Shown here: positions 1 to 64,000 of the stretch, piece by piece
Layout of the letters: the number at the start of each line of letters is the position of its first letter
Numbering within the stretch: position 1 is the first letter of the stretch
Assembly: GCF_004117055.1 (NCBI RefSeq)
Contig: NZ_CP026363.1
Location: 2,162,001 to 2,226,000 of the forward strand
Source of the DNA: Brevibacillus agri
Lineage (GTDB): Bacteria > Bacillota > Bacilli > Brevibacillales > Brevibacillaceae
Direction of reading: 5' to 3'
Length of the DNA: 64,000 nt
Program-made: the position numbers and the translations under genes
The notes under the pieces: generated by a model
Database searches by the model: none
What the model was told of the DNA's origin: nothing
The model's input: the letters and a program-made list of their open reading frames with translations, nothing else

Positions 1-651
1 ATTGCCGACAAACCTGTTGTGTTCAGTTCCGTAACAGACCCGATCTCGGCTCAACTGGTCAGCAGTCTGGAAAAACCGGACAAAAACGTGACCGGTACGA
101 GCGACAAAGTATCCATGGAACAGCAATTGAAGCTGGTCAAAACCTTCCTGCCACAGTTGAAAAAGCTGGGCGTCATCTACACCACCTCTGAAGTGAATTC
201 GGAGGTTCAGGTAAAAGAACTGGAAGAAGCAGCGAGCAAAGAAGGCGTAGAAATCGTCAAGGCGGGCATTTCCCAGCTCTCCGAGGTGCAACTGGCAGCT
301 CAGGGACTTGCTGGAAAAGCAGACGCCATGTTCATTCCGATTGACAACACCGTCGTGTCTTCGTTTGAGGCCGTACTGGGAGCAGCGGAAGCGAACAAGA
401 TTCCTGTCTTCGCTTCTGACACCGACACCGTCAAGCGCGGCGCAGTCGCCACGTACGGAATCGATTACTACCTGATTGGCAAACAAACAGGAGAGATGGC
501 TGCCCGCGTCCTGAAAGGACAAGCGGTCGCCGACACTCCAGTCGAAATTTCAAAGCAGGCCGACCTGTACATCAATGAAACGGCTGCCGGGAAGTTTGGT
601 CTCACGATTTCTGAGGCACTCAAACAGCAGGCGAAAGAAATCATCAAGTAA
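1..651 (+). CDS. ABC importer substrate-binding protein (TrpX-like), 5' end outside window
   Basis: The frame is open from base 1 (reading IADKPVVFSSVTDP), so the start and signal peptide lie upstream. The 216 visible residues are the C-terminal two thirds of a periplasmic-binding-type protein of the ABC_sub_bind family, whose best known members are TrpX-like tryptophan/tyrosine binding proteins. Family hallmarks are VTDP, NVTGTSD, the GVIY strand, the D-N-T-VVSS segment and ATYGIDYY. The next gene is a close paralogue with the same motifs in the same order, so the two arose by tandem duplication. An intrinsic terminator follows directly, separating this copy from the permease and ATPase genes. 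The amino-acid substrate is inferred from the family. Confidence 0.85.
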   Translation: MADKPVVFSSVTDPISAQLVSSLEKPDKNVTGTSDKVSMEQQLKLVKTFLPQLKKLGVIYTTSEVNSEVQVKELEEAASKEGVEIVKAGISQLSEVQLAAQGLAGKADAMFIPIDNTVVSSFEAVLGAAEANKIPVFASDTDTVKRGAVATYGIDYYLIGKQTGEMAARVLKGQAVADTPVEISKQADLYINETAAGKFGLTISEALKQQAKEIIK

Positions 652-677
652 AAAGAGAGCGTCAAGCTCTCTTTTTA
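651..677 (+). terminator. Intrinsic terminator between the two binding-protein genes
   Basis: An 11-bp perfect stem (AAAAAGAGAGC / GCTCTCTTTTT) with loop GTCAA ends in a T-run. It starts at the stop codon of the upstream gene. It suggests the first binding protein is at least partly an independent transcript or that readthrough tunes the downstream genes. Confidence 0.75.
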
Positions 678-741
678 TTCTTTTAAAACTGTTTTATCCG
701 TGTTAAAATTAGTAAAAATTTTTCAAGGGGGTATTTATCGC

Positions 742-1794
742 ATGGTTAAACAAAAAAAGACTATCAGAAAAATTCAGAGTATTTTATTTCCTTTGCTGCT
801 TTTGTCTGTTACCGCATGTGGACAGCAAAGCGCTACTCCGGCGAACAACGGGCAGGAAACCCCTGCTGCGAATCAGCCGGCGCCTTCTGCTGAGAACAAG
901 CAGTTTACGATTGGCATTTCCCAATTCGTAGAGCACCCTGCCTTGGATGCAGCGCGTGAAGGATTTGTGGCGCAGCTTGCGAAAAACGGCTACGAAGACG
1001 GCAAGCAAGTGAAAATTGACGTGAAATCGGCGCAGGCGAGCATGGACACAGCGATTTCCATCGCGCAAAAATTCGAGGCGGACAAAGTAGACCTCGTGCT
1101 GGCGATCGCCACTCCAACCGCGCAGGCAGCAGCGCAGACGAGCAAAGAAATTCCGATTTTGTTTACGGCAGTTACTGACCCGGTCGAGGCTGGTCTGGTA
1201 AAATCAATGGAGCAGCCAGGCGCGAACGTGACAGGTACTTCCGACATGAACCCGGTCGAAGAGCAGCTCAAGCTGGTAAAGGAGCTGAAAGCGGACGCGA
1301 AGTCGGTAGGCGTCATCTACAGCTCGGGTGAAGTAAACTCCAAGGTACAGGTAGACGCAGCCAAAGCGGTTGCGGACAAGCTCGGCCTGACCATCCAGGA
1401 AGCGGCAATCACGAGCGCGACAGAAGTGAAGCAAGCGGCCGAGTCGATGGTAGGCAAAGTCGATGCGTTCTACGTGCCGACCGACAACATGGTCGTATCG
1501 TCCATCGCGGCTGTACTGGGCGTAGCGGAAGCGCAAAAAATTCCGGTGATCGCAGGCGAGGAAAACTCCGTGAAGAGCGGGGCGATTGCCACTTACGGCA
1601 TCGACTACACCAAATTGGGCGAGCAAACTGCGGACATGGCCGTGAAAATTTTGAAGGGCGAAGCGAAGCCGGCTGACATGGCGGTTGAGATGCAAGCAGA
1701 CATGAAACTCGTCTTGAACAAAAAAGCAGCGGAGAAAATGGGAGTGACCATTCCGCAATCCATGCTCGACCGCGCAGGCGAAGTGATCGAGTAA
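742..1794 (+). CDS. Lipoprotein ABC substrate-binding protein (TrpX-like)
   Basis: A 350-residue extracytoplasmic binding protein of the ABC_sub_bind (TrpX-like) family. The ATG at 742 is chosen because AAGGGGGT lies just upstream; a longer in-frame start at 700 has no such site. The N-terminus is a lipoprotein signal: positive residues, a hydrophobic stretch, then lipobox VTAC with the acylated Cys at residue 26, followed by an Ala/Pro/Gln-rich linker. The mature part carries VTDP, NVTGTSD, GVIYSSGEVNS, DNMVVSS and ATYGIDYT, the same set as the preceding paralogue. The permease starts 28 bp downstream and the ATPase after that, so this copy is the one tied to the transporter operon. Tryptophan or another aromatic amino acid is the likely ligand (family inference). 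Confidence 0.88.
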   Translation: MVKQKKTIRKIQSILFPLLLLSVTACGQQSATPANNGQETPAANQPAPSAENKQFTIGISQFVEHPALDAAREGFVAQLAKNGYEDGKQVKIDVKSAQASMDTAISIAQKFEADKVDLVLAIATPTAQAAAQTSKEIPILFTAVTDPVEAGLVKSMEQPGANVTGTSDMNPVEEQLKLVKELKADAKSVGVIYSSGEVNSKVQVDAAKAVADKLGLTIQEAAITSATEVKQAAESMVGKVDAFYVPTDNMVVSSIAAVLGVAEAQKIPVIAGEENSVKSGAIATYGIDYTKLGEQTADMAVKILKGEAKPADMAVEMQADMKLVLNKKAAEKMGVTIPQSMLDRAGEVIE

Positions 1795-1822
1795 TAAACG
1801 CAGCAACAGGAGGATTTCTTCT

Positions 1823-2755
1823 ATGAATTTGGCAATAATGGGAGCCATCGAGCAGGGCTTGCTATTTGGAATTTTAGCTCTGGGCGTGTATTTGACCTTT
1901 CGCATTCTGAACGTACCTGACTTGACGGTAGATGGCAGCTTTGCCCTGGGCGGCGCGATCGCAGCCAAGTTTATCATCGATGGAACCAACCCGTACCTGG
2001 CTACCCTCTTGGCGTTCGTCGTCGGAGGCCTGGCAGGGGCATTTACCGGCGTTTTGCATACAAAAGGGAAGGTCAACGCACTGCTGGCAGGGATTTTGAC
2101 GATGATCGCCCTTTATTCGATCAACCTGCGGATCATGGGGAAGGCAAACTTGCCTTTGCTTCGTGAAGATACGTTGTTCACCTATGTAAAAGACTTGAGC
2201 ATTCCGAATTTGACAGTAAACGGAGTCACTTTGCTGACAGGCGTGTCCGTCGTGTTTCTCGTCGGGATTTTGCTGCTCAAGCTGGTAATCGACTGGTTCC
2301 TGCACACCGATCTTGGCCTCGACCTGCGCGCGACGGGCGACAATCCGAAGATGATTCGCAGCTTCGGTGTCAACACCGATACGACGACCATTATCGGTCT
2401 GGCGCTGTCCAACGGTCTGGTAGCGGTATCTGGCGCATGGGTTGCCCAGTACCAGGGCTTTGCCGACGTCGGCATGGGGATCGGGATGATCGTGATTGGT
2501 CTTGCTTCTGTTATTGTCGGAGAAGTGCTGTTTGGCAGCTCCTCCATTTTCAGAGTCACGCTCGCCGTCATTCTCGGCTCGATCGTGTACCGTCTGGTGA
2601 TCGCATTGGCTTTGCAAGCAGGGCTGAATCCGTCGGACATGAAGCTGATTACCGCTTTGATCGTGATCGTGGCACTGACCGTCCCGACCGTTGCCAAAGG
2701 CATCTGGAGAAAGCAAGCGGTACGCACGGCAAGGGGAGGAAACGGACATGCTTAA
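1823..2755 (+). CDS. ABC importer permease (branched-chain/TrpY-like, BPD_transp_2)
   Basis: A 310-residue integral membrane protein with about eight to nine hydrophobic segments. It belongs to the LivH/RbsC-like permease class found with TrpX-type binding proteins. The N-terminus (GAIEQGLLFGILALGVYLTFRI) and the DLTVDGSFALGGA segment are typical. A GDNPKMIRSFGVN loop is present in the position where this class contacts the ATPase. A CAGGAGGA ribosome binding site lies 8-14 bases ahead of the ATG. Its end overlaps the ATPase gene by 8 bases, indicating translational coupling. It forms the membrane channel of the transporter. Confidence 0.88.
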   Translation: MNLAIMGAIEQGLLFGILALGVYLTFRILNVPDLTVDGSFALGGAIAAKFIIDGTNPYLATLLAFVVGGLAGAFTGVLHTKGKVNALLAGILTMIALYSINLRIMGKANLPLLREDTLFTYVKDLSIPNLTVNGVTLLTGVSVVFLVGILLLKLVIDWFLHTDLGLDLRATGDNPKMIRSFGVNTDTTTIIGLALSNGLVAVSGAWVAQYQGFADVGMGIGMIVIGLASVIVGEVLFGSSSIFRVTLAVILGSIVYRLVIALALQAGLNPSDMKLITALIVIVALTVPTVAKGIWRKQAVRTARGGNGHA

Positions 2756-3545
2756 AATTTCGAACGTCAACAAAGTGTTCAACGCAGGCACGGTGAACGA
2801 AAAAATCGCCCTGCGCAACGTCAACCTGCACGTCAAGCGCGGAGAGTTCATCACCGTGATCGGCAGCAACGGGGCCGGAAAATCGACAATGATGAACATG
2901 ATCTCCGGCGGGCTGTTCCCGGATAGCGGAACGATCACGATTGACGGCAAGGACGTGACGCGCCTCGGCGAGCACCAGCGCGCCGAGCTGATCGGGCGGG
3001 TGTTCCAGGACCCGATGGCGGGTACTGCGCCGAACATGACGATTGAAGAAAACCTGGCGATTGCGCTCGGCCGCGGCCGCCGCCGCACACTCGGCTTCGG
3101 GGTGAACAACCACAAGCGCGAGCTGTTCCGCGAGCAACTCAAGCAGCTTGACCAGGGGCTGGAAAACCGTTTGAAGACAAAAGTCGGATTTCTCTCCGGC
3201 GGTCAGCGCCAGGCGCTCAGCCTGTTGATGGCTACTTTTACGGAACCGAAAATTTTGCTGCTGGACGAGCATACAGCGGCGTTGGACCCGAAGCGGGCGC
3301 AGCTCATCGTGGAGCTGACCGACAAGATCGTCGCGCGCCACAAGCTGACGACGATCATGGTCACGCACAATATGGAGCAAGCGTTGAACATGGGGAACCG
3401 CCTGCTGATGCTGCACGATGGCGGCATCATTCTCGACATTCCGGACGAGAAGAAGCGGACGATGAAGCCGCAGGATTTGCTTCGCGCGTTCGAAGCAGCC
3501 CGTGGCGGCGAGAGCTTCAGCGAAGACCGCTTCCTGTTGACCTGA
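2748..3545 (+). CDS. ABC importer ATP-binding protein (TrpZ-like)
   Basis: A 265-residue cytoplasmic ATPase driving the importer encoded by the two upstream genes. Walker A is GSNGAGKST (residues 39-47), the signature is LSGGQRQ, and Walker B is ILLLDEHTAALD, with the switch His in MVTHN. The ATG at 2748 follows AAGGGGAGG and lies inside the 3' end of the permease gene (8-base overlap); the longer frame from 2691 lacks a site. Length and motif spacing match the family. It is the last gene of the operon, which ends in a terminator that also lies within the 3' end of the convergent MFS gene. Confidence 0.9.
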   Translation: MLKISNVNKVFNAGTVNEKIALRNVNLHVKRGEFITVIGSNGAGKSTMMNMISGGLFPDSGTITIDGKDVTRLGEHQRAELIGRVFQDPMAGTAPNMTIEENLAIALGRGRRRTLGFGVNNHKRELFREQLKQLDQGLENRLKTKVGFLSGGQRQALSLLMATFTEPKILLLDEHTAALDPKRAQLIVELTDKIVARHKLTTIMVTHNMEQALNMGNRLLMLHDGGIILDIPDEKKRTMKPQDLLRAFEAARGGESFSEDRFLLT

Positions 3546-3554
3546 CGCTTTTTA

Positions 3555-4784
3555 TCAGCCTTCCTGCGCATGCGGGAGGGCTTTTTCTTTGCTGCGCAAA
3601 TAGTGGTGCATCGCCCACGCTCCAATCGCCAAAATGACGGCGACAAGGGTGAACAGAAGCGCACCGCCATTGTGCAGCAAAACAAGGCTGCCGAGATACG
3701 GACCGAACGTGCGGGAAATGTCCCAATGCGTTCCGGTGATGGCAAAGTACCGTCCGCGCATGGAAGGCGGGGAAATGCGTGTGACAAAAGCCAAAAGCTG
3801 TGTCAGGCCGACGCTTTCGCCGATGACGAGCAGCACTTGCATGGCGAGCAAAAGCGGCAAGTAGTCGATGTAGGCATAGCCAAGCGAGACGAGCATGAAG
3901 CAGCCGTACGCGCCAGTAATCAGCAGGCGGGCAGGCAGATGCTGGGTCCATTTGACCAGCAGAAATTCGAACAAAATAATCAGGACGCCTTTGACGGCAA
4001 TGAGCAGCGCAAGTGCGTGCAAGTAGTCAGGCAGTGTATGTTTCAGGTGCAACTGCAAATTCGTCTCGGTTTGCGCGTAAAACAGGCTGATCGGCAGCGA
4101 CAGCGTCATGATTGCGAGTGCCGGGCGATACGCTTGCCAGCTTTCGCGCTTGCCGCTACGGGCGTTTTCTCCGGCTTGGGCAGGCAGGTCAGGCAGCGGG
4201 GTTTGCGGAATTTTCCACCAGACGGCAATCGCGTAGAGCAAGAGCGAGATAGCGGTGAGCAAAAACGCCATGGCGGGATCGTACTGGTACAAAATGACCC
4301 CGATGAGCGGGCCGATCGCCGCCCCGATGCTGCTGGACGTATTCAATAGCGCAAAGGCGCTCGCCATCTGCGCGGGCAAAATCGCGTCGGCCAGATGGGC
4401 GCGGCTTGCCGGGATGAACAGGGAGCGGCCAGCGCCATTGATGATGTACAGCACCGCGAAAGCTGCGATAGAATCCGCAAAGGCCATTCCGAGCATGGCG
4501 AAGCCTTGGATGAGCAGCGCTGCAAGCATGATCGTTTTGCGGCGAATCCGGTCCGTCAACCCGCCTGCAAACAAGGTCAGAACAATCTCGGAAAAGGGCT
4601 GCAAGCCAATCACCAGCATGGTCACGGTGACGGAGCCGCTGACGTTTTCGCTCAAGTACAGGACCAGAAACGGAGCGATCATCGTGCTGGACAGGGACGT
4701 GAGCGTTTCCCCGAACAGGCGGACCCACAGCAAGGGCGGATACGCAGCAAGAAAACGGGCAAGGGAAGCGAGTAACAGATTCAT
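3555..4784 (-). CDS. MFS transporter (12 TM efflux pump)
   Basis: A 409-residue major facilitator superfamily permease with about twelve hydrophobic segments. The loop between TM2 and TM3 reads GGLTDRIRRK, the MFS motif A, and GAGRSLFIPASRAHLAD follows in TM4-5. A proton-driven drug or sugar efflux role is usual for this DHA1/SET-like group; the substrate cannot be read from sequence. The ATG at 4784 follows GAAAGGA. It is divergent from an SgrR-like regulator with only a short shared upstream region. That repeats the layout of enterobacterial sgrR with setA and suggests the regulator controls this pump. Confidence 0.82.
   Translation of the reverse strand: MNLLLASLARFLAAYPPLLWVRLFGETLTSLSSTMIAPFLVLYLSENVSGSVTVTMLVIGLQPFSEIVLTLFAGGLTDRIRRKTIMLAALLIQGFAMLGMAFADSIAAFAVLYIINGAGRSLFIPASRAHLADAILPAQMASAFALLNTSSSIGAAIGPLIGVILYQYDPAMAFLLTAISLLLYAIAVWWKIPQTPLPDLPAQAGENARSGKRESWQAYRPALAIMTLSLPISLFYAQTETNLQLHLKHTLPDYLHALALLIAVKGVLIILFEFLLVKWTQHLPARLLITGAYGCFMLVSLGYAYIDYLPLLLAMQVLLVIGESVGLTQLLAFVTRISPPSMRGRYFAITGTHWDISRTFGPYLGSLVLLHNGGALLFTLVAVILAIGAWAMHHYLRSKEKALPHAQEG
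3558..3588 (+). terminator. Terminator of the ABC importer operon
   Basis: A GC-rich stem (GCCTTCCTGC / GCGGGAGGGC, with G-T pairs) followed by CTTTTTCTTT. It lies within the last codons of the convergent MFS gene, so the coding end and the terminator share bases. Confidence 0.6.
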
Positions 4785-4912
4785 AAGTGTGTGTCCTTTC
4801 TCCGGTTTTTTTCGGTTTGGCTTTGTTTCTTTCGAGAATTGTAAGCTGGCGCAGTCAGGAGAAAAAGCGTAGGATTAGGAGAAGCATTTTTTCATGTTTT
4901 TTGGCGAAATCG

Positions 4913-6721
4913 GTGGTGAATCTCGTGCAGCTTGTTGAACAGTACATTCGTTTATGCGCGGCCAGGCCAAAGGAAGCGTTTGGTCGGCCGCTGGACATTA
5001 CATTGGCAGAGGTCGCGGCGATCTTGTGTTGTACGTTGCGCAACGCTACGCTGACCCTGAAAAAGATGCAGGCGCGCGGCTGGCTGCTCTGGCAGCCGGG
5101 ACGAGGGAGAGGGAACCGTTCGGTGCTGACGCTCGTCCTCGACCCGGCAGACTTGCTGCTGTCTGTGGCCAAGGAGCTCGTCCAAACCGGCGAGATTCGC
5201 GCTTCGCAGGAGCTGTTGGAGCAATACGGGCAGGCTTGGCCGACTTTTGCCCAACATTTTTCCCGCTGGATGAATATCCAGTTTGGAGCGCGGATTACCC
5301 GGGAAAAGGGTAGTAGTGGCCGAGTGGATACATTGCGTCTTTTTTTCGACCGACCGTTTGCAGGGCTGGACCCGATCCACGTGTTGCTGCGCTCGCAGAC
5401 GCATTTGGTCAAGCATTTGTTCGATACGCTGGTCCGTTTCGATCCGGCAACGAAGCGGGTGGAGCCGCATCTCGCCTTTTACTGGGAGGCGGATGAGGAC
5501 GGGACGCGCTGGACGTTTTATTTGCGAAAAGGGGTGCTGTTTCATCATGGATGCACGCTGACGGCTGACGATGTGCGTTTTTCCCTGCTGCGCCTGATGC
5601 AGCAATCGTTCAAGCACCGCTGGCTTGCCCGCTCGATTGCGGCGGTGGACGTCCGCGATGACTATGTGGTGACGATCAGGCTGAAGCAGCGGGATGAGCT
5701 GTTTTTGCAAGCGCTGAGCAAAGAGCAGATGGCGATCGTTCCGCGCGATTATGCCGAGCAGATGGGAGAGCAATTCGCCCGGCTTCCGGCAGGGACAGGG
5801 CCGTTTCGGGTTGTGCGCCATGACGACTCCATGCTCGTGCTCGAAGCGTTTGCGCCGTACTTTGCCGGGCGGCCGTTTTTGGACCGGATTGAACTTTGGT
5901 GCGTCCCTGGGATGCGCCAGCCGGAGCTGACCGAGGAGAGCATGCTGGTCGTGGACAAAGCGCATCCGGCCTATGAGCTGGCAGATGCCTCCTGGAGAGA
6001 CGTCGTCCGCCAGGAGCAATGCTTTCAATACGTCAGCCTGAATGCAGCCAAAAAAGGGCCGCTCGCAGACGATGCGTTCCGCGCTTTGGTCGCCAGCATG
6101 CTATCTGGCGCAGCGCTGAGAGCGGCGCTGCAAGGCGGAAGAGAGCAGGCTGAGGTATGGGGAGAACGGATGCAGCAGGATACACGTCTGCCCGATGCCA
6201 AAGAGGCCGCGCGCTTGATTGCAGCCAGCGGCTACCGCGGGGAGAAGCTTGCCCTGTACACCTACCCAGATGCGGACCACGTGGAGGATGCCGAGTGGAT
6301 CAGGGAAAAGGCGAAGGAATACGGCATCGTCATCGAAATCCGCTACGCGTCGCCTGAAGAGCTGGCCCAACCTGCCGTGCTGCAGGCAGCCGACCTGGTC
6401 GTGGACAGCGCCAATGCGGATGAACGCACAGAGCTGTCGCTCGTTGAATTTTTGCGGGCAGAGGCGCTGAGCATTACGCACCACCTGGACGAGCGGACAA
6501 AAGCGGAGGTCGAGCAACTGATTCGCCAGATGGGGCAAACTACAACGACAGAGGAGCGGCAGGCTGTCGTGCGCGCGATCATGGACAGGCTGAAGGCCCG
6601 CCATCTGTTTGTTCCGCTGTACGCGAACCGCATCGAGATGATCGCGCACCCGCGATTGTCGGGGGTAAGCCTTGACGCATACGGCTGGATTGACTTTCGG
6701 TCCGTTTTTTTGAGAGAGTAG
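4913..6721 (+). CDS. SgrR-like transcriptional regulator (HTH plus solute-binding domain)
   Basis: About 602 residues. The N-terminal ~110 residues (from LVQLVEQYIRLC through LTLKKMQARGWLLWQPGRGRGNRS) form the SgrR_N winged helix. The remainder is an oligopeptide-binding-type SBP_bac_5 domain (RVDTLRLFFDRPFAGLDPIHV, then HLAFYWEADEDGTRWTFYLRKGV). There is no signal peptide, so this is a cytoplasmic DNA-binding protein that senses a small molecule through a captured solute-binding fold. The start is uncertain: the frame is open from 4787, but similarity begins near GTG 4913, which lacks a good ribosome site (AGGAG at 4877 is too far). It is divergent from the MFS gene, its likely target. Confidence 0.78.
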   Translation: MVNLVQLVEQYIRLCAARPKEAFGRPLDITLAEVAAILCCTLRNATLTLKKMQARGWLLWQPGRGRGNRSVLTLVLDPADLLLSVAKELVQTGEIRASQELLEQYGQAWPTFAQHFSRWMNIQFGARITREKGSSGRVDTLRLFFDRPFAGLDPIHVLLRSQTHLVKHLFDTLVRFDPATKRVEPHLAFYWEADEDGTRWTFYLRKGVLFHHGCTLTADDVRFSLLRLMQQSFKHRWLARSIAAVDVRDDYVVTIRLKQRDELFLQALSKEQMAIVPRDYAEQMGEQFARLPAGTGPFRVVRHDDSMLVLEAFAPYFAGRPFLDRIELWCVPGMRQPELTEESMLVVDKAHPAYELADASWRDVVRQEQCFQYVSLNAAKKGPLADDAFRALVASMLSGAALRAALQGGREQAEVWGERMQQDTRLPDAKEAARLIAASGYRGEKLALYTYPDADHVEDAEWIREKAKEYGIVIEIRYASPEELAQPAVLQAADLVVDSANADERTELSLVEFLRAEALSITHHLDERTKAEVEQLIRQMGQTTTTEERQAVVRAIMDRLKARHLFVPLYANRIEMIAHPRLSGVSLDAYGWIDFRSVFLRE

Positions 6722-6825
6722 CATAAATTTGTCACATAATCGTGTGAAACCGCTTTCCTCTTTCATCGTATTATTAGATGTAGATATTATCGTTTGTTAC
6801 TTAAGCTCGGAGGAGGAACCGCACG

Positions 6826-7251
6826 TTGTATACGAGAACAGAAAAGGACAAACATATTTTGTTTGCCTCCATTCGTTTGATGATTTGCGTTGGGCATGCC
6901 GACGGTTATATAGGTTCAAGAGAAGTGGATCGCATTCATGACATCGTCAATTCGGAACATTTTACCTTGAAAGAACGGCAAATTTTAATGGATGACATCG
7001 ACTATCCGAAGCGCCCGGAGACGATTGTGGAGGATCTGGTTGACATGAGCCAAAGCGAGAAGCTCGTGATGATGCGCAAGCTGTATCACATGGCTTTGAT
7101 CGACCGGAAGCTGTCGCCGTCGGAGACGAAGGAAATCGCGCGGATCGCCTGCCTGATTGGCATCTCGGAGGAGAAGCAGGCGCAGGTTGAGGAGTGGATT
7201 CGCGAAGGCATTGCCTGGCGCGACCGCTGGAAGGACATTGTCGGTGAATAG
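6826..7251 (+). CDS. TerB-like helical protein
   Basis: A 141-residue all-helical protein resembling the TerB (tellurite resistance B) fold. Two acidic helix-turn segments of the family are seen, HADGYIGSREVDRI near residue 23 and LIDRKLSPSETKEI near 90. The second is followed by a CLIGISEEKQAQVEEWI helix. TerB domains bind divalent metal at the inner membrane in stress systems, but single-gene members in Bacilli have no proven role. It starts with TTG at 6826, chosen because AGGAGG lies 9 bases ahead. No other ter gene is adjacent, and a terminator follows immediately, so it is probably monocistronic. Confidence 0.7.
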   Translation: MYTRTEKDKHILFASIRLMICVGHADGYIGSREVDRIHDIVNSEHFTLKERQILMDDIDYPKRPETIVEDLVDMSQSEKLVMMRKLYHMALIDRKLSPSETKEIARIACLIGISEEKQAQVEEWIREGIAWRDRWKDIVGE

Positions 7252-7253
7252 GC

Positions 7254-7283
7254 AAGGCCCCCGTTGTTGGGGCCTTTTTTTTC
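7254..7283 (+). terminator. Intrinsic terminator after TerB-like gene
   Basis: An 8-bp stem AAGGCCCC / GGGGCCTT with loop CGTTGTT runs into eight T residues just after the stop codon. Confidence 0.85.
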
Positions 7284-7309
7284 ATACAGATAAGTATAAG
7301 GGCAACGAA

Positions 7310-7343
7310 GGCTGCGCCAAAAGCTTGGCGCAGCCAAGTTTTC
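7310..7343 (+). terminator. Second strong hairpin with T-run upstream of surE
   Basis: A perfect 11-bp stem GGCTGCGCCAA / TTGGCGCAGCC with loop AAGC is followed by AAGTTTTCT. It lies between the TerB-like gene and surE. It may be a backup terminator or part of a dispersed post-terminator repeat (a related sequence occurs near 11400). Confidence 0.5.
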
Positions 7344-7472
7344 TAATAGGCAAAGAGGCAGCGCTCTCGACCGGAAGCTTCTGGAAGCTTGGCTTGGCAA
7401 AGCTTTCTAAAGTACAATAAAAGGAAGCCACGTGCAAGTGAAGATGGGCGCCACGATGAAGGAGGAGATCTT

Positions 7473-8285
7473 GTGTTGCGAATTTTAGTGACGAATGACG
7501 ACGGCATTGATGCTCTGGGCATCAAGCGATTGGTGGAAGCACTGCTCGTACTGGACCAAGCGGAAATCTTTGTGGTGGCTCCCGTTGAAGAAAAAAGCGG
7601 TGTCGGTCATGGGGTAACCTATCGTACCGCACTGGCACCGGAAAAACGCGACTTTTACGGTCTTCCCGTCAAAGCGTGGGCCGTGAACGGCAATCCGGCC
7701 GACTGCGTCAAGGCGGCGTACCATTTGCTGTTTGCCGCGGACGAAAAACCGGATATCGTCTTTTCCGGAATCAATGTCGGAACGAATCTGGGGCGTGACA
7801 TTTATTACTCCGGCACGTGCAGCGGGGCGCGGGAAGCGGTCATTTTGGGCGTTCCTGGCGTAGCCCTGTCCTACGATAACTGGTATGACCAGGAAAATTA
7901 CGGCGATGTCGTGCAGATGATTGAGCCGCTGGTGAAAGAGTTCAGCGAACGGGCAGTAAAAGGCGAGCTGCCCCCGGAAGTTTTCTGGAACGTCAACATC
8001 CCGCACGTTCCGTTGGCGCAGGTGAAAGGCATCGTCCCGGCCACGCTTTCGCTGCATCATTATGAAGACAAGTACAGCGAGGAAGCGGAAGGGTACTTTT
8101 TGACACGCGAGTATCCGCAAGTCATGCCGATTGCCGAGCCGTTTGACTACGACCTCGTGAAGCATGATTATATCGCCATCACGCCTGTGCACATTGATGC
8201 GACGGACCGTGCGCTGCTCGCGCAGATGGATGGCTGGCCGCTGATGCAGGCGTGGGCAAAACAGGGGGAGCAACCGGATGAGTGA
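7473..8285 (+). CDS. surE: 5'/3'-nucleotidase SurE
   Basis: A 270-residue metal-dependent nucleoside monophosphatase (survival protein SurE). The N-terminal strand reads ILVTNDDGID, whose two Asp are metal ligands. The glycine-rich block SGINVGTNLGRDIYYSGT near residue 97 supplies the metal-binding Asn and the conserved G-T-N-x-G-x-D loop. GTG 7473 is preferred (AAGGAGGAG ends 6 bases ahead); TTG 7476 is an alternative. Length fits the family. Its stop overlaps the next gene by 8 bases, so the two are translationally coupled. The role is nucleotide salvage and housekeeping in the cytoplasm. Confidence 0.93.
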   Translation: MLRILVTNDDGIDALGIKRLVEALLVLDQAEIFVVAPVEEKSGVGHGVTYRTALAPEKRDFYGLPVKAWAVNGNPADCVKAAYHLLFAADEKPDIVFSGINVGTNLGRDIYYSGTCSGAREAVILGVPGVALSYDNWYDQENYGDVVQMIEPLVKEFSERAVKGELPPEVFWNVNIPHVPLAQVKGIVPATLSLHHYEDKYSEEAEGYFLTREYPQVMPIAEPFDYDLVKHDYIAITPVHIDATDRALLAQMDGWPLMQAWAKQGEQPDE

Positions 8286-9318
8286 GGACTTTTATCCTGT
8301 GCTCAGCCCGGACCGTGCCCTGCGATCGCCCGAGGCGGCGACGCAGGGCGAGGTGCTCGACAAGAGCGCGTACCGTGATTTGTACGAGCTTGCGAGCGAG
8401 GCCGGGCTGCCCTATTTTGCCCGGTTGAACGGGCAGGGCGAAGTCGAGCTGTACCTGGTGTTTGAATCGGTGGACGCCTTCGTCGAGCAGACGCGCGATG
8501 CTGTCTCCGTCGAATTCAAGACGTACCAGGGAAAGCTGCTCGGCGTGATCTGGACTTTGTCCGATCCGCTGCAGCCGCTCGGCTTTCCGCTCACTTTTGA
8601 CATCCGGCAGGCGGAGCAGCGGGGCATGGCGCTGAAAATGCTGGAGCAGCCGCGCACCTTTTTGCACTATTTGGCTTACGAGGGAGGCGAGCTGACGCAC
8701 ATATACTCCGAGGCCATTTCGTTTTCCACAGCAGAGGTTGAGCGCACCCGGGAAATGATTCGCTCGCTGTTCGAGGGGAGAAGCGAAGCCATACCGCAGG
8801 AGGCGCAGGTGCGCGAGGAGGAGACGCTCAGCATCCCGGCGCTTTCCTTGCCCGACGCTGTGCTTGCAGAAGAAGGGCTGGCCTTTGTTTTCCGCTACAG
8901 GCGGATGGTTGAGGCACATGGGGCAGAAGGCGCGCAGCATCTGTTAATGAGTACGGTCCGCCAGGCGGTCTGGGTGATGCGCAGGCACGCGCGCAGCGAA
9001 GTGAGGGAATCGTCGTTTACGGTCTGGGTCGCAGAGCGCGGCGAGCTGCTGGAGCTGATTGTGACGCCCGGCCTGTCCGACCTGTTTGAAGTCGTCCATA
9101 TGTCCGAGGACGAGGCTAACCCGTTTTCCCGTTTCCTGCTGACTTTGCCGGAGTATGTGGAGACTAAAGAAGTTTCTCCTTTGCGCTTGGGAGCGTTTCC
9201 CTTTTTGCGCTATGAAAATGGCGCACTCTACCAATTGGAGCTGGACGAGCGTGTACAGGAGCACCTGCGAGCCCTGTTTGTGAAAGCGTTTCCGGGAATG
9301 CCCGTCCCGTACGAATGA
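8278..9318 (+). CDS. Uncharacterised protein coupled to surE
   Basis: A 346-residue soluble protein that I do not recognise. No signal peptide or membrane segment is seen. The sequence has strand-rich stretches (GEVELYLVFESVDAFVEQTRD, LLGVIWTLSDPLQPLGFPL) and a second half of similar character (FTVWVAERGELLELIVTPGL), suggesting two related alpha/beta halves. It starts inside the end of surE with an 8-base overlap, so it is expressed with surE. The composition matches the surrounding core genes. A link to nucleotide metabolism is possible from context only. Confidence 0.6.
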   Translation: MSEDFYPVLSPDRALRSPEAATQGEVLDKSAYRDLYELASEAGLPYFARLNGQGEVELYLVFESVDAFVEQTRDAVSVEFKTYQGKLLGVIWTLSDPLQPLGFPLTFDIRQAEQRGMALKMLEQPRTFLHYLAYEGGELTHIYSEAISFSTAEVERTREMIRSLFEGRSEAIPQEAQVREEETLSIPALSLPDAVLAEEGLAFVFRYRRMVEAHGAEGAQHLLMSTVRQAVWVMRRHARSEVRESSFTVWVAERGELLELIVTPGLSDLFEVVHMSEDEANPFSRFLLTLPEYVETKEVSPLRLGAFPFLRYENGALYQLELDERVQEHLRALFVKAFPGMPVPYE

Positions 9319-9466
9319 ATGTTGCAACATTGTGAAAAAGAATTTTCATAGGAATCTTTTGCCCTTCGAGGAAATATGGGTAAATAAGTCATTTTTCAAC
9401 AAAGGATACGACAAGGGGAGTTTCGAAGTAGTAAAGCAGATAATCCGTTGGGGAGAGGTGACGACG

Positions 9467-9949
9467 ATGTACGCTGTAGAGCCCGATTTGTTCCAGGCTG
9501 TTTCCGAATGCGCTCACCGTTTTCAAGGGGAGATCGAACTGTTGGCAAAGCGTCACGCACTTACGATTGAGGGAGGACTTCCGGCTCTTGAGCTGCAGGT
9601 TCAACCGCAATGCCAGGCTTTGCTGGAGTACAACTTGTGGGGAGAAGCGGGACTCGTCGCGATCCACGGCAAATTAAGCTTGCGGGATGGGATCAAAAAA
9701 GATTCGTTTTCCATCATGATGAAATTCTCGTTGTCTCACGATCCTGATCTGGACATCGAAGGCAAGAAGCAGCGCATTGAGGAAATTTTGTACGGAGAAG
9801 CGGACCTTTTCTGGAACATTCCTCCTGCGGGACATGTGGGACATGTCGAATTGACGCTTCGTTTTACGTATCAGCCTGGCTCCGGGCGACTCGGCGAATA
9901 TGTGCGCAGCGTTTTGGGCATCGTAACCGGAAAGATGATGGCTGCCTAA
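9467..9949 (+). CDS. Uncharacterised protein
   Basis: A 160-residue soluble protein of unknown family. The ATG at 9467 is chosen because GGGGAGAGGTG lies 6-16 bases upstream; the frame is open from a GTG at 9332 but that start has no ribosome site. Visible features are a helical N-terminus (AVEPDLFQAVSECAHRFQG) and a strand-rich remainder ending ELTLRFTYQPGSGRLGEYVRS. No catalytic motif is apparent. It lies between the surE-linked gene and thpR, on the same strand, with about 150 bp on one side and 100 bp on the other. Confidence 0.55.
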   Translation: MYAVEPDLFQAVSECAHRFQGEIELLAKRHALTIEGGLPALELQVQPQCQALLEYNLWGEAGLVAIHGKLSLRDGIKKDSFSIMMKFSLSHDPDLDIEGKKQRIEEILYGEADLFWNIPPAGHVGHVELTLRFTYQPGSGRLGEYVRSVLGIVTGKMMAA

Positions 9950-10048
9950 CGCGGCGTGGATGTAAAAAATGGCTCTCCGTCACAGGGGGGCTATTTTTCG
10001 TTCGCGGCAAGGCAGGCGTTTGGATAAAAAGGAGGCAGGAATCCGTCT

Positions 10049-10645
10049 ATGCGTTTGTTCGTGGCCCTGGACATTCCCGAAGAGGCTGTCCGCTATATTG
10101 CCGATGTACAAAAGCGGCTGAAATCGGAAGTACAGGCAGACAGATGGCAGCCGCTGCACAATCTTCATTTGACGCTGCATTTTCTCGGCGAAGTCGACGA
10201 AGCGCTCGTCCCGGCCATCTGTGAGGACATGGACATCGTCAGCGCGATTATCGAACCGTTTCAACTGCGCATCGGCGGCTTCGGGGCGTTTCCCCATGCC
10301 CAGCATCCCCGCGTCCTCTGGCTCGGCCTGCGCGGGCAAACGAATCCGCTCAAGCAGCTTCACCTGCTGCTCGGCAGACGGTTCGAGCTACATCAGGGGG
10401 TGTCGTATGATCGCAAGCGCTACCGTCCGCACATCACGCTCGCCCGCGGACCGCAAGCATCGCCGGAAGGGCTGCCGCTGCTCGACTGGAACGAGCGGTA
10501 CTTGGCAGCCGACGCGCCTCGCTGGAAGGTGCGGCATGTCCATCTGTACCGTTCGGAGCTTTTGCCGGAGGGAGCTGTGCATACGGTGATCCACACGAGC
10601 ACGTTTGATAAAGATCACAGCAAAAAACAAGCGGTACCTGAATAG
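10049..10645 (+). CDS. thpR: RNA 2',3'-cyclic phosphodiesterase (2H/LigT family)
   Basis: A 198-residue 2H-phosphoesterase. The two catalytic tetrapeptides are present: HLTL in NLHLTLHFLGEV near residue 43 and HITL in RPHITLARGP near residue 130. The N-terminus MRLFVALDIPEE is typical of bacterial ThpR. The enzyme opens 2',3'-cyclic phosphates on RNA to 2'-phosphomonoesters in the cytoplasm. AAAAAGGAGG precedes the ATG. The window also encodes a second 2H protein (the YjcG relative at 31905-32414), which has lost its first motif, so this is the intact copy. Confidence 0.9.
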   Translation: MRLFVALDIPEEAVRYIADVQKRLKSEVQADRWQPLHNLHLTLHFLGEVDEALVPAICEDMDIVSAIIEPFQLRIGGFGAFPHAQHPRVLWLGLRGQTNPLKQLHLLLGRRFELHQGVSYDRKRYRPHITLARGPQASPEGLPLLDWNERYLAADAPRWKVRHVHLYRSELLPEGAVHTVIHTSTFDKDHSKKQAVPE

Positions 10646-10693
10646 ACTAAGAAAAGGACCAGGGAAAGCTTTCCAGAAAGCGGTGGAAAACGG

Positions 10694-11362
10694 ATGGGTG
10701 AGTTCACGACCGGCATTCTTTATCCACGCAAATACGAACCGAAAGTGCTGATTGCCTTGTCCAAGTCTTCGCAACCGTACTTCCACAGAAGCATCAATGG
10801 CGACTGGAACGCATTTTTCCTGCAGGATGAGTGGATTGAAACTTCCTCGACGCTTGAGTTTTTGCTTCAACTGTCGAAGCAATTCGTGCCGCTGCTTTGG
10901 TTTCACGACGCAGAAGACAATGGCTGGGGGTTTCGTCTGTTCGATGCTGGTTTCGAAGTCTCTTCGGCGACGATCAGCTATTCACTGGATGTGGAGATGG
11001 CGGAGGCGGAGTTCGGCAGACTTTATCCGGAGATTGACCTGCAGGAAGGGATTACAGACAGCGAGGACGTTCGGCAAAAGTATGAAGACATACTGGACCG
11101 GGTTGTGCGTTCGGAGTTGTATCGGCGAGAGGTAGGCAAAGGAATTACGCGAATCAAGCCGCAATCGTTCAGTCGGATCGCGGGGCCAAAACAAGTGCAG
11201 CAGTTGCGCTCGCTGTTTGATTTGCAACTGCTGACAGATGTAGACGAAGAAACCGGCGCTTCGCTTTTGTACGATTCGGTGGATCTTTTCAAAGAGATTT
11301 TAGGGATCGAAGAAATGGTCTGGGTGAATTATGCGTATTTGGCAAGTGGGGGCAGGGAGTAG
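10694..11362 (+). CDS. Uncharacterised protein
   Basis: A 222-residue soluble protein that I do not recognise. Trp and aromatic residues are frequent in the N-terminal third (HRSINGDWNAFFLQDEW, LLWFHDAEDNGWGFRLFD). An acidic middle part is followed by a helical end (RSLFDLQLLTDVDEE). No signal, membrane helix or catalytic motif is evident. It lies 48 bp after thpR and is closed by a good terminator, so thpR and this gene probably form one transcript. Confidence 0.55.
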   Translation: MGEFTTGILYPRKYEPKVLIALSKSSQPYFHRSINGDWNAFFLQDEWIETSSTLEFLLQLSKQFVPLLWFHDAEDNGWGFRLFDAGFEVSSATISYSLDVEMAEAEFGRLYPEIDLQEGITDSEDVRQKYEDILDRVVRSELYRREVGKGITRIKPQSFSRIAGPKQVQQLRSLFDLQLLTDVDEETGASLLYDSVDLFKEILGIEEMVWVNYAYLASGGRE

Positions 11363-11371
11363 AAAACAGAA

Positions 11372-11399
11372 AGGGCGGGATGGCTCCCGCTCTTTTTTT
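11372..11399 (+). terminator. Intrinsic terminator after the 10694 gene
   Basis: A 9-bp stem AGGGCGGGA / TCCCGCTCT (one G-T pair) with loop TGGC, then seven T residues. Confidence 0.8.
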
Positions 11400-11464
11400 G
11401 TACAGATAAGAATTGTGCCGCCAAGTTTTCCAATCGGGAAGCAAGGGAGTCCGCGATCGGGGAA

Positions 11465-12343
11465 TCAGCCACGGACAAACATCCCTTGGACGATCGCAGC
11501 GTGCGACTGAAACCGGATCGGAATCGAGACGGCGGTGTACGGGTCGAGGGCGTTGGAGACTTGAAAATGCAGATGCGCTTCGCTGGAATTGCCCGAGTTC
11601 CCGCACCGCCCGAGCACATCCCCGGCTGCGACCCGGTCGCCTGGCCTCACCGTGATGGAATGCTGCTGAAGGTGGGCCAGCACGCTAAATTCGCCCTGTC
11701 CGTGGTCGATCTCGACGAAATTTCCGGCAGGTTGCTGCTCGTTCATCACCCCGACGGGCGAATTGTCCGGCACGTCAGCGACTACCTTGACCACTGTTCC
11801 GGCGCACGGAGCCACAATCGGCTGCCCGAAGGCGTAGTAGCTCTCGTTGACAGAAGGATCGCCGCTGCAGGAACGGCCGTCCTTGAGCAGCAAAAAATCG
11901 TAGGCGTAGCGCTGGTTGTCATACGCGTAATGGTAGTTGACCAGCTCGTTCATGCCGCCCCAAAAGGTGAACCATTCGCCCCGAAAAGGCAGGCGGTAAA
12001 GGTGGCGGCTGACGATGCGATCCGTTTCCGGATGGGGCGTCAGATGGGCGAGGCGAAGCCCGTGGATGGTTCCTTGCGAGTCGATCGCCGCGGACAAGCC
12101 TTTTTGTCCATCGCTTGTAGTCCAGACGAAACGGCTCATCCCCGCAAGCGGCACGACGGAGAGTGGCTGTTCCGCATATGGGGTGCCATCGCGCTGAAAG
12201 TCGGAGGCGAAGGAAACAAATTCCTCCAGACTGACCTCGTCCCGAAAGGCCGCGCTGCACATGCTGTACAGCGTTTTATACTGACCGCAGCAGAGAGCGA
12301 GCGGAATTGCTTTTGCCAGCGGGAAAAGCGGATGAGTATGCAC
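11465..12343 (-). CDS. M23-family peptidase-like protein
   Basis: About 292 residues. The N-terminal half resembles small NTF2-like/DUF3887 modules (YKTLYSMCSAAFRDEVSLEEFVSFASDF). The C-terminal half is a LytM/M23 domain: NQRYAYDFLLL with the conserved Asp, a glycine-rich GQPIVAPCAGTVVKVV strand pair, IDHGQGEFSVLAHLQ, and the ligand motif AHLHF. The position that is His in classical M23 enzymes reads Tyr in RYAYD, so zinc binding may be altered. No clear signal peptide is seen. GTG 12343 is favoured because GGAG lies 10 bases ahead; GTG 12352 is one base from it. Zinc endopeptidases of this class cut peptidoglycan cross-bridges. Activity here is unproven. Confidence 0.7.
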   Translation of the reverse strand: MHTHPLFPLAKAIPLALCCGQYKTLYSMCSAAFRDEVSLEEFVSFASDFQRDGTPYAEQPLSVVPLAGMSRFVWTTSDGQKGLSAAIDSQGTIHGLRLAHLTPHPETDRIVSRHLYRLPFRGEWFTFWGGMNELVNYHYAYDNQRYAYDFLLLKDGRSCSGDPSVNESYYAFGQPIVAPCAGTVVKVVADVPDNSPVGVMNEQQPAGNFVEIDHGQGEFSVLAHLQQHSITVRPGDRVAAGDVLGRCGNSGNSSEAHLHFQVSNALDPYTAVSIPIRFQSHAAIVQGMFVRG

Positions 12344-12448
12344 AGGATTCACGCTCCGTTAAAAAGAAAATGATTGCAACGAGTAGTACGCATCAAGCTG
12401 CCGCCAGGTTTCGCAAAGACCGCCGTCCAAAGCGGCAGGACGACCGTA

Positions 12449-12480
12449 CAAAAAAACCAGTACAGTTGTCATGTACTGGT
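12449..12480 (-). terminator. Terminator of the cheW-like gene
   Basis: Read on the minus strand, a perfect 9-bp stem ACCAGTACA / TGTACTGGT is followed by seven or eight T residues. Confidence 0.85.
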
Positions 12481-12497
12481 TTCGCTCAGGCTATCGC

Positions 12498-12977
12498 CTA
12501 CACTTTTTTCCATTGACCAAAAATTTCATCGACATCCAAAAGCATAATCAACTTATCGTCCAGGCGGGCAATTCCTTGCAAATACTTGCCCTCTACGCCA
12601 GCGACGATCGGTGGCGCCGGTTCGATCAGATGCTGTGGAATGTTCATCACTTCGGACACCGCGTCGACGATGATGCCGATATTCAGCCCTTCCAGTTGCA
12701 AATCGACAAAGCGGGTGTCATCCGTCTGGGCAATCGGCTCCAGGCCGAACATTTTGCGCAGGTTCACGATCGGCAAAATCCGCCCGCGCAGGTCGATGAC
12801 GCCTTCCACGTACACAGGCGACTTGGGGAAACGGGTGATGGGCAGTGGCTTGATGATTTCGCGCACCAAAGCAATGGAGAGCCCGTAATACTCGCTTCCC
12901 ATTTTAAACAAGATCGATTGGGCCGTTGCCGCTTCTGCCTCCCAATCTGTACCGTTGCTTCGTTTTGTCAGTTCCAT
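12498..12977 (-). CDS. cheW: CheW-like chemotaxis coupling protein
   Basis: A 159-residue single CheW domain covering nearly the whole protein (ILFKMGSEYYGLSIALVREII, then VEGVIDLRGRILPIVNLRKMFGL, then IGIIVDAVSEVMNI, ending DKLIMLLDVDEIF). CheW couples chemoreceptors to the kinase CheA on the inner face of the membrane. A GGAGGAATTG site lies upstream of the ATG. The gene stands alone, with its own terminator and no che genes beside it, so it may be an accessory coupling protein rather than the one in a flagellar operon. CheV is excluded by the absence of a receiver domain. Confidence 0.85.
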   Translation of the reverse strand: MELTKRSNGTDWEAEAATAQSILFKMGSEYYGLSIALVREIIKPLPITRFPKSPVYVEGVIDLRGRILPIVNLRKMFGLEPIAQTDDTRFVDLQLEGLNIGIIVDAVSEVMNIPQHLIEPAPPIVAGVEGKYLQGIARLDDKLIMLLDVDEIFGQWKKV

Positions 12978-13066
12978 TTATACAATTCCTCCCCGGACCG
13001 CTTTCCTATGTCTTTACCCACATTGTACCATGGACAAACCTCTGCGGCGGCATTTTTTCCGCCAGG

Positions 13067-13378
13067 TTAGGGCAGGAGCTGCAGCGAGGCGATCACGACA
13101 ATCGCCATGCTGACGCCAAAGCTGAGAAAGGCGTTTTTGCTGAGCAGCATGACGATGAGGCAGGCGATCCCGGCGACGAAGAATATCGGCTGGAAGACGA
13201 GCGACTGGTTTTGCACGAACAGCGCCGGGAAAATGAGCGCTGCGAAAATCCCTACCGGAATGTAGCTCAGCCCGCTTTTCAGCCGTGGCGACATCCAGTA
13301 GCTGGGCAGGCGCATGAAAGCGCGGCGGGAGAAGTACGTGGCGATACTCATGAGGACAAACAGCCAGAACAGATTCAT
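13067..13378 (-). CDS. azlD: AzlD family branched-chain amino acid export subunit
   Basis: A 103-residue membrane protein with about four hydrophobic segments, starting MNLFWLFVLMSIATYFSRRAFMRLP. The small AzlD partner works with the larger AzlC to export branched-chain amino acids or analogues. The start at 13378 overlaps the azlC stop as ATGA, which is the normal coupled arrangement. An upstream in-frame extension runs through azlC and is a shadow. Length matches the family. Confidence 0.88.
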   Translation of the reverse strand: MNLFWLFVLMSIATYFSRRAFMRLPSYWMSPRLKSGLSYIPVGIFAALIFPALFVQNQSLVFQPIFFVAGIACLIVMLLSKNAFLSFGVSMAIVVIASLQLLP

Positions 13379-14118
13379 GCAGTCTCGACCCCCTGTGCCG
13401 ATTCGGCTTGTGGCGATGAAGCGGCTTTTTCCTTGGCAGGCAAGGCGAATCCGATGCAAAAGGCGACCAGTCCCGCTACGAGTAGATGCAGCCCGTTTGG
13501 CAAAAGCAAGGCGACGCCGACGGCCAGCCCTCCGCACAAAAGAAACGTGAGGATGCGCGAAAGCGAGGTGAGCTGAAAATAGGACAAGGCGATGAACATC
13601 GCGATATAGCTGAACCCAAGGCCAAGCGCCCCCGGATCAGGAATCCACTCTCCGGCGAGGCTGCCTGCCCACGTGCCCAACACCCAGCAAGCGTGCAAAG
13701 TCAGGCTGACCCCGTACAAATAAGCCGCCTCGCTCTGATGATGGCGAAACCGATTCAGTGAGACGGCATATTGTTCATCGGTCATAAAAAAGGCCAGGAC
13801 GTTCACGTGGGCAAGCGGCAAGCCCTGGTAGTACGAAGATACCGACAGTCCCATCAAAAAATGGCGCGTGTTCAACAGGAACGTCGTGAGAAGGATCGCC
13901 CACATGCCTGTATGCTCCGCAATCATCCCGACCGCGCTGAACTGGGCCGCTCCCGTGTAGATGAACAGCGACATCGCCACGCTCTCCCAGACGGTCAAGC
14001 CAGCGGCAAGCGCCATCATCCCGAAAATGATGGCCGACAAAATGTAGCTGGCCGCAAGCGGCAGCGCGTCCCAGGCTCCCTGCCAAAACAAGCTGGCTGA
14101 ATGTTTGGACAGCTTCAT
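13375..14118 (-). CDS. azlC: AzlC family branched-chain amino acid exporter
   Basis: A 247-residue membrane protein. Family features: DALPLAASYILSAIIFGMMA in the first membrane segment, IYTGAAQFSAVGM, LLNTRHFLMGLS and FFMTDEQYAVS. The ATG directly abuts the stop of the upstream MocR gene, whose last codons contain its AAAGGAGGAAG ribosome site. azlD follows with a 4-base overlap. The operon mocR-azlC-azlD suggests that the PLP-dependent regulator controls amino-acid export. Confidence 0.9.
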   Translation of the reverse strand: MKLSKHSASLFWQGAWDALPLAASYILSAIIFGMMALAAGLTVWESVAMSLFIYTGAAQFSAVGMIAEHTGMWAILLTTFLLNTRHFLMGLSVSSYYQGLPLAHVNVLAFFMTDEQYAVSLNRFRHHQSEAAYLYGVSLTLHACWVLGTWAGSLAGEWIPDPGALGLGFSYIAMFIALSYFQLTSLSRILTFLLCGGLAVGVALLLPNGLHLLVAGLVAFCIGFALPAKEKAASSPQAESAQGVETA

Positions 14119-15543
14119 TTACGCTTCCTCCTTTTGACGCGTGAGAATTTCGCTGATGATCGACATTCCCCGCTCGATCTGGCTCGGCGGCTCGTGGGTG
14201 AAGCAGAGACGGATGTAGGGCTGCTCGGCATGGCGCAGCAAAAACATGTCCCCGCACGTGAACGACACGCCTTTTTGCCTGCACGTTTGCATCAGCTTGC
14301 GCGCTTCGACGCCTTCCGGAAGCGAGACCCAGAAGTAAAAGCCGCCCGCTGCTTTTTCATATTGCAGACCGAGTGCTGTCAGCGGCTGTAGATGGGCTTC
14401 CATCACTTCGGCCTGCTGCCGGTACAAGTTGCGTGAACGAGCGAGATGAGGCGTGAGCGCATCGGCTTTCAAGTAGTTGGCAAGAGCGATCTGTCCCAGC
14501 ATGTTGGTAGAGATGGACAGCTCCTTGAGCCTGCGTACAAGCTGGATAAAATGCTGATTGGCGGCGATCCAGCCGATGCGCAGCCCGGGGAACAATAGCT
14601 TGGACAGCGTGTTTAAATAAATGACGTGGCCGGCTTGGTCCAGTGCCTTGAGGGCTGGCGGCGGCGGTGTGTCCAGATGCAAGTGGCGGTAGGCGTCGTC
14701 CTCCACGACCGGGATGCCGTAGTGCTCGGACAGCGACAGAAGATGTTTGCGGCGCACCAGGGAAAGCGTGTAGCCAGTCGGGTTGTGAAACGTCGGGACT
14801 GTGTAGATGAAGCGCGGGCGGTAGCGGCCAAGAATGCCTTCCAAAATATCCGTCTTCATGCCCTCCTGATCGAGCGGAACGGGAATCACCTGGATGCCCA
14901 GCGACTGAAAAAGCTGCAACGAGCCGAAGTACGTTGGCATTTCCGTGACGATGCAGTCTCCGGGCCTGGCGAGCATGGACGTGATGAGGTACAGCCCTTC
15001 CTGCGAGCCGCTAGTCACGCAAACTTGCTCGGGCGAAGAAACTTGTTCGAAGCCCATCCAGCGGACGAGTTGCTCGCGCAGCAGGGGAAAGCCCTGGACC
15101 GATGTGAAAAAGTAGGAGTTGATCTGGTCGGCGGCGCTTTTGACATAAGCGGGAAAGCCGGAAGTGACGAGCGTATGCTTGCCTCCGTCGCCATGCGCGA
15201 AGTTGATCGTGTCCGGGTACGTATCCGTAATCGCCAGCAGTTCAGCCATATGAGGCGGCGCGGCGTGCAGATGCGTGTAGTTGTGCTGGCTGCTCCAGTG
15301 GATTCTGCTCAAGGCCGGGGCAGGCGGGAGAGCCTCGACGTAGCGGCCGCTGCCCATTTTTCCGGCGATGAAGCCTTCCACCTCCAGCTCGGCATACGCC
15401 CTGACGACGGTATTGCGGCTGACGCCGAGCCTGGCAGCGAGCTTTCGCTCCGGCGGCAAATGGGAGCCAATTGGCAGCTCGCCGCTCAAAATTTGGTACC
15501 TGAGCTGGTTGTAAACGCGGGTGTAAATCGGAGTTCTCCCCAT
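14119..15543 (-). CDS. MocR/PdxR-type regulator (GntR HTH fused to aminotransferase)
   Basis: A 474-residue MocR-family transcription factor. Residues ~5-75 form a GntR winged helix (IYTRVYNQLRYQILSGELPIGSHLPPERKLAARLGVSRNTVVRAY). The rest is a fold-type I aminotransferase domain with the PLP-binding Lys in YLNTLSKLLFPGLRIGW and the VEDDAYRHLHLD loop. The ATG at 15543 follows AAAGGAGCC; the longer frame to 15663 lacks a site. It leads the azlC-azlD operon and probably regulates it, as such regulators often act on the promoter they share. The ligand-bound PLP adduct is the usual effector. Confidence 0.9.
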   Translation of the reverse strand: MGRTPIYTRVYNQLRYQILSGELPIGSHLPPERKLAARLGVSRNTVVRAYAELEVEGFIAGKMGSGRYVEALPPAPALSRIHWSSQHNYTHLHAAPPHMAELLAITDTYPDTINFAHGDGGKHTLVTSGFPAYVKSAADQINSYFFTSVQGFPLLREQLVRWMGFEQVSSPEQVCVTSGSQEGLYLITSMLARPGDCIVTEMPTYFGSLQLFQSLGIQVIPVPLDQEGMKTDILEGILGRYRPRFIYTVPTFHNPTGYTLSLVRRKHLLSLSEHYGIPVVEDDAYRHLHLDTPPPPALKALDQAGHVIYLNTLSKLLFPGLRIGWIAANQHFIQLVRRLKELSISTNMLGQIALANYLKADALTPHLARSRNLYRQQAEVMEAHLQPLTALGLQYEKAAGGFYFWVSLPEGVEARKLMQTCRQKGVSFTCGDMFLLRHAEQPYIRLCFTHEPPSQIERGMSIISEILTRQKEEA

Positions 15544-15713
15544 AAAAACGGCTCCTTTGTTCCCTTTCTTTTGTCTCACTATACGCATAAAAAAATGAGA
15601 ATAAAAGAGCCAATTTTCTTCGGATAAAAAGCCATAATAGAAAACGAACAGACCAACAAGCACAGGCTCGTCAGTCTGTTCGTCTGTTTTTTGCGGGCAT
15701 GCTTTCGCAACTT

Positions 15714-16235
15714 TTACGGCTCGCGCAGGTCGTTGAGCGAGATGCCTTGCTCCAGGGCGAAATCGAAATCATCCACATCGTAAAATTGAACAGGTACGAT
15801 ATATTCCAAAATCCGATCCTGAAAATCGGGCTGGTCTGTGAGCAGCGGGACTTCAAAACGTACGGACGTCAGCAGAAGCTGCGTCTCGACGGGATCAAAA
15901 ATTTCTCCCCACATGGCGTTGTCCTCCACCTTGATGACCGTCAGCGTGACGCCGTTCGGAAAGGTGAACGGAACTTTGGACCAGGGGGCAATCAGTCCTT
16001 TTTCCAGTCGCTTGCGATTGAATGGATCGGCAAAAAACTGGCTCATTTCCTTCATGACCCGACGCACGTACTGATCGTCGCCGGAGTAGGGCATGATTGG
16101 TTCAGGACTCTGGATAAATTCGTCCAATTCATAGATTGTCGACGCGGGTATCAGGTATTCTACCGGTTGCGATGGGACCATCAACTCCCCGTAGATAGCC
16201 AACATGATCGCTTCAATAACGAATTGTTTCGACAT
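15714..16235 (-). CDS. Conserved Bacillales protein of unknown function
   Basis: A 173-residue acidic soluble protein. The N-terminus MSKQFVIEAIMLAIYGELMVPSQPVEYLIPASTIYEL and the NRKRLEKGLIAPWSKVPFTFPNGVTLTVI block recall a family widely found in Paenibacillaceae. I recall relatives sometimes being labelled ADP-heptose synthase, but I see no nucleotide-binding or sugar-kinase motif to support that. The ATG at 16235 follows GGAGGG; the upstream frame to 16352 is noncoding extension. It is convergent with no partner in an operon. Function is unknown. Confidence 0.65.
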   Translation of the reverse strand: MSKQFVIEAIMLAIYGELMVPSQPVEYLIPASTIYELDEFIQSPEPIMPYSGDDQYVRRVMKEMSQFFADPFNRKRLEKGLIAPWSKVPFTFPNGVTLTVIKVEDNAMWGEIFDPVETQLLLTSVRFEVPLLTDQPDFQDRILEYIVPVQFYDVDDFDFALEQGISLNDLREP

Positions 16236-16373
16236 TTCGACAACCCTCCTCGTTACCATCATACTGAAATCGCCCAGTGACAACAAGCCCGGACACGGCG
16301 GGAGAACCGGCTGTTTTTGCTTGTGACCGTAAAAATGACAGATTTTACGCAAAAGGAAACGGAGGGAAATTCA

Positions 16374-17039
16374 TTGTTCGAGCCTGGTTTTTACTCTTCG
16401 CTTTTGCTCATTATTACAATCAATATCGTCCTGAGCGGAGACAATGCCGTCGTCATCGCCATTGCCTGCCGCAAGCTGCCTGTCGCGCAGCAAAAAAAGG
16501 CGATCATCTGGGGGACGATGCTCGCCGTAATCGTCCGGGTCATCGCTACGATCCTCGCGGTGTACTTGCTGAAAATCCCGTACTTGTACCTGATCGGCGG
16601 GCTGATTTTGCTGTGGATCAGTTACAGGCTGCTGCGGGAGGAGGACGGGCAGGAGGACATTGACGCGAGCGAGGATATCGTGCAGGCGGTGAAAACGATC
16701 GTCGTGGCCGACGTCATGATGGGGCTGGACAACGTTCTCGCCATCGCAGGAGCGGCGCAAGGGAATATCATCCTCATCGTCATCGGGCTGCTGATTAGCG
16801 TGCCCTTGATGGTATTTGGCAGCCAGTTGATTTTGCGCGTCATGGAACGGTTCGCCTGGCTCGTCTATGTCGGGGCTGGAGTGCTTGCCCTCGCTGCAGC
16901 CAACATGATTTTCACAGAGGAAGCGGTCCGCGAATGGATCGCCCCGGTGCCATGGCTGGTGGTGCTGTTTAAGGTCGTGTTGGTGGGCGCAGTTTTGCTG
17001 CTCGGGTACTGGCAGCGTTCGCATGCAAAGGCGCGATGA
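16374..17039 (+). CDS. TerC family membrane protein (putative metal exporter)
   Basis: A 221-residue TerC-family integral membrane protein of about seven segments. Signature blocks are INIVLSGDNAVVIAIA in the first helix and VADVMMGLDNVLAIAGAA in the fourth; the conserved Asp-Asn pairs bind metal in this family. Some Bacillus TerC proteins export manganese or metallate secreted enzymes. TTG 16374 is chosen as start because GGAGGG ends 7 bases ahead; the longer frame from 16317 lacks a site. No manganese riboswitch is evident in the short upstream region. Confidence 0.85.
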   Translation: MFEPGFYSSLLLIITINIVLSGDNAVVIAIACRKLPVAQQKKAIIWGTMLAVIVRVIATILAVYLLKIPYLYLIGGLILLWISYRLLREEDGQEDIDASEDIVQAVKTIVVADVMMGLDNVLAIAGAAQGNIILIVIGLLISVPLMVFGSQLILRVMERFAWLVYVGAGVLALAAANMIFTEEAVREWIAPVPWLVVLFKVVLVGAVLLLGYWQRSHAKAR

Positions 17040-17123
17040 CAAGTCGCCTGGGCGGGAGCGGGAAAGCGTTTTGCCCGTTTCTGTCCAGTAAACAAAGAAG
17101 TTTCAGAATAAACTTTACATTCG

Positions 17124-17151
17124 TTGACAAACGCTCTTTTTATCTTATATG
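17124..17151 (+). promoter_or_regulatory. Candidate sigma-A promoter of trpB
   Basis: TTGACA, a 16-base spacer and TATATG lie about 50 bases upstream of the trpB start. The leader is too short for a T-box or TRAP-type attenuator, so trpB here appears not to have the usual tryptophan leader control. Confidence 0.5.
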
Positions 17152-17197
17152 ATTGAAAAAATTAGAAGAGTCCAGTAATAGCTGAGGAGAGATGAGC

Positions 17198-18364
17198 ATG
17201 TCTTTGACAGAGCAGACCAAAAAGGGATATTTCGGTGAATTCGGCGGGAGCTTTGTTCCCCCAGAGCTGCAGGAAGTATTGGATTACTTGGCAGAGCAGT
17301 TTGAGACGTACAAGGACGATCCCGAGTTCAACGAAGAGTTCCGGTATTATTTGAAGGAGTACGTCGGACGGGAAAATCCGTTGACGTATGCCCGCCATTT
17401 GACGGACAAGCTGGGCGGCGCGAAAATTTACTTGAAACGTGAAGACTTGAACCATACAGGTGCCCATAAAATCAACAACGTCATCGGGCAAATTTTGCTC
17501 GCCAAGCGCATGGGCGCCCACCGGATCATTGCCGAGACGGGAGCGGGGCAGCACGGCGTGGCGACGGCGACAGCGTGCGCGATGTTTGGCATGGAATGCA
17601 TCATCTACATGGGCGAGGAAGATACGAAGCGCCAGTCGCTGAACGTGTTCCGGATGGAGTTGTTAGGGGCAAAAGTAGTGCCTGTGTCCAAAGGGCAGGG
17701 CCGATTGAAAGACGCGGTAGACGAAGCGCTGAACGATTTGGTGCAAAACTACCAAAACACGTTTTACTTGCTAGGCTCTGCTGTAGGGCCGCATCCGTTC
17801 CCGACGATGGTCAAGCACTTCCAGGCGATCATCAGCGAGGAGTCGAAGCGCCAAATTTTGGAGAAGGAAGGGCGGTTGCCTGATGCCGTCATCGCTGCCG
17901 TAGGGGGCGGAAGCAACGCGATCGGTGCTTTTGCCCATTACATTGACGAGCCTTCCGTGCGCCTGATCGGAGTGGAGCCAGACCAGGCCCCGACCTTGAC
18001 CGAAGGGGTTCCGGCTGTCATTCACGGCTTCAAATGCCTCGTGCTGCTCGATGAACAGGGAGAGCCGAAAAAAACGTACTCGATTGCTGCCGGGCTGGAC
18101 TATCCAGGCATCGGGCCGGAGCACAGCCAACTCAAGACGAGTGGGCGGGCGGAATATTACACCGTGACGAACGAAGAAGTGCTCGCCGCTTTCCAGGAGC
18201 TGTCCCGGACGGAAGGAATCATCCCTGCCTTGGAAAGCGCCCATGCCATCGCCTACGCGCTGAAGCTTGCCCCGACGCTGTCGCGGGAGCAGATTGTGAT
18301 CGTCAACCTGTCCGGTCGCGGCGACAAAGACGTCGAGCAAGTATTTCGCCTGTTGCGTGACTAG
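17198..18364 (+). CDS. trpB: Tryptophan synthase beta chain
   Basis: A 388-residue PLP enzyme that joins indole and serine to give tryptophan. Visible motifs: GAHKINN with the PLP Lys, ETGAGQHG with the catalytic Glu, the phosphate-binding loop GGGSNAIG, and SGRGDKD near the C-terminus. Length fits TrpB1 (the TrpA-partner form). ATG 17198 is preferred to 17192 because GAGGAG is better spaced. No trpA or other trp genes are adjacent and a terminator follows, so this is a stand-alone copy. With the TrpX-like importer in the same window it may serve indole salvage (inference). Confidence 0.95.
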
Positions 18365-18378
18365 AAAATAGCGCAAAC

Positions 18379-18417
18379 AACAGCAGCCCTTCCGATAGCG
18401 GAGTGGCTGCTGTTTCT
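18379..18417 (+). terminator. trpB terminator
   Basis: A perfect 10-bp stem AACAGCAGCC / GGCTGCTGTT followed by TTTCT, between convergent trpB and the HD-GYP gene. Confidence 0.75.
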
Positions 18418-18430
18418 ATGACTGGAATTG

Positions 18431-19519
18431 TTACAATGTTTTGACAATCGTGACGCTCATCCATTCTTTGTCGTACAGGTTGATTTCAAACGGCGCAGCG
18501 ACCTCGGAGCCGTCCTCGTTGGTCAGGATGCGTATCGTCGGCCGGTTGACGGCGAGCGGATTGACCCGCGAGACGACGCCCGTATGTCCCGAACTGAGCT
18601 GAACGGTGGAGGAAATCGGGAAAATGGCGACGTGCTGCAAAAACAGCTTGAGCAGCTCCAGATCAAAATACGTATTCCCCGAAGCAAACAAATACTCGGT
18701 CGCATCCGAGGGGGAATAGCTTTGCCGAAAAGGGCGCGGCGAGATCAGCGCGTCGTAGACGTCCGCAATCGCGACGATGCGCGCGTATTCGTGAATGTCC
18801 TTGCCACAGAGCTGCCGCGGATAGCCCGTCCCGTTGTAGCGCTCGTGATGCTGCAGCGCACAGTGCGCGGAAACGACGGAAATATTATGCTGGCTGCGCA
18901 GGAGATTGAAGCCTTCTTCGGTGTGGTATTGCAGGCGCTGACGCTCTTCGGCTGTCAACTCTTTGCGCAAGCTCCACAGCTCTTTTGGCACTTGGGTCAT
19001 TCCGATGTCAAACAGCAAGGCGCCGATGCCAAGCTCCAGCATCTGTTGCTGGTTGTAGCCTTTTGCCAGGCCAACCACACCTGCGAGCACAGCGACATTG
19101 ACGGCGTGGTGAAAAAAATAGCCGTCCATTACGTGGAGATTGGACAGATTGACGAGCACGTCTTTTCTGCTGCTCAAGTCTTGCAATATCTCTTTGAACA
19201 CCTTTTGAAAAGCGCTTCCAAAATCAGGCAGAGAGGTACGGCGTTTCATGTGCGGCTGGTCCATCAGGGTGGTCATCTTCTTGTACACGGCATCGACCGC
19301 CTGTTTGCGCGTCTCATCGCGAATGACGTCTTCCGGGATAATGTCGTCTGTACGCTTGTCCTGAATGTAGAGCGTATCAATCCCTAATTGCTTGAGGCGT
19401 TCGATGTAGCGTTCCGTCAGTTGTACGCCCATCCCGAGCAGGACGTTCCCGTTTTCCTGAAAAATGCTTTTGGCAATAACATCTCCTGGCTTCACTGAAG
19501 TAATATGCAATTTTCTCAC
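18431..19519 (-). CDS. HD-GYP domain protein with altered HD motif
   Basis: A 362-residue protein with an N-terminal DUF3391-like module (VKPGDVIAKSIFQENGNVLLGMGVQL) and a C-terminal HD-GYP domain. HD-GYP proteins usually hydrolyse cyclic di-GMP. The GYP part is present (HHERYNGTGYP) and the early His pair reads MDGYFFHHAVNVAVLAG. The motif that should read HD reads LLFDIGMTQVP: Phe replaces the metal-ligand His (codon TTT, checked on the minus strand). Catalysis may be lost and the protein may act as a c-di-GMP or partner sensor. The gene is monocistronic. Confidence 0.82.
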   Translation of the reverse strand: MRKLHITSVKPGDVIAKSIFQENGNVLLGMGVQLTERYIERLKQLGIDTLYIQDKRTDDIIPEDVIRDETRKQAVDAVYKKMTTLMDQPHMKRRTSLPDFGSAFQKVFKEILQDLSSRKDVLVNLSNLHVMDGYFFHHAVNVAVLAGVVGLAKGYNQQQMLELGIGALLFDIGMTQVPKELWSLRKELTAEERQRLQYHTEEGFNLLRSQHNISVVSAHCALQHHERYNGTGYPRQLCGKDIHEYARIVAIADVYDALISPRPFRQSYSPSDATEYLFASGNTYFDLELLKLFLQHVAIFPISSTVQLSSGHTGVVSRVNPLAVNRPTIRILTNEDGSEVAAPFEINLYDKEWMSVTIVKTL

Positions 19520-19679
19520 AACGAAAGCCCCAGTCCTTTGTCGATAGAATGTAAATAGTCCTGATATTCTGCCAGTTCGCTTAGTACAATTCTATCATAT
19601 GGAAAGTCTAGGGCACTACTGCTTGCCGTCACTTCTTAAAATTGTCGGTTTTTCCCATTTTGTCGTTTTTTCGCCAAAC

Positions 19680-20297
19680 TCACTGTTCTGCCGCCCGGTC
19701 GGAGCGGGTAAACCAGCGAAACGGATTCAACGACCAGCGTGGCTCGTGGCGGGCGTACCGTTCCTTGCGGCGGGTCAGTCGCTGCTGCATCAAATCCATC
19801 TCGAAGGTGACGCGGCGCATCTCCAGGCGCAGCGATTCCTGCATCTCTTCGATGTCGGCGATTTTTTGCAGGATGGCCGACTGCATGTTGTTCAGCGAGG
19901 AAAGCTGGGCCAGCTCCTGCTGGAACTTCAGCAGCGTCTCGTGAACGGCCAGCTCCATTTCCTTCACGCCTGCTTCCAGGTTGCTTCCGGAACTGAGGGC
20001 TACGGCTGTTTCTTCCGCACTGGCGTACTCTTCGGCAGTCAGCATTTCTTCCGACAAACGGCCTTCATCTATGAGCTGTCGCTGAATTTCCTTGAGCGAG
20101 CTGTTTCCGCTATCTTTGCGTTCCTTCACTTCTTTCAAGAGGGCAAAGCCCGCTTCGCTAATCAAATAGTGACCCTGCGGATTTTTCAGACGTTCCTTTG
20201 CGGGTACGAACAAGTCCAGCCAGTTGCGCAGCGTACGAACATGTACGTCAAGGCGATCAGCTACCTCTTTCGAAGCCATCCAAACTTGTACATCCAT
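19680..20297 (-). CDS. MerR-type HTH plus coiled-coil protein (RacA-like)
   Basis: 205 residues: an N-terminal MerR-like helix-turn-helix (VWMASKEVADRLDVHVRTLRNWLDLF, then GHYLISEAGFALL). A long Glu/Gln/Lys-rich coiled coil spans residues ~90-185, and the tail is basic and aromatic (WSLNPFRWFTR). This architecture matches Bacillus RacA, which anchors the chromosome origin to the cell pole in sporulation. B. subtilis RacA is similar in size. AAGGAGTGATTC precedes the ATG. The coiled coil argues against an ordinary small-molecule MerR regulator. The role in polar anchoring is inference. Confidence 0.68.
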   Translation of the reverse strand: MDVQVWMASKEVADRLDVHVRTLRNWLDLFVPAKERLKNPQGHYLISEAGFALLKEVKERKDSGNSSLKEIQRQLIDEGRLSEEMLTAEEYASAEETAVALSSGSNLEAGVKEMELAVHETLLKFQQELAQLSSLNNMQSAILQKIADIEEMQESLRLEMRRVTFEMDLMQQRLTRRKERYARHEPRWSLNPFRWFTRSDRAAEQ

Positions 20298-20553
20298 CCC
20301 GAATCACTCCTTTTTTCCCCTCGGTATTCCCGGTGGACTCATTATAGCACCATTTTTTTCCGGGTAAGAGAGAATCGACAAAGGTTCTAAAAAGTAGTGG
20401 CATTTCGCCCGTTTCGGACAGGTGCTCCGTTTTTTGTCATTCCGTCACGAGCCGGACAAATTGTGGCTGGCTCACTCATATTGACCCGGACAGGCGCGTA
20501 CATATGGAAGGAATACACGTCCCCATACTCATGCGGGATGAGGAGAGGACCGT

Positions 20554-21282
20554 ATGATGCAACCTTTCTTTTGGCTTGTTTTGCTTGCTGCGGCGCTTGC
20601 GAGCTGTATCGGCGGGCTTCTGCTCTGTCTTCGCGCCTGGTCGCGCAAAGCGCTGTTCGCGATGATTAGCGCAGGGGCCGGATTGTTGCTGGCGATTACG
20701 ATGCTGGACTTGATGCCGCACGTCATCCAGGGGGAAAGCTTGCGGATGATGCCGTTTGTGCTCGTAGGCTTTGCCGCGTTGTTCGCGCTGGAGCTGCTCG
20801 GAAAGGCGGCCGGAGGGGAAATCGGCTCGACGGGCGTGATCGGGGTGCTGGGCGGCTTTTTGCTGCACGCTTTTGTCGAAGGGGTGTCGCTCGTGGCGAG
20901 CTTGACGGTGGACGCAGAGGTCGGCATGTCTGTCCTGCTGGCGATGCTTTTGCATAAAATACCGGATGGGGTCACGGTAGCCTCCTTGATGCTCGCCGCG
21001 ACGAACTCCCGGAAAAAAGCATTGTGGGGCGCGACTTCGCTCGGGATTGCCACGATAGTGGGGGCATGCAGCTTCGGGCTTGCCGAACGGTTTTTTCCGC
21101 CTGACTGGTCGAGCGTGATGCTCGCGATGACGACGGGAATTTTTTTGTACGTGTCAGCAAGCCACCTCGTGCCGTATATCGTGCAGGCGAGGCGGGCGGA
21201 ATACGGCGTCTACTTTTTTGGCGCGGTGCTGATCTACATTGTGCTGTCGGCGTACATGCATGCCAATCATCTGCATGCATAA
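20554..21282 (+). CDS. ZIP family divalent metal transporter
   Basis: A 242-residue membrane protein with about eight hydrophobic segments. The paired metal motifs of ZIP proteins are HAFVEGVSL in TM4 and HKIPDGVTVASL in TM5; the second has Asp where Glu is usual. ZIP proteins move zinc, iron or manganese, generally inward. Two adjacent ATG codons follow GAGGAGAGG; the first (20554) is used. No metal-sensing regulator is adjacent. Confidence 0.87.
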   Translation: MMQPFFWLVLLAAALASCIGGLLLCLRAWSRKALFAMISAGAGLLLAITMLDLMPHVIQGESLRMMPFVLVGFAALFALELLGKAAGGEIGSTGVIGVLGGFLLHAFVEGVSLVASLTVDAEVGMSVLLAMLLHKIPDGVTVASLMLAATNSRKKALWGATSLGIATIVGACSFGLAERFFPPDWSSVMLAMTTGIFLYVSASHLVPYIVQARRAEYGVYFFGAVLIYIVLSAYMHANHLHA

Positions 21283-21350
21283 ACAGGGGCGCTCCTTGCC
21301 AGCCTAAGAAAACAATGGAATCGCAGCAGGATGGAAGGAGTCTTGTGAGC

Positions 21351-21503
21351 ATGAACCAGCCCAATCTGAACCAGTTCGACGAAGCCGCACAGGGAGTAAC
21401 GGAGTTCCCGGTCATGGGGACGTCGCTGAATCCTTTTGACGAAACGTGGGGGACGTTTGCTTCTGCAAAGCCGCTGACTGAACAGGATGGAGCCGCCGAG
21501 TAA
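21351..21503 (+). CDS. Small uncharacterised protein
   Basis: A 50-residue open frame starting MNQPNLNQFDEAAQGVTEF with a clear GGAAGGAG site 10 bases upstream. A GTG at 21345 is an alternative start. It is polar and acidic, with no membrane helix or cysteine pair. It lies between the ZIP transporter and fabI on the same strand. I do not recognise it. The ribosome site is the main support. Confidence 0.45.
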   Translation: MNQPNLNQFDEAAQGVTEFPVMGTSLNPFDETWGTFASAKPLTEQDGAAE

Positions 21504-21622
21504 CAGCCAAAAAGCCGCTGTCGAAACGAAGCGTTTCGCGCTCTTTTCTTCCGCCCCTCTCGTAACGAAGGACAAGATCGGTTATAATGGCGGGGAATAG
21601 CTTGGGAAGGGGCGAATACATA

Positions 21623-22396
21623 ATGAATACATTGTTGCAAGGCAAAAATATCGTAATCATGGGTGTAGCGAACCACCGCAGCATCGCTTGGGGAATTGCG
21701 CAATCTTTGCACAACGCAGGAGCGAACCTGATTTTTACCTATCAGGGAGAGCGTCTGCGCGAAAACGTGGCAGAGCTGTCCGCCAAACTGGGCAAGGAAT
21801 CGCTCTTGGTCAACTGCGACGTGACCAAAGATGAAGAAGTGGAAGCGGCGTTTGCGACGATTCGGGAAAAAGTCGGCGTCATTCACGGCTTGGCGCACTG
21901 CATCGCGTTTGCCAAAACCGAGGAGCTGGAAGGCGAATTTGTCAACACTTCCCGTGACGGCTACGCGCTTGCGCAAGACATCAGCGCGTTCTCGCTGGTG
22001 GCGGTTGCCCGCGCAGCTCGTCCGTTGATGACAGAAGGCGGCAGCATCGTGACCTTGACTTACCTAGGCGGCGAGCGCGTCGTGCAAAACTACAACGTCA
22101 TGGGCGTAGCCAAAGCAGCGCTGGACGCATCGGTGCGCTACCTCGCGAACGATCTCGGCAAGGAAAACATTCGCGTCAACGCGATTTCCGCAGGTCCGAT
22201 CCGCACCCTGGCGGCAAAAGGCATCCGCAATTTCAACGCGGTTCTGAAAGAAATCGAAGAAAAAGCGCCGCTGCGCCGGACGATTGACCAGACCGAAGTA
22301 GGCGATACAGCCCTCTTCCTGTTCAGCAACCTGTCCAGAGGCATTACGGGCGAGATTTTGCACGTAGACGCCGGATACAACATCATCGGCGGCTAA
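21623..22396 (+). CDS. fabI: Enoyl-[acyl-carrier-protein] reductase FabI
   Basis: A 257-residue NADH-dependent enoyl-ACP reductase of the short-chain dehydrogenase superfamily, catalysing the last step of each fatty-acid elongation cycle. The cofactor loop is GVANHRSIAWGIAQSL. The active-site Tyr-x6-Lys pair is in YNVMGVAKAALDASVRYLA, and SAGPIRTLAAKGI is the substrate-binding loop targeted by triclosan-type inhibitors. The start at 21623 follows GGAAGGGG. A TATAAT lies at 21583-21588, about 35 bases upstream. Length is typical. Confidence 0.95.
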   Translation: MNTLLQGKNIVIMGVANHRSIAWGIAQSLHNAGANLIFTYQGERLRENVAELSAKLGKESLLVNCDVTKDEEVEAAFATIREKVGVIHGLAHCIAFAKTEELEGEFVNTSRDGYALAQDISAFSLVAVARAARPLMTEGGSIVTLTYLGGERVVQNYNVMGVAKAALDASVRYLANDLGKENIRVNAISAGPIRTLAAKGIRNFNAVLKEIEEKAPLRRTIDQTEVGDTALFLFSNLSRGITGEILHVDAGYNIIGG

Positions 22397-22429
22397 GCGG
22401 CCAAGTTTTGCGCCCATACGAATGAATAA

Positions 22430-22479
22430 CAGGCTCCCTTTGCTCGCATACTAACCAAAATGCGACGAAGGGAGCCTGG
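22430..22479 (+). terminator. Long hairpin after fabI
   Basis: The arms CAGGCTCCCTT-(TGC)-TCGCAT and ATGCGA-(CG)-AAGGGAGCCTG pair over about 17 bp around loop ACTAACCAAA. The following bases are only moderately T-rich (GCTTATGTTTCC). It is probably the fabI terminator, possibly shared with the convergent helicase gene. Confidence 0.5.
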
Positions 22480-22545
22480 CTTATGTTTCCATTGATTACG
22501 AACATGGAAGAGTTTCTGATTTACATGGGCGGCGGCTATCAGTAT

Positions 22546-25029
22546 TTACCGGCCCATTTCGCTGATGAAACGGGAGGGGCGGGTCTTGCGTCCGAAGCGC
22601 TCCCGGGGGATACCGATACACAGGCTGCGGCGGGCCCGGGTAATCGCCACGTATAGCAGGCGCCGTTCTTCTTCCAGGGCTGTCGCCCCGCCTTTGCGCA
22701 GCTCGTCCAGCGTGTACTCGTGCGGCAGGGCGCCTTCGACCAGATCAGGCAGAAAGACGTGATCGTACTCCAGCCCTTTTGCCCGATGAATACTCAATAC
22801 GTGTACAGCTTCATCCGGGAGTGGCCGCAGATTGCGCCACTCTTTTTCCTGTCTAATCATCTGCTCGATGTAGGCCAAAAAGTCGCGGATCGTCGCGTGG
22901 CGCTTGGCGGCAGAGAGAAGTTGCTGCAGCTCGTCACTCCAGCGTTCCCGGCCATCTTCCCGGTCACGCGCCCGCTTTTTCAAATATTCGCGGAGCTTGC
23001 CGTCCTCGTAAATCAGCTCCAGCGCCTGGGCAGGAGGGCAGTCTTTGCAGGCGGCGAGAATGTCGTTGATCGCTTGCATATGCTTGCGCTGGTAGGGCTT
23101 GAGCTGGGTCAGATGCGGGAGGATGTGCAAAATCGGCTTGTCCTCGAGAATCGCCTGGCTGCGCACGGCATTCCAGGCATCGCCGGAGATGTAGAGCGTC
23201 GGCAAAATTTCTTTTAACGCGTCTGTATCGTCCGGATTGAGCGCCAGCCGCAAATAGTGCAACGTCCAGCGTACAGTCTGGCGCTGGTAAAACGAGTCTT
23301 CCTCCTGCGTGTAGTGAAACGGAATGCCTGCCTCGCTCAGCCGCTCCAGGATCGGCCGGGCCGACTCGTTCGTGCGGTACAGCACCGCGCACTCGCCGAA
23401 CGCCGTTCCTTGCTCGCGCCGATGCACGATTTCATCCACGATTCGGGATGCCTGCTCTTCTTCGTCGTCCGGTTCGAACAAAAACGTGTCGCCTTCTTCG
23501 CGATGGAACGACCGGCACGCTTTTTCCCAGCGAGATCGGTTGTGGCCGATCAGCGAATAGCCGAGGCTGACGATCGAGGAGTGGGAGCGGTAGTTGACTT
23601 CCAGCGTAATCGTGGAAGCTTGCGGAAAATCTTTGGTGAAGCCCAATATGTACTGGGGGTCACTGCCGCGAAAGCCGTAGATCGACTGGTCATCATCGCC
23701 GATGACGCACAGGTTGTTTTGCGGTGCGGCGAGCAGCTTGACCGTTTCGTACTGGATGCGGTTAATATCTTGAAACTCGTCGATCATGACGTGGGTGATC
23801 CGCTCCTGGTAGCGTTGCAGCAGATCGCGGTTATCGCGCAACAGCTCGTAGCAGCCGAGCAGCATGTCGTCAAAATCAAACCACTGGTGCTTTTTTTTCG
23901 CGGCCTCGTAGAGCGGGTAAAGCTGGGCGGCCCGTTTTTCCGCATCGGTCGCCGCCTCGCGAAAAGCCGCTTCCTGCGGGAGAATGTATTCGTTTTTCCA
24001 ACGGCTGACGATGCTGAGCGCTTCGGTGATGTCCGTTTCTTTCAGCGCCATAAGCTCGTCATGGCCGAGCAATGCTCCGGTTTCGCGCAGCAGCCGCCAC
24101 TTTTGCCAGTCCTTTTTCAGCAGCCGCTGCTGATCCCAGCCGTTTGGCTGATGGTGCAACAGCATGCGGTAAAAAATGCTGTGGAACGTTCCGGCAATCA
24201 GCTCGCGAGCCTGGCCGGACGGCAGTTGCCGGGCGATGCGCTGGCGAATTTCCTCTGCTGCTTTGGTCGTAAACGTCACGACCATGATCCGTTTTGGCTC
24301 CACGCCCAAGTCTTTGATGAGATGAGCGGTGCGGGCCGTCATGACCCGCGTCTTGCCGCTGCCGGCTCCGGCGAGGATCAAAAGCGGGCCGTCAGTCGTT
24401 TGCACGGCTTGCTGCTGGGTAGGATGAAGCGGCTGGTCCAACTGCTGCTCGGCCAAATGCGCAATCGTCTTTTTGGGCATAAACCGTTTGCGAAAGACCG
24501 GAGGCTTTGACGGAGGCGGTGCAGGCGTGACCGTGCTGCCAATCGCCCTTTTTTTCGGCAAGCGAAAAGAGCCGATCATCGCCGTGTCTTCTTCCCGGGC
24601 AGCAGGCTCGTCTGGCGTTTGTGCCGGAGCCGGGACGGCCGCATCCGAAAAGGCGAGCGAACTGTCGGCAGCAGCCGCGTGCTCAGGCGCGCGCGTATGC
24701 GGATCATCAGCGAGAGCGGGCGCAGCGTCAGTCGCAGCACCAGGGCTTGCGCCAGTCACAAGCGGGTGCAGAACGGCCGCAGCAGTCTCGTCCAAAGCTT
24801 GCAGCCACTCCATGGAAGCAGAGCTGTCTTGCGCCAAAAGCGGGCAGACGGCTCCCTCCGGATGCGCGAAGTACGGCTCAAAGCTGATTCCGGCAATCAG
24901 GCGCAGCGCGGCGGTACAGGCTGGACAGCGAACCTTGTCCTGCCGGGCGGCCATGCGCCAGTACGGGATGCGGTTGTAAGTCTCGGGCTGCAACAGGATA
25001 GGTTTGTTGTCTAGTAACGCATAGTTCAT
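22546..25029 (-). CDS. UvrD/Rep-type superfamily 1 DNA helicase with N-terminal zinc-finger-like domain
   Basis: An 827-residue 3'-5' helicase. The motor has all SF1A motifs: AGAGSGKT (motif I), GDDDQSIYGFRG (III region), a Q-motif ahead of motif I (PTQQQAV), VLSIHRAKGLEYDHVFLP (V) and YVAITRARRSL (VI). Residues 1-75 are a separate module with CPAC and HPEGAVCP, resembling the N-terminal domain of CoiA-like competence proteins. A low-complexity Ala/Asp/Pro linker of roughly 100 residues joins it to the motor. The start at 25029 follows GAGGTG. The N-terminal domain suggests targeting to specific DNA structures or partners. It is monocistronic. Confidence 0.88.
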   Translation of the reverse strand: MNYALLDNKPILLQPETYNRIPYWRMAARQDKVRCPACTAALRLIAGISFEPYFAHPEGAVCPLLAQDSSASMEWLQALDETAAAVLHPLVTGASPGAATDAAPALADDPHTRAPEHAAAADSSLAFSDAAVPAPAQTPDEPAAREEDTAMIGSFRLPKKRAIGSTVTPAPPPSKPPVFRKRFMPKKTIAHLAEQQLDQPLHPTQQQAVQTTDGPLLILAGAGSGKTRVMTARTAHLIKDLGVEPKRIMVVTFTTKAAEEIRQRIARQLPSGQARELIAGTFHSIFYRMLLHHQPNGWDQQRLLKKDWQKWRLLRETGALLGHDELMALKETDITEALSIVSRWKNEYILPQEAAFREAATDAEKRAAQLYPLYEAAKKKHQWFDFDDMLLGCYELLRDNRDLLQRYQERITHVMIDEFQDINRIQYETVKLLAAPQNNLCVIGDDDQSIYGFRGSDPQYILGFTKDFPQASTITLEVNYRSHSSIVSLGYSLIGHNRSRWEKACRSFHREEGDTFLFEPDDEEEQASRIVDEIVHRREQGTAFGECAVLYRTNESARPILERLSEAGIPFHYTQEEDSFYQRQTVRWTLHYLRLALNPDDTDALKEILPTLYISGDAWNAVRSQAILEDKPILHILPHLTQLKPYQRKHMQAINDILAACKDCPPAQALELIYEDGKLREYLKKRARDREDGRERWSDELQQLLSAAKRHATIRDFLAYIEQMIRQEKEWRNLRPLPDEAVHVLSIHRAKGLEYDHVFLPDLVEGALPHEYTLDELRKGGATALEEERRLLYVAITRARRSLCIGIPRERFGRKTRPSRFISEMGR

Positions 25030-25133
25030 GATGACACCTCGATAAAGCAGCTTCTTTGTCAAAGTCGTACGCGGACCGTGGAAACAAGAAGTGCCCCCTG
25101 GCGGCAGGGGACACGTGCCAAAAAAGTCGTTCT

Positions 25134-26498
25134 TTACGATTGAGCGTGCAGTAAAATCGTATCGTCGGGAAGGGCGGCTGAATCTTCCTCATCCAGATGG
25201 GTGATCGCTACACGGGTGATGCGATGGTTTTCCAGCTCGCTGATGGTGAACAGATAGCCCTGGTACATGACGGCTTTTCCGAGCGTCACTTCCTCGTTTA
25301 ACTGGCTGTAGAGCCAACCGGCGATCGTGTCGACCTCATCGGAGACGATCTCGATGGTCAAAAAATCGTTCAGCTCGGTCAAAAGCGTTTTGCCGGAAAC
25401 GGAGAGGGCATTGCTTGCGCTTTCTTCGATTTCCGGGCGCTCGTTCTCATCAAATTCGTCCTGGATGTCGCCGACAATTTCTTCCAGAATGTCCTCCATG
25501 GTCAAAATACCCGCCGTACCGCCGTACTCGTCAATGACAATCGCAATTTGCGAGCGGCGTTTTTGCATCAGCCGCAATACGTGACTGATTTCCATCGATT
25601 CCGGCACCGTGAGCAGGGGACGGAGAAAATCTTTCAGCTCGGCTTTCCCGGTTGTCAGCGCCGACAGGAAAAAGTCGGACGTGTGAACGAAGCCGATCAG
25701 CCTGTCTTTGTCTTCGTGCGCGACAGGGAAGCGCGAATGGCGGGATTGCCGGATAATTTGGAGATTTTCGTCAAATGTGTTGTCGTCGTACAGGCAAATC
25801 ATGTCGATGCGCGGGATCATAATTTCCCGGGCAAGGCGTTCGGAAAACTCGAACACGTTGTCCACGAGGGCCATTTCCGTCTGGTCGATATGCCCGCTCT
25901 TATGGCTCTGGTTGACGAGCAGCCGGATTTCTTCCTCTGTATGGGCCGGATCGTTTTCCCGGGCAGGCTCGATGCCCAGACGCCGGATGAACAGGTTGGC
26001 CGCGCCGTTTAAAAACCAGATGAGCGGATAGCTCAGCTTGTAGAAAAACATGAGCGGAGCAGCCGTCCACAGCGAGGTTGCTTCCGCTCTCTGGATGGCA
26101 AGCGACTTGGGAGCAAGCTCCCCGAACACGATATGCATGAATGTGATGATGGCAAACGCGATGGCAAGCGAAACGGGCCCCACCATATAGGACGGGAATT
26201 GAAAATAGGCCATCATGGGTTCGACGTAATGGGCGATTGCAGGCTCACCAACCCAGCCTAGTCCAAGCGATGCCAGCGTGATGCCGAGCTGGCAGGCGGA
26301 TAAATAGGCGTCGAGCTCGCGGGTGACCTTTTGCGCGTAGTGGGCACGTTTGTTGTTGCCCTCACTGACGAGCTGGGCCAGACGAGTTTGGCGAACTTTT
26401 ACCAACGAGAATTCTGCTGCGACGAAGAAGCCGTTCAGAAGGACCAAAAACACCACGAGCAGCAGATTCAGCGTAATCTCCCCTATCGGACTCTCCAA
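25134..26498 (-). CDS. CNNM/CorC (HlyC) family membrane protein
   Basis: 454 residues: an N-terminal DUF21/CNNM transmembrane domain with three to four helices (LLLVVFLVLLNGFFVAAEFSLVKVRQTR is typical), two CBS domains around SRFPVAHEDKDRLIGFVH and IAIVIDEYGGTAGILTMEDILEEIVGDIQDEFD, and a C-terminal CorC/HlyC domain. Such proteins act in magnesium or cobalt export or its control. TTG 26498 is chosen as start because GGAGG lies 5 bases ahead; a GTG at 26504 overlaps that site. The old label haemolysin is not supported. Confidence 0.87.
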   Translation of the reverse strand: MESPIGEITLNLLLVVFLVLLNGFFVAAEFSLVKVRQTRLAQLVSEGNNKRAHYAQKVTRELDAYLSACQLGITLASLGLGWVGEPAIAHYVEPMMAYFQFPSYMVGPVSLAIAFAIITFMHIVFGELAPKSLAIQRAEATSLWTAAPLMFFYKLSYPLIWFLNGAANLFIRRLGIEPARENDPAHTEEEIRLLVNQSHKSGHIDQTEMALVDNVFEFSERLAREIMIPRIDMICLYDDNTFDENLQIIRQSRHSRFPVAHEDKDRLIGFVHTSDFFLSALTTGKAELKDFLRPLLTVPESMEISHVLRLMQKRRSQIAIVIDEYGGTAGILTMEDILEEIVGDIQDEFDENERPEIEESASNALSVSGKTLLTELNDFLTIEIVSDEVDTIAGWLYSQLNEEVTLGKAVMYQGYLFTISELENHRITRVAITHLDEEDSAALPDDTILLHAQS

Positions 26499-26748
26499 GC
26501 GCACCTCCAGCCTCCCGCGGTGCGAAAGGCGGAGAATTCACCTCCGTTACGCTAAGTGTATTTTAAATGTACGAACAAAAACGGCTAAATATTCGTATCT
26601 TCCTTGTTACAGGTAAGTATACCAATAGGTCAACCGAAGAGTCAAAACGTTCCGATTTGCTCTGGCGCATTTTGCACATTGTCAGGACATACCCGAATCT
26701 GTCTTTTCATACACATAAGCGAGCAGTTGTCCGGGGGAGGGGAGGCGC

Positions 26749-27528
26749 GTGTACTGGCTGCAAAAAAGTGTGGCGATCATCGTCGGAAGTGTGCTCGTTG
26801 CCATTGGCGTCAACCTGTTTTTGGTGCCGCACCGCCTCATGGATGGGGGAATGATCGGGATCGGGCTGCTTGCGACGTATTACATGCAATGGCCGCCCGG
26901 AATGGTGATGATGGGTGTCAGTATCCCGGTTTATGTCCTCGTCTTTTTTTATGACCGCAGGCTGTTTTTCCACAGCTTTCACGGAATGCTGATCTCTTCG
27001 TTTTTTATCGACGTGCTCTCGGATTTGCGCGGCTTCAACAGTTGGTCGACGTCCGCATCAGCGGTGACGGGCGGGGTGTTGATCGGAATGGGCGTCGGTC
27101 TGATGCTCGCTTTTGACACGAATACAGGGGGGACCGACCTGCTGGCGCAATTTTTGGCCAGGCGCTTCAACATGTCTGTGGCGCTGCTGATTCTCGCCAT
27201 CGACGGGTTGATCGTCCTCTGTTCGCTGCATACGATCGGGCTGGAGCGCACGGTGTTTTCGCTTGTGACCATCATCGCGGTAGCGGCGACGACGCACATG
27301 TTCAGCGGGCTTGGACGGCAGCAGCCTCCCTATACGATCATCGGTCCGCTGCATACTTGGCAGGCAGGCACACGCGAGAAGCGCGGGCCTGGCCTGTCGC
27401 TTTCGCCGATTGCGCAAAGAAAAAGCGGCCCAAGCGAGCCTGTTCGCGCAAAAGCGGCAGGGAGATCGGCAAACAGGGCAGGGGAAGCAGACATTTTGGA
27501 GAAAATAAATAGGAAAAGGATGAAATGA
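26749..27528 (+). CDS. YitT family membrane protein
   Basis: A 259-residue membrane protein with five to six helices. The family blocks are VGSVLVAIGVNLFLVPHRLMDGG, GGVLIGMGVGLMLAFDTNTGGTDLLAQ and the cytoplasm-facing ends. The usual soluble DUF2179 C-terminal domain is absent and is replaced by a Lys/Arg/Gly-rich tail of about 60 residues. The start is GTG at 26749 after GGGGAGG. It overlaps the MBL hydrolase by ATGA, so the two are co-translated. Function of the family is unknown. Confidence 0.8.
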   Translation: MYWLQKSVAIIVGSVLVAIGVNLFLVPHRLMDGGMIGIGLLATYYMQWPPGMVMMGVSIPVYVLVFFYDRRLFFHSFHGMLISSFFIDVLSDLRGFNSWSTSASAVTGGVLIGMGVGLMLAFDTNTGGTDLLAQFLARRFNMSVALLILAIDGLIVLCSLHTIGLERTVFSLVTIIAVAATTHMFSGLGRQQPPYTIIGPLHTWQAGTREKRGPGLSLSPIAQRKSGPSEPVRAKAAGRSANRAGEADILEKINRKRMK

Positions 27529-28469
27529 GGGACAACATCGTGTCTGCCTATACACCGCAAATGATAACCGAGCGGGTCGGCTATTTTCCCGGTCACGTCA
27601 ACATCGGCCTGGTTATCGGCAACAGCGGAGCGATTCTGATCGATTCCGGACTGGAGGCGCAAACCGCCAAAAAAATCAAAAAAGGGCTGGACGCGATTGC
27701 CCAGCCCTTGTGCGCGATCATTCAAACACACGCTCATGCCGATCACTTCGGAGGAAACGCCTACCTGCTCGGATGCTGGCCCGAAGCCAAAGTATTCGCG
27801 CCACCGCTGGAAGAAGCGATCATCCGCTATCCGGTTCTGGAACCCATCTACTTGAACATGGGAGCAGAACCGCTTGCGGAGCTGAAAAACAAGTTTTTGC
27901 TGGCGCAAGCTTCCCGGGTGGACCACCTCCTTCCATTAGAAGGGATGCTGGAAATCGACGGTGTGCCGTTTACGATCCTTTCTCTGCCGGGGCACAGCTA
28001 TCAGCAGGTCGGTCTGATCTGCGAGGACATTTGCTTTGCCGCGGACAGTTATTTGGGTGAAGAAGTATTGGAAAAGCACAAGCTGCCGTTTCTCGTAGAT
28101 GCACATGAGACGATGAACAGTTTGCGCAAGCTCCTGTCGACCGATTGCAGAGGATATTTGCCCGGTCATGGAGCGTACACCACCTCCTCTCAAGGTGCGG
28201 TGCACAAAAATATGGAATGGCATGAACGGATTTACGCCGTCATCGAAGACATTTTAAGAGAGGAGCGCGGAGTAGAAGACGCTCTCGCCCTCCTGTGTGA
28301 ACGCTTGCACATTTCCATCGAGAACGCGACAAGCTACGCCCTGTTCCGGACGGCTTTCATGGGCTATCTCGTCGGCCTGGCAAAAGAAAAGAGAGTGGCG
28401 TATCGGTTTGCTGCGAACAGATGGCTGTGGAGCACGGTTCAGGATGGAGCGGAGGGAGAAGACAGGTAA
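27525..28469 (+). CDS. Metallo-beta-lactamase fold hydrolase
   Basis: A 314-residue MBL-fold enzyme. The di-metal motif is THAHADHFGG near residues 68-77, with PGHSYQQ, the bridging Asp in CFAADSYLG, and a later PGHGAYT supplying the remaining ligands. The final ~80 residues form a helical extension beyond the core fold. It is coupled to yitT by a 4-base overlap. The substrate is unknown; the family includes glyoxalase II-like thioesterases and many others. Its 3' end overlaps the convergent YugN-like gene by 31 bases. Confidence 0.85.
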   Translation: MRDNIVSAYTPQMITERVGYFPGHVNIGLVIGNSGAILIDSGLEAQTAKKIKKGLDAIAQPLCAIIQTHAHADHFGGNAYLLGCWPEAKVFAPPLEEAIIRYPVLEPIYLNMGAEPLAELKNKFLLAQASRVDHLLPLEGMLEIDGVPFTILSLPGHSYQQVGLICEDICFAADSYLGEEVLEKHKLPFLVDAHETMNSLRKLLSTDCRGYLPGHGAYTTSSQGAVHKNMEWHERIYAVIEDILREERGVEDALALLCERLHISIENATSYALFRTAFMGYLVGLAKEKRVAYRFAANRWLWSTVQDGAEGEDR

Positions 28470-28798
28470 TCGGCAATCTCTGCCAGTTTGTGCTCGGCTG
28501 CTTCCCGAACGGATTTCGGTATGAAGAAAATTTCTTCCGAGGTGTTCATGTAAAATTTCGCTTCCAGATACGGATGACCCAGCTTGACAGTCATCTCGCC
28601 TTTGCCTGTTGACGAGTTGGTGAAATTGGTGGGAATGCGCAGGAAATACGTGCTGCTGCTGGCAGAATCGTACATGACGACATCATACGTGGGCATGCCG
28701 TCCCCGCCTGATCGGTGAAACCCCTGCTGTCTGAGCATTTTGTCGACATAGGAGAGTGGCTGCACGACACCGGTCAGGGTCTTGTTTTTTAACCGCAT
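28439..28798 (-). CDS. YugN-like family protein
   Basis: A 119-residue small protein. The strand-rich TYFLRIPTNFTNSSTGKGEMTVKLGHPYLEAKFY region matches what I know of the YugN-like family of Bacillales, which are soluble proteins of unknown function. The ATG at 28798 follows GAGGAGG at 6-base spacing. The frame continues upstream to 28915 but has no better site. It is convergent and overlapping with the MBL gene and divergent from the PHP gene. Confidence 0.6.
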   Translation of the reverse strand: MRLKNKTLTGVVQPLSYVDKMLRQQGFHRSGGDGMPTYDVVMYDSASSSTYFLRIPTNFTNSSTGKGEMTVKLGHPYLEAKFYMNTSEEIFFIPKSVREAAEHKLAEIADYLSSPSAPS

Positions 28799-28907
28799 GG
28801 ACATCCTCCTCGGCTCAACCTGTGAGAAAATTCGGGTTTGGTACCATCCTATGAGTGGTGGGCGGATTTCAGACTTAGAGAAAACGAAAAGAAGGAGTGG
28901 AAGCAAC

Positions 28908-29753
28908 ATGCTCAAGCAAGCAGATTTACATACTCATACAAAGGCGTCAGACGGCACCTGCGAGCCTGCGGAAAACGTGCGCCTGGCAAAAGAAGCCGGA
29001 CTGGCTGCTCTTGCGATTACGGACCACGATACGGTGGCAGGCGTAGCCGAAGCGATGGAGGCGGGAGCGAAGCTCGGCGTGGAAATCATCCCGGGCGTGG
29101 AGGTAAGCTCGGTCGGCAATGGCCAGGACATTCACGTGCTCGGCTATTTTGTGCCTTACGAAGATCAGGCGTTCCAGGAGCGGCTGGTGAGCCTGCGCGA
29201 GACGCGCCATCAACGCAACCAACTGCTGATCGCCCGCCTGCAGGAGCTGGGCATTGCGATCACGCTGGAAAACGTCTACCGCCGCAAGCAGGGGACGGAC
29301 AAAAACATCGGCCGTCCGCACATCGCCGAGGAACTGATCGAGCTTGGCGTCGTCGCTACGATGGAAGAAGCGTTCGACAAATACCTGGGAAAAGGGGGAG
29401 CGGCGTACGTCAACCCGCCGCGCATCACGCCGCAGGAGGCAATCACGCTGATTCAGGAGGCGGGCGGCGTAGCCGTGCTGGCGCACCCGGGACTGTACGA
29501 CGATGACGAGCTTGTGCGCGAACTGATCGCATTCGGGCTGGACGGAATCGAAGTGAACCACCCGGACAACGACGAGCTGCAAAAGCTGCGCTACAGCAAA
29601 TGGGCCGACGAGCACGGCCTCGTCATGACAGGCGGCTCGGATTTTCACGGCTGGCGCGGCGAGGAGCCGTTTCACGCCATGCTCGGCTCGCACACGGCGT
29701 CGCTGGAGGTCGTGGAGCGGTTGCGGGAGTTAGCGCAGCAGCGGAGGGGGTAA
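28908..29753 (+). CDS. PHP domain phosphoesterase (YciV/TrpH-like)
   Basis: A 281-residue PHP-family metal phosphoesterase. Motifs in order: ADLHTHTKASDGT, ITDHDTVAG, PGVEVSS, HVLGYF, VAVLAHPGLYDDDE and GGSDFHG, supplying the trinuclear metal site. Close relatives remove 3' phosphates from 3',5'-bisphosphonucleotides or trim RNA 5' ends. The ATG at 28908 follows AGAAGGAGTGG. It is monocistronic and ended by a hairpin terminator about 215 bases downstream. Substrate assignment is by family only. Confidence 0.85.
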   Translation: MLKQADLHTHTKASDGTCEPAENVRLAKEAGLAALAITDHDTVAGVAEAMEAGAKLGVEIIPGVEVSSVGNGQDIHVLGYFVPYEDQAFQERLVSLRETRHQRNQLLIARLQELGIAITLENVYRRKQGTDKNIGRPHIAEELIELGVVATMEEAFDKYLGKGGAAYVNPPRITPQEAITLIQEAGGVAVLAHPGLYDDDELVRELIAFGLDGIEVNHPDNDELQKLRYSKWADEHGLVMTGGSDFHGWRGEEPFHAMLGSHTASLEVVERLRELAQQRRG

Positions 29754-30092
29754 CGGGCGGCCCAGGACAATGATTGGGGAGCGAGAAAGGCGAACGAGTC
29801 ATTCGCCCGGAAGTGAAAGGGCACGGTGTTCAATCACTCGGGAATGAAAAGGGGAAACGAGCCTGAATCAATAGCTCGCCAGTGCAAAGCACAGAACGCC
29901 ATGCCCCATCGCTGGACGGCAAGACTAACCAAAGCGCAGGAGCCTTTTGTCTCATCAGAAAAAAGTCAGCCCCCTGTCTGTAGCCAGTTTGGCTAACCCA
30001 GAAGAGGGGGCTTTTTGTACAGACAGATCGGCTTTTCCATCCCAGTCCCAGGGCAAAAAGCAGCAGGCGAAGCTCCCCGTTTGCTGCTGCTC
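29754..30092. other. Intergenic region without gene
   Basis: About 340 bases between the PHP gene and the end of the DUF3995 gene. I see no supported gene here, only the hairpin terminator at 29968-30016. Confidence 0.6.
29968..30016 (+). terminator. Hairpin terminator, probably bidirectional
   Basis: The stem AGCCCCCT / AGGGGGCT encloses an inner AGCCA / TGGCT hairpin and ends in TTTTT. On the minus strand the same stem is followed by GACTTTTTTC, so it can also terminate the DUF3995 transcript. Confidence 0.75.
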
Positions 30093-30515
30093 CTAGAGCA
30101 AAACCGCCACAAACGCGAACCCAAGCCACAGGCACAGCGGACTAAACAGCCGCGTATCCTGGCGGGCGAAGGCAGTTGTGCGTCACTTTCTTGAAAAAGC
30201 CCACATAGCGAAAGTCGCCCATGGCGCGCAGCAAAAAGACGGCGGCGCAGGCGATGCAGCCACATTGGATCAGGGCAGGCGCGATCAGTGGCGCAAGGTA
30301 GCCGCTTTTGGCAAGCAGCAAATAGTCGACGAACAGCAGCAAGCCTGCTACTGCGAGCGTTCCCGCTTTTCCCGGGCGAAACAAGGGGCGGGCACTGTCC
30401 GCGGATACAGGAATGGCGACAAGGCTCCCCAGCTTCCGCCAACAGCCCAGTAGACGTGCAGCAGCGATACAGCAGCGAGTAAAAACGCGGCGGACAGGAC
30501 AAACAGAGTGGTCAT
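30093..30515 (-). pseudogene. DUF3995 family membrane protein, two compensating frameshifts
   Basis: Read from ATG 30515 (AAGGAGG ahead), the gene encodes a four-helix DUF3995 protein of about 140 residues, but in three pieces. The first ends near GSWGA; a one-base loss (about 30432) moves the conserved middle (VAIPVSADSARPLF through MGDFRYVGFFKKVTH) to the next frame. A one-base gain near 30173 restores the original frame for AFARQDTRLFSPLCLW and the stop. Total length stays divisible by three. All three pieces match what I know of the family, so the indels are recent or are assembly errors. It lies downstream of a TetR gene and carries the same candidate operator. Confidence 0.65.
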
Positions 30516-30583
30516 GAAAAACGCCTCCTTGGGGTTGCCACCGTTTTGGTGTCGGCTTTCCCTTTTATCCTCTTTCACACAAA

Positions 30584-30607
30584 AAGATACGCAACCGTAT
30601 GTTTTGG
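30584..30607. promoter_or_regulatory. Candidate TetR operator upstream of DUF3995 gene
   Basis: A 24-base site with core ATACG-N4-CGTAT followed by GTTTTGG matches the site ahead of the tetR gene at 20 of 24 positions. It lies about 70 bases upstream of the DUF3995 start. Confidence 0.6.
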
Positions 30608-30673
30608 CCGTGAAAAACTCCTTTTTGCGGGAGCTTTTCGCGAGCAGAGAAGCTTTTCCAAGCAAAGAAGCTT

Positions 30674-31192
30674 TCAACAGTCCCACGTCAAAAAATGCTG
30701 CAAAGGCCCGGAGATGTCAAAAGGCTCATCCAGCTCCCCGCGCACCAGCCAGCCGATGTAGACGAGGTAAGCCAGGTGGGCACGGGCAGATGCGTCGGCG
30801 GAGGACAGCCCCTTTTTTTCGTACAAGGCCGCGACGTAGCCGATTCTCCGTTTTTCAATTCCGACCAGCCGCTTGCCCAAGTCCGGGTTTTGTTTGGCCC
30901 ACGCGTACATCGCCGCTTCGACTTTGCGCTCTGTCGTAAAAACAAACGACAACAGCCGCTCCAAAGTGGCGTCGTCCGCTTGGGGGGCCGCGATGATCCG
31001 CTCTGTGGCGTGCTCCTCCCAATAGTCGATCACGGCGTCGAGCAAATCGCGGCGGTCCTGAAAATGGTGGTAAAAGCTGCCTTTGCTAATTCGTAGCTTG
31101 CGCGCGATCGCTTCCACGCGCACAGCCTCGATGCCGGACTCGCCAAGCGTATCCAGCGCTGCCCGGACCCAATCCTCGCGTGTGTATTGCAT
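30674..31192 (-). CDS. TetR/AcrR family repressor
   Basis: 172 residues. The N-terminal helix-turn-helix (VRVEAIARKLRISKGSFYHHFQDRRDLLDAVI, residues ~24-56) is typical of TetR. The C-terminal ligand domain is helical with WAKQNPDLGKRLVGIEKRR. GAGGTG precedes the ATG. A palindromic site just upstream of its own start recurs ahead of the DUF3995 gene, so it probably represses itself and that membrane protein. The effector is unknown. Confidence 0.88.
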   Translation of the reverse strand: MQYTREDWVRAALDTLGESGIEAVRVEAIARKLRISKGSFYHHFQDRRDLLDAVIDYWEEHATERIIAAPQADDATLERLLSFVFTTERKVEAAMYAWAKQNPDLGKRLVGIEKRRIGYVAALYEKKGLSSADASARAHLAYLVYIGWLVRGELDEPFDISGPLQHFLTWDC

Positions 31193-31204
31193 CGTTCACC
31201 TCTG

Positions 31205-31228
31205 AAAATACGGTAGCGTATGTTTTGG
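31205..31228. promoter_or_regulatory. Candidate TetR operator upstream of tetR
   Basis: The core ATACG-GTAG-CGTAT followed by GTTTTGG lies 13 bases upstream of the tetR ATG. It matches the DUF3995 upstream site at 20 of 24 positions; the differing bases are in the spacer and at one flanking position. Confidence 0.62.
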
Positions 31229-31288
31229 TTCCATCCTATTCCAGATAGCGAGGGCATGTCAAGACGAAAGGCGACGCGCCAGCCAAAA

Positions 31289-31325
31289 ATACAAACAAAC
31301 CCTCCGCTCCCATTGTGAAGGAGGG
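31289..31325 (-). terminator. Terminator of the yjcG-yjcF group
   Basis: On the minus strand the stem CCCTCC / GGAGGG is followed by TTTGTTTGT, about 45 bases after the yjcF-like stop. Confidence 0.6.
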
Positions 31326-31370
31326 TGGAGGGCGAGACGAACAAGTTTTGCAGTCTGGCGATGAAATCGG

Positions 31371-31823
31371 TTAGCGCAACGCTTTGACCATCGCGATATG
31401 CTCGATGCCGGCTTCATCGAAAACGTCGCCGTGCGGCTCGTAGCCGAGCTTTTCATAGAAACGTTGCGCGTGCGTCTGGGCGTTCAGCTTGAGGCTGTCA
31501 AAGCCGAGCTCTTTGGCGGCTTCTTCCATGACGATCATGATCTGGCGCCCCAGTCCGGTGCCGCGCTCGTCTTTTAGTACCGCCACGCGCTCGATTTTTC
31601 CCACGCCGGGCGCATACGGCCGCAAGCGGCTTGCCCCGACTGGTTGCTGCTCGTTGTACGCGACGAAATGAACGGTGCCGCTTCCTGGCTGGTCATGCTC
31701 GTCAATCTCCAGGTCGGCGGGAACCTCCTGCTCATCAATGAACACCGCTTTTCGCACAGCGAGGGCATCCTGCATTTCCTGGTCCGAGTTTACTTTTTGG
31801 ATCACATAAGATTGCTGCTTCAT
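31371..31823 (-). CDS. yjcF: GNAT family N-acetyltransferase (YjcF-like)
   Basis: A 150-residue GNAT enzyme: AVRKAVFIDEQEVPADLEIDEHD, GASRLRPYAPGVGKIERVAVLKDERGTGLGRQI (acetyl-CoA loop) and LNAQTHAQRFYEKLGY. These segments closely resemble B. subtilis YjcF as I recall it. The start at 31823 follows AAAGGACG at loose spacing. The order yjcF-yjcG-yjcH is conserved with B. subtilis. The acetyl acceptor is unknown. Confidence 0.82.
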   Translation of the reverse strand: MKQQSYVIQKVNSDQEMQDALAVRKAVFIDEQEVPADLEIDEHDQPGSGTVHFVAYNEQQPVGASRLRPYAPGVGKIERVAVLKDERGTGLGRQIMIVMEEAAKELGFDSLKLNAQTHAQRFYEKLGYEPHGDVFDEAGIEHIAMVKALR

Positions 31824-31904
31824 AGAGGACACGTCCTTTTCTGTTTTGCGGTAAAAAGATCCCTCCCTGCAAGCCAAGCTCACGGGGAGGGCGCCAATCT
31901 TGCT

Positions 31905-32414
31905 TTATTTTTTCAAGAGGAAGGTCTGGTAAACGCTCCAGATGCCGTCTTCCAGTTGGTAAATCAGGTGGAAGCGGTCAATTTCGCTCGTCAGGTCGAT
32001 TTTGGCCATGCTCAATTGTCCGGTTACATCACGCAGTTCATCGTCGGACAGGTCGCGCCCGATGGTCAGATGCGGTACGTACGCGTAGGTTTCTTTTTCC
32101 GACACACACTGGTTCACGATCTTTTCGTGCAGGGCGTGGAATGGCTCTTTGTTTTGCACAGCCAAATAAATGACGTTCGTCGTCGGATGGAAAGTAGAAA
32201 CCCGATGGAAATGAGCAGTAAAGCTTTCAGTAGAGGAGGCAACCTGCTCCAGATGGCTCACCAGCTCTGGCAGCTTGGCTTCTTCAAGGTCAAAGGCTTC
32301 TTTCAAACGGATATATGGAGGTACCAATGCGTATGCAGGGTCATAACGCTTCCGGTAAGAGTTGGCCACTTCTTGCACCTTGCTGGATGGAAAGATTACG
32401 ATACTATACATCAT
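31905..32414 (-). CDS. yjcG: 2H phosphoesterase-like protein (YjcG-like) lacking first HxTx motif
   Basis: A 169-residue member of the 2'-5' RNA ligase-like (2H) family, similar to B. subtilis YjcG throughout (SYRKRYDPAYALVPP, DRFHLIYQLEDGIWSVY). The second motif is intact in VPHLTIGR. The first motif, H-x-T-x in B. subtilis (PPHLTL), reads PPYIRL here, confirmed in the nucleotide sequence. Both catalytic residues of that half are therefore replaced (His to Tyr, Thr to Arg), and cyclic phosphodiesterase activity is doubtful. The ATG at 32414 follows AAGGAGGAG. It lies next to yjcF and near yjcH. Confidence 0.8.
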   Translation of the reverse strand: MMYSIVIFPSSKVQEVANSYRKRYDPAYALVPPYIRLKEAFDLEEAKLPELVSHLEQVASSTESFTAHFHRVSTFHPTTNVIYLAVQNKEPFHALHEKIVNQCVSEKETYAYVPHLTIGRDLSDDELRDVTGQLSMAKIDLTSEIDRFHLIYQLEDGIWSVYQTFLLKK

Positions 32415-32563
32415 GAGAACCACTCCTCCTTGCTATCTATCATGCATGCTCTACAAGAAACTATTTTAACAGAAAATTCTTCATTTGTGTAATGTTATGC
32501 GTCGAACCGTATATTCCGGCCGCGTCGGGACACACTGTGTAGTGCAAGGAGGTGCCGCACTGC

Positions 32564-32722
32564 ATGTACACGGCCATGATGATAACATTCATTTTTCTCG
32601 TCCTGCTCCTGTTGTCAGTGCTGACCTTCACCATTTTGTCGGCGATTCGCAAAGGAGAGTTCGAAGAAGCACTCGTTTCGCCCTTAAAGGATGAAGGCCC
32701 GCAGGAAGAACAGCCACGGTAA
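32564..32722 (+). CDS. Small single-pass membrane protein
   Basis: A 52-residue frame with a very strong AAGGAGGTG site 8 bases upstream. It has one hydrophobic segment (MMITFIFLVLLLLSVLTFTIL) and then a charged cytoplasmic tail (RKGEFEEALVSPLKDEGPQEEQ). It runs opposite to the flanking yjcG and yjcH genes and ends 2 bases before the convergent yjcH stop. I do not recognise a family. The ribosome site and clean membrane topology make it a credible gene. Confidence 0.6.
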   Translation: MYTAMMITFIFLVLLLLSVLTFTILSAIRKGEFEEALVSPLKDEGPQEEQPR

Positions 32723-32724
32723 GT

Positions 32725-33429
32725 TTACCCGTAAAGCGTACGCAGCATACGGGGGAGGTTTTGCTGCCAGTGGCCCCACGTATGGTCACCCTCGAACGTT
32801 TCGTAGAAGAGGGTGGCCTTTTTCGTCTGCAAAATGGCTCGCAGCTCCTCATTGGCCGCATACAGGTTCAGGACGCCGCGCGAAGAGTTCACAGCGGTTT
32901 CTTCCGTCCCGATTTCCAGATAAAACGTCTGCGGCACCGTCAGCTCAGCTTCCGCGACACGGCGGTTCAGCCGTTCGTCCATGGCCCCCGACTGGCAGGC
33001 CACCTGTCCAAACGTATGCGGATAAGCCAGCGCCGTAAACAGGGAAACGACGCCACCGAGCGATTCCCCAAGCAAGGTCCGCCCGTTGCCGAGTGGGTGC
33101 GTAGAGTAACGGGAATCCACGAAGCTGACGACTTCATCAGCCAGAAAGCGGGTGTAAGCCAGATGCTCCTTGCCGTCCGGATGGTAGCGGTCAAAACGCT
33201 TTGTTTTTTCGACGGGAAGAAAAACGGCAATGAGATCGGGCAGCTCTTTGTCCTCGATCATCCGATCCAGCAAGGTCGCCATTCGGCCCATGGCCAAATA
33301 ATCGTCGCCATCCTGCACGTAGAGGACCGGGTAGGAGTAGAGCGGCGAATAGCGTTTGGGGGTGTAGACAATCAGTTTTTCCGGCGTTCCCAAATGCCGG
33401 CTGTCCAAGACGATTTCCTCAAGGGCCAC
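32725..33429 (-). CDS. yjcH: Esterase D/YjcH-like alpha/beta hydrolase
   Basis: A 234-residue putative esterase. The N-terminal part reads VYTPKRYSPLYSYPVLYVQDGDDYLAMGR, the nucleophile elbow is LLGESLGGVVSL with the catalytic Ser, and the C-terminal His is in FEGDHTWGHW. This fold is shared with enterochelin-esterase-type hydrolases and matches B. subtilis YjcH. GTG 33429 is chosen as start because AAGGAGG lies 8 bases ahead; the frame continues upstream to 33558 without a site. The substrate is unknown. Confidence 0.82.
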   Translation of the reverse strand: MALEEIVLDSRHLGTPEKLIVYTPKRYSPLYSYPVLYVQDGDDYLAMGRMATLLDRMIEDKELPDLIAVFLPVEKTKRFDRYHPDGKEHLAYTRFLADEVVSFVDSRYSTHPLGNGRTLLGESLGGVVSLFTALAYPHTFGQVACQSGAMDERLNRRVAEAELTVPQTFYLEIGTEETAVNSSRGVLNLYAANEELRAILQTKKATLFYETFEGDHTWGHWQQNLPRMLRTLYG

Positions 33430-33675
33430 AGCGAAGTCCTCCTTATGGATGTTTACGCAAAAATTATTATACAGGAGAGCGCATGGGCTGCCCAATGCTT
33501 TCGTGTGCTGCGAGAACCATGACGAGAGTTGGTTCGTGGGCAAAGAGCTTTTCGACAAGCGGACGGCAAGGTTGTCCGCATGTTCTTTGGGCGAAAGATT
33601 GTCGCAATTTTGTCACCGTGTGATACTATGGTAGGAAACGACTTCACTCGATTTGTGGAAGGGGTTGTCTCTTAT

Positions 33676-34266
33676 ATGAAGAAGCAAGTACACAGCATCG
33701 AAGTCAGAAACGCTGCTCTCAATCGCCTGGCAGAACGTGGCGTCACGGTGGAGGACATCGCGGAGATCGTCTATCTCATGCAGTCTCCGTACCATCCCGG
33801 CCTGACCATGGAGCCGTGCATCGAGAGTGTGAAAGCCGTCTTGGAAAAAAGGGAAATGCAGCACGCCATCTTAGTTGGCGTTGAGTTGGATACGTTGGCG
33901 GAAAAGGGCCTTTTGTCCGAGCCGCTCCAGTCGATCATCGCAACAGACGAAGGCCTGTTTGGGTGCGACGAGACGTTGGCTTTGGGATCGGTCTTCGGAT
34001 ACGGCAGCATCGCCGTCACAACCTTTGGACATCTGGACAAACATAAAGTCGGCGTCATCAAAAGACTGGACACCAAGTCCGCCGAGGGCCGCGTACACAC
34101 ATTCCTCGACGACCTGATCGCAAGCGTGGCGGCAAACGCTTCCAGCCGAATGGCCCACCGCATGCGCGATGAACAGGAAGCCGAGCTGGCCCGCTCCGAG
34201 GCGGAAGCGCTGAAAGCCGAGCTGCGCGTGGAGGATAAAGGTGAAGGGACGGAGCAGGCCGGGTAG
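33676..34266 (+). CDS. pgpA: Phosphatidylglycerophosphatase A (YutG-like)
   Basis: A 196-residue PgpA-family protein, corresponding to B. subtilis YutG, which dephosphorylates phosphatidylglycerophosphate. Visible features: the ALNRLAERGVTVEDIAEIVYLMQSPYHPGLTMEPC N-terminus, the ATDEGLFGCDETLALGSVFGYGSIAVTTFGHLDK core, and HTFLDDLIASVAANASSR. The Gram-positive form is soluble, without the membrane helices of E. coli PgpA. The ATG at 33676 follows GGAAGGGG. A Glu/Lys/Ala-rich tail extends past the family core. Confidence 0.83.
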   Translation: MKKQVHSIEVRNAALNRLAERGVTVEDIAEIVYLMQSPYHPGLTMEPCIESVKAVLEKREMQHAILVGVELDTLAEKGLLSEPLQSIIATDEGLFGCDETLALGSVFGYGSIAVTTFGHLDKHKVGVIKRLDTKSAEGRVHTFLDDLIASVAANASSRMAHRMRDEQEAELARSEAEALKAELRVEDKGEGTEQAG

Positions 34267-35133
34267 CAGGGGAGCTGTGGAGTTGTGGAACTGCTGAACT
34301 GCGGTTTGGAGGTTTACAGGCTTGCAGGCTTGCATCCAGACTTACTTGCCTGGATTGTTACCTATCTATCTTTGTGGTTTGGGTGTGGCGGTTTTGGCGG
34401 GTTTTTTGCTCTGCAGGATTTTTGATGACAGGTTTTTTGCGTTTTTTTCATTGCAGTTTTTTGTCTGTTAAGGTTTTCTCTTGTTAGGGTTTTCTTCTCT
34501 TAGGATTTTCGCCTGTGAGGCTTTTCCGTTTCGCAGGGGAAAAGGTGTTTGCAATGGATGAGCGAGAGCCATTTTTTCGTTGGTGCTGTTCCCATGTTCG
34601 GGGCGCCCGCCGTTTGAGTGAGCGGGGCCGGGAGTGTGGGGAGAGTAGCGGCGGGGGGATGGCTTTTTGTTTTGGGGTGGATGGGGCGGGGAGTGGTCAT
34701 CCGGCGCTCTATTCGTCTGTTCGCCTGTTTAACTGTTCATTCGTTCATCCGTCGTTTACTCGGACTTGTTCCTGTTCTTTCTGGTGCATTGCTGATAGGA
34801 GTTGTGGGAGTTTCGATGAATGTTTCGACAAGGGCTTCAGCAAAGGCTTCAACAAAGGCCTCAACAAAAGCTTTAACAAAAAACCTCAATGAAAAACTTA
34901 ATCGAAACCTTAACCTGAAAACCGAACCCCTAACCACCATCATCAGCGAAGAGACAATAGGGGCGGAAATATCTTTCGTAAAAACTTTTTCGTTCTCGGC
35001 GATTTTTATGCGAAGGAGTGTGTACAAGCTTGATTTTTAGGGGAGAAGAGCACGCTGAAAGGCTGATTTTACGCGGTTTTTCATGTGCTTTTGGTAAGAG
35101 TGAAAAAAATTACAAGAAATTATTCATTTCCTC
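34267..35133. other. Low-complexity region without a convincing gene
   Basis: About 870 bases. From 34375 to 34540 a run of roughly 16-base imperfect repeats has a T4-T6 block followed by a TG-nn-AGG-like end. From 34828 to 34925 a 12-base unit (GGCTTCAACAAA and variants) repeats about eight times. A frame at 34618-35040 reads through the second block (ASAKASTKASTKALTK) but has no good ribosome site and looks accidental. The region separates core chromosome from the tRNA genes and the integrated element. Confidence 0.6.
34828..34925. repeat. 12-bp degenerate tandem repeat
   Basis: Successive units GGCTTCAGCAAA, GGCTTCAACAAA, GGCCTCAACAAA, AGCTTTAACAAA and then more divergent copies. The unit length is a multiple of three, which creates a repetitive frame. 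Confidence 0.7.
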
Positions 35134-35162
35134 TTGAAATCCATTTCAGGATGCTGTATAGT
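35134..35162 (+). promoter_or_regulatory. tRNA operon promoter
   Basis: TTGAAA, a 17-base spacer and TATAGT, ending about 30 bases upstream of the tRNA-Ile gene. The spacing is ideal for sigma-A. Confidence 0.75.
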
Positions 35163-35192
35163 AATAAATGTGATCGACGTCCGGTGCGATTC

Positions 35193-35269
35193 GGGCCCTT
35201 AGCTCAGTTGGTCAGAGCGGTCGGCTCATAACCGATTGGTCGTAGGTTCGAGTCCTACAGGGCCCACCA
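35193..35269 (+). tRNA. tRNA-Ile2 (anticodon CAU, lysidine-modified)
   Basis: A 77-base cloverleaf with acceptor GGGCCCT, anticodon stem-loop CGG-CTCATAA-CCG and encoded CCA. Anticodon CAT could be Met or Ile2. The CTCATAA loop and the GGTCGTAGGTTCGAGTCCTAC T-arm region match Bacillus tRNA-Ile2 rather than initiator or elongator Met as I know them. Confidence 0.85.
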
Positions 35270-35313
35270 TTAAGCGAGTACATAAGATGTTTAAGATCAC
35301 ATACATATCCCAT

Positions 35314-35389
35314 GATCCGGTAGCTCAGTTGGGAGAGCACCATCTTGACAGGGTGGGGGTCGCTGGTTCGAACCCAGTCCGGATCACCA
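35314..35389 (+). tRNA. tRNA-Val (GAC), attachment site of the integrated element
   Basis: A 76-base cloverleaf with acceptor GATCCGG / CCGGATC, anticodon loop TTGACAG (GAC) and encoded CCA. The gene is intact. Its 3' part from the anticodon loop onward is duplicated at 51453-51500, marking integration of the 16-kb element into this gene. Confidence 0.93.
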
Positions 35390-35391
35390 TA
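35344..35391 (+). repeat. attL core (48-bp direct repeat)
   Basis: 48 bases identical to 51453-51500, covering the anticodon loop, T-arm, acceptor 3' side, CCA and two more bases of tRNA-Val. Sequence diverges at once on both sides. Confidence 0.93.
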
Positions 35392-35470
35392 ACAGATATA
35401 TCAAGGGTTTGAGCGACTTTTTAACACTTTGAAAAATAAGTGGTCGCATACAAACACGCTTTCAAATAGG

Positions 35471-35516
35471 AAGCACACTTTCTTTCAGTATCAGAAAACT
35501 GGAAGGGAGTGTGCTT
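35471..35516 (+). promoter_or_regulatory. Long hairpin covering the integrase ribosome binding site
   Basis: A nearly continuous 19-bp stem with G-T pairs: AAGCACACT-TTC-TTTCAGT pairs with ACTGGAA-GGG-AGTGTGCTT, loop ATCAGAAA, then TTTC. The GGAAGGGAG ribosome site of int sits inside the 3' arm. It can end tRNA transcripts at the attL junction and can hide the int ribosome site in readthrough RNA. Confidence 0.65.
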
Positions 35517-35520
35517 TTTC

Positions 35521-36441
35521 GTGTTATTAAAGTTTGCCATCAAAGATTTTAAGGACGATAGGGAATTTAAAAATCTGTCCCCTAAAACAATTGAATCGTA
35601 CATGTCAGCCCTCAATGAATTTCAGGATTATTGTGGCAAACAGGAAATTGTTGATGTAAGTGATGTAACTCCGAACACAGTTAAGAATTATCTTATGTAT
35701 TGCCAAAAGGAACGAAACAACAATGTTACAACCAGAAACAGTAAGTTGCATGTCCTCAAGATATTCTTCAACTATCTTGAAGAAATCGAAGTCATTACGC
35801 AGAAACAAAATCCAGCCAAAAAAATCGGCTATGGTAAAGAGGACATTAAGATTGAAGTGTTTCAGGATCGGCATATTCAACAAATGCTAGGTTATTACAG
35901 ACGATTGAAGCAGCGTGAAAAATCATTCTTTGCTTATAGGGACTATACAATGATTGTGTTCCTCCTTGGGACAGGTGTTAGGTTAGGTGAAATGGTTAAT
36001 CTGTCGTGGAATGAAGTCGATTTGAAAAATGGTACTATCATTGTCTTTGGAAAGAAACGTCAACAAAGTTCCATTCCGATTACGGAAAAGTTAATCAAAG
36101 AACTGTGTGAGTACAGGGTATATTGTGAGCAGACGTTTGGTGAAGTTCCTCAATATGTTTTTACTGATGTAGAAGGTAAAAAACTTACGGACAATGCAGT
36201 TAAATGTGTTTTTAAACGGTTGAAGGAAATCATGAATTTCCCTGATTGCCGCTTATCAGCTCATACCTTTAGACACACGTTTGCCCATCGGATGTTGATG
36301 AACGGTTGTGATGTTTTCACATTGCAAAAAATGCTTAGGCATTCGAATATTGCTATGACTCAAAGGTATTTGGCAATTTGGGGTGTTGCTTTGGCTTCTC
36401 AAAATGAAAAATTTAATCCTTTAAACTCCTTAGAGATATAA
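35521..36441 (+). CDS. Tyrosine recombinase / integrase
   Basis: A 306-residue XerC/D-like integrase. The N-terminal SAM-like core-binding domain includes NLSPKTIESYMSALNEFQDYC. The catalytic residues are Arg in LLGTGVRLGEM, His-x-x-Arg in SAHTFRHTFAHRM, His in MLRHSNIAMTQ and the nucleophile Tyr in RYLAIWG. GTG 35521 follows GGAAGGGAG. It lies next to attL and points into the element, and it presumably catalyses integration into and excision from tRNA-Val. No obvious excisionase is adjacent; the small genes that follow are candidates. Confidence 0.9.
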   Translation: MLLKFAIKDFKDDREFKNLSPKTIESYMSALNEFQDYCGKQEIVDVSDVTPNTVKNYLMYCQKERNNNVTTRNSKLHVLKIFFNYLEEIEVITQKQNPAKKIGYGKEDIKIEVFQDRHIQQMLGYYRRLKQREKSFFAYRDYTMIVFLLGTGVRLGEMVNLSWNEVDLKNGTIIVFGKKRQQSSIPITEKLIKELCEYRVYCEQTFGEVPQYVFTDVEGKKLTDNAVKCVFKRLKEIMNFPDCRLSAHTFRHTFAHRMLMNGCDVFTLQKMLRHSNIAMTQRYLAIWGVALASQNEKFNPLNSLEI

Positions 36442-36455
36442 GGGGTGGGCAAGCA

Positions 36456-36665
36456 ATGACTCCACTCCAAAAATCTGATATACAGTCGCTGATCGGAAAA
36501 AAGATCAAAGTGCTAATGGCTGGACGGTTTTATCAACGTGTATTGCATGAAGATAGCCAAGGACTACACATTAAATACGCCAATCATCGTGTACCTGTCA
36601 AACCCGACTTAAACACACTCCATATCCTGTATTTCACAGCCCTAAAGCCAAAGGGGGTGAAATAA
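36456..36665 (+). CDS. Small satellite protein, unknown
   Basis: A 69-residue basic protein starting MTPLQKSDIQSLIGKKIKVLMAGRFYQRV. The strand-rich pattern (VLMAGRFYQRVLHEDSQGLHIKYANHRVPVK) suggests a small beta-barrel. AGGGGTGGG precedes the ATG. Its stop overlaps the next start as TAATG. Position after int is where excision or regulatory genes usually lie, but no HTH is visible. Confidence 0.6.
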   Translation: MTPLQKSDIQSLIGKKIKVLMAGRFYQRVLHEDSQGLHIKYANHRVPVKPDLNTLHILYFTALKPKGVK

Positions 36666-36856
36666 TGTCCTTAGCATTACGCCTTTGGCGTGATGACACT
36701 TTACATGAGGAATTACAGTCCATTACTTTACGTCATATTTCTTTGGCGAAAGAGTTTTCCGAGAAAGCCACGACAACTGAACGCCGCCAAGCAATCATGC
36801 AAGAAATTGAAGCATTGCGCCAAAAACGAAATGAAATCCTGAATCATCAAAACTAA
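36665..36856 (+). CDS. Small helical satellite protein, unknown
   Basis: 63 residues, predicted helical (RHISLAKEFSEKATTTERRQAIMQEIEALRQKRNEIL). It is coupled to the previous gene by TAATG overlap. The high Arg/Lys/Glu content is compatible with a small nucleic-acid or protein-binding factor. I do not recognise a family. Confidence 0.6.
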   Translation: MSLALRLWRDDTLHEELQSITLRHISLAKEFSEKATTTERRQAIMQEIEALRQKRNEILNHQN

Positions 36857-36869
36857 GGGAGGATTCACC

Positions 36870-37139
36870 ATGCAAAAAACTGAAACCAAAAAAGCGTACA
36901 TTTGCTATTGCCCATCGCTTGAAGATTGGTTTGTAACAATTGACGAAGAGGAAGCAAAACAATATGAACATTATCTTGCGTCCATTGATGATCTGAAAGA
37001 TGCAGTATGTTTGGGTGATAATCCAATTGACGGGATTATCAAAGTTGAAGAAGGGCTTTGCAAGTACGTCATTGATTATGATGAAGATGGGGAAATTGAT
37101 TCGGCTGGTTATCAATTGATTCAGGAGGTAGCTGCGTAA
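36870..37139 (+). CDS. Small acidic satellite protein, unknown
   Basis: 89 residues, strongly acidic (IDEEEAKQYEHYLASIDDLKDAV, VIDYDEDGEIDSAG). AAGGGAGGATT precedes the ATG. Its stop overlaps the next start by one base. The acidic character recalls DNA-mimic or anti-restriction proteins, but this is only a composition argument. Confidence 0.6.
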   Translation: MQKTETKKAYICYCPSLEDWFVTIDEEEAKQYEHYLASIDDLKDAVCLGDNPIDGIIKVEEGLCKYVIDYDEDGEIDSAGYQLIQEVAA

Positions 37140-37243
37140 TGGATCAAGAAAAAGAAATCCAGATGTATGAAGAATGGTTGATGACGGATGAGTTTGAACG
37201 GTACGCTAAAGCAATGAATCAAGTATATAGACAAGCAGAATAG
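37139..37243 (+). CDS. Very small satellite protein, unknown
   Basis: A 34-residue frame (MDQEKEIQMYEEWLMTDEF, then helical) with CAGGAGGTAG upstream, overlapping the previous stop as TAATG. It ends just before a terminator. It is the last gene of the early small-gene operon. Confidence 0.5.
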   Translation: MDQEKEIQMYEEWLMTDEFERYAKAMNQVYRQAE

Positions 37244-37250
37244 CACATTC

Positions 37251-37277
37251 AAAGGAGCGGTCAATCCGCTTCTTTTT
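37251..37277 (+). terminator. Terminator of the early gene operon
   Basis: A 10-bp stem AAAGGAGCGG / CCGCTTCTTT (one G-T pair), loop TCAAT, then TTC. Confidence 0.7.
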
Positions 37278-37512
37278 CATTGTCAGGATAATAAATTTTT
37301 CCCCTTTCCCCTTGCCCACTCTAACCATACCCGCCCAACACGACATGTCAAAAATTTATTAATTACTGTGTGAAATTTTGAAATAGAATTGATGTTAAAC
37401 ACGTCACCAGACGCTCTATAAGCCCGATACAGCAATTTTTATATAAAGTAGGTATATTTTATCTAACCTAAATATAAAACGCCTTAAACGGCGATATAGA
37501 CGGTCTGAGAGC

Positions 37513-37566
37513 GTTTGTACGAAATCACTATTAATACATTATTTATTATTTTTGTTTGTACGAAAT
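37513..37566. repeat. Two 13-bp direct repeats GTTTGTACGAAAT
   Basis: Copies at 37513-37525 and 37554-37566 sit either side of the inverted-repeat element in an AT-rich gene-free stretch. The core GTACGAAAT recurs inverted at 44117-44125. They could be iteron-like binding sites. Confidence 0.6.
37517..37552 (+). repeat. 36-bp inverted repeat, left copy
   Basis: A perfect reverse-complement match to 44090-44125, in noncoding DNA. Identity starts at GTACGAAATC and ends in TATTTT. The flanks do not match. Confidence 0.9.
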
Positions 37567-37652
37567 GGGGTACAACAGGTATTATTACTTCCAACACATA
37601 AATATCGAACCTGATATTTATAAATTAGTTGATGTGCTAGTTAAATATTTAT

Positions 37653-37937
37653 ATGAATACAAAAAAAAGCAATTACAAAACAACATTATGGTCAAGTTTT
37701 GGTGATATTCTAGTTGAGAATCTAAAGAGAAATCTTCAAAGAAAATATGGTGAAAAGAATATACAGTGTGATGGTTGCGGTGAAAGAATTGAAGCTGTTT
37801 CAAATAGAAAGAAATATTGTAATGTTTGTTGGAGGGAAAAAGAAAGGCAATTAAAGAGGAAAAGTTGGCATAAAAATAAGAGTAAATATAAAAATACTAG
37901 AAGTTTAGAAAAAACCTTGCAAACCCTTGATACATAA
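37653..37937 (+). CDS. Zinc-ribbon minigene product (most complete copy)
   Basis: A 94-residue basic protein. A helical N-terminal part (SSFGDILVENLKRNLQRKYG) is followed by a four-Cys ribbon, CDGCGERIEAVSNRKKYCNVCW, and a Lys/Arg-rich helix (REKERQLKRKSWHKNKSKYK). It is likely a small DNA- or RNA-binding protein. No ribosome site is evident ahead of the ATG. At least three further degenerate copies of the C-terminal half follow in tandem, each ended by the same small hairpin, so this is the head of a decaying gene array. Confidence 0.55.
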   Translation: MNTKKSNYKTTLWSSFGDILVENLKRNLQRKYGEKNIQCDGCGERIEAVSNRKKYCNVCWREKERQLKRKSWHKNKSKYKNTRSLEKTLQTLDT

Positions 37938-39267
37938 TGGATTTTCGAGCAACTAGTTTAATAAATAAAAATACAACATACCTGAAAAACGTTGATAAAT
38001 CAACACTTGTGCAAAAGACCATTTAAAACAGGATGGTCTCTAAGGGAAACATAGAAACAATATTCAAAGTTTGCTCTAAAAGAATAAAGCCCACTGGCAA
38101 GAATCATAAAATGTGTCGCGAATGTTGGAATGAATATCGCAGAAAATATAAAACTGAGAAACAAAGAGAATATCGAAAAAAACAATCCTGTGGACACTTT
38201 TAAAATCGCTGTAACCCTTAATACATAAGGGATTCAGCGCTTGTTACTCAATTTTCTATTATGGATATAAAATAAAAATAACGACCGAACGAACATACTG
38301 AAAACACGGTATTTTTCAACAATCATTGATATATCAACATTTGTAGCACTTATTTCAAATTGTAGATAATCGTCTTTAAGGGAAGAGGTGAAAACTTTAC
38401 CAATTAGAATGGTATTTATCAGAATAGGTAATACAGGAAAAAAATTAAATGTGAAGTCGTTTTTTGGTATTTATCAGAATAGGTAATACTGGGAAAAATC
38501 ATAAGATGTGTCGTGATTGTTGGAAAGATCATCGAAGGAAATACAAAACAGAAAAGCAGCGAGAATATAGGAAAAAATAAATTTGTGGACACTTTTAAAA
38601 AACTTTGCAAACCCTTGATACATAAGGATTTTTTAACCTTTTGATAATATAAATTAAAAAATACATATACAAAAAACATTGATAAATTAAGGTTTCTTTA
38701 GCTATACCGTTAAAAACGGATGGTCTCTAAGGGAAGTAATGCAATCTAATCTACTGGAAAAAACCATAAGATGTGCCGTGAATGCTGGAAGAAAAACGAA
38801 AAAGAAATAAAAAGACGCGTATGGCATGAAAATAAGCAAAAATATAGACGCTAGAAGTTTTTAGTAGTGCCTTCTCTCCTACAGCCACATGGGTTTCAGC
38901 ATTCCATATTGATTTTTCTATTATGGATAAAAAACAAAATTAAAATGACGAAAACGAACACAAATAATTTTTATAACATGATTCAAATATCCTTTATTTT
39001 CAAGGTTTTTCCTGTCTATTTGCTACATGGAAATAATCGTCTATAAGGGAACTAGACAAAATAAACATGTCCATAATGCTCAATGTATTGATTTATAAGG
39101 ATAATTTAACATAGAGATAATCGCCTATAAGGGAACTAGCGAAAACGAACATACCTTATTTTTTTAATGCCTTGATATTACTGGACTTTTTGCTACTGAG
39201 TTAATCGTCTATAATAAACAAAAATATATCTAATCATTTAGAATGGTATTTATCAGAATAGGTAATA
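37900..39267 (+). repeat. Tandem array of decayed zinc-ribbon units and associated noncoding repeats
   Basis: A unit of roughly 330 bases is reiterated. Each contains an AT-nGTCT-nTAAGGGAA box (38033, 38366, 38720, 39034, 39118, and a partial at 39203). Three contain a TGKNHKMCRECW-type fragment (about 38093, 38487, 38751), and three have an AACCCTT-GATACAT-AAGGG hairpin (37922, 38212, 38607). A 23-base word starting GGTATTTATCAG occurs exactly at 38411, 38466 and 39245. Only one fragment (38033-38203, 56 codons) still has a start, and it has lost its first Cys. No other gene lies here. Confidence 0.7.
38033..38203 (+). pseudogene. Truncated zinc-ribbon copy
   Basis: A 56-codon frame MVSKGNIETIFKVCSKRIKPTG followed by KNHKMCRECW and a basic tail. 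The first Cys of the expected CxxC reads Phe (IFKVC), so the zinc site is broken. The start lies inside the repeated TAAGGGAA box. It is probably a remnant of the gene array. Confidence 0.45.
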
Positions 39268-39377
39268 TCTATGGAGTAAATTTCATTGATTGCCTACCAA
39301 GTGTAGACGATGAATGAAGGGCTACTCCCTTCCAATTTCAGTTTTCAATATATCTAATACTCTCCCCTTTTAAGAAG

Positions 39378-39408
39378 AGAAAGGTCATCCCCGATCTTTC
39401 TTTTTTTT
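39378..39408 (+). terminator. Terminator after the repeat array
   Basis: A 9-bp stem AGAAAGGTC / GATCTTTCT followed by seven or more T residues, isolating the array from the capsid genes. Confidence 0.7.
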
Positions 39409-39444
39409 ATTAAAATTTTTTAACATTGAAAGGAGGTGATTTAA

Positions 39445-39657
39445 TTGGATGCTAATGGCTTACCAATTGAGATGATAGTATCACAAGGCATCTTTGCAGT
39501 ATTATTCGTCTGGCTTTTCTTAGATAGTCGTAAAGAATCGAAAGAAAGGGAAATTAGGTTGCTTGAACAAATTGACAAGCAAAACCAGGCACAGGACAGA
39601 ATTGTTCAGGCAATTGAAGGTTTAGAAAAACAAGTAACTGCATTAACGAAACCATAA
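39445..39657 (+). CDS. BhlA/UviB family holin-like protein
   Basis: 70 residues: a short N-terminus, one membrane helix (SQGIFAVLFVWLFLD) and a charged amphipathic tail (KESKEREIRLLEQIDKQNQAQDRIVQAIEGLEKQ). This matches the BhlA/UviB family of Firmicutes phage holins and bacteriocin-release proteins. The start is TTG at 39445, with AAGGAGGTGAT ideally placed. No endolysin gene is near, so it would need a helper enzyme or a host autolysin for lysis. It heads the capsid gene cluster. Confidence 0.75.
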   Translation: MDANGLPIEMIVSQGIFAVLFVWLFLDSRKESKEREIRLLEQIDKQNQAQDRIVQAIEGLEKQVTALTKP

Positions 39658-39669
39658 GGAGATGTTTGA

Positions 39670-40092
39670 ATGGAAGAGAATCAAACTTTTACACAAGAGC
39701 AGGTAAATGAATTACTAGAACAAGAAAAATCCAAATGGGAGTCAGAAGTATTGAATCCGATTCAAACTGAATTGGCAAAGTATAAGCCAGCCGAGAAATC
39801 TGATGCTGAAAAGGCATTAGAACAAAAACAAGCCGAGTTGTGGCAAAAGGAAATTCAATTAACGCTTAAGTCAGAAGGCCTTGAAGCATTTGCCGATTTC
39901 TTTCAAGTCAAAGATACTGATGAACTTACTGCGAAGGTTAAGAAGCTAAAAGAAATAATTAACGGTATGAAGATTGATAATAGTTACAAACCTGATAATG
40001 GTCATAAAGTTTCCGATAGATACAGTCAACATGAAAAGAGTGGAAATGTCGTTGGAATGATCGAATCCAAATTGGCGAGTTTGTTCAAGTAG
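39670..40092 (+). CDS. Phage scaffolding protein
   Basis: 140 residues, highly charged and helical, with coiled-coil stretches (TFTQEQVNELLEQEKSKWESEV, EKALEQKQAELWQKEIQLTLKSEGLEAFADFFQV). This is typical of DUF4355/GP20-like scaffolds, which sit directly before major capsid genes, as here. GGAGATGTTTGA precedes the ATG. It would template the procapsid shell and then leave or be degraded. No protease gene was found. Confidence 0.72.
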   Translation: MEENQTFTQEQVNELLEQEKSKWESEVLNPIQTELAKYKPAEKSDAEKALEQKQAELWQKEIQLTLKSEGLEAFADFFQVKDTDELTAKVKKLKEIINGMKIDNSYKPDNGHKVSDRYSQHEKSGNVVGMIESKLASLFK

Positions 40093-40151
40093 TCAACTAA
40101 TGTATGGCTACTTTTCATTTTATTAAAAATATTTTAAGGAGATGATTTTTC

Positions 40152-41042
40152 ATGTTCAAATCTAACAATCTAACTACAACTGAATCTATTTCTCTTTCCA
40201 AGGAAATCACAAAAATCGGTGTACAGGATACTCCTCTTGTATCTCTGTTGCTGGAAAAAGGACGTACTGAAAAAGCTAACGGAACCGTCCACACTTGGCG
40301 TGAACGTGTTCTCGATGACACCCAAGACATTTCTGTTCCAGAGGGCAACGAGAGTGTAACATTCTATCAAAGTGGTCGTGCTGAATTGTCTAACGTACTT
40401 GAGATTTTCCAAAAGGGTGTTAGCATCAGCGGGACAAGCAATGCCATTAACGTACAGGGACAAGGGAATATTTTCTCCGCTGAGGTTGCGGATCGCCTTA
40501 CAGAGTTAAAGGTCAACCTTGAAAAAGCGGTAACTAAAGGTGTAAAAAATGACGGTTCTACTGCTCCTTTCATCCGTAAGATGCAAGGTCTTGAAGGTTG
40601 GGCTGATCCTGCAAATATGATTACTGGTGCAACAAGCGGTCAGATTACAGAAGATGAGGTAAAAGCAACGGTTAAAAAGCTTTGGGATCAAGGTCTGCCA
40701 ACTGGAGAATACTTTGGATTGGTCAATGCTGACATGAAAGAACAGATTGATGCACTATACAAAGATAAATACAACTACATTGCTCAGCAAAATGTATTTG
40801 GTCTTGTCGTTGACACAATCCGAACAAATTACGGAAATCTAAATCTGATTCTTTCTCGTCATGCTTCTGCTGACAGGTTGACTGTATTTGATCCTAATTA
40901 CCTTTCTCTTGCATTCCTTCGTGATGCTCGATTCGAGCCACTCGCCAAAGTTGGCGATTCAGTTCGTGGTCATGTTGTGGCTGAAGGAACATTGAAAGTT
41001 GCTTCTAAGAAAGCAGTTGCCGTTTACACACTTAAAGCATAA
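40152..41042 (+). CDS. Major capsid protein (SU10/DUF5309-like, HK97 fold)
   Basis: A 296-residue capsid subunit. It resembles the SU10/DUF5309 major capsid family: the N-terminal ISLSKEITKIGVQDTPLVSLL, VHTWRERVLDDTQD, a central helix-rich part, YGNLNLILSRHASADRLTVFDPNYLSLAFLR and the closing LAKVGDSVRGHVVAEGTLKV strand pair. AAGGAGATG precedes the ATG. It directly follows the scaffold gene. Its presence means the element can build its own shell. Confidence 0.8.
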   Translation: MFKSNNLTTTESISLSKEITKIGVQDTPLVSLLLEKGRTEKANGTVHTWRERVLDDTQDISVPEGNESVTFYQSGRAELSNVLEIFQKGVSISGTSNAINVQGQGNIFSAEVADRLTELKVNLEKAVTKGVKNDGSTAPFIRKMQGLEGWADPANMITGATSGQITEDEVKATVKKLWDQGLPTGEYFGLVNADMKEQIDALYKDKYNYIAQQNVFGLVVDTIRTNYGNLNLILSRHASADRLTVFDPNYLSLAFLRDARFEPLAKVGDSVRGHVVAEGTLKVASKKAVAVYTLKA

Positions 41043-41121
41043 TTTCATAGATACATAGATGGGGATAGGGCTTAATCGCTCTATCCTCTTTTCAAATCAT
41101 TTTTGGGAGGAAATGATTAAC

Positions 41122-41304
41122 ATGACAGAAAGAGAACAATGGATGCTCAAACGTAAACAGAAACGCATCCGATTGATTCAGATTGCCAAATATATTGGCT
41201 GCTCAATCAGTTTATTAAGCCGTTGGGAATGTAACACATGTGAGATTTCAAAAAATAAATTAGACAAATACAAACAATTTATTGAGATATACAAATCAGA
41301 TTAA
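41122..41304 (+). CDS. XRE-type helix-turn-helix regulator
   Basis: A 60-residue small DNA-binding protein with a Cro/C1-type HTH (RLIQIAKYIGCSISLLSRWECNTCEISKNKLDKYKQF). GGGAGG precedes, with ATG 41113 or 41122 possible; the second is better spaced. It lies between capsid and replication genes, an unusual place for the only recognisable repressor-like protein of the element. Confidence 0.7.
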   Translation: MTEREQWMLKRKQKRIRLIQIAKYIGCSISLLSRWECNTCEISKNKLDKYKQFIEIYKSD

Positions 41305-41316
41305 TGGAGGTGTAAT

Positions 41317-41425
41317 ATGCACGACACAACATAACGCTTTCTCCCTATGCTGAATGTCTAGGGAGGAAGCACAGCAATAATATTAGTAGGAAGCGTCTAT
41401 GTTTAATCGGCATAGTCGCATATGA
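41317..41425 (+). promoter_or_regulatory. Leader with two tiny peptides and hairpins ahead of the 41422 gene
   Basis: ATGGAGGTG drives a 5-codon frame (MHDTT, 41317-41334). A CTCCCTA / TAGGGAG hairpin follows (about 41343-41386), then an 8-codon frame (MFNRHSRI, 41399-41425) whose stop overlaps the ATG of the next gene as ATGA. The next gene has no ribosome site of its own, so it depends on translation of the leader. Confidence 0.5.
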
Positions 41426-42237
41426 AACAAGAATTAAAACAGAAGTATCCAATTTGGTGTGCTGATCAAGAGTTTGGGAAGTTTGATACCGTCCTAGGTG
41501 ACGATATTGATACCTTGCTAGGATGTTCCCTGCTTAAAGCTATCAAAGGATACAATATCAATTGGTTTTATGATTTTCACGATATGTTTGGCATCAATTT
41601 AACCAATTGTAAAGAGCCAATAGGCGTAGATATGGCATTGGTTAAGCATAAATGTTGGGATAATCATTTAACGATGATGAGCGCAAGCGACTACTTTAAT
41701 CCGCAATCAGCAAACATAAATAACATTAAAAAGAATCATCGTGGACATTATGGTAATAAATATGCTGGTTCAACATTACTTCAAATTTGGTCTTACTATG
41801 ACATACCGCTTCCACAATCAGACCGTGGTAAAGCAATATTACTTGCGGTGGATGTTGCTTTTAAAGGCCATTATAGTAAACGATTCAATTACATACATAA
41901 TCATTATCTGAGAGAACTAGGTTTTGAAGAATTAATTGACGTACTTAATCGTCATACTATGGATGAGATGTATAAAGTCATCTATGCGTATAATCTGCAT
42001 GGGAAAATTAGAATCAATGGAAATGGAAAGCTTCAAACCAACATTAACCTTGCCGAGCTGCAAGGTTTTTTTGATTTCGACATATCTTTGCCTACAGATG
42101 AATTTCAACATGTTAGAGCATATAAGCGCAAAGGTGAAGATATCGTTGGTAAAAAGACGTATGACATGGATAAGATATTTTCATTTGCTTTGACATCACA
42201 AGATCATGTGTCATTTACTGAGAAGATAATTTTATAA
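41422..42237 (+). CDS. Satellite protein of unknown function
   Basis: A 271-residue soluble protein that I do not recognise. It is rich in aromatic residues and His. Notable segments: KFDTVLGDDIDTLLGCSLLKAIKGYNINWFYDF near the N-terminus, with clustered Asp that could bind metal; GVDMALVKHKCWDNHLTMMSASDYFNPQ; and NHRGHYGNKYAGSTLLQIWSYY. The Asp-rich start recalls DHH-type phosphoesterases or other metal enzymes of phage replication modules, but no motif is decisive. It begins at ATG 41422 inside the stop of a leader peptide. It lies next to the primase, suggesting a replication or helper-interaction role. Confidence 0.6.
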   Translation: MKQELKQKYPIWCADQEFGKFDTVLGDDIDTLLGCSLLKAIKGYNINWFYDFHDMFGINLTNCKEPIGVDMALVKHKCWDNHLTMMSASDYFNPQSANINNIKKNHRGHYGNKYAGSTLLQIWSYYDIPLPQSDRGKAILLAVDVAFKGHYSKRFNYIHNHYLRELGFEELIDVLNRHTMDEMYKVIYAYNLHGKIRINGNGKLQTNINLAELQGFFDFDISLPTDEFQHVRAYKRKGEDIVGKKTYDMDKIFSFALTSQDHVSFTEKIIL

Positions 42238-42301
42238 AAGCTATCTTAATGGGGTGTACCAATGGTGCATCCCTTCATTTATTAAACAGGGGGATTCAAC
42301 A

Positions 42302-42493
42302 ATGAAATCATTTTTCTTCTGCTATAACGGTTCAGTTGCAAGCTATTTAAAACACATTAAAGGTATTCCATTTATTACACAGGCAATCAGCCCAAAGGAT
42401 GGTCAACATTTTTGGCTATTTGAACAGACGGAAGAATTGTCTCAAGGGTTAAGGGATTATAAGGCAATGAGAGAGCAACAAAAACAAGCGTAG
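42302..42493 (+). CDS. Small DUF5659-like protein
   Basis: 63 residues: MKSFFFCYNGSVASYLKHIKGIPFITQAI, then DGQHFWLFEQTEELSQGLRDYK. This pattern (a short strand, KGI, hydrophobic strand, F-W-L-F, then a helix) matches small DUF5659-type phage proteins of unknown role. An AGGGGGATT site precedes the ATG. It lies just ahead of the primase gene. Confidence 0.6.
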   Translation: MKSFFFCYNGSVASYLKHIKGIPFITQAISPKDGQHFWLFEQTEELSQGLRDYKAMREQQKQA

Positions 42494-42539
42494 TCAACGT
42501 GGCTACATTCTTTCGTTTAAGACCAAGGGAGATGAGACA

Positions 42540-44006
42540 TTGACAATTGACCAAAAAATAATCATTAACAAACTGAATGACTTATATTTTATTCAACGGA
42601 AGCATTATCTAATCCAATATAAAGAGCCAATTGGATATCGGCAATATACAGCAGGACACATTAACAGTAAAGGTAAAAAGGTAAAACCGCTTCAAGATTG
42701 GCAATTTGAAAAACATCTTGAAGGTGAATATACAATTGGAACTTTTGCAAAGTTTTTCAGTAAGTTTATGACGTTTGATGTAGATTTTCAAGATAAACAA
42801 ATGGCAAAATGGATTACATACAATGTCGCCAATACACTAAATGGATTAGGAATTAAACACTACATAAGTTATAGCGGTAACAAGGGCTATCATATTGATT
42901 TATTCTTTGAGGATTTAATCCGAGTCGATTACGCCGAGAAGTTTTTCCAATACGCCATATCTCAATCAGATATAGAACAATACTTTGACGAAGCAAATAA
43001 AGTAGAATTTCGGGTAACGGATAAATTAGGCGTTAAAATACCGCTTGGCATACACCAAAGAACAGGTAACTTTTGCGGATTCTGTTTGATTGAAGATGGT
43101 TTAAGGGTAATGGATGCACAAGAAAGCCAAGAATACCTATTATCCATTGAAAAAATGAAATCTGAAACAATCATTGATATCATTGGTGAAAGTGGCGAAA
43201 AAATCAAGAAGAAAACCATAATCCAGACAGAGGATGCACTTGCACAACATAAACCATTACCAAGTTATGAACCAAATGAAGATTATTCGATTGATCGGGC
43301 AATTAACTTGTTACACAATGGATTACAGATACAAGGAAGCCGTAACAATTCAATATTCCTAGTCGGATTGTATTTTAAGTACATGGGACTTGAGCAGGAA
43401 CAAACGATTGTAGAATTGTATAAATGGATGGAATTGCAGAATCCAGATACATATACAACCAAGCTGGAAGAGTGTTACAAAGAAATTGACCGCACAGTAA
43501 AAAATATGTATGAGAAAAATTACAATTTGACAGCCAATGTTAAAGATTTAACTGTAACCTACACTGAAATCAAATGGATAATCGAACATTGTCCAGAGAA
43601 GAATCAGAAGCTAATTGCATACGCTATGTTGATACACTCTAAACGCTTTGCTAATGCACAAGGCGTTTTTTATATGACGTTTAAGGATATTGAGAAGGTT
43701 ACTGGATTGTATGACCAAGCGGTACAGCGACAAGTAAATAAACTAATTGAACTTGGAGTCATTGAAGTAGTTGAACGTAACAGGAAACAAAAAGGAAAAG
43801 GATTACAGAAAAAGTTGCCAAATTTATATCGAATGAACATCGTGTGGCAGAATTCTGCCGAACGTAATGACAATCCAAGTTTGGATTTTGAGAATTATAT
43901 ACCAAATAAGCAAAATGATTTTTCTGATTGTCTGAAATTCTATTTCACTGATAAGGAATTGAAGAAGATATTACCTAGACGACAATATGAAAGTTTAGTT
44001 GGTTAA
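42540..44006 (+). CDS. Archaeo-eukaryotic-type primase (PrimPol) replication protein
   Basis: 488 residues. The N-terminal half is an AEP/PrimPol domain: the catalytic DxD in FMTFDVDFQD (residues 80 and 82), SGNKGYHIDLFFE (the S-G-x-x-G-x-H motif, His 118), and KIPLGIHQRTGNFCGF (166-181), as in primases of TOTE and small-plasmid systems. The middle is helical (PriCT-like). Residues ~370-430 form a winged helix (MTFKDIEKVTGLYDQAVQRQVNKLIELGVIEVVERNRKQKG) that may bind the origin. The start is the TTG at 42540, after GGGAGATGAGACA. It supplies autonomous replication, as in many satellites. No separate helicase is visible. Confidence 0.78.
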   Translation: MTIDQKIIINKLNDLYFIQRKHYLIQYKEPIGYRQYTAGHINSKGKKVKPLQDWQFEKHLEGEYTIGTFAKFFSKFMTFDVDFQDKQMAKWITYNVANTLNGLGIKHYISYSGNKGYHIDLFFEDLIRVDYAEKFFQYAISQSDIEQYFDEANKVEFRVTDKLGVKIPLGIHQRTGNFCGFCLIEDGLRVMDAQESQEYLLSIEKMKSETIIDIIGESGEKIKKKTIIQTEDALAQHKPLPSYEPNEDYSIDRAINLLHNGLQIQGSRNNSIFLVGLYFKYMGLEQEQTIVELYKWMELQNPDTYTTKLEECYKEIDRTVKNMYEKNYNLTANVKDLTVTYTEIKWIIEHCPEKNQKLIAYAMLIHSKRFANAQGVFYMTFKDIEKVTGLYDQAVQRQVNKLIELGVIEVVERNRKQKGKGLQKKLPNLYRMNIVWQNSAERNDNPSLDFENYIPNKQNDFSDCLKFYFTDKELKKILPRRQYESLVG

Positions 44007-44089
44007 AATTATTAGTTGGAATTTATGACATGTTCAACTAATTGTATGCTCATTCCCTGAAAGCAAAAATCCTCCCCAAAAAGATTGCT

Positions 44090-44125
44090 AAAATAATAAA
44101 TAATGTATTAATAGTGATTTCGTAC
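44090..44125 (-). repeat. 36-bp inverted repeat, right copy
   Basis: A perfect reverse complement of 37517-37552. It lies in the 230-base gap between the primase and packaging genes. Together the copies flank 6.5 kb holding the zinc-ribbon array, capsid and replication genes. Confidence 0.9.
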
Positions 44126-44236
44126 ATACATATTTAATATCCAATAGGAATACTGGGAATTGAGTTATTCATGGTGGCTATTTATCAAGGTAGTCACCTT
44201 TTCTATTTTAAAACAAAACTAAGGAGGATTTTCTCT

Positions 44237-44473
44237 ATGGATAATAAACACTTGAAGGAATTGGACGAGATATTAGATAGCTTAAAGGAAACGAACCGTA
44301 AACTTACAGCAATGGCTGAAAAGTACGGAATCAAATATGATCCCAATATTGATGTAAATGCAACATTAACGCGATTAATGGAGAAATACGGGATTGAATA
44401 CGATCCTAATTATGATGTTAGAGCTGCTTTAGAAAGAATGCTGGAAAAGTATCAAGGTGGTGACACACAATGA
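44237..44473 (+). CDS. Small repeat protein ahead of terminase
   Basis: 78 residues with an internal duplication: EKYGIKYDPNIDVNATLTRLM and EKYGIEYDPNYDVRAALERML are successive copies of a ~21-residue unit. The N-terminus is a charged helix (LKELDEILDSLKETNRKL). AAGGAGGATT precedes the ATG. It overlaps the terminase small subunit by ATGA, so it is probably a packaging-module protein, for example a DNA-recognition or regulatory partner (inference). Confidence 0.6.
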   Translation: MDNKHLKELDEILDSLKETNRKLTAMAEKYGIKYDPNIDVNATLTRLMEKYGIEYDPNYDVRAALERMLEKYQGGDTQ

Positions 44474-44859
44474 ACATATATGATGTAATTGCCAAGTTAC
44501 CGTTTCCGAAGCAACAATACATAAAGTATCGGTTTAACCTTTGGTATGACACAAACAAGACCATGACCGAGGAAGAGTTTTTGAAAACCGTAAACAAAAA
44601 GACGATGAACAGTTTCCATAAATGGGAGCGTACTGACGAATTTAAAAATATAGCCAGCATGGTATTGGCGACAAAAACCGCACAGGATTTAATTGACATG
44701 TACGAAGCCGTAAGGGATAAAGCGGTTAAAGGTGATGAAAAAGCGGTTAAGTTGTTGCTTACTCTCCAGAAAGAAATTGAACATCATAAACAACAAGCTT
44801 TAAAAGCGTTTGGAAATATTGTTGAACAAGAGGAAGAAGATGACGATTTAGAACTGTAG
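44470..44859 (+). CDS. terS: Terminase small subunit
   Basis: A 129-residue helical protein with an N-terminal HTH-like region (MTEEEFLKTVNKKTMNSFHKWERTDEFKNIASMVLATKTAQDLIDMYEAV). An EAVKLLLTLQKEIEHHKQ helix and an acidic tail follow, characteristic of phBC6A51-type small terminases of Bacillus phages. It recognises the packaging site on DNA. It is coupled to the upstream small gene and directly ahead of the large subunit. Confidence 0.75.
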   Translation: MNIYDVIAKLPFPKQQYIKYRFNLWYDTNKTMTEEEFLKTVNKKTMNSFHKWERTDEFKNIASMVLATKTAQDLIDMYEAVRDKAVKGDEKAVKLLLTLQKEIEHHKQQALKAFGNIVEQEEEDDDLEL

Positions 44860-44914
44860 TGGGGTGTCTAATATGGCACTCCCTTTATTGTTTTACCTGA
44901 AAGGATGTGAAACG

Positions 44915-46504
44915 GTGGCTGCACTAACTAAAAAACAAAAACTTGAAAAGATAATGGGTTCATTTGAACTGTTTGCCAAGAATTTCATTTATATTACAGA
45001 CACAAAAAACCAGAAAGTAAAGTTTAACCTAAACTCAGCACAAATTGAATTGGATGAGTTAATAGAGAATAATCGTTTTGTTGTGGTGAATAAAGCGAGA
45101 AAAGCGGGCGTATCTACATACATGCTCGCAGCGGCACTTTGGCGTTGTTGCACAAGGGAGAACGAGAGTATTTTGATTGTTTCGTATAAAACAGATTCGT
45201 CTAAATATTTATTTGAGACACTGAAAAAGATGAACATGTGGCTACCAAGAGATCAATACCCTGACTTATTTCCCGAAACAAAAAGGGATTCGAGAGATGA
45301 ATTATTATTTGAAAATGGTAGCCGAGTTGTTTGTGCAGTGGCAGGCAACAAAGAAATTGCTAGGGGCTTTAGTCCGACATGGACACACCTTTCAGAATTT
45401 GCCCATTATGCCAATCAAGAGAAACAGTTACTATCCGTTGAACAGGCATTGATTGACAATGGAAAACTGACCATAGAAACGACAAGTAATGGGACAAACA
45501 ACCATTATTATAAGTTGTTTATGTCTGCCTACAAGGGCAACTCAAAGTATAAACCTTATTTCATACCGTTCTATCATGAATTATATAAAGAACAGAATCG
45601 CAATCAACATGACGAAGCGGAAGAATGGTTTAAGGCAAACAATAAAGGGAATCGGCTCAGAGAAAAGGATTTAGAGCCAGATGAGAAGATCCTATTTGAA
45701 AAAGGTGCTAATTTACGTTTCCTGATGTGGCGTAGATATAAATTGCTTGATATGACTTTGCAGGAGTTTTATCAGGAGTATCCTAGCAATCCAATGGAAT
45801 CATTTATTTCTACGGGTCAAAGTGTTTTCGACCAATCCAAAGTGTTAGAACGTCTGAATTACATTTTAGAGCCACTTTCAACGAATGAAGTATATAGCCA
45901 GTTACCAGACGTTTTAAAGCTATATATAAACAGAGGATTGTACATCTACAAATTGCCTAAAAAGGGAATCAAAATGTTTGGTGGAGTGGATACTGCCAGT
46001 GGATCAGGTGGCGACTATTCAACAGTAACCATTTTTGATAATGAAGGCGAACAGGTGCTGAGTTTTTATCATAACAAAGTACCTGTTTATCTTTTTGCTG
46101 AAATAGTGGATACAATCGGGAAATGGTGTAACTATGCTTACCTTGCTATCGAAAGGAATAACCTGGGTCTACCATTAATTGAACGTCTACGGAAAGATTA
46201 TGAATACATGAACCTTTTGAAGCAGAAAGTATTCGATCAGAAAGGCAAAAAGAAGCTTCAATTGGGCTGGACAACAACGAATACTTCTAAATCAATCATG
46301 ATTAGTGACTTTAAAGAACAATTTGAAAGGGGTTTTATTAATCTCCACTGTAAAGAAACCCTTCAACAGATGCAGATATTCCAAGAAGTAGACGGAAAAA
46401 TGAACAATAAAAAAGGTGAAGGTAATCACGACGATTTGATCGTGGCGGCTGCGCTTGCGTGCCAAGCGATGAAACAAAATAAATATTATGTTGATATTGC
46501 GTAA
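44915..46504 (+). CDS. terL: Terminase large subunit
   Basis: About 529 residues. The ATPase half has the Walker A-like NKARKAGVST and the Walker B region WTHLSEFAHY. The C-terminal RNase H-like nuclease begins FGGVDTASGSGGDYSTVTIFD with catalytic Asp residues, later NHDDLIVAAALACQA. The enzyme cuts and pumps DNA into procapsids through the portal. GTG 44915 with AAGGATGTG is the preferred start; upstream in-frame starts at 44864 and 44873 add an implausible hydrophobic stretch. Having its own large subunit separates this element from SaPI-type satellites that borrow one. Confidence 0.9.
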   Translation: MAALTKKQKLEKIMGSFELFAKNFIYITDTKNQKVKFNLNSAQIELDELIENNRFVVVNKARKAGVSTYMLAAALWRCCTRENESILIVSYKTDSSKYLFETLKKMNMWLPRDQYPDLFPETKRDSRDELLFENGSRVVCAVAGNKEIARGFSPTWTHLSEFAHYANQEKQLLSVEQALIDNGKLTIETTSNGTNNHYYKLFMSAYKGNSKYKPYFIPFYHELYKEQNRNQHDEAEEWFKANNKGNRLREKDLEPDEKILFEKGANLRFLMWRRYKLLDMTLQEFYQEYPSNPMESFISTGQSVFDQSKVLERLNYILEPLSTNEVYSQLPDVLKLYINRGLYIYKLPKKGIKMFGGVDTASGSGGDYSTVTIFDNEGEQVLSFYHNKVPVYLFAEIVDTIGKWCNYAYLAIERNNLGLPLIERLRKDYEYMNLLKQKVFDQKGKKKLQLGWTTTNTSKSIMISDFKEQFERGFINLHCKETLQQMQIFQEVDGKMNNKKGEGNHDDLIVAAALACQAMKQNKYYVDIA

Positions 46505-46516
46505 GGAGGTCAGTAA

Positions 46517-47890
46517 ATGAGTATTCAACAATACGTTTTAGAAAAATTTGACGGGAATCTAGAATGGTTTGTGGAGGAATGCAAAAAGGTATATCATCAA
46601 CAACGTGTCAATCATGTACTTGACTTACGAGAATATCTGAACGGCAAACATAAAATCTTGAATCGGAGTGTAGAAGTATGGAACGGAAAAGAATACTACC
46701 CTAGAACCATTGTTCTAAATCTGGCAAAAAATATACTAAACTTTGAATCAACATACTTGTTAGGTAACCCGATCACTATTTCCGGCAAAGATGCAACAGT
46801 TAAGAAGTTTAAGAAGGTGTGGCGGAAAGGTAACTATGATAGGGTAACGAAAAAGATTCTGGACAATGTGATTAAATATGGGATGTGTTGGGAAGTTTGC
46901 TATCTGGATGAAAATAAGGATATTCAGAGCTATATCGTAAAGCCGGAGGATGGATATGAAGTCATTTCGCCGGATAATAAATATATTGGATTCATTGAAC
47001 ATTATGTAGTTGATGGATGCTCTTACTACAATGTGTTTTATGAAGATCGGATTGAGAAATGGGACGATGTAGGTGGACAATTAAGGAAGGTTGCAGAGTT
47101 TACGAATATTAGTGGCCTTCCAATCAGGTATAAGAATGACCAGAACGAATTGGACGAGAATAGTGGGCGCAGCAGTTTAGAGGATATTATTCCATTAATT
47201 GATCAGCTAGAAGATGTATTATCTAAATTTTCTGATTCATTTTACAAACACCACAATCCACTAATGATTATATCAGGCCAGATCCTAAAAGGGGATGGGT
47301 TTAATCCGCATTTGGTCGGTAATGCGTTGAATTTAGATGACGGTTCTACGGCAGATATGATATCCAATAAACTGGATCACATGAGTTTCAAAGAGATATA
47401 CGGGACGATATATCAAGCCCTTTTGACAATTTCTAATACACCTGGCATTGCTATGTCATCAGTTGAGTTGAGCAATATCTCAGAAACGTCCTTACTTCTA
47501 CTCTATTCTGTAGCGGATGTACGTGGTGCATTAAATGAATCATGGCTTAAAGAAGGGTTAATGGAAAGGTTAAAGGTGTTTAAGAAGTTAATGGAGTTAA
47601 AAGGAATTGCGGTTAATCAAGATGATTTCGATGAATTAGAGTTAATATTCCAATATGCTCGTCCTAAGAATAGAACTGAAATTGTTGATAACATCGTTAA
47701 GCTGCGTAGTATTAATATGCTTAGTTTGGAAACAGCCGTTGAGCAGAACCCATATACGTCAAATAAGGCACAAGAGATGGATCGACTTAGAGAAGAACAG
47801 ATGGAAAATAATATGGGAAATAAAAAAGATAAAGATGATAAGAAATCTGATGATTTAGGAAATAAAGATGGGCAACAAATGCAAGAATGA
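46517..47890 (+). CDS. Portal protein (SPP1 gp6-like)
   Basis: A 457-residue portal of the SPP1_Gp6 family. Recognisable parts: DLREYLNGKHKILNR, NLAKNILNFESTYLLGNPI, VKPEDGYEVISPDNKYIGFIEHYV, LIDQLEDVLSKFSDSFYKHHNPLMIISG and the SNISETSLLLLYSVADVRGALNESW helix, then a charged low-complexity tail. It forms the dodecameric vertex through which DNA enters. AAGGAGG precedes the ATG. It follows terL directly, the usual packaging order. Confidence 0.9.
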   Translation: MSIQQYVLEKFDGNLEWFVEECKKVYHQQRVNHVLDLREYLNGKHKILNRSVEVWNGKEYYPRTIVLNLAKNILNFESTYLLGNPITISGKDATVKKFKKVWRKGNYDRVTKKILDNVIKYGMCWEVCYLDENKDIQSYIVKPEDGYEVISPDNKYIGFIEHYVVDGCSYYNVFYEDRIEKWDDVGGQLRKVAEFTNISGLPIRYKNDQNELDENSGRSSLEDIIPLIDQLEDVLSKFSDSFYKHHNPLMIISGQILKGDGFNPHLVGNALNLDDGSTADMISNKLDHMSFKEIYGTIYQALLTISNTPGIAMSSVELSNISETSLLLLYSVADVRGALNESWLKEGLMERLKVFKKLMELKGIAVNQDDFDELELIFQYARPKNRTEIVDNIVKLRSINMLSLETAVEQNPYTSNKAQEMDRLREEQMENNMGNKKDKDDKKSDDLGNKDGQQMQE

Positions 47891-48408
47891 TAAGGGATTG
47901 AGTAGAAAGGGATAATGTCCACTCGCCCACACATGTTATACTAATCGTTTCATCTGATGAAACAATAAAAATAAATAGCAGGGAACGTGATTTTTTTAAA
48001 TTTTTGCGTTCCTTCTGCTGCCTTTTGTTGTTTGATCCAGTTTGACAGCTTATTTGTTAATATGTTGACCACTAACTCATAGAGATTGTGGTCTATTTTT
48101 TGCCTGTTTTGTGGTCAGGTGTTGATAACTAACATTATCAACGGTTTTAATCTGGGGAATGTTCGGGAATAGACGTGATAAAATCAAGTTTTCATTGGGA
48201 TTGTTCGATACCCCTAAGTGGAAAAAGGGCGGCCTAGCATATCATTTTACACACACTTTAAGCGAATAATATTCTGGCCATTCACCAATCACTGGTGAGC
48301 GTTTTTCTTTTCCCATGACCACATACTAGAATTTTTCGACAAATTGATCAAGAAGCCCTAATTGTATGGTAAAATCCTCCTATAATTTCTATAAGGAGGG
48401 TTTTATTC
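47891..48408. other. Gene-free region with several hairpins
   Basis: About 520 AT-rich bases. Palindromes include GTTTCATC-T-GATGAAAC at 47949, a GCAGGGAACG / CGTTCCTTCTGC hairpin at 47981-48020, GTTGATAA / TTATCAAC near 48122, and TTCACCAATCACTGGTGAG near 48280. The ribosome site of the next gene lies in the hairpin at 48371-48404. It divides the packaging genes from the cargo and connector genes. No gene seen. Confidence 0.5.
48371..48404 (+). promoter_or_regulatory. Hairpin enclosing the ribosome site of the 48409 gene
   Basis: AAAATCCTCCTATA pairs with TATAAGGAGGGTTTT over about 14 bp with one bulge; loop ATTTC. The AAGGAGG used for translation is fully paired. It could also act as a weak terminator because TTTTATT follows. 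Confidence 0.55.
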
Positions 48409-48678
48409 ATGTCGGAACAGTATCAAAATGGTAAAGCAAAAGCGGTTAAAACAGTCGCTAATATTCAAGTTGTAGTTGGTATCATTGCCGGAATAGTAGC
48501 AGGTAATATCACAAGGGATTTTAGTTGGAGTATTGCAATTTATGTATGGGTTGCTTCAATTTTTTCGACAATAATTCTGCATGGCTTCGCTGAAGTTATT
48601 GAACTTTTATCTGATATCTATAAGAAGATAAATATTTTAGAAGAAATCAAAAATAAGATTAACAAACCAGTTGCTTAG
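48409..48678 (+). CDS. Small two-helix membrane protein
   Basis: 89 residues with two hydrophobic helices (VVVGIIAGIVAGNI and IAIYVWVASIFSTIILHGFAEVIELL) and a charged coiled tail (IYKKINILEEIKNKIN). The family is unknown to me. Small membrane proteins in this position in satellites and prophages often act in superinfection exclusion or lysis timing. Its ribosome site is in a hairpin, so expression is probably regulated or low from readthrough RNA. Confidence 0.6.
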   Translation: MSEQYQNGKAKAVKTVANIQVVVGIIAGIVAGNITRDFSWSIAIYVWVASIFSTIILHGFAEVIELLSDIYKKINILEEIKNKINKPVA

Positions 48679-48704
48679 TGCCATATGCATATGGAGGATA
48701 ATCT

Positions 48705-49736
48705 ATGAGACATAGCCGACTTATTAAATGTTTCTTCGTCCTTACTTTGCTGTTGAGTGTATTAGGATTTGAAAAAGTCGGATCAGCAGAAGATTACCCA
48801 CCTGTTACAGTCAAGATAAATGATAAAGCAATACAAGGACAAAATGGAATAGTAGATGGTGGTACCATATTTATTCCAGCAAAAGCTGTCTTTGAGAATT
48901 TAGATATTAAAGTCGAATGGGATCAATCAACAAGCACCCTAAAAGGTTATCAGTTTGACACTATTAGAATTGAGATTAGCCCGAATAAAGATTTAGGAAA
49001 ACTAGATGGAAAACCTTTCTTAATGGATTTTCCACCCAAGGTTGTCAATGGTACGCTTATGGTTCCTTCATCACTTATTACCCAGTTATTTAATTACGAG
49101 GTTAAGTTTGAGCCAATTGCAAATATCGTAAAAATAGATAAAACACAACTGATAGCAGTTGATCCTTATGCCAGTTATAACAAGATGAAAAAGGAATTAG
49201 AGCAAAAATATAATCTGACTAACAACGGTAATAATGTCGTAAATAATCAAGAGAGCGAAAAATTAAAGCAGTTTAAGAATGCGATAAAAGATTACATGGG
49301 CAGAACAATATGGACTAGAACCACTCTCATGAAAGATGCAGATGGTAAATATGTAGATGTTGAAAAATTTGCACCCATGTGGATATTAGAAATCAAAGAA
49401 GATACTTTTTTTACCTTGAAACTTAAATCAGGTGACATGATTTATTATCTGACAGCATATGATGAATACAGTGTACATTTTGGATTTTTACTATCCAATC
49501 CGTATACAACGTACAAATGGTCAAATAAGGTATGGGATCACATTAAAAAGAATTCTGTATTTGTTGGAATGAATGAAGATATGGTTTGGCTATCATGGGG
49601 ACTTCCAACAAGAAAAAATGTCTCTAAATATGCTTGGGGAACAGAAGAACAATGGGTTTATGATCTAAAATCTCAAGGAACAAAGTATTTGTACTTTAAG
49701 AATGGCATATTAACGTCAATTCAAACATCAGAATAA
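48705..49736 (+). CDS. Secreted protein with copper-amine-oxidase-like N-terminal (stalk) domain
   Basis: 343 residues with a Sec signal peptide (RLIKCFFVLTLLLSVLGFEKVGSAED, cleavage near residue 29). Then comes a Cu_amine_oxidN1-type domain (VKINDKAIQGQNGIVDGGTIFIPAKAVFENLDIKVEWDQSTSTLKG, LDGKPFLMDFPPKVVNGTLMVPSSLI), and a C-terminal domain ending with a lipoprotein-like NEDMVWLSWGLPTRKN repeat seen in some Bacillales cell-surface proteins. GGAGG precedes the ATG. It is not a structural phage gene. It is probable cargo that alters the host surface, perhaps against phage adsorption (inference). Confidence 0.65.
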   Translation: MRHSRLIKCFFVLTLLLSVLGFEKVGSAEDYPPVTVKINDKAIQGQNGIVDGGTIFIPAKAVFENLDIKVEWDQSTSTLKGYQFDTIRIEISPNKDLGKLDGKPFLMDFPPKVVNGTLMVPSSLITQLFNYEVKFEPIANIVKIDKTQLIAVDPYASYNKMKKELEQKYNLTNNGNNVVNNQESEKLKQFKNAIKDYMGRTIWTRTTLMKDADGKYVDVEKFAPMWILEIKEDTFFTLKLKSGDMIYYLTAYDEYSVHFGFLLSNPYTTYKWSNKVWDHIKKNSVFVGMNEDMVWLSWGLPTRKNVSKYAWGTEEQWVYDLKSQGTKYLYFKNGILTSIQTSE

Positions 49737-49741
49737 TGATC

Positions 49742-49768
49742 AATACTCCTAGTCAACGGCTAGGAGTG
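49742..49768 (+). terminator. Hairpin between cargo and connector genes
   Basis: CTCCTAG / CTAGGAG stem with loop TCAACGG and a short TGTTT tail, right after the secreted-protein gene. A weak terminator or processing site. Confidence 0.45.
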
Positions 49769-49795
49769 TTTACATTTCTAAAGGAGGAACCAAAC

Positions 49796-50146
49796 GTGGA
49801 CAATAAAGCAAGATTGGAAATGGAAATCAAAGGTATTACTCTTACACCTGATGAAATCAATGTTTATCTAGCCGAAAATAGCTTAAATGCCACTGATACA
49901 TACAATGCAACTGACAAGGCACAAACGAGAAAGATATACGAAACGGCATTGTCCATTTTAGAAAGCATTGGCAACCAACCGCACTTAATGAAAAATTACA
50001 CGTCAGATGACCAGACAGTTTCCCAATTCCATGAAAACCTAATGGCACGAATCGACCAACTAGAAAACAAAATCCGCAAGATGAAAATTGACGAAGATAA
50101 AGCAGCTAATCAAAATGGCTCTTTTTTTATGCTCTTTAATCAGTAA
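49796..50146 (+). CDS. Head-tail connector (adaptor) protein
   Basis: A 116-residue helical protein (DNKARLEMEIKGITLTPDEINVYLAENSLNATDTYNATDKAQTRKIYETALSILESIGNQP) resembling gp15-type adaptors that sit under the portal in SPP1-like heads. GTG 49796 is chosen because AAAGGAGGAACC is well placed. It pairs with the next gene as the head-completion module. Its presence in a tailless element is what a satellite docking onto helper tails would need. Confidence 0.6.
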   Translation: MDNKARLEMEIKGITLTPDEINVYLAENSLNATDTYNATDKAQTRKIYETALSILESIGNQPHLMKNYTSDDQTVSQFHENLMARIDQLENKIRKMKIDEDKAANQNGSFFMLFNQ

Positions 50147-50157
50147 GGGGGATGTAC

Positions 50158-51291
50158 ATGATTAACCTATTTCAGTCCAATCCAGATGACTTCCAATACA
50201 TCCTTGACACTATTGGTCAGAATGTACAAATCAATAACCAATCTGTAAAAGTGGTCATTTCAAATACGACACTTTCAACCGATGTTGATGATAAAAAGAT
50301 AAGTACCCTTACGCCAATTGAACGTGGCGATATTGTCCATTACAACAATGAGGATTGGTTGATTATCTCCGAAGTAAATGGACAGCGTAATGGACGTTAC
50401 AGGGCGTTTATGCGTGTCTGTGATTATCCGATTAAGATTAATTTTGGCATTGTAAAAGAGTTTCCTGCCATTGTTGATGGGCGCGTGTTTGACGTGGAAA
50501 CTGGCCAATATATGACCTTGCCAGCAAGTAAGATTCTTGTCACTCTCCAAGAAAATCAAGAAACATTGGAAATTGAAGCTGGGCAGCGATTCATTAAAAT
50601 GGGCAGAGCGTGGAAAGTAGAAGCTATTGACAGAACTCATAAAGGGTTACTCAGATTGTGGTGTAAACAGGATCAGTTTAACTCAGCAGTTGACGATGTG
50701 GAGAATGAAATTGCTGATGCAAGGAAATATGTTTATGTGGTAGATATAACTAACACCGAAACAACCATTCAACAAGAAAATACATTACAGTTGAATGTGT
50801 CTGTCACACTTAATGGTCAATCTGTTTCGGGCATGGCAATTACATTTAGTTCAAGCGATACTAATATTGCTACAGTTGACACCAGTGGATTGGTTACTGC
50901 GGTTAATCCTGGAACTGTAACCATTACGGCTGCATTGGCTGAAAAATCAGATGTTAAGGATACTATCACACTCACTGTTGAAGCAGTTCAGCAAGACAAT
51001 TACGTTTTAACAATCGTTGGTGATCCTGATATGAGAGTGACTCAAACTAAAACATGGAATGCCGTATTGACCAACAACGGTCAACAAGTTTCAATGCAAC
51101 CGGCAACGTGGAGTATTACCAATACAACTGGAGGAACAACTGATCTCGTAACGATAACAAATCAGTCGAATAAAAGTTGCACGTTGAAAGCGAACAGCAA
51201 TAATAAAACAGGTTACTTCAAGTTGATTTGCACGCTGAATGATGGGAGTTTGACGTCTGAAAAGCAGATACTGGTTAAGAGCTTGATTTAG
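50158..51291 (+). CDS. Head-closure-like protein with bacterial Ig-like (Big_2) domain
   Basis: 377 residues. Residues ~1-180 resemble a head-completion or stopper protein (RGDIVHYNNEDWLIISEVNGQRNGRYRAFMRVCDY, RFIKMGRAWKVEAIDRTHKGLLRLWCKQDQ). Residues ~190-280 are a Big_2 Ig-like domain (SVSGMAITFSSSDTNIATVDTSGLVTAVNPGTVTITA), and a second Ig-like fold follows to the end. The ATG at 50158 is better spaced from AAGGGGG than 50152. Ig domains on phage head or tail proteins usually decorate the particle surface and bind sugars. This is the last gene before attR. Confidence 0.65.
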   Translation: MINLFQSNPDDFQYILDTIGQNVQINNQSVKVVISNTTLSTDVDDKKISTLTPIERGDIVHYNNEDWLIISEVNGQRNGRYRAFMRVCDYPIKINFGIVKEFPAIVDGRVFDVETGQYMTLPASKILVTLQENQETLEIEAGQRFIKMGRAWKVEAIDRTHKGLLRLWCKQDQFNSAVDDVENEIADARKYVYVVDITNTETTIQQENTLQLNVSVTLNGQSVSGMAITFSSSDTNIATVDTSGLVTAVNPGTVTITAALAEKSDVKDTITLTVEAVQQDNYVLTIVGDPDMRVTQTKTWNAVLTNNGQQVSMQPATWSITNTTGGTTDLVTITNQSNKSCTLKANSNNKTGYFKLICTLNDGSLTSEKQILVKSLI

Positions 51292-51452
51292 ATTTAAACA
51301 AACTTTGTGTATTATCGGAGATATTTTAAGGCGACCACTTGACTTCTTTTCCCGACTACTATATATTTATGATAATTGATACTGGAAGTAAGTGGTTTGA
51401 TATATCAAATACAATCCCAGTCAGTAAAAGGACAACATTTCGTTCCAGTTTA
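51292..51452. other. attR flank with palindrome, candidate integrase arm sites
   Basis: Gene-free, containing the perfect 14-base palindrome TTTGATATATCAAA near 51397. Short repeats of CCAGT (51417, 51445) and GACAACATTT lie nearby. These could be integrase or excisionase arm sites. Confidence 0.4.
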
Positions 51453-51500
51453 CTTGACAGGGTGGGGGTCGCTGGTTCGAACCCAGTCCGGATCACCATA
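51453..51500 (+). repeat. attR core (48-bp direct repeat)
   Basis: Identical to 35344-35391; only the 3' part of tRNA-Val is present here. It marks the right end of the element. Confidence 0.93.
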
Positions 51501-51512
51501 TAATGAATGCTG

Positions 51513-51539
51513 AAACCCTTGGTAATCAAGGGTTTTTCT
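51513..51539 (+). terminator. Original tRNA operon terminator, displaced by the insertion
   Basis: A perfect 9-bp stem AAACCCTTG / CAAGGGTTT with loop GTAAT and T-run. It lies 13 bases after the duplicated tRNA-Val end and would have directly followed tRNA-Val before integration. Confidence 0.75.
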
Positions 51540-51623
51540 TATGTCTTCGACCATCCACCCTGACAACATAGTGCCTCCACGTTGTCGCTTGACAACATTT
51601 TGACAACCTTTATTCGACTAAAG

Positions 51624-52330
51624 TCATTTTGAGCGTTTCTGCTTCATCATTTTTTCGAAGTTGTCAGCCGCATCTTTTTGCATGTCCGGCATGACATGAC
51701 TGTACACGTCCATTGTGATCCCCACACGGCTGTGGCCCAGGCGTTCTGATACGACCTTGGGATGCTCCCCCATCTGCAGCAACATGGTTGCATGCGTATG
51801 GCGCAGATCGTGGAAGCGGATGGGAGGCAGGCCGCTTTTCTTGGTGATCCGCTCGTAATGCCTGAGCAGGTTTCGCGGGTCTTGTGGGCGCCCGTCATCG
51901 TAACAGACAACCAGATCGTGGTCCTGATAGCCCTCACCGTACTCGAAACGTAATTTGTTCTGTCGAGCTTTATGCCGCTTCAACTCCTGGAGCACAAATT
52001 GCGGAATAGCAATCCGTCGCTTCGCGCTTTTTGTTTTGGGCTCCTGAAAGATAATTCCCTGGTTGGACGGGCGGTAAAGCGTCTGCTGCACGCTGATTTT
52101 CGCTTGGTCAAAGTCAATGTCCTTCCAACGTAAACCAAGGATCTCTCCGCGACGCATCCCTGTATAAATGGCGAGTACAAAAGCGATGTAATACTTGTCC
52201 TTTTCAGCGACAGACAAGAAGTGATTCGCCTGATCTGCTTACGCTTGCCAGTCTCTGGATCAGTTCCTAACGTGATAGCAAAGGACCAGGTTGATCCCCG
52301 CTTTGTATGGGAGGCGGCCAGACGAGCCCG
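51624..52330 (-). pseudogene. Truncated tyrosine integrase of an older element
   Basis: The frame 51624-52217 encodes the catalytic domain: AIYTGMRRGEILGLRW (Arg), HDLRHTHATMLLQMG (His-x-x-Arg), LGHSRVGITMDVYSHV (His and Tyr). Upstream on the same strand, in another frame, RGSTWSFAITLGTDPETGKRKQI is the N-terminal arm-binding part of such integrases. The ~140 residues between are deleted. It sits next to the tRNA-Val att copy pointing at it, with TGACAAC repeats nearby, so it is the leftover of an earlier island in the same tRNA. Confidence 0.8.
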
Positions 52331-52690
52331 GTTTGATGGGTTCATCCGCGAGCAGGAGCAGGGCATGGACACGGTAATCGGAGAGAGAGGGATGAAGCTG
52401 TCCGGCGAGAAGAACTAGTGGCTGGCGTGCCTGCATGTTCTTGAAGAACTCGCAGGTTCTGATTCTGGACGAAGCGACCTCGACGCTCAATATCAAGACG
52501 GAGTGGTCGATCCAACAGTAGCTGGCCGAACTCGCGGCGGGTCACATCATGCTGGTCATTGCCCATCGTTTGGCGATGATCAAGGACGCTGACTGGATCG
52601 TAGTGGTGACGTAGGGGGAATCGCTGAACAGGGGGAGCATGAGGAGCAACTGGCGCTAGGCGGCGTCTACAGTCGCAATTGTATAAGCCC
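52311..52690 (+). pseudogene. ABC exporter ATPase domain remnant
   Basis: The translated plus strand shows pieces of an ABC-B type nucleotide-binding domain in order: GFIREQEQGMDTVIGERGMKLSGEKN, then after a frameshift FLKNSQVLILDEATSTLN (Walker B and D-loop), then after an in-frame stop LAAGHIMLVIAHRLAMIKDADWIVV (H-loop). Stops and shifts break it and the front half is gone. It overlaps the edge of the integrase remnant. Confidence 0.75.
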
Positions 52691-52923
52691 TGAAAATGAA
52701 AAGTAGTCCTCCCGCCGGATGCTTGCCCATAACTTGCTGAAAAAGGCGGCGGTGGATTAAAAATAATGGTGTTAAAAACGCGCACGACATCAAACGGAGG
52801 CCGCTTGTATACATTTTACGCGGTTAGGGAAATTTTGGACATACGGATTAATTATAAAGAAAGTATATAATTTGCGATGATCAAAACCTGATATGTTACA
52901 TTGGGACACAGGAGGGAGCATTC

Positions 52924-53625
52924 ATGAAGGGCAGCCTGCTGCTGGTAGAAGACGATCCGGAAATCGCCCGCGTTGTTCGCGATACGTTAAGGAGGGAAAA
53001 CTATCATGTGACGTGGTCGACTAGCGGTCTGGAAGGGTGGGAAGATTTTTTAAAGCAATCTTACGATCTTGTGCTCGTCGATCTGATGCTGCCGGAGATG
53101 GACGGCTTTGACCTTTGCAAAAATATTCGCTGGAAAAGCGACGTCCCGATCCTGATCATCAGCGCACGCAAAGAAGACGAAGTCAAGGTGAAGGGCCTTC
53201 ATCTCGGCGCAGACGACTATTTGACGAAACCGTTTAGCCTGGCGGAACTTAAAGCCCGCGTGGAGTCGCTGCTTCGCCGGTGGCGGCGTTACAAAGGGCA
53301 ACCGGTGCCGGAGAACGAAACCGAATACATGGGCGGCCTGACCTTGTATTGGGATCGGCAGAAGGCTGAACTGGACGGCTTCGAAATTGCTTTGACGGCC
53401 AAAGAATTCGATTTGCTGAGCGTGCTGGCGCAGCATCCCGAAACGGTCTTTTCCAAAAGAGAATTGTACCAGCACGTTTGGCAGCAAGCGGACGCGGCAG
53501 GATTGCATACCGTCACGGTCCACATTAAATCGCTTCGGGAAAAGCTTGCCGACCCGGTGAAAAATCCGCGGTTTATCCAGACCGTGTGGGGAAAAGGCTA
53601 CCGGTTTATCGGTGAACCGCTATGA
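52924..53625 (+). CDS. OmpR-family response regulator
   Basis: 233 residues: a receiver domain with acidic pocket E9-D10-D11, phospho-acceptor D53 (LVLVDLMLP) and Lys in LTKPF, and a C-terminal winged helix (LTAKEFDLLSVLAQHPETVFSKRELYQHVW, TVTVHIKSLREKL, TVWGKGYRF). ACAGGAGGGAG precedes the ATG. Its stop overlaps the kinase start by ATGA. It is the first gene of a tight four-gene operon and probably regulates that operon or other envelope genes. Confidence 0.93.
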   Translation: MKGSLLLVEDDPEIARVVRDTLRRENYHVTWSTSGLEGWEDFLKQSYDLVLVDLMLPEMDGFDLCKNIRWKSDVPILIISARKEDEVKVKGLHLGADDYLTKPFSLAELKARVESLLRRWRRYKGQPVPENETEYMGGLTLYWDRQKAELDGFEIALTAKEFDLLSVLAQHPETVFSKRELYQHVWQQADAAGLHTVTVHIKSLREKLADPVKNPRFIQTVWGKGYRFIGEPL

Positions 53626-55094
53626 AAATCAAAACGTGGCTGTTGCTGTCCTATTTTATCGTCATGATTCTCCCTTTGACCGCCGCGTATGTCCTGTTCG
53701 TCTGGGTTCAGGCCTATCATAAAGATTTGAATGTGGAAGAATACGTGCAAAAACAGGCTCATTTGCAATACTTGATCTCCGTTTTGGACGACCCGAAATG
53801 GTATGAAATAAACGCGGAACGTGCGCAAGTTGAAAAGCTGATTCAACCGCAGGTTTCGATCGTTCTCTATAATCGCGACGGCGTTGTGCTTTACACTTCG
53901 GATCGTTTGCGCGTTTCGCCGCAATTTTCACTTGGCAGGAAACAATTGTACGAAAATCTGTATTCCCTGCAACAAGGCTACCGCGCATACGGCTACAAGC
54001 AGCCAGTTTTTTCAGGCCCCGAACTGGTCGGGTTTTTCGACATCCAATTGAGCCGCGACGAATGGGTTTCGGGCGTATCGCAGCGCGGTTGGCTCTTGAT
54101 CGGCGTTTTTATAGGCTTGTTTACGCTGATCTACTTGGCCGTCGTGAGGGGGGTCAATCGCAAGTTAAACAGCAGATTGACTCATTTGATGCAGCAAATG
54201 ACCGCTTTCGCCAAAGGGGAAACCGTCCAGGAATTGCCCGAGGGGAAAGACGAGATCGGACAATTAACCGGACACTTTCACAAAATGCGCAGGCAAATCG
54301 AGGCTGCAAGAAAAAAGCTCGCGCAAGAGCAGCGGGAAAAAGAATTCATGATTGCGGCCATTTCCCATGACTTGAAAACGCCGCTGATGTCGATTTGCGC
54401 TTATGCCGAGTCGCTGGCTTCGGAGCAGGAGTTGTCCGCGAGCGAGCGGGAAGAGTACCGCGGAATTATCGTCGAGAAAGCCAACCACATGAAACAGATG
54501 CTGGACGATTTATTGATGCATACCTTGCTGCAGTCGCCTACCTATGAGATCGAACTGGTGGAAGTGGACGGCGGTGAATTTTTCGACATGCTGGTTTCCG
54601 ATTATGAGCTGTTGTGCAAAGAAAAACATATCCAGCTCCTCGTTCGCAGCGATGTGAGTGGAAATGTCCGGGTGAACCCGAATCAAATGATCCGCGTCGC
54701 GAACAATCTGATGAGCAATGCGCTGCGGCATACGAAAACGGGAATGCGGATCTGGCTTGCGGCCGCTTCGTCGGATCGCCTCCCCATGGAGTGGCTGTTC
54801 AATTTCGTGAAAGAAGAGGCCCGGTTGGATACGCCGGACAGCGTATTTTTTATCGTTCAAAATGAAGGAGAGGGCATTGCGCCAGACAAGCTTCCGCACG
54901 TGTTTGATCCGCTTTATCAGGCAGATCCGGCTCGAGGAAAACAAGCTGCCCGCGGGGCCGGCCTTGGACTTAGCATTACGAGGCGAATTTTGGAGAAGCA
55001 TGGCGGCGACGTTGCGATTTACTCCAAGGAGAATATCGGAACCTGCGTAATCTGCCGCCTGCCCTTAATGAACGAAGAAGGTGAACGGACATGA
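53622..55094 (+). CDS. Membrane sensor histidine kinase
   Basis: 490 residues: TM1 (~5-27), an extracytoplasmic sensor of ~120 residues, TM2 (~154-175), HAMP, and HisKA with His249 in AAISHDLKTPLMSICAYAESL. The HATPase_c domain has NLMSNALRHT (N box), NEGEGI (G1) and AARGAGLGLSITRRIL (G2). It is the partner of the preceding response regulator, with a 4-base overlap, and overlaps the lipoprotein gene by 4 bases. The ligand is unknown; its neighbours suggest envelope or lipoprotein stress. Confidence 0.92.
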   Translation: MKIKTWLLLSYFIVMILPLTAAYVLFVWVQAYHKDLNVEEYVQKQAHLQYLISVLDDPKWYEINAERAQVEKLIQPQVSIVLYNRDGVVLYTSDRLRVSPQFSLGRKQLYENLYSLQQGYRAYGYKQPVFSGPELVGFFDIQLSRDEWVSGVSQRGWLLIGVFIGLFTLIYLAVVRGVNRKLNSRLTHLMQQMTAFAKGETVQELPEGKDEIGQLTGHFHKMRRQIEAARKKLAQEQREKEFMIAAISHDLKTPLMSICAYAESLASEQELSASEREEYRGIIVEKANHMKQMLDDLLMHTLLQSPTYEIELVEVDGGEFFDMLVSDYELLCKEKHIQLLVRSDVSGNVRVNPNQMIRVANNLMSNALRHTKTGMRIWLAAASSDRLPMEWLFNFVKEEARLDTPDSVFFIVQNEGEGIAPDKLPHVFDPLYQADPARGKQAARGAGLGLSITRRILEKHGGDVAIYSKENIGTCVICRLPLMNEEGERT

Positions 55095-56203
55095 CAAAGA
55101 TAAAGAGAAAAGGATGTTTGGGCTTGATCGGGCTGATGATGGTCGGACTTTTCGGCTGTTCGTCCAACCCGGACTTTTTACCGGAACAAGTTCTTCAACA
55201 TGCGCTGGATCGATCGCATGAACCTAGCGCGCATTACGTCGAAGTTGAAATGAAAACTACCGATGGGACAGGAAAAGAGCCGGAGCTGATCCTCATGAAA
55301 GAATGGGTGAGCAAGGACGGCAAAAGGCGGACCGAGGCGGAGGCTCAGGACGGAAGCGCGAAGACGGTTACCATCCATGACGGCGCCCGGCTGATCATCT
55401 ATCAGCCTGAGCTCAAGCAGGCGATGGTCAGCGATGATCCGGAACTGCTCCAAATCGGACAAACGTCGCCGAAAAAGCAAGTCGAGCAACTGCTGCAAAT
55501 GATTCAGCAAACCCATGAGATTTCCGCCCGCGGGGAAGAAGAAATTGCCGACCGAACAACGTACCGGGTCATGGCCAAGGCGAAAGACAGCACCACGTTG
55601 TTAGGGGATCAGGAACTGTGGATCGACAAGGAAAATTGGATGGTTTTAAAATCGGTTTCGACATCCGGCAACATTCGAACGGAAACAACATACACCAAAG
55701 TGGAGCTGAATCCGGATATTCCGGCCGATACGTTTGCGCTTGAACTTCCCGAAGACGTTGAAATTCAAGATTTGAACGAAATGAATTCAACCCGCGAAAT
55801 CACCATGGAGGAAGCGGTTGAGAGCATTGGAAAAACGTTTCTCCATATTCCCGAAAAGGACGGACTCGCCATTTCCCGCATCGAATTGACGGAATTGCAA
55901 GGCGTGCTGAAACGAAATGAGGTGAATCTGGATTACCGGAAGGACGGGGTTCCTTATTTCACGATGTCCGTATTTCCGTCTCAGGAAGATTCCGAAGGGG
56001 AAGAGCAATCCGCGGCCCTTCCCGGCGAGAAACCTGTCAAGATTCGCGGCCAAGCAGGGGTATGGATGGAAATGAATGATTTCCGTTCGCTCGTTTGGCA
56101 GGAACAGAGGCTGAGCTACTCTGTCCTGTTTATCGATCCTAATTTGTCGCTGGATGAGTTCAAAGCGCTGGCGGATACGATGATTCCTGTTCAAAGGGGG
56201 TGA
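55091..56203 (+). CDS. LolA-like extracytoplasmic lipoprotein
   Basis: 370 residues. The lipoprotein signal has its hydrophobic core LGLIGLMMVGLFGC with Cys at residue 23. The mature protein has a LolA/LppX-like beta pattern: ALDRSHEPSAHYVEVEMKTTD, TVTIHDGARLIIYQPELKQAMV, YRVMAKAKDSTTLLGDQELWIDKENWMVLKS, TYTKVELNPDIPADTFALELPEDV. A second C-terminal domain contains FTMSVFPSQ and QAGVWMEMND. Similar lipoproteins act in Bacilli sporulation and envelope maintenance (YdcC, GerS). It is translationally coupled to the kinase and could act as its sensor partner or output. Confidence 0.78.
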   Translation: MTKIKRKGCLGLIGLMMVGLFGCSSNPDFLPEQVLQHALDRSHEPSAHYVEVEMKTTDGTGKEPELILMKEWVSKDGKRRTEAEAQDGSAKTVTIHDGARLIIYQPELKQAMVSDDPELLQIGQTSPKKQVEQLLQMIQQTHEISARGEEEIADRTTYRVMAKAKDSTTLLGDQELWIDKENWMVLKSVSTSGNIRTETTYTKVELNPDIPADTFALELPEDVEIQDLNEMNSTREITMEEAVESIGKTFLHIPEKDGLAISRIELTELQGVLKRNEVNLDYRKDGVPYFTMSVFPSQEDSEGEEQSAALPGEKPVKIRGQAGVWMEMNDFRSLVWQEQRLSYSVLFIDPNLSLDEFKALADTMIPVQRG

Positions 56204-56207
56204 AGGG

Positions 56208-57929
56208 ATGAACATTTTGCCCAATAATCTGGTCATGATATCGGTCGTTGCGCTGGCCGTCATCATGAACGTCGTTTCGGTCTGGCTGCCGAAAAAAGCC
56301 GCAACCGCTGCGAAAATTTTGTTGGCGGCAGCGGCGCTGACCGGGTTGTTCGTCCGCTTGCCGGTTGGACAGGCGATACTGCTGACGGCCATCGGCGCCC
56401 ATGCATATGCCGCTTTTTCGGAGTTGATTGATCGAAATAAACGGGAGATGCGAATGGCGCTCCGGCAAAAACTGCAGGAAGTCCGGGCGGTCGAAATCGT
56501 TCAGCGCAAAGATGCGAGGCGATTGGCGGCGGATGTCGCGTTGACCGGCTTGGTCAGTCTGGGGGCGGTGCTGTTTTTTGGGCTGGCGCCTGAAACCTAT
56601 GCGGCATTGAAGGTGTTTATCGTCTTTATGATGATTTCCGTATCGATACAGACGATAGAACGGGCGGCGAATTTTTATTCCGTCCGCCTGTATTGGCTTC
56701 CGGAGGAGGAACATCTTGTCGTGCTGTCCCGGTTTCAGCCGAGGGATTTTCCGCTCCGGGAATTGAAAGAGGCAAGCGTCTGGTCGTCTCCCGACCTGCT
56801 CAGGCTGCATCCGTTTTTTACGTTCATGTCTTCACATCAGGATTATACCCGTTCGTTCGGACAAGTGCTGAAGCTTTCGTTTCCCGGGGAAACGATTTAC
56901 TTGTCGCCGGATAACGCCGTTCATTGGCACCGGCTCCTTGCTCCTTTCGCTTCCGCTTCGGACAGAACCGGCGGGAAAGAGAAAAAGGTGCTGCCTTTGT
57001 GGCACCCTGCCGTGCTGAAACGGTTGTTTTGGAAAGGTTATTATGCCTCAACCGTTAAAGGCGTTTCCGCATATACCGGACTTTTGGCGATATTGCTTTG
57101 GCTTAAAGCGCCGGCATGGGCTGTCGGCCTGTTCGTCTTGTTATGGTGGGGTTTGAATTTTTACGTTTCGGATCGGGTGTTAATCGCTGCGACGGATGCC
57201 GAACCGATCACGGAAGGGGAAATTTTTGAGCGGGCGCAAACGATTTTCAGAAAAGCCGGCATTCCCCATACCCGCCTGTTTTCCGTCGATTCGCCGGATT
57301 ATAACGGCTTTGCCGTCGGGATGAATATCGGACGCGGCGCGATTATGCTGACGACAGCTACATTGCAATTGCCGTCCCCGTCCGTCGAAGCGATATTGGC
57401 CCACGAAGCGGCCCATATCCGCAAGCGCGATGTGTTGACGAATCAGCTGGCGCGGTTTCTTTTTATCGGCTTGCTGGCCGGCATGGCGTATCTGTTTTTC
57501 GATCAACTGAAGTGGCTCGCGGAAAATTTCAAAATTGCGATGTTTCTGTTGGTTTACGTTTTCGCGTTCGTTTTCCCCATGTATCTTTCCTTTATCGCTC
57601 AGTGGACGGAAGTGAGAGCGGATTTTACCGGCGCAACCTGGCTTTCCGGGGGAACTGCGCAGATGGGGCAAGGATTGACGGAATTGGCGGCCGCCCTGGA
57701 TCGCGATCTCGAGAAATCCATGGCGCACCGCATGGCCGACGGCCGTTCGTCGACGGGCCGCGCTTCGAGTCTGGAACGGGATTCGTGGCTCTGGAGATTT
57801 CTCGAATTTCAATTCATGGCCCACCCGCCGTTGTATTGGCGGATCAACAGTCTCGCTCGCAGCGGAAATTGGCGCGAAGCGAGAAGGCGCTGGCTGAAGG
57901 ACCGATTCAAGGAATCGCTGCCCAGCTAA
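56208..57929 (+). CDS. M48 family membrane metalloprotease
   Basis: 573 residues with several membrane helices in the N-terminal half and around 320-340, then a zinc metalloprotease domain. The motif is HEAAHIRKRD with His399 and His403, and the third ligand lies in WTEVRADFTGA. Two further helices follow the active site (FLFIGLLAGMAYLFF, MFLLVYVFAFVFPMYLSF), as in HtpX/Ste24-like enzymes. It follows the lipoprotein gene by 4 bases with AGGGGGTGAAGGG as ribosome site. It probably degrades misfolded membrane proteins or processes a lipoprotein, under control of the two-component pair. Confidence 0.87.
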   Translation: MNILPNNLVMISVVALAVIMNVVSVWLPKKAATAAKILLAAAALTGLFVRLPVGQAILLTAIGAHAYAAFSELIDRNKREMRMALRQKLQEVRAVEIVQRKDARRLAADVALTGLVSLGAVLFFGLAPETYAALKVFIVFMMISVSIQTIERAANFYSVRLYWLPEEEHLVVLSRFQPRDFPLRELKEASVWSSPDLLRLHPFFTFMSSHQDYTRSFGQVLKLSFPGETIYLSPDNAVHWHRLLAPFASASDRTGGKEKKVLPLWHPAVLKRLFWKGYYASTVKGVSAYTGLLAILLWLKAPAWAVGLFVLLWWGLNFYVSDRVLIAATDAEPITEGEIFERAQTIFRKAGIPHTRLFSVDSPDYNGFAVGMNIGRGAIMLTTATLQLPSPSVEAILAHEAAHIRKRDVLTNQLARFLFIGLLAGMAYLFFDQLKWLAENFKIAMFLLVYVFAFVFPMYLSFIAQWTEVRADFTGATWLSGGTAQMGQGLTELAAALDRDLEKSMAHRMADGRSSTGRASSLERDSWLWRFLEFQFMAHPPLYWRINSLARSGNWREARRRWLKDRFKESLPS

Positions 57930-58256
57930 CCGGTCGGCGATTCCCCGCCGGCACCCATGATCCGATATCGACGGCGGGGTGACTTATCCGCATGAATGAT
58001 AGCCGGGAGGCGAATTGGGCGACCGTATCCATTCGCTTGCGTTAATTTGGGGCGTTGCGACAAATGGACTCATCCATTTTTCGAAAATGGTTTGGGTTTA
58101 GTTGTGGTGCGCCTTTTTTTTGGTTTGGGCAGCCTGTCCAACTAAAAACCATCCTGAAAAAGGAGCTATTCCTGTAATGAATTAATTTGCGGTTTGAAAA
58201 GAAAAAGCGCCTCCTGTATGCTGGGTCTCGGAATGGTCACATTCACTGCCCTGATT
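57930..58256. other. Intergenic region without gene
   Basis: Contains a CCCCGCCG / CGGCGGGG hairpin (about 57944-57979) that may help end the preceding operon. Nothing else is recognised up to the left end of the insertion element. Confidence 0.5.
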
Positions 58257-59251
58257 AGGGGCTGCTGAACAGATAAAAAATACTGTAGCCACAAGGGTTT
58301 TGCCTCGTTTTCATCGAAATCATGTGCAAGGAAATCGGCGATTTTCCTTCAAATTCCTTGCACATGGAGCGGATCTGAATGTACGAATTTCTCTCTCATC
58401 GTGAAAATCAACTGCTTCTCCCCGATGATTTTTTCTTGCCGTTTGGCGGCAAGTTGAGTAAAGAAAATCGCTGGGTCAAGTTGGCTCGGTTGGTACCGTG
58501 GGCACATGCAGAGAAAAAGTATGCCAAGTCCTTCCGCAAATCGTTTCGTGGACAAAAGGCCGTTTCCATCCGTGTCGCCCTCGGGGCACTCATCATTCAG
58601 GAACGTTTGCAACTGTCGGACCGGGAAACGGTCCAGCAGATTGTCGAAAACCCGTATCTGCAATACTTCATCGGGCTGGAAGGCTATCAGGATCATCCAC
58701 CGTTCCATCCGTCGCTCATGACGCATTTTCGCAAGTTCTCCGCGAAATCAACGAGATCATCGCGGTCGAGGCCGCCAAATCGACACCAGATTCCGACCGT
58801 GACGATGAACCGAAATCCGGTAGAAAATCCAAAGGTAAACGTACGACCAAGCGTCACTCAACATCCGAGGAAGATCCGAACCAGGGTGTCTTGTTGCTGG
58901 ATGCCACATGTGCCCCGGCGGATGTGGCGTACCCAACCGATTTGAACTTGCTGAATGAGGCGCGTGAGAAACTGGAGGAGATCATCGACACGTTACATGC
59001 TCCACAGATTGGTCGTGCCCGCAAACCACGGACTTATCGGGATAAAGCGCGAAAGGAGTACCTGGCCGTGGCCAAACAACGTCGTGCAAACGGCAAGGTG
59101 ATTCGTCGAGCGATCGGCAAGCAACTCCTGGTGATGAACCTCGAGCGCAGGCTGCGGGATCTTTTTGCCTTCTGGTTAAACCGCCTTCTTTCGTATAGAA
59201 TTCCTGGTTTTGGAAACATTTTTGTAGTTTGAAAACCGTTCAGCAAACCCT
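58257..59251 (+). mobile_element. IS1182/IS5-type insertion element, internally deleted
   Basis: The ends AGGGGCTGCTGAACAG (58257-58272) and, inverted, CCGTTCAGCAAACCCT (59236-59251) match at about 12 of 16 positions. Between them lies a broken transposase. At about 1 kb the element is well short of family length, so it is a non-autonomous deletion derivative. Confidence 0.65.
58379..59232 (+). pseudogene. Transposase remnant (DUF772/IS1182-like)
   Basis: The first part (58379-58745) reads FLSHRENQLLLPDDFFLPFGGKL, SFRGQKAVSIRVALGALIIQERLQLSDRETVQQIVENPYLQYFIGLEGY, a typical N-terminal transposase domain. A frameshift near 58740 moves the reading frame to LREINEIIAVEAAKS, LLLDATCAPADVAYPTDLNLLNEAREKLEEIID, with the first DDE-type Asp. 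After IGKQL the centre is deleted and the C-terminal end LVMNLERRLRDLF follows. It is inactive. Confidence 0.75.
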
Positions 59252-59410
59252 AAGTACAAACCTTTTCGTTAATGACTGAATTTTCATTCAATAACTATCT
59301 GTTAGTGTGAAAATTGATTTGTTTGTTGTCTGTTGTCTGTTGACGATTTCTATCAACTATAATAGGGTTAAAACATAAAGCGTCTTATTTTTTACTAAGG
59401 AGTAGAACGA

Positions 59411-60544
59411 ATGATCTATCAATTTAAAGTGGCATTAAAAGATATATACCCGACAATCTGGAGAAGATTCCAAGTGAATGGCTTAATCACTTTTCACCAA
59501 TTGCATAAGACGCTACAGATTGTCATGGGATGGGAAGAGTATCATCTCTATCTGTTTGATTTTGGGTCTTTCACGATTACCCGTCCAGATCCGACATTTC
59601 CACCAGGAAACACACCAGAGCTGAATGCACGAAGGGAAAAAATCGTTGACCATATCACCAAAGAAGGGCAGCAGGTGCTATATGTCTACGACTTTGGCGA
59701 TGATTGGCAACATGATTTAATACTTGAGAAAATCTTGCCTGTCCAGCCTGAGAAGCAGTATCCTGTATGTCTCGAAGGTGAACGTCATTGTCCGCCAGAG
59801 GATTGCGGCGGTGTCTTGGGGTATCAAAGGATTTTGGAGATTTTAGCAACGAAGTCACATCCTGAATATGAAGATACGATTGCCTGGTTGAAAAAGGGGT
59901 TTGATCCCGAGCATTTTGACCTTGAAGGAGTAAATGAACAGCTTCTGCAAAAGAAAAAGCAACTAAATCCAAAAGAATTTATAAAAGTTGAAGAATCGAA
60001 GAAACCCATTAAGCTAACGACGGCAAAGCTGAAAAAACAACTGCAATCCCTTTCGCAGCAAGAACTTATTGAATTGCTTGTTGATACCTTTAAATCGAGC
60101 AAACAAGCCGAGCTATTTCTAACCGTAAAGTTGATTGGGGAGGAAGCCATAGAGGCATTGCTTCCCGTATATCAGAAAAAGGTGAAAGATGAGTTCTTTC
60201 CAGACCGAGGATTCGCAAAACTGAGGCTGGCAGATGCAAAAAAGGCAATTGATGAGTTTGAAAAGATCACCCAAAGCCCAAACCATACGTTGGAATTAAT
60301 GCTCTTTTACGTTGAAATGGGTGTGGAATTTACCAATGCTTATGGCGATATAGATTCACGATTTTACGAAAGTATTCTGAAGATGTTTGCATCGGTCATC
60401 GACAGGATAAACGCGGACGACGGATACGATTTGTTTGAGGAGTTTGAGGAAAGAATCGCCGCTGTCGTTGAAAAAACGGAAGGAATCGGTTGGGGGTTCC
60501 ACGAAAATATGCAGTATATTCATGAGGCAATTAGATGGTTATAG
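59411..60544 (+). CDS. pRiA4b ORF-3 family protein with C-terminal helical domain
   Basis: 377 residues. Residues 1-~170 form the plasmid pRiA4b ORF-3 domain: FKVALKDIYPTIWRRFQVNGLITFHQLHKTLQIVMGW, YVYDFGDDWQHDLILEKI, CPPEDCGGVLGYQRILEIL. The remainder is a helical DUF6155-like domain (KLKKQLQSLSQQELIELLVDTFKSSKQAELFLTV). The family is common on mobile elements, and its role is unknown. A TAAGGAG site precedes the ATG. It appears intact, unlike its neighbours. Confidence 0.8.
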   Translation: MIYQFKVALKDIYPTIWRRFQVNGLITFHQLHKTLQIVMGWEEYHLYLFDFGSFTITRPDPTFPPGNTPELNARREKIVDHITKEGQQVLYVYDFGDDWQHDLILEKILPVQPEKQYPVCLEGERHCPPEDCGGVLGYQRILEILATKSHPEYEDTIAWLKKGFDPEHFDLEGVNEQLLQKKKQLNPKEFIKVEESKKPIKLTTAKLKKQLQSLSQQELIELLVDTFKSSKQAELFLTVKLIGEEAIEALLPVYQKKVKDEFFPDRGFAKLRLADAKKAIDEFEKITQSPNHTLELMLFYVEMGVEFTNAYGDIDSRFYESILKMFASVIDRINADDGYDLFEEFEERIAAVVEKTEGIGWGFHENMQYIHEAIRWL

Positions 60545-60547
60545 ATT

Positions 60548-60650
60548 GTGTGCTTCAAACCACATCACGAATGTCATGCAAAAATTAGGTGTCAAAGGTC
60601 GATCTCAGGCAGTAGTCGAACTCGTTCGACTTGGTGAACTAGAGATTTGA
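60548..60650 (+). pseudogene. LuxR-type regulator C-terminal fragment
   Basis: The translated fragment ASNHITNVMQKLGVKGRSQAVVELVRLGELEI is the recognition helix and end of a NarL/LuxR-type HTH as in DegU or LiaR. No receiver domain or start is present. It follows the 59411 gene after 3 bases, so this is a truncated gene joined by recombination. Confidence 0.7.
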
Positions 60651-60665
60651 ACCCAGTCCACCCAG

Positions 60666-60705
60666 CCTCCCTTTTCTTCCCATGGTCGGAAGGGAGGGTT
60701 TTTTT
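60666..60705 (+). terminator. Intrinsic terminator upstream of cas1
   Basis: An 8-bp stem CCTCCCTT / AAGGGAGG followed by GTTTTTTT. It isolates the cas genes from upstream transcription. Confidence 0.75.
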
Positions 60706-60858
60706 ATTTTGGGGGGAGCGGGGGGAAGAGATGCCATACATAATATTGATTCATCACCATAACCCGTGCTAGACATTGAGGGAATGTAAATTTTTTTGTG
60801 TAAATGGGTTTTTAACAGGCAGATGGTTACGTGGGCGGCTTTACATGGAGGGGAGGGC

Positions 60859-61983
60859 ATGATAGGCTCGTTTGCCATGCGATGCATGGTTGACTGGCAT
60901 CGCGCTGATGGTGCCAAAGAATTGCAGGTGCCGCGCATTCAGTTAGAGTCGATTGTTATTTTCGGTTACGTCGGCGTCAGTCCGGAAGCGATGAACTTAT
61001 GTGTGGACAACGGAATTTCACTGGTGTTTCTGACGCCCACAGGCCGGTTCAAGGCACGGGTGACGGGAGAGGTATCCGGCAATATTCATCTGCGGCGCAC
61101 GCAGTACCGCTGGTGTGACAGGGAGGAGCAGTCGCTGCTGCTGGCAAAACGGTTCGTTTATTCCAAGCTTGTCAATGCAAGAGTATCCGTTAAGCGTACG
61201 CTGCGTGATTACGCAGAACGGATTCAAGCGGAGCAATGTCAATCCGTTGTGACGTGGCTGGATCGACAAATGCGGGAAGTCGTCAAGGCAAAGTCGCTGG
61301 ATGAACTGAGGGGAATCGAAGGACTGGCGGCGCGGCATTACTTTTCAGTGTTGCCGGAGCAAATTTTGGCAAATAAAGAGGACTTCGCGTTTAGGGGCAG
61401 AGTGAAACGGCCTCCTCGGGACCGCGTGAATGCGCTCCTGTCTTTTCTGTACACGCTGCTCGCGAATGATGTTACGCATGCACTGGAGACGGTCGGCCTT
61501 GATCCACAAGCCGGATATTTGCATCGGGATCGCCCGGGGCGGAACGGTCTGGCGCTGGACTTGATGGAGGAGTTTCGGGTCTATATGGCGGATAGAACGG
61601 CGCTGACGCTCATTAACCGGAAACAGGTGACCAAGGATGACTTTGTAGAGAAGGAGTCTGGGGCGTTTATTTTGAACGATGAGGCCAGAAAGCTTGTTTT
61701 GACGGAGTGGCAGCAGCGCAAGCGGGACGAGATTTATCATCCATTTTTTGAGGAGAAGATAGCCGTCGGACTTCTTCCTTACGCGCAAGCGATGCTGTTG
61801 GCGAGATACATGCGCGGCGATCTGGATGATTATCCGCCATTTTTTGGAAGTAGGGTGATGTGGGATGATGGTGTTGATTACTTACGATGTAAATACAACC
61901 TCTGCCGACGGGCAAAGACGGTTGAGGCAGGTTGCCAAAACATGCGAAAATTACGGCCAGCGAGTGCAGAATTCGGTGTTTGA
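60859..61983 (+). CDS. cas1: CRISPR-associated Cas1 (type I-C), altered N-terminus and frameshifted C-terminus
   Basis: The integrase subunit for spacer acquisition. From GAKELQVPRIQLESIVIFGYVGVSPEAM onward it matches type I-C Cas1. Catalytic regions are intact: Glu in RGIEGLAARHYFSVL, His in GLDPQAGYLHRDRPGRNGLALDLMEEFR and the acidic residue there. The ~25 residues expected before GAKELQ are not family-like, so the N-terminal beta-domain is damaged. At 61840-61845 a run of six T gives PPFFGSRV; seven T would give PPFFWK and a stop at about 61853, the normal end. As written, the frame runs on 130 bases into cas2. No other cas gene lies upstream. Confidence 0.78.
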   Translation: MIGSFAMRCMVDWHRADGAKELQVPRIQLESIVIFGYVGVSPEAMNLCVDNGISLVFLTPTGRFKARVTGEVSGNIHLRRTQYRWCDREEQSLLLAKRFVYSKLVNARVSVKRTLRDYAERIQAEQCQSVVTWLDRQMREVVKAKSLDELRGIEGLAARHYFSVLPEQILANKEDFAFRGRVKRPPRDRVNALLSFLYTLLANDVTHALETVGLDPQAGYLHRDRPGRNGLALDLMEEFRVYMADRTALTLINRKQVTKDDFVEKESGAFILNDEARKLVLTEWQQRKRDEIYHPFFEEKIAVGLLPYAQAMLLARYMRGDLDDYPPFFGSRVMWDDGVDYLRCKYNLCRRAKTVEAGCQNMRKLRPASAEFGV

Positions 61984-62155
61984 ATGTTTGCTTGATCCGC
62001 AGCAACTGAAGGAATTGCATATCAAACTGAAAAGGATGATAGAGCCGGAGACAGACAGCTTGCGCTTCTATCGGCTGGGTGCTAATTGGAAGGGGAAGGT
62101 CGAACACGTCGGTGCCAAACAAGGGTATGATCCGGAAGGGTTTTTGATGATTTAG
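61865..62155 (+). CDS. cas2: CRISPR-associated Cas2 (type I-C)
   Basis: A complete 96-residue Cas2: MVLITYDVNTTSADGQRRLRQVAKTCENYGQRVQNSVFECLLDPQQL with the conserved early Asp, ending GYDPEGFLMI. It dimerises to bridge Cas1 dimers during spacer integration. AGGGTG near the former cas1 stop is its ribosome site. Two adjacent ATG codons are possible starts. It is followed by the leader and a single CRISPR repeat. Confidence 0.9.
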   Translation: MMVLITYDVNTTSADGQRRLRQVAKTCENYGQRVQNSVFECLLDPQQLKELHIKLKRMIEPETDSLRFYRLGANWKGKVEHVGAKQGYDPEGFLMI

Positions 62156-62340
62156 CAGTGGATTTTGCATTTGCGAACCCAAGGCTCACAGCGATTTTCA
62201 GGGAGGTTCGCAAATGCCTGCTGTTGCTGGGATTTGGGGGAGTTTGGGCATACGTCGCTGCGTATTATACGACCGTACAAACGAGGTTCGCGGAAATCGC
62301 GTGAAATCCCCAGTCGGGACAAGGCTTTCTAGGTAGTACA
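62156..62340 (+). promoter_or_regulatory. CRISPR leader
   Basis: 185 bases between cas2 and the repeat. It contains TTGCGAACC...AGGGAGGTTCGCAAATG, where GCGAACC and GGTTCGC form an inverted pair typical of type I-C leaders in Bacilli, then a purine-rich stretch. It probably holds the array promoter and integration signals. Confidence 0.6.
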
Positions 62341-62372
62341 GTCGCCTGTCGCAGGCAGGCGTGAATGGAAAC
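62341..62372 (+). CRISPR. Single type I-C CRISPR repeat (array reduced to one copy)
   Basis: A 32-base unit beginning GTCGCCTG and ending GTGAATGGAAAC, with palindrome GCCTG-TCG-CAGGC. Length, GTCGC start and GAAAC end match type I-C repeats. No second copy is found in the next several hundred bases, so no spacer can be defined. Confidence 0.68.
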
Positions 62373-63046
62373 ATCTCATGAAGAGCCAAGTATACGAAAA
62401 ACAAGAAGAATGCCTTCCTGGTCAGGAGTTGGCGATCACAGGAACTTCAATAGGCTGGGGTAGATAGGGTTCGACTACCGTCTATCCCGGTGCTAACCAA
62501 TGAATGTCGACCCCGTGCCCGCTTCTGGGTTTTTGCGGATCTGAAAGCTGCGGGAGCTGTTGGAACAAATGCGTCAGGAAGTCGTTCAGCGGCAGATAGC
62601 TGCGCTGGCCTTTGCTTCACGAGCCATATTGACACACCCCGATCGTGGTCTTGGTTCCTCGACGATTTCAACTACACCCGCAGGCCATCGTTCCATCTAG
62701 GGCAGCCAGCTTTTCCCTGGCGCTCTGGTGCTCCGCACTATAGCGCTTCGTCATCTCTTCCTGTTGCAAAAATTCACCGAACCTGGTGACCAGTGACGGC
62801 CAGTCCGACCAGACGGCGTGCTCCTCACGAGGTCCCGGACCCGTTCTGCATAGAAATTCGCCCATCATCATTCACCGCCATTCTTTATTGGATCGGCCTT
62901 GAGCCGGCGACTTCAACTATACTGTCCGCAATGCTCCCGCAAAGGCTTCCTCATCTCAAGACCGTTCCCTAACCTCTGAGTATAGCATTTTCAAAATTTC
63001 ACGCGTGTCCAATATCGAGATAACGCAGCAATTTTTTACAGAGAGA
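62373..63046. other. Gene-poor region, unrecognised remnants
   Basis: About 670 bases after the lone repeat. Short frames occur on both strands (for example LLEQMRQEVVQRQIAALAFASRA on plus, FGEFLQQEEMTKRYSAEHQSAREKLAALDG on minus), but none has a ribosome site or a recognisable family. Likely decayed mobile or coding DNA. Confidence 0.5.
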
Positions 63047-63351
63047 ATGTCGGAACAACCCAAATTGTAAACGAGATTCTTGAACGGTTTGGGGGCGTTG
63101 ATATTTGGGTAAACAACGTTGGCGCCTCTCCTGCTCCAATCGGCGGAGCGCTCGCGCAAAGCGATGCGGATTGGCAGTTGGTATTCGAGACGAATTTGTT
63201 CGCGGCTGTCCGGCTAGATCGGGGATTATTGCCGTCAATGCTTAAACAAGGCCATGGAGTGATCGTTATCGGGGTAGAGCATACAATTGACGAAGGAGTT
63301 GTTCGAACCATCTACATTCTTTGCCAAAAAGAAGGGGTATCCCAAAAATGA
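63047..63351 (+). pseudogene. Short-chain dehydrogenase remnant
   Basis: TTQIVNEILERFGGVDIWVNNVGASPAPIGGALAQSDADWQLVFETNLFAAVRL and LLPSMLKQGHGVIVIG are the central part of an SDR oxidoreductase. The N-terminal cofactor loop is missing. After VIVIG the catalytic Tyr-Lys segment is deleted and the frame joins VEHTIDEGVVRTI, the usual SDR end. Its stop overlaps the next ATG as ATGA, a relic of an operon. Confidence 0.75.
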
Positions 63352-63726
63352 ATGGACAATTACCAGAAGCGATTGAAACGTACTTTCAGGCATCCAACTC
63401 TTATGATAGCAATCTGCTTGCCAAGTGCTTTACAGAAGATGCCATACTCTATGATGAAGGATTGGCCTGTCACGTCCACGGCTCCTCGGTTATCGAATTG
63501 CATATTGTTGACATAAATAAGAACTTGCTGATTCAAACAGATGTGGCAAATGCCGTAGAAAAAATGGGGAAACGGTTGTCACTGCAACAATTTCCGGAAA
63601 CTTTGACGGAAGCCCACTGGCGCTTGATTACTATTCACCGTGAAACACCAGAAGATTGCCAAGCGAAAAATCGGTTCGGCAGGTAGGCTGTGGATTCGAT
63701 ACCACCATTCTATCGGAGGGTTTTGA
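63348..63726 (+). pseudogene. SnoaL/NTF2-like protein gene with frameshifts
   Basis: The first 58 codons read LPEAIETYFQASNSYDSNLLAKCFTEDAILYDEG, a SnoaL-like start. After NAVEK a one-base loss in an A6 run (about 63557) shifts the frame; the shifted frame gives NGETVVTATISGNFDGSPLALDYY, typical of the family. A second loss near 63633 (TATTC for TATTTC) precedes TVKHQKIAK. The as-written frame ends at 63686. It was coupled to the SDR gene. Broken or mis-sequenced. Confidence 0.6.
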
Positions 63727-63814
63727 AAATGGCTCTCCTTGGAGGTTCATGGTACAATGGCACAGGCAGCGATATGAGAAGACGCCGTAAACGATAAGGA
63801 AATGAGGAAACAGC

Positions 63815-64000
63815 GTGTTTTTTGTACTGTTATTGCCAATTGGGTTCATTGCCGTTTTCATTGCGATTGTGATGGCGTTCGTAGGGATGCGAAAGGATGC
63901 CCAGCAGAAGAAGGATGAAGCCAAACGCATTTTTAAGCGCATGAACATCATTGCCGCGATTGGATTTGCTTGCATTGCACTTGGCCTTTTTGGCCCGAGC
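63815..64000 (+). CDS. Membrane protein, 3' end outside window
   Basis: 62 visible residues starting at GTG 63815, with GAGGAAA upstream. There is one hydrophobic helix (LLLPIGFIAVFIAIVMAFVGM), a charged loop (RKDAQQKKDEAKRIFKRM), and the start of a second helix (IIAAIGFACIALGLFG). It looks like an intact small membrane protein and probably marks the return to core chromosome. Family unknown. Confidence 0.6.
   Translation, partial: MFFVLLLPIGFIAVFIAIVMAFVGMRKDAQQKKDEAKRIFKRMNIIAAIGFACIALGLFGPS

What the first reader, a model, noticed from the sequence alone, without database searches (positions are those of the whole stretch)
35344..51500. Self-capsid-forming phage satellite in tRNA-Val with no tail, lysis enzyme or protease genes
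Seen: a 16.2-kb element between 48-bp att repeats has integrase, PrimPol primase, small and large terminase, SPP1-type portal, scaffold, SU10-type capsid, two head-completion proteins and a BhlA-like holin. Nothing resembles a tail. Known: capsid-forming PICIs make heads and packaging motors and take tails from helper phages. Inference: this is such a satellite, possibly a new lineage. Its order is unusual (scaffold-capsid, then regulator and primase, then packaging, then connectors), and it carries its own large terminase.
Basis: partly seen in the sequence, partly recalled or inferred. Interest (0 to 1): 0.85.

Follow-up and report, generated by a model that had tools for sequence, protein, structure and literature searches.

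The report
Satellite that builds its own heads
This stretch of bacterial DNA is a mobile element that carries genes for a virus head and DNA-packing motor but no recognisable tail genes, and it belongs to a widespread family of such elements in Gram-positive bacteria that most likely borrow tails from ordinary viruses.

Summary
A 16.1-kb, low-GC element lies between identical 48-bp copies of a tRNA-Val end. It encodes integrase, scaffold, SU10-type capsid, primase, terminase and SPP1-type portal. No tail, lysin, head-protease or HNH gene was recognised. It is not a decayed prophage: 115 annotated loci (at least four near-duplicate pairs), from Bacilli and Clostridia where named, keep the order in 3852 of 3937 core-gene pairs. 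Three contigs look circular; one carries a tRNA-Val-like joined site. TerL proteins group apart from tailed phages (46 versus 8 rows, 100/98). In Brevibacillus fulvus a close copy sits beside a 54-kb contractile-tailed prophage at the same tRNA-Val. Best reading: a satellite making its own heads and taking tails from a helper. It works like a capsid-forming PICI but lacks the protease and HNH of those as described, so I do not file it there. Also new here: a conserved predicted DHH-superfamily protein and, in 37 of 115 loci, a beta-solenoid gene. Helper dependence and particles are inferred. The original cf-PICI paper was not held, so overlap with its Bacillaceae elements cannot be excluded.

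The parts
35344..35391 (+). attL core, 3' end of tRNA-Val(gac) gene 35314-35389
35509..36441 (+). tyrosine integrase, 310 aa
   Evidence: PF00589 E 3e-33
36456..37139 (+). three small ORFs (69, 63, 89 aa); the first matches phrog_24088, unknown function
37513..39270 (.). mostly non-coding stretch with decayed zinc-ribbon mini-gene repeats (read by eye) and a 40-nt arm repeated inverted at 44090-44129
39445..39657 (+). BhlA-like holin, 70 aa (TTG start)
   Evidence: PF10960 E 1.8e-8
39670..40092 (+). head scaffold, 140 aa
   Evidence: phrog_1793 E 4.5e-6; 109 of 115 loci
40152..41042 (+). major capsid protein, SU10 type, 296 aa
   Evidence: PF17236 E 3.5e-77
41059..41304 (+). small HTH regulator, 81 aa
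   Evidence: weak HTH_3, phrog_8 E 6e-4; 107 of 115 loci
41422..42237 (+). g271: predicted DHH-superfamily phosphoesterase, 271 aa
42254..42493 (+). g79, small conserved protein (DUF5659-like, under Pfam's cut-off)
   Evidence: 92 of 115 loci
42540..44006 (+). primase: AEP domain 42-212 plus C-terminal replication-initiator-like winged helix, 488 aa (TTG start)
   Evidence: PF22548 E 2e-11, phrog_678, solved chain 7nqf E 1.9e-10
44171..44473 (+). g100, unknown
   Evidence: 3 loci, two of them one strain
44470..44859 (+). small terminase (by position and weak profile), 129 aa
   Evidence: phrog_24579 E 0.006; 107 of 115 loci
44864..46504 (+). large terminase, 546 aa
   Evidence: PF17289, PF03237, phrog_2 E 1e-29
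46517..47890 (+). portal, SPP1 type, 457 aa
   Evidence: PF05133 E 1e-68
48409..48678 (+). g89b, looks like a membrane protein (by eye), rare in the family
   Evidence: one locus, one more hit
48705..49736 (+). probably secreted protein with copper-amine-oxidase N-like domain; variable slot between portal and g136, probably cargo
   Evidence: PF07833 E 1.6e-16; 9 of 115 loci
49736..50146 (+). g136, probable head-tail adaptor (inferred), conserved
   Evidence: 83 of 115 loci
50152..51291 (+). ig379, probable neck/head-closure protein (inferred): conserved N-domain, Big_2 domain 194-280, second Ig-like domain
   Evidence: PF02368 E 2.6e-11, phrog_16444 E 1e-54, model and fold rows
51453..51500 (+). 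attR core, identical to attL

Best explanation
An integrated phage satellite that makes its own small head and packaging motor and lacks a tail. Proposed cycle: a tailed helper phage is induced or enters; the satellite excises from tRNA-Val, replicates with its own primase-initiator, assembles heads from scaffold, SU10-type capsid and portal, and packs its DNA with its own TerS/TerL. The neck (g136, ig379) closes the head and accepts the helper's tail; the helper supplies lysis. Shown from sequence: the element, its gene content and order, the lack of recognisable tail and lysin genes, wide conservation of this state, circular-looking relatives, and a tailed prophage in tandem in B. fulvus. 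Inferred: induction, tail capture, neck function, transfer.
For: Gene content. 3852 of 3937 pairs of core genes in the same order over 115 loci. No tail or lysin family among the Pfam families shown (67 of 75) for 334 unassigned ORFs. Contigs with exact end overlaps of 123, 127 and 75 bp: L145 (about 16.3 kb) has a sequence matching 39 of 48 bases of the window's att between ig379 and int and no tRNA gene, as expected of an excised form. TerL grouping 100/98. B. fulvus: the satellite ends at att 14243-14290 (1 mismatch), then a prophage reaches att 68263-68310 (exact) at tRNA-Val, with a PF10145 tape measure and a sheath matching solved tail sheaths at E 4.5e-41. tRNA-Val lies next to the integrase also in three Paenibacillus loci, L118, L033, L032.
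Against: No experiment. The window's genome shows no match for PF10145, PF04860 or PF05709, so no resident helper is evident; absence of three families is not absence of all prophages. Of the satellite-bearing genomes checked, PF10145 is in some and not in others. ig379's N-domain fold was not identified, so a stubby tail cannot be ruled out. g136 and ig379 have no head-completion profile. PHROG lists were cut at 25 of 70 and 25 of 65 families. The capsid tree gives weaker support (84/95). L179 and L042 show no att match at the 14-mismatch limit used.
Confidence: 0.8

Rival explanations
1. A tail-deleted remnant of an ordinary prophage.
For: Head genes are phage-like; g271 also occurs in contigs that look like tailed phages, L068, L069, L073.
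Against: The same block and order recurs in 115 loci; the window's named genes are open frames; TerL groups apart from tailed phages; circular-looking relatives. The tailed phages with g271 have other layouts.
Confidence: 0.04
2. A true member of the published capsid-forming PICIs (an already described Firmicutes branch).
For: Same strategy; cf-PICIs are reported from Bacillaceae and average 14 kb (PMC10803314, passages); capsids form three radiations (PMC11389934, passages).
Against: The described set includes a head maturation protease and an HNH endonuclease (PMC10690885, passages); neither was recognised here nor in the family lists shown for relatives.
Confidence: 0.3
3. An autonomous virus with a minimal neck instead of a tail, using Ig-like and (in relatives) beta-solenoid proteins to bind cells.
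For: ig379 is the last core gene in 68 of 75 loci that have it, and 37 of 115 loci carry the GLUG-type beta-solenoid protein, mostly before the scaffold.
Against: The window copy lacks the solenoid gene; no lysin gene recognised; entry through a Gram-positive wall without a tail is not known for this head type (recalled).
Confidence: 0.06
4. A genomic island whose head genes no longer make particles.
For: Variable cargo slots; some relatives have split TerL or portal frames (L017, L034, L078).
Against: Capsid, TerL and portal are found in 102, 106 and 102 of 115 loci, mostly as single open frames.
Confidence: 0.05

Closest known systems
Capsid-forming PICIs (cf-PICIs)
   Same: About 14-16 kb, own capsid, portal and TerS/TerL, no tail; tails expected from a helper (PMC10690885, PMC10803314, passages)
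   Different: No head protease or HNH recognised; SU10-type capsid with scaffold; SPP1-type portal; scaffold-capsid placed before regulator and primase; predicted DHH-superfamily protein
Streptomyces satellites MulchRoom and MiniFlayer (PMC10690885, passages)
   Same: TerS, TerL, portal, scaffold, capsid and adapter encoded by the satellite
   Different: Those lack primases, have direct terminal repeats and parasitise virulent phages; this one has a primase and sits in tRNA-Val
Classical PICIs, P4, PLE, PICMI
   Same: Small integrated elements that need a helper (PMC10803314 and PMC11389934, passages)
   Different: They use the helper's capsid; this one encodes its own
Tailed phages with SU10-type capsid, e.g. 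Enterococcus phage SEsuP-1
   Same: Major capsid protein about 33% identical
   Different: Canonical portal-to-capsid-to-tail order with annotated tail genes

Membership tests
capsid-forming PICI | own major capsid protein and portal | tested here: met
capsid-forming PICI | own small and large terminase | tested here: met
   TerL clear, TerS weak profile plus conserved position
capsid-forming PICI | head-tail connectors | tested here: inconclusive
   g136 and ig379 conserved in place, no profile or solved-structure match for the role
capsid-forming PICI | head maturation protease | tested here: not met
   none recognised in the window element nor among families shown for relatives (one Peptidase_M26_N hit is not a head protease)
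capsid-forming PICI | HNH endonuclease with the packaging genes | tested here: not met
   none recognised in the window element; a weak HNH PHROG (E 0.014) lies on a zinc-ribbon ORF far from the packaging genes
capsid-forming PICI | no tail genes | tested here: met
capsid-forming PICI | mobilised with helper tails | not testable with these tools
   needs induction experiments
capsid-forming PICI | capsid within a published cf-PICI radiation | not tested
   paper not held
classical PICI/P4-like satellite | depends on helper capsid, no own capsid genes | tested here: not met
   own capsid gene
tail-deleted prophage | close relatives with same order plus tails | tested here: not met
   none among the loci examined
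DHH superfamily (g271) | DHH fold | tested here: met
DHH superfamily (g271) | metal-binding acidic and His motifs | tested here: inconclusive
   invariant D28, D30, D70, D80xH82, D144 read as DHH motifs by eye; motif pattern recalled

The most novel reading that the evidence does not exclude
A separate ancient radiation of self-capsid-forming elements whose particles need no borrowed tail at all: heads closed by an Ig-bearing neck protein and, in about a third of members, a beta-solenoid protein that together act as the host-binding device.
Probability: 0.06. Interest if true: 0.92.

Novelty: new variant of a known kind. Interest (0 to 1): 0.66.

Why it matters
It shows a differently built set of head genes that settled into a tailless, small-genome state and spread across Bacilli and Clostridia. 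That makes head-tail joining between unrelated elements testable: B. fulvus carries satellite and tailed prophage side by side. The conserved predicted DHH protein, placed between regulator and replication genes, points to a shared need such as replication or removal of signalling nucleotides. A good number of 12-19 kb viral contigs in public sets that may look like broken prophages probably belong here.

Tried and rejected
Tail genes hidden in unassigned ORFs: none among the Pfam families shown; the PHROG lists are truncated. Not scanned there: ORFs of the permuted contig L048 and those before the scaffold in L042, minus-strand ORFs under 150 aa (26 of 210), and 36 of 186 of the second set, mostly the solenoid proteins. 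Solved-structure searches with g136, ig379 and g271 gave nothing informative outside the Ig domain. Looking for a resident helper with four families found only the element itself. Empty site: the left flank (about 300 bp) matches four relatives at 93-96%, but the right flank matches only 0-47 bp past the att core in them (63 bp in L110); the window has remains of another element there, so no clean empty site was shown. First TerL tree needed two changes because two outgroup TerLs with branches near 6 (SEsuP-1, Lietuvens) were in it; they were dropped. First MCP tree joined SEsuP-1/VEsP-1 to the truncated L047; after dropping L047, L079, L139 and Gaia, support was 84/95, not decisive. Replication iterons: the 13-bp motif has 5 matches against 1.9 expected, 5 of 100 shuffles reach that: not shown. 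Promoter-like sites at chance level, terminator-like sites 17 against 8.6 expected. No Rfam match above gathering score beyond the two tRNAs. Plasmid records: capsid matches only at 32-35% in four.
Full report
What is there. The window holds a 16.1-kb element between identical 48-bp repeats, the left one being the 3' end of tRNA-Val(gac). Its GC is 0.32-0.38 against 0.51-0.56 outside. The genes I assign are all on the + strand: int, small ORFs, a 2-kb repeat-rich stretch, bhlA, scaffold, SU10-type capsid, small HTH, g271, g79, primase, g100, TerS, TerL, SPP1-type portal, a variable slot, g136, ig379. The host is probably a Brevibacillus or near relative (inferred from the closest named capsids, and B. 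fulvus).

A family, not a wreck. Scans of viral contigs and genomes with primase, capsid and g271 (one search kept 80 of 162 relatives) gave loci that I annotated with profiles grown from the window's proteins. I removed records that were the same contig or by eye the same strain, the five g271 loci without the head block (L037, L039, L068, L069, L073) and one fragment (L003); 115 loci remained. They are not all independent: L015 is identical to the window's element, and L035/L158, L036/L173, L063/L066 and L153/L154 share identical proteins. Scaffold is in 109, capsid 102, g271 104, TerL 106, portal 102, g136 83, ig379 75; many contigs are cut. In 3852 of 3937 cases two core genes stand in the window's order; of nine loci with exceptions, L042 and L145 look circularly permuted. 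The integrase is less fixed: in L017 and P. dokdonensis (L118) it lies inverted at the ig379 end. Ten loci with a scaffold lack a capsid match; ten unassigned ORFs (one and nine) hit phrog_544, major head protein, which I take to be those ten, though the listing does not name them. Capsid relatives number 498 at E 1e-10 (only the 7997 best candidates scored) and name Brevibacillus, Paenibacillus, Aneurinibacillus, Priestia, Bacillus, Niallia, Neobacillus and Clostridium tyrobutyricum among others (120 listed); I did not check that each of these sits in such an element.

No recognisable tail. Unassigned ORFs were scanned with Pfam: 184 of 210 from the first set and 150 of 186 from the second. 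No tail, lysin, head-protease or HNH family was among the 67 of 75 families shown. Only 6 of 115 loci have an ORF of 600 aa or more between their first and last family gene; six of those seven ORFs were in the scanned set, the seventh (L048) was not, and I did not identify each. Contigs L042, L145 and L179 have exact end overlaps of 123, 127 and 75 bp, as circular assemblies do. L145 carries a sequence matching 39 of 48 bases of the window's att between ig379 and int with no tRNA gene: probably an excised form. L042 has no integrase match, so some members may be episomes.

Relation to tailed phages. Primase, g271 and ig379, each as a single sequence, had no match in 50,697 phage records. TerL reached about 26% there and 29-32% in tailed prophages of Bacilli; capsid about 33%. 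SEsuP-1 and Lietuvens keep the canonical order. TerL: 46 representatives (of 108, 75% clustering) fall on one side against 8 tailed rows at 100/98. Six of the eight are Bacilli prophages whose TerL has a PF10145 tape measure about 10-11 kb away on the same strand (one below the curated cut-off). Capsid: 59 (of 62 representatives) against 6 (of 7) at 84/95. g271 also occurs in three contigs that look like tailed phages, one with clear tail-protein hits (L068), the others by layout, in another gene order; so g271 is not exclusive to satellites.

Candidate helper. In B. fulvus (G028 contig 8, same length as NZ_JAFBEB010000008.1) the satellite runs off the contig end, its integrase side ends at an att copy 14243-14290 with one mismatch, and a 54-kb prophage follows to an exact att copy 68263-68310 at tRNA-Val. 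It has a tape measure and a tail sheath. Sharing a site is no proof of helping. The window's own genome gave no match for the three tail or portal families tried, and its only SPP1-type portal is the element's.

Neck and surface. ig379 has a conserved N-domain of unknown fold, a Big_2 domain and a second Ig-like domain. In 37 of 115 loci there is a beta-solenoid protein of about 420 aa, in 38 a 116-aa protein, usually in the run bhlA-116-solenoid-92 before the scaffold. Pfam's GLUG motif was found in 2 of 6 long proteins scanned and phrog_30905 in 5 of 6. The window copy keeps only bhlA. These could be head decorations or receptor-binding parts.

Literature. Seen: passages of PMC10803314, PMC11389934, PMC10690885; other papers only as search listings. 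The papers I looked up as the cf-PICI and SatelliteFinder originals (DOIs recalled) were not held. Searches for capsid-forming satellites with Paenibacillus and for tail piracy found no paper; this does not show that the lineage is unpublished.

Verdict. Works like a capsid-forming PICI; not filed as one because protease and HNH were tested and not met. New variant of a known kind.

Noticed in passing
window 37653-39270: Several decayed copies of a zinc-ribbon mini-gene (repeats D1-D4, D6, D9, D10); the first copy matches the C-terminal end of phrog_8308, whose large relatives stand beside g271 in the tailed-phage contig L068 and in C. ragsdalei L039.
   Followed up: partly
window 37513-37552 and 44090-44129: 40-nt inverted repeat, 98% complementary, either side of the capsid-primase segment; contains GTTTGTACGAAAT; possible origin or regulatory site.
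   Followed up: partly
window 51624-52372: Second integrase-like frame, apparently broken, on the minus strand just beyond attR: remains of another element by the same tRNA-Val site.
   Followed up: partly
L110, L111, L112, L113: Other stretches with different integrases next to the same tRNA-Val core in relatives of the host, with a second core copy 10-20 kb on: an integration hotspot.
   Followed up: partly
L108, L120-L123: Another relative has DNA about 75% identical over tRNA-Val and the integrase gene; the next exact att core is about 63 kb away; content not identified.
   Followed up: no
L042: About 14.4-kb circular-looking member without integrase match; may be an episomal satellite.
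   Followed up: partly
window 60796-61983: ORF that looks like Cas1 of a CRISPR system (recalled, not searched).
   Followed up: no
window 48705-49736: Probably secreted protein with copper-amine-oxidase N-like domain in the variable slot; related proteins in 9 of 115 loci.
   Followed up: partly
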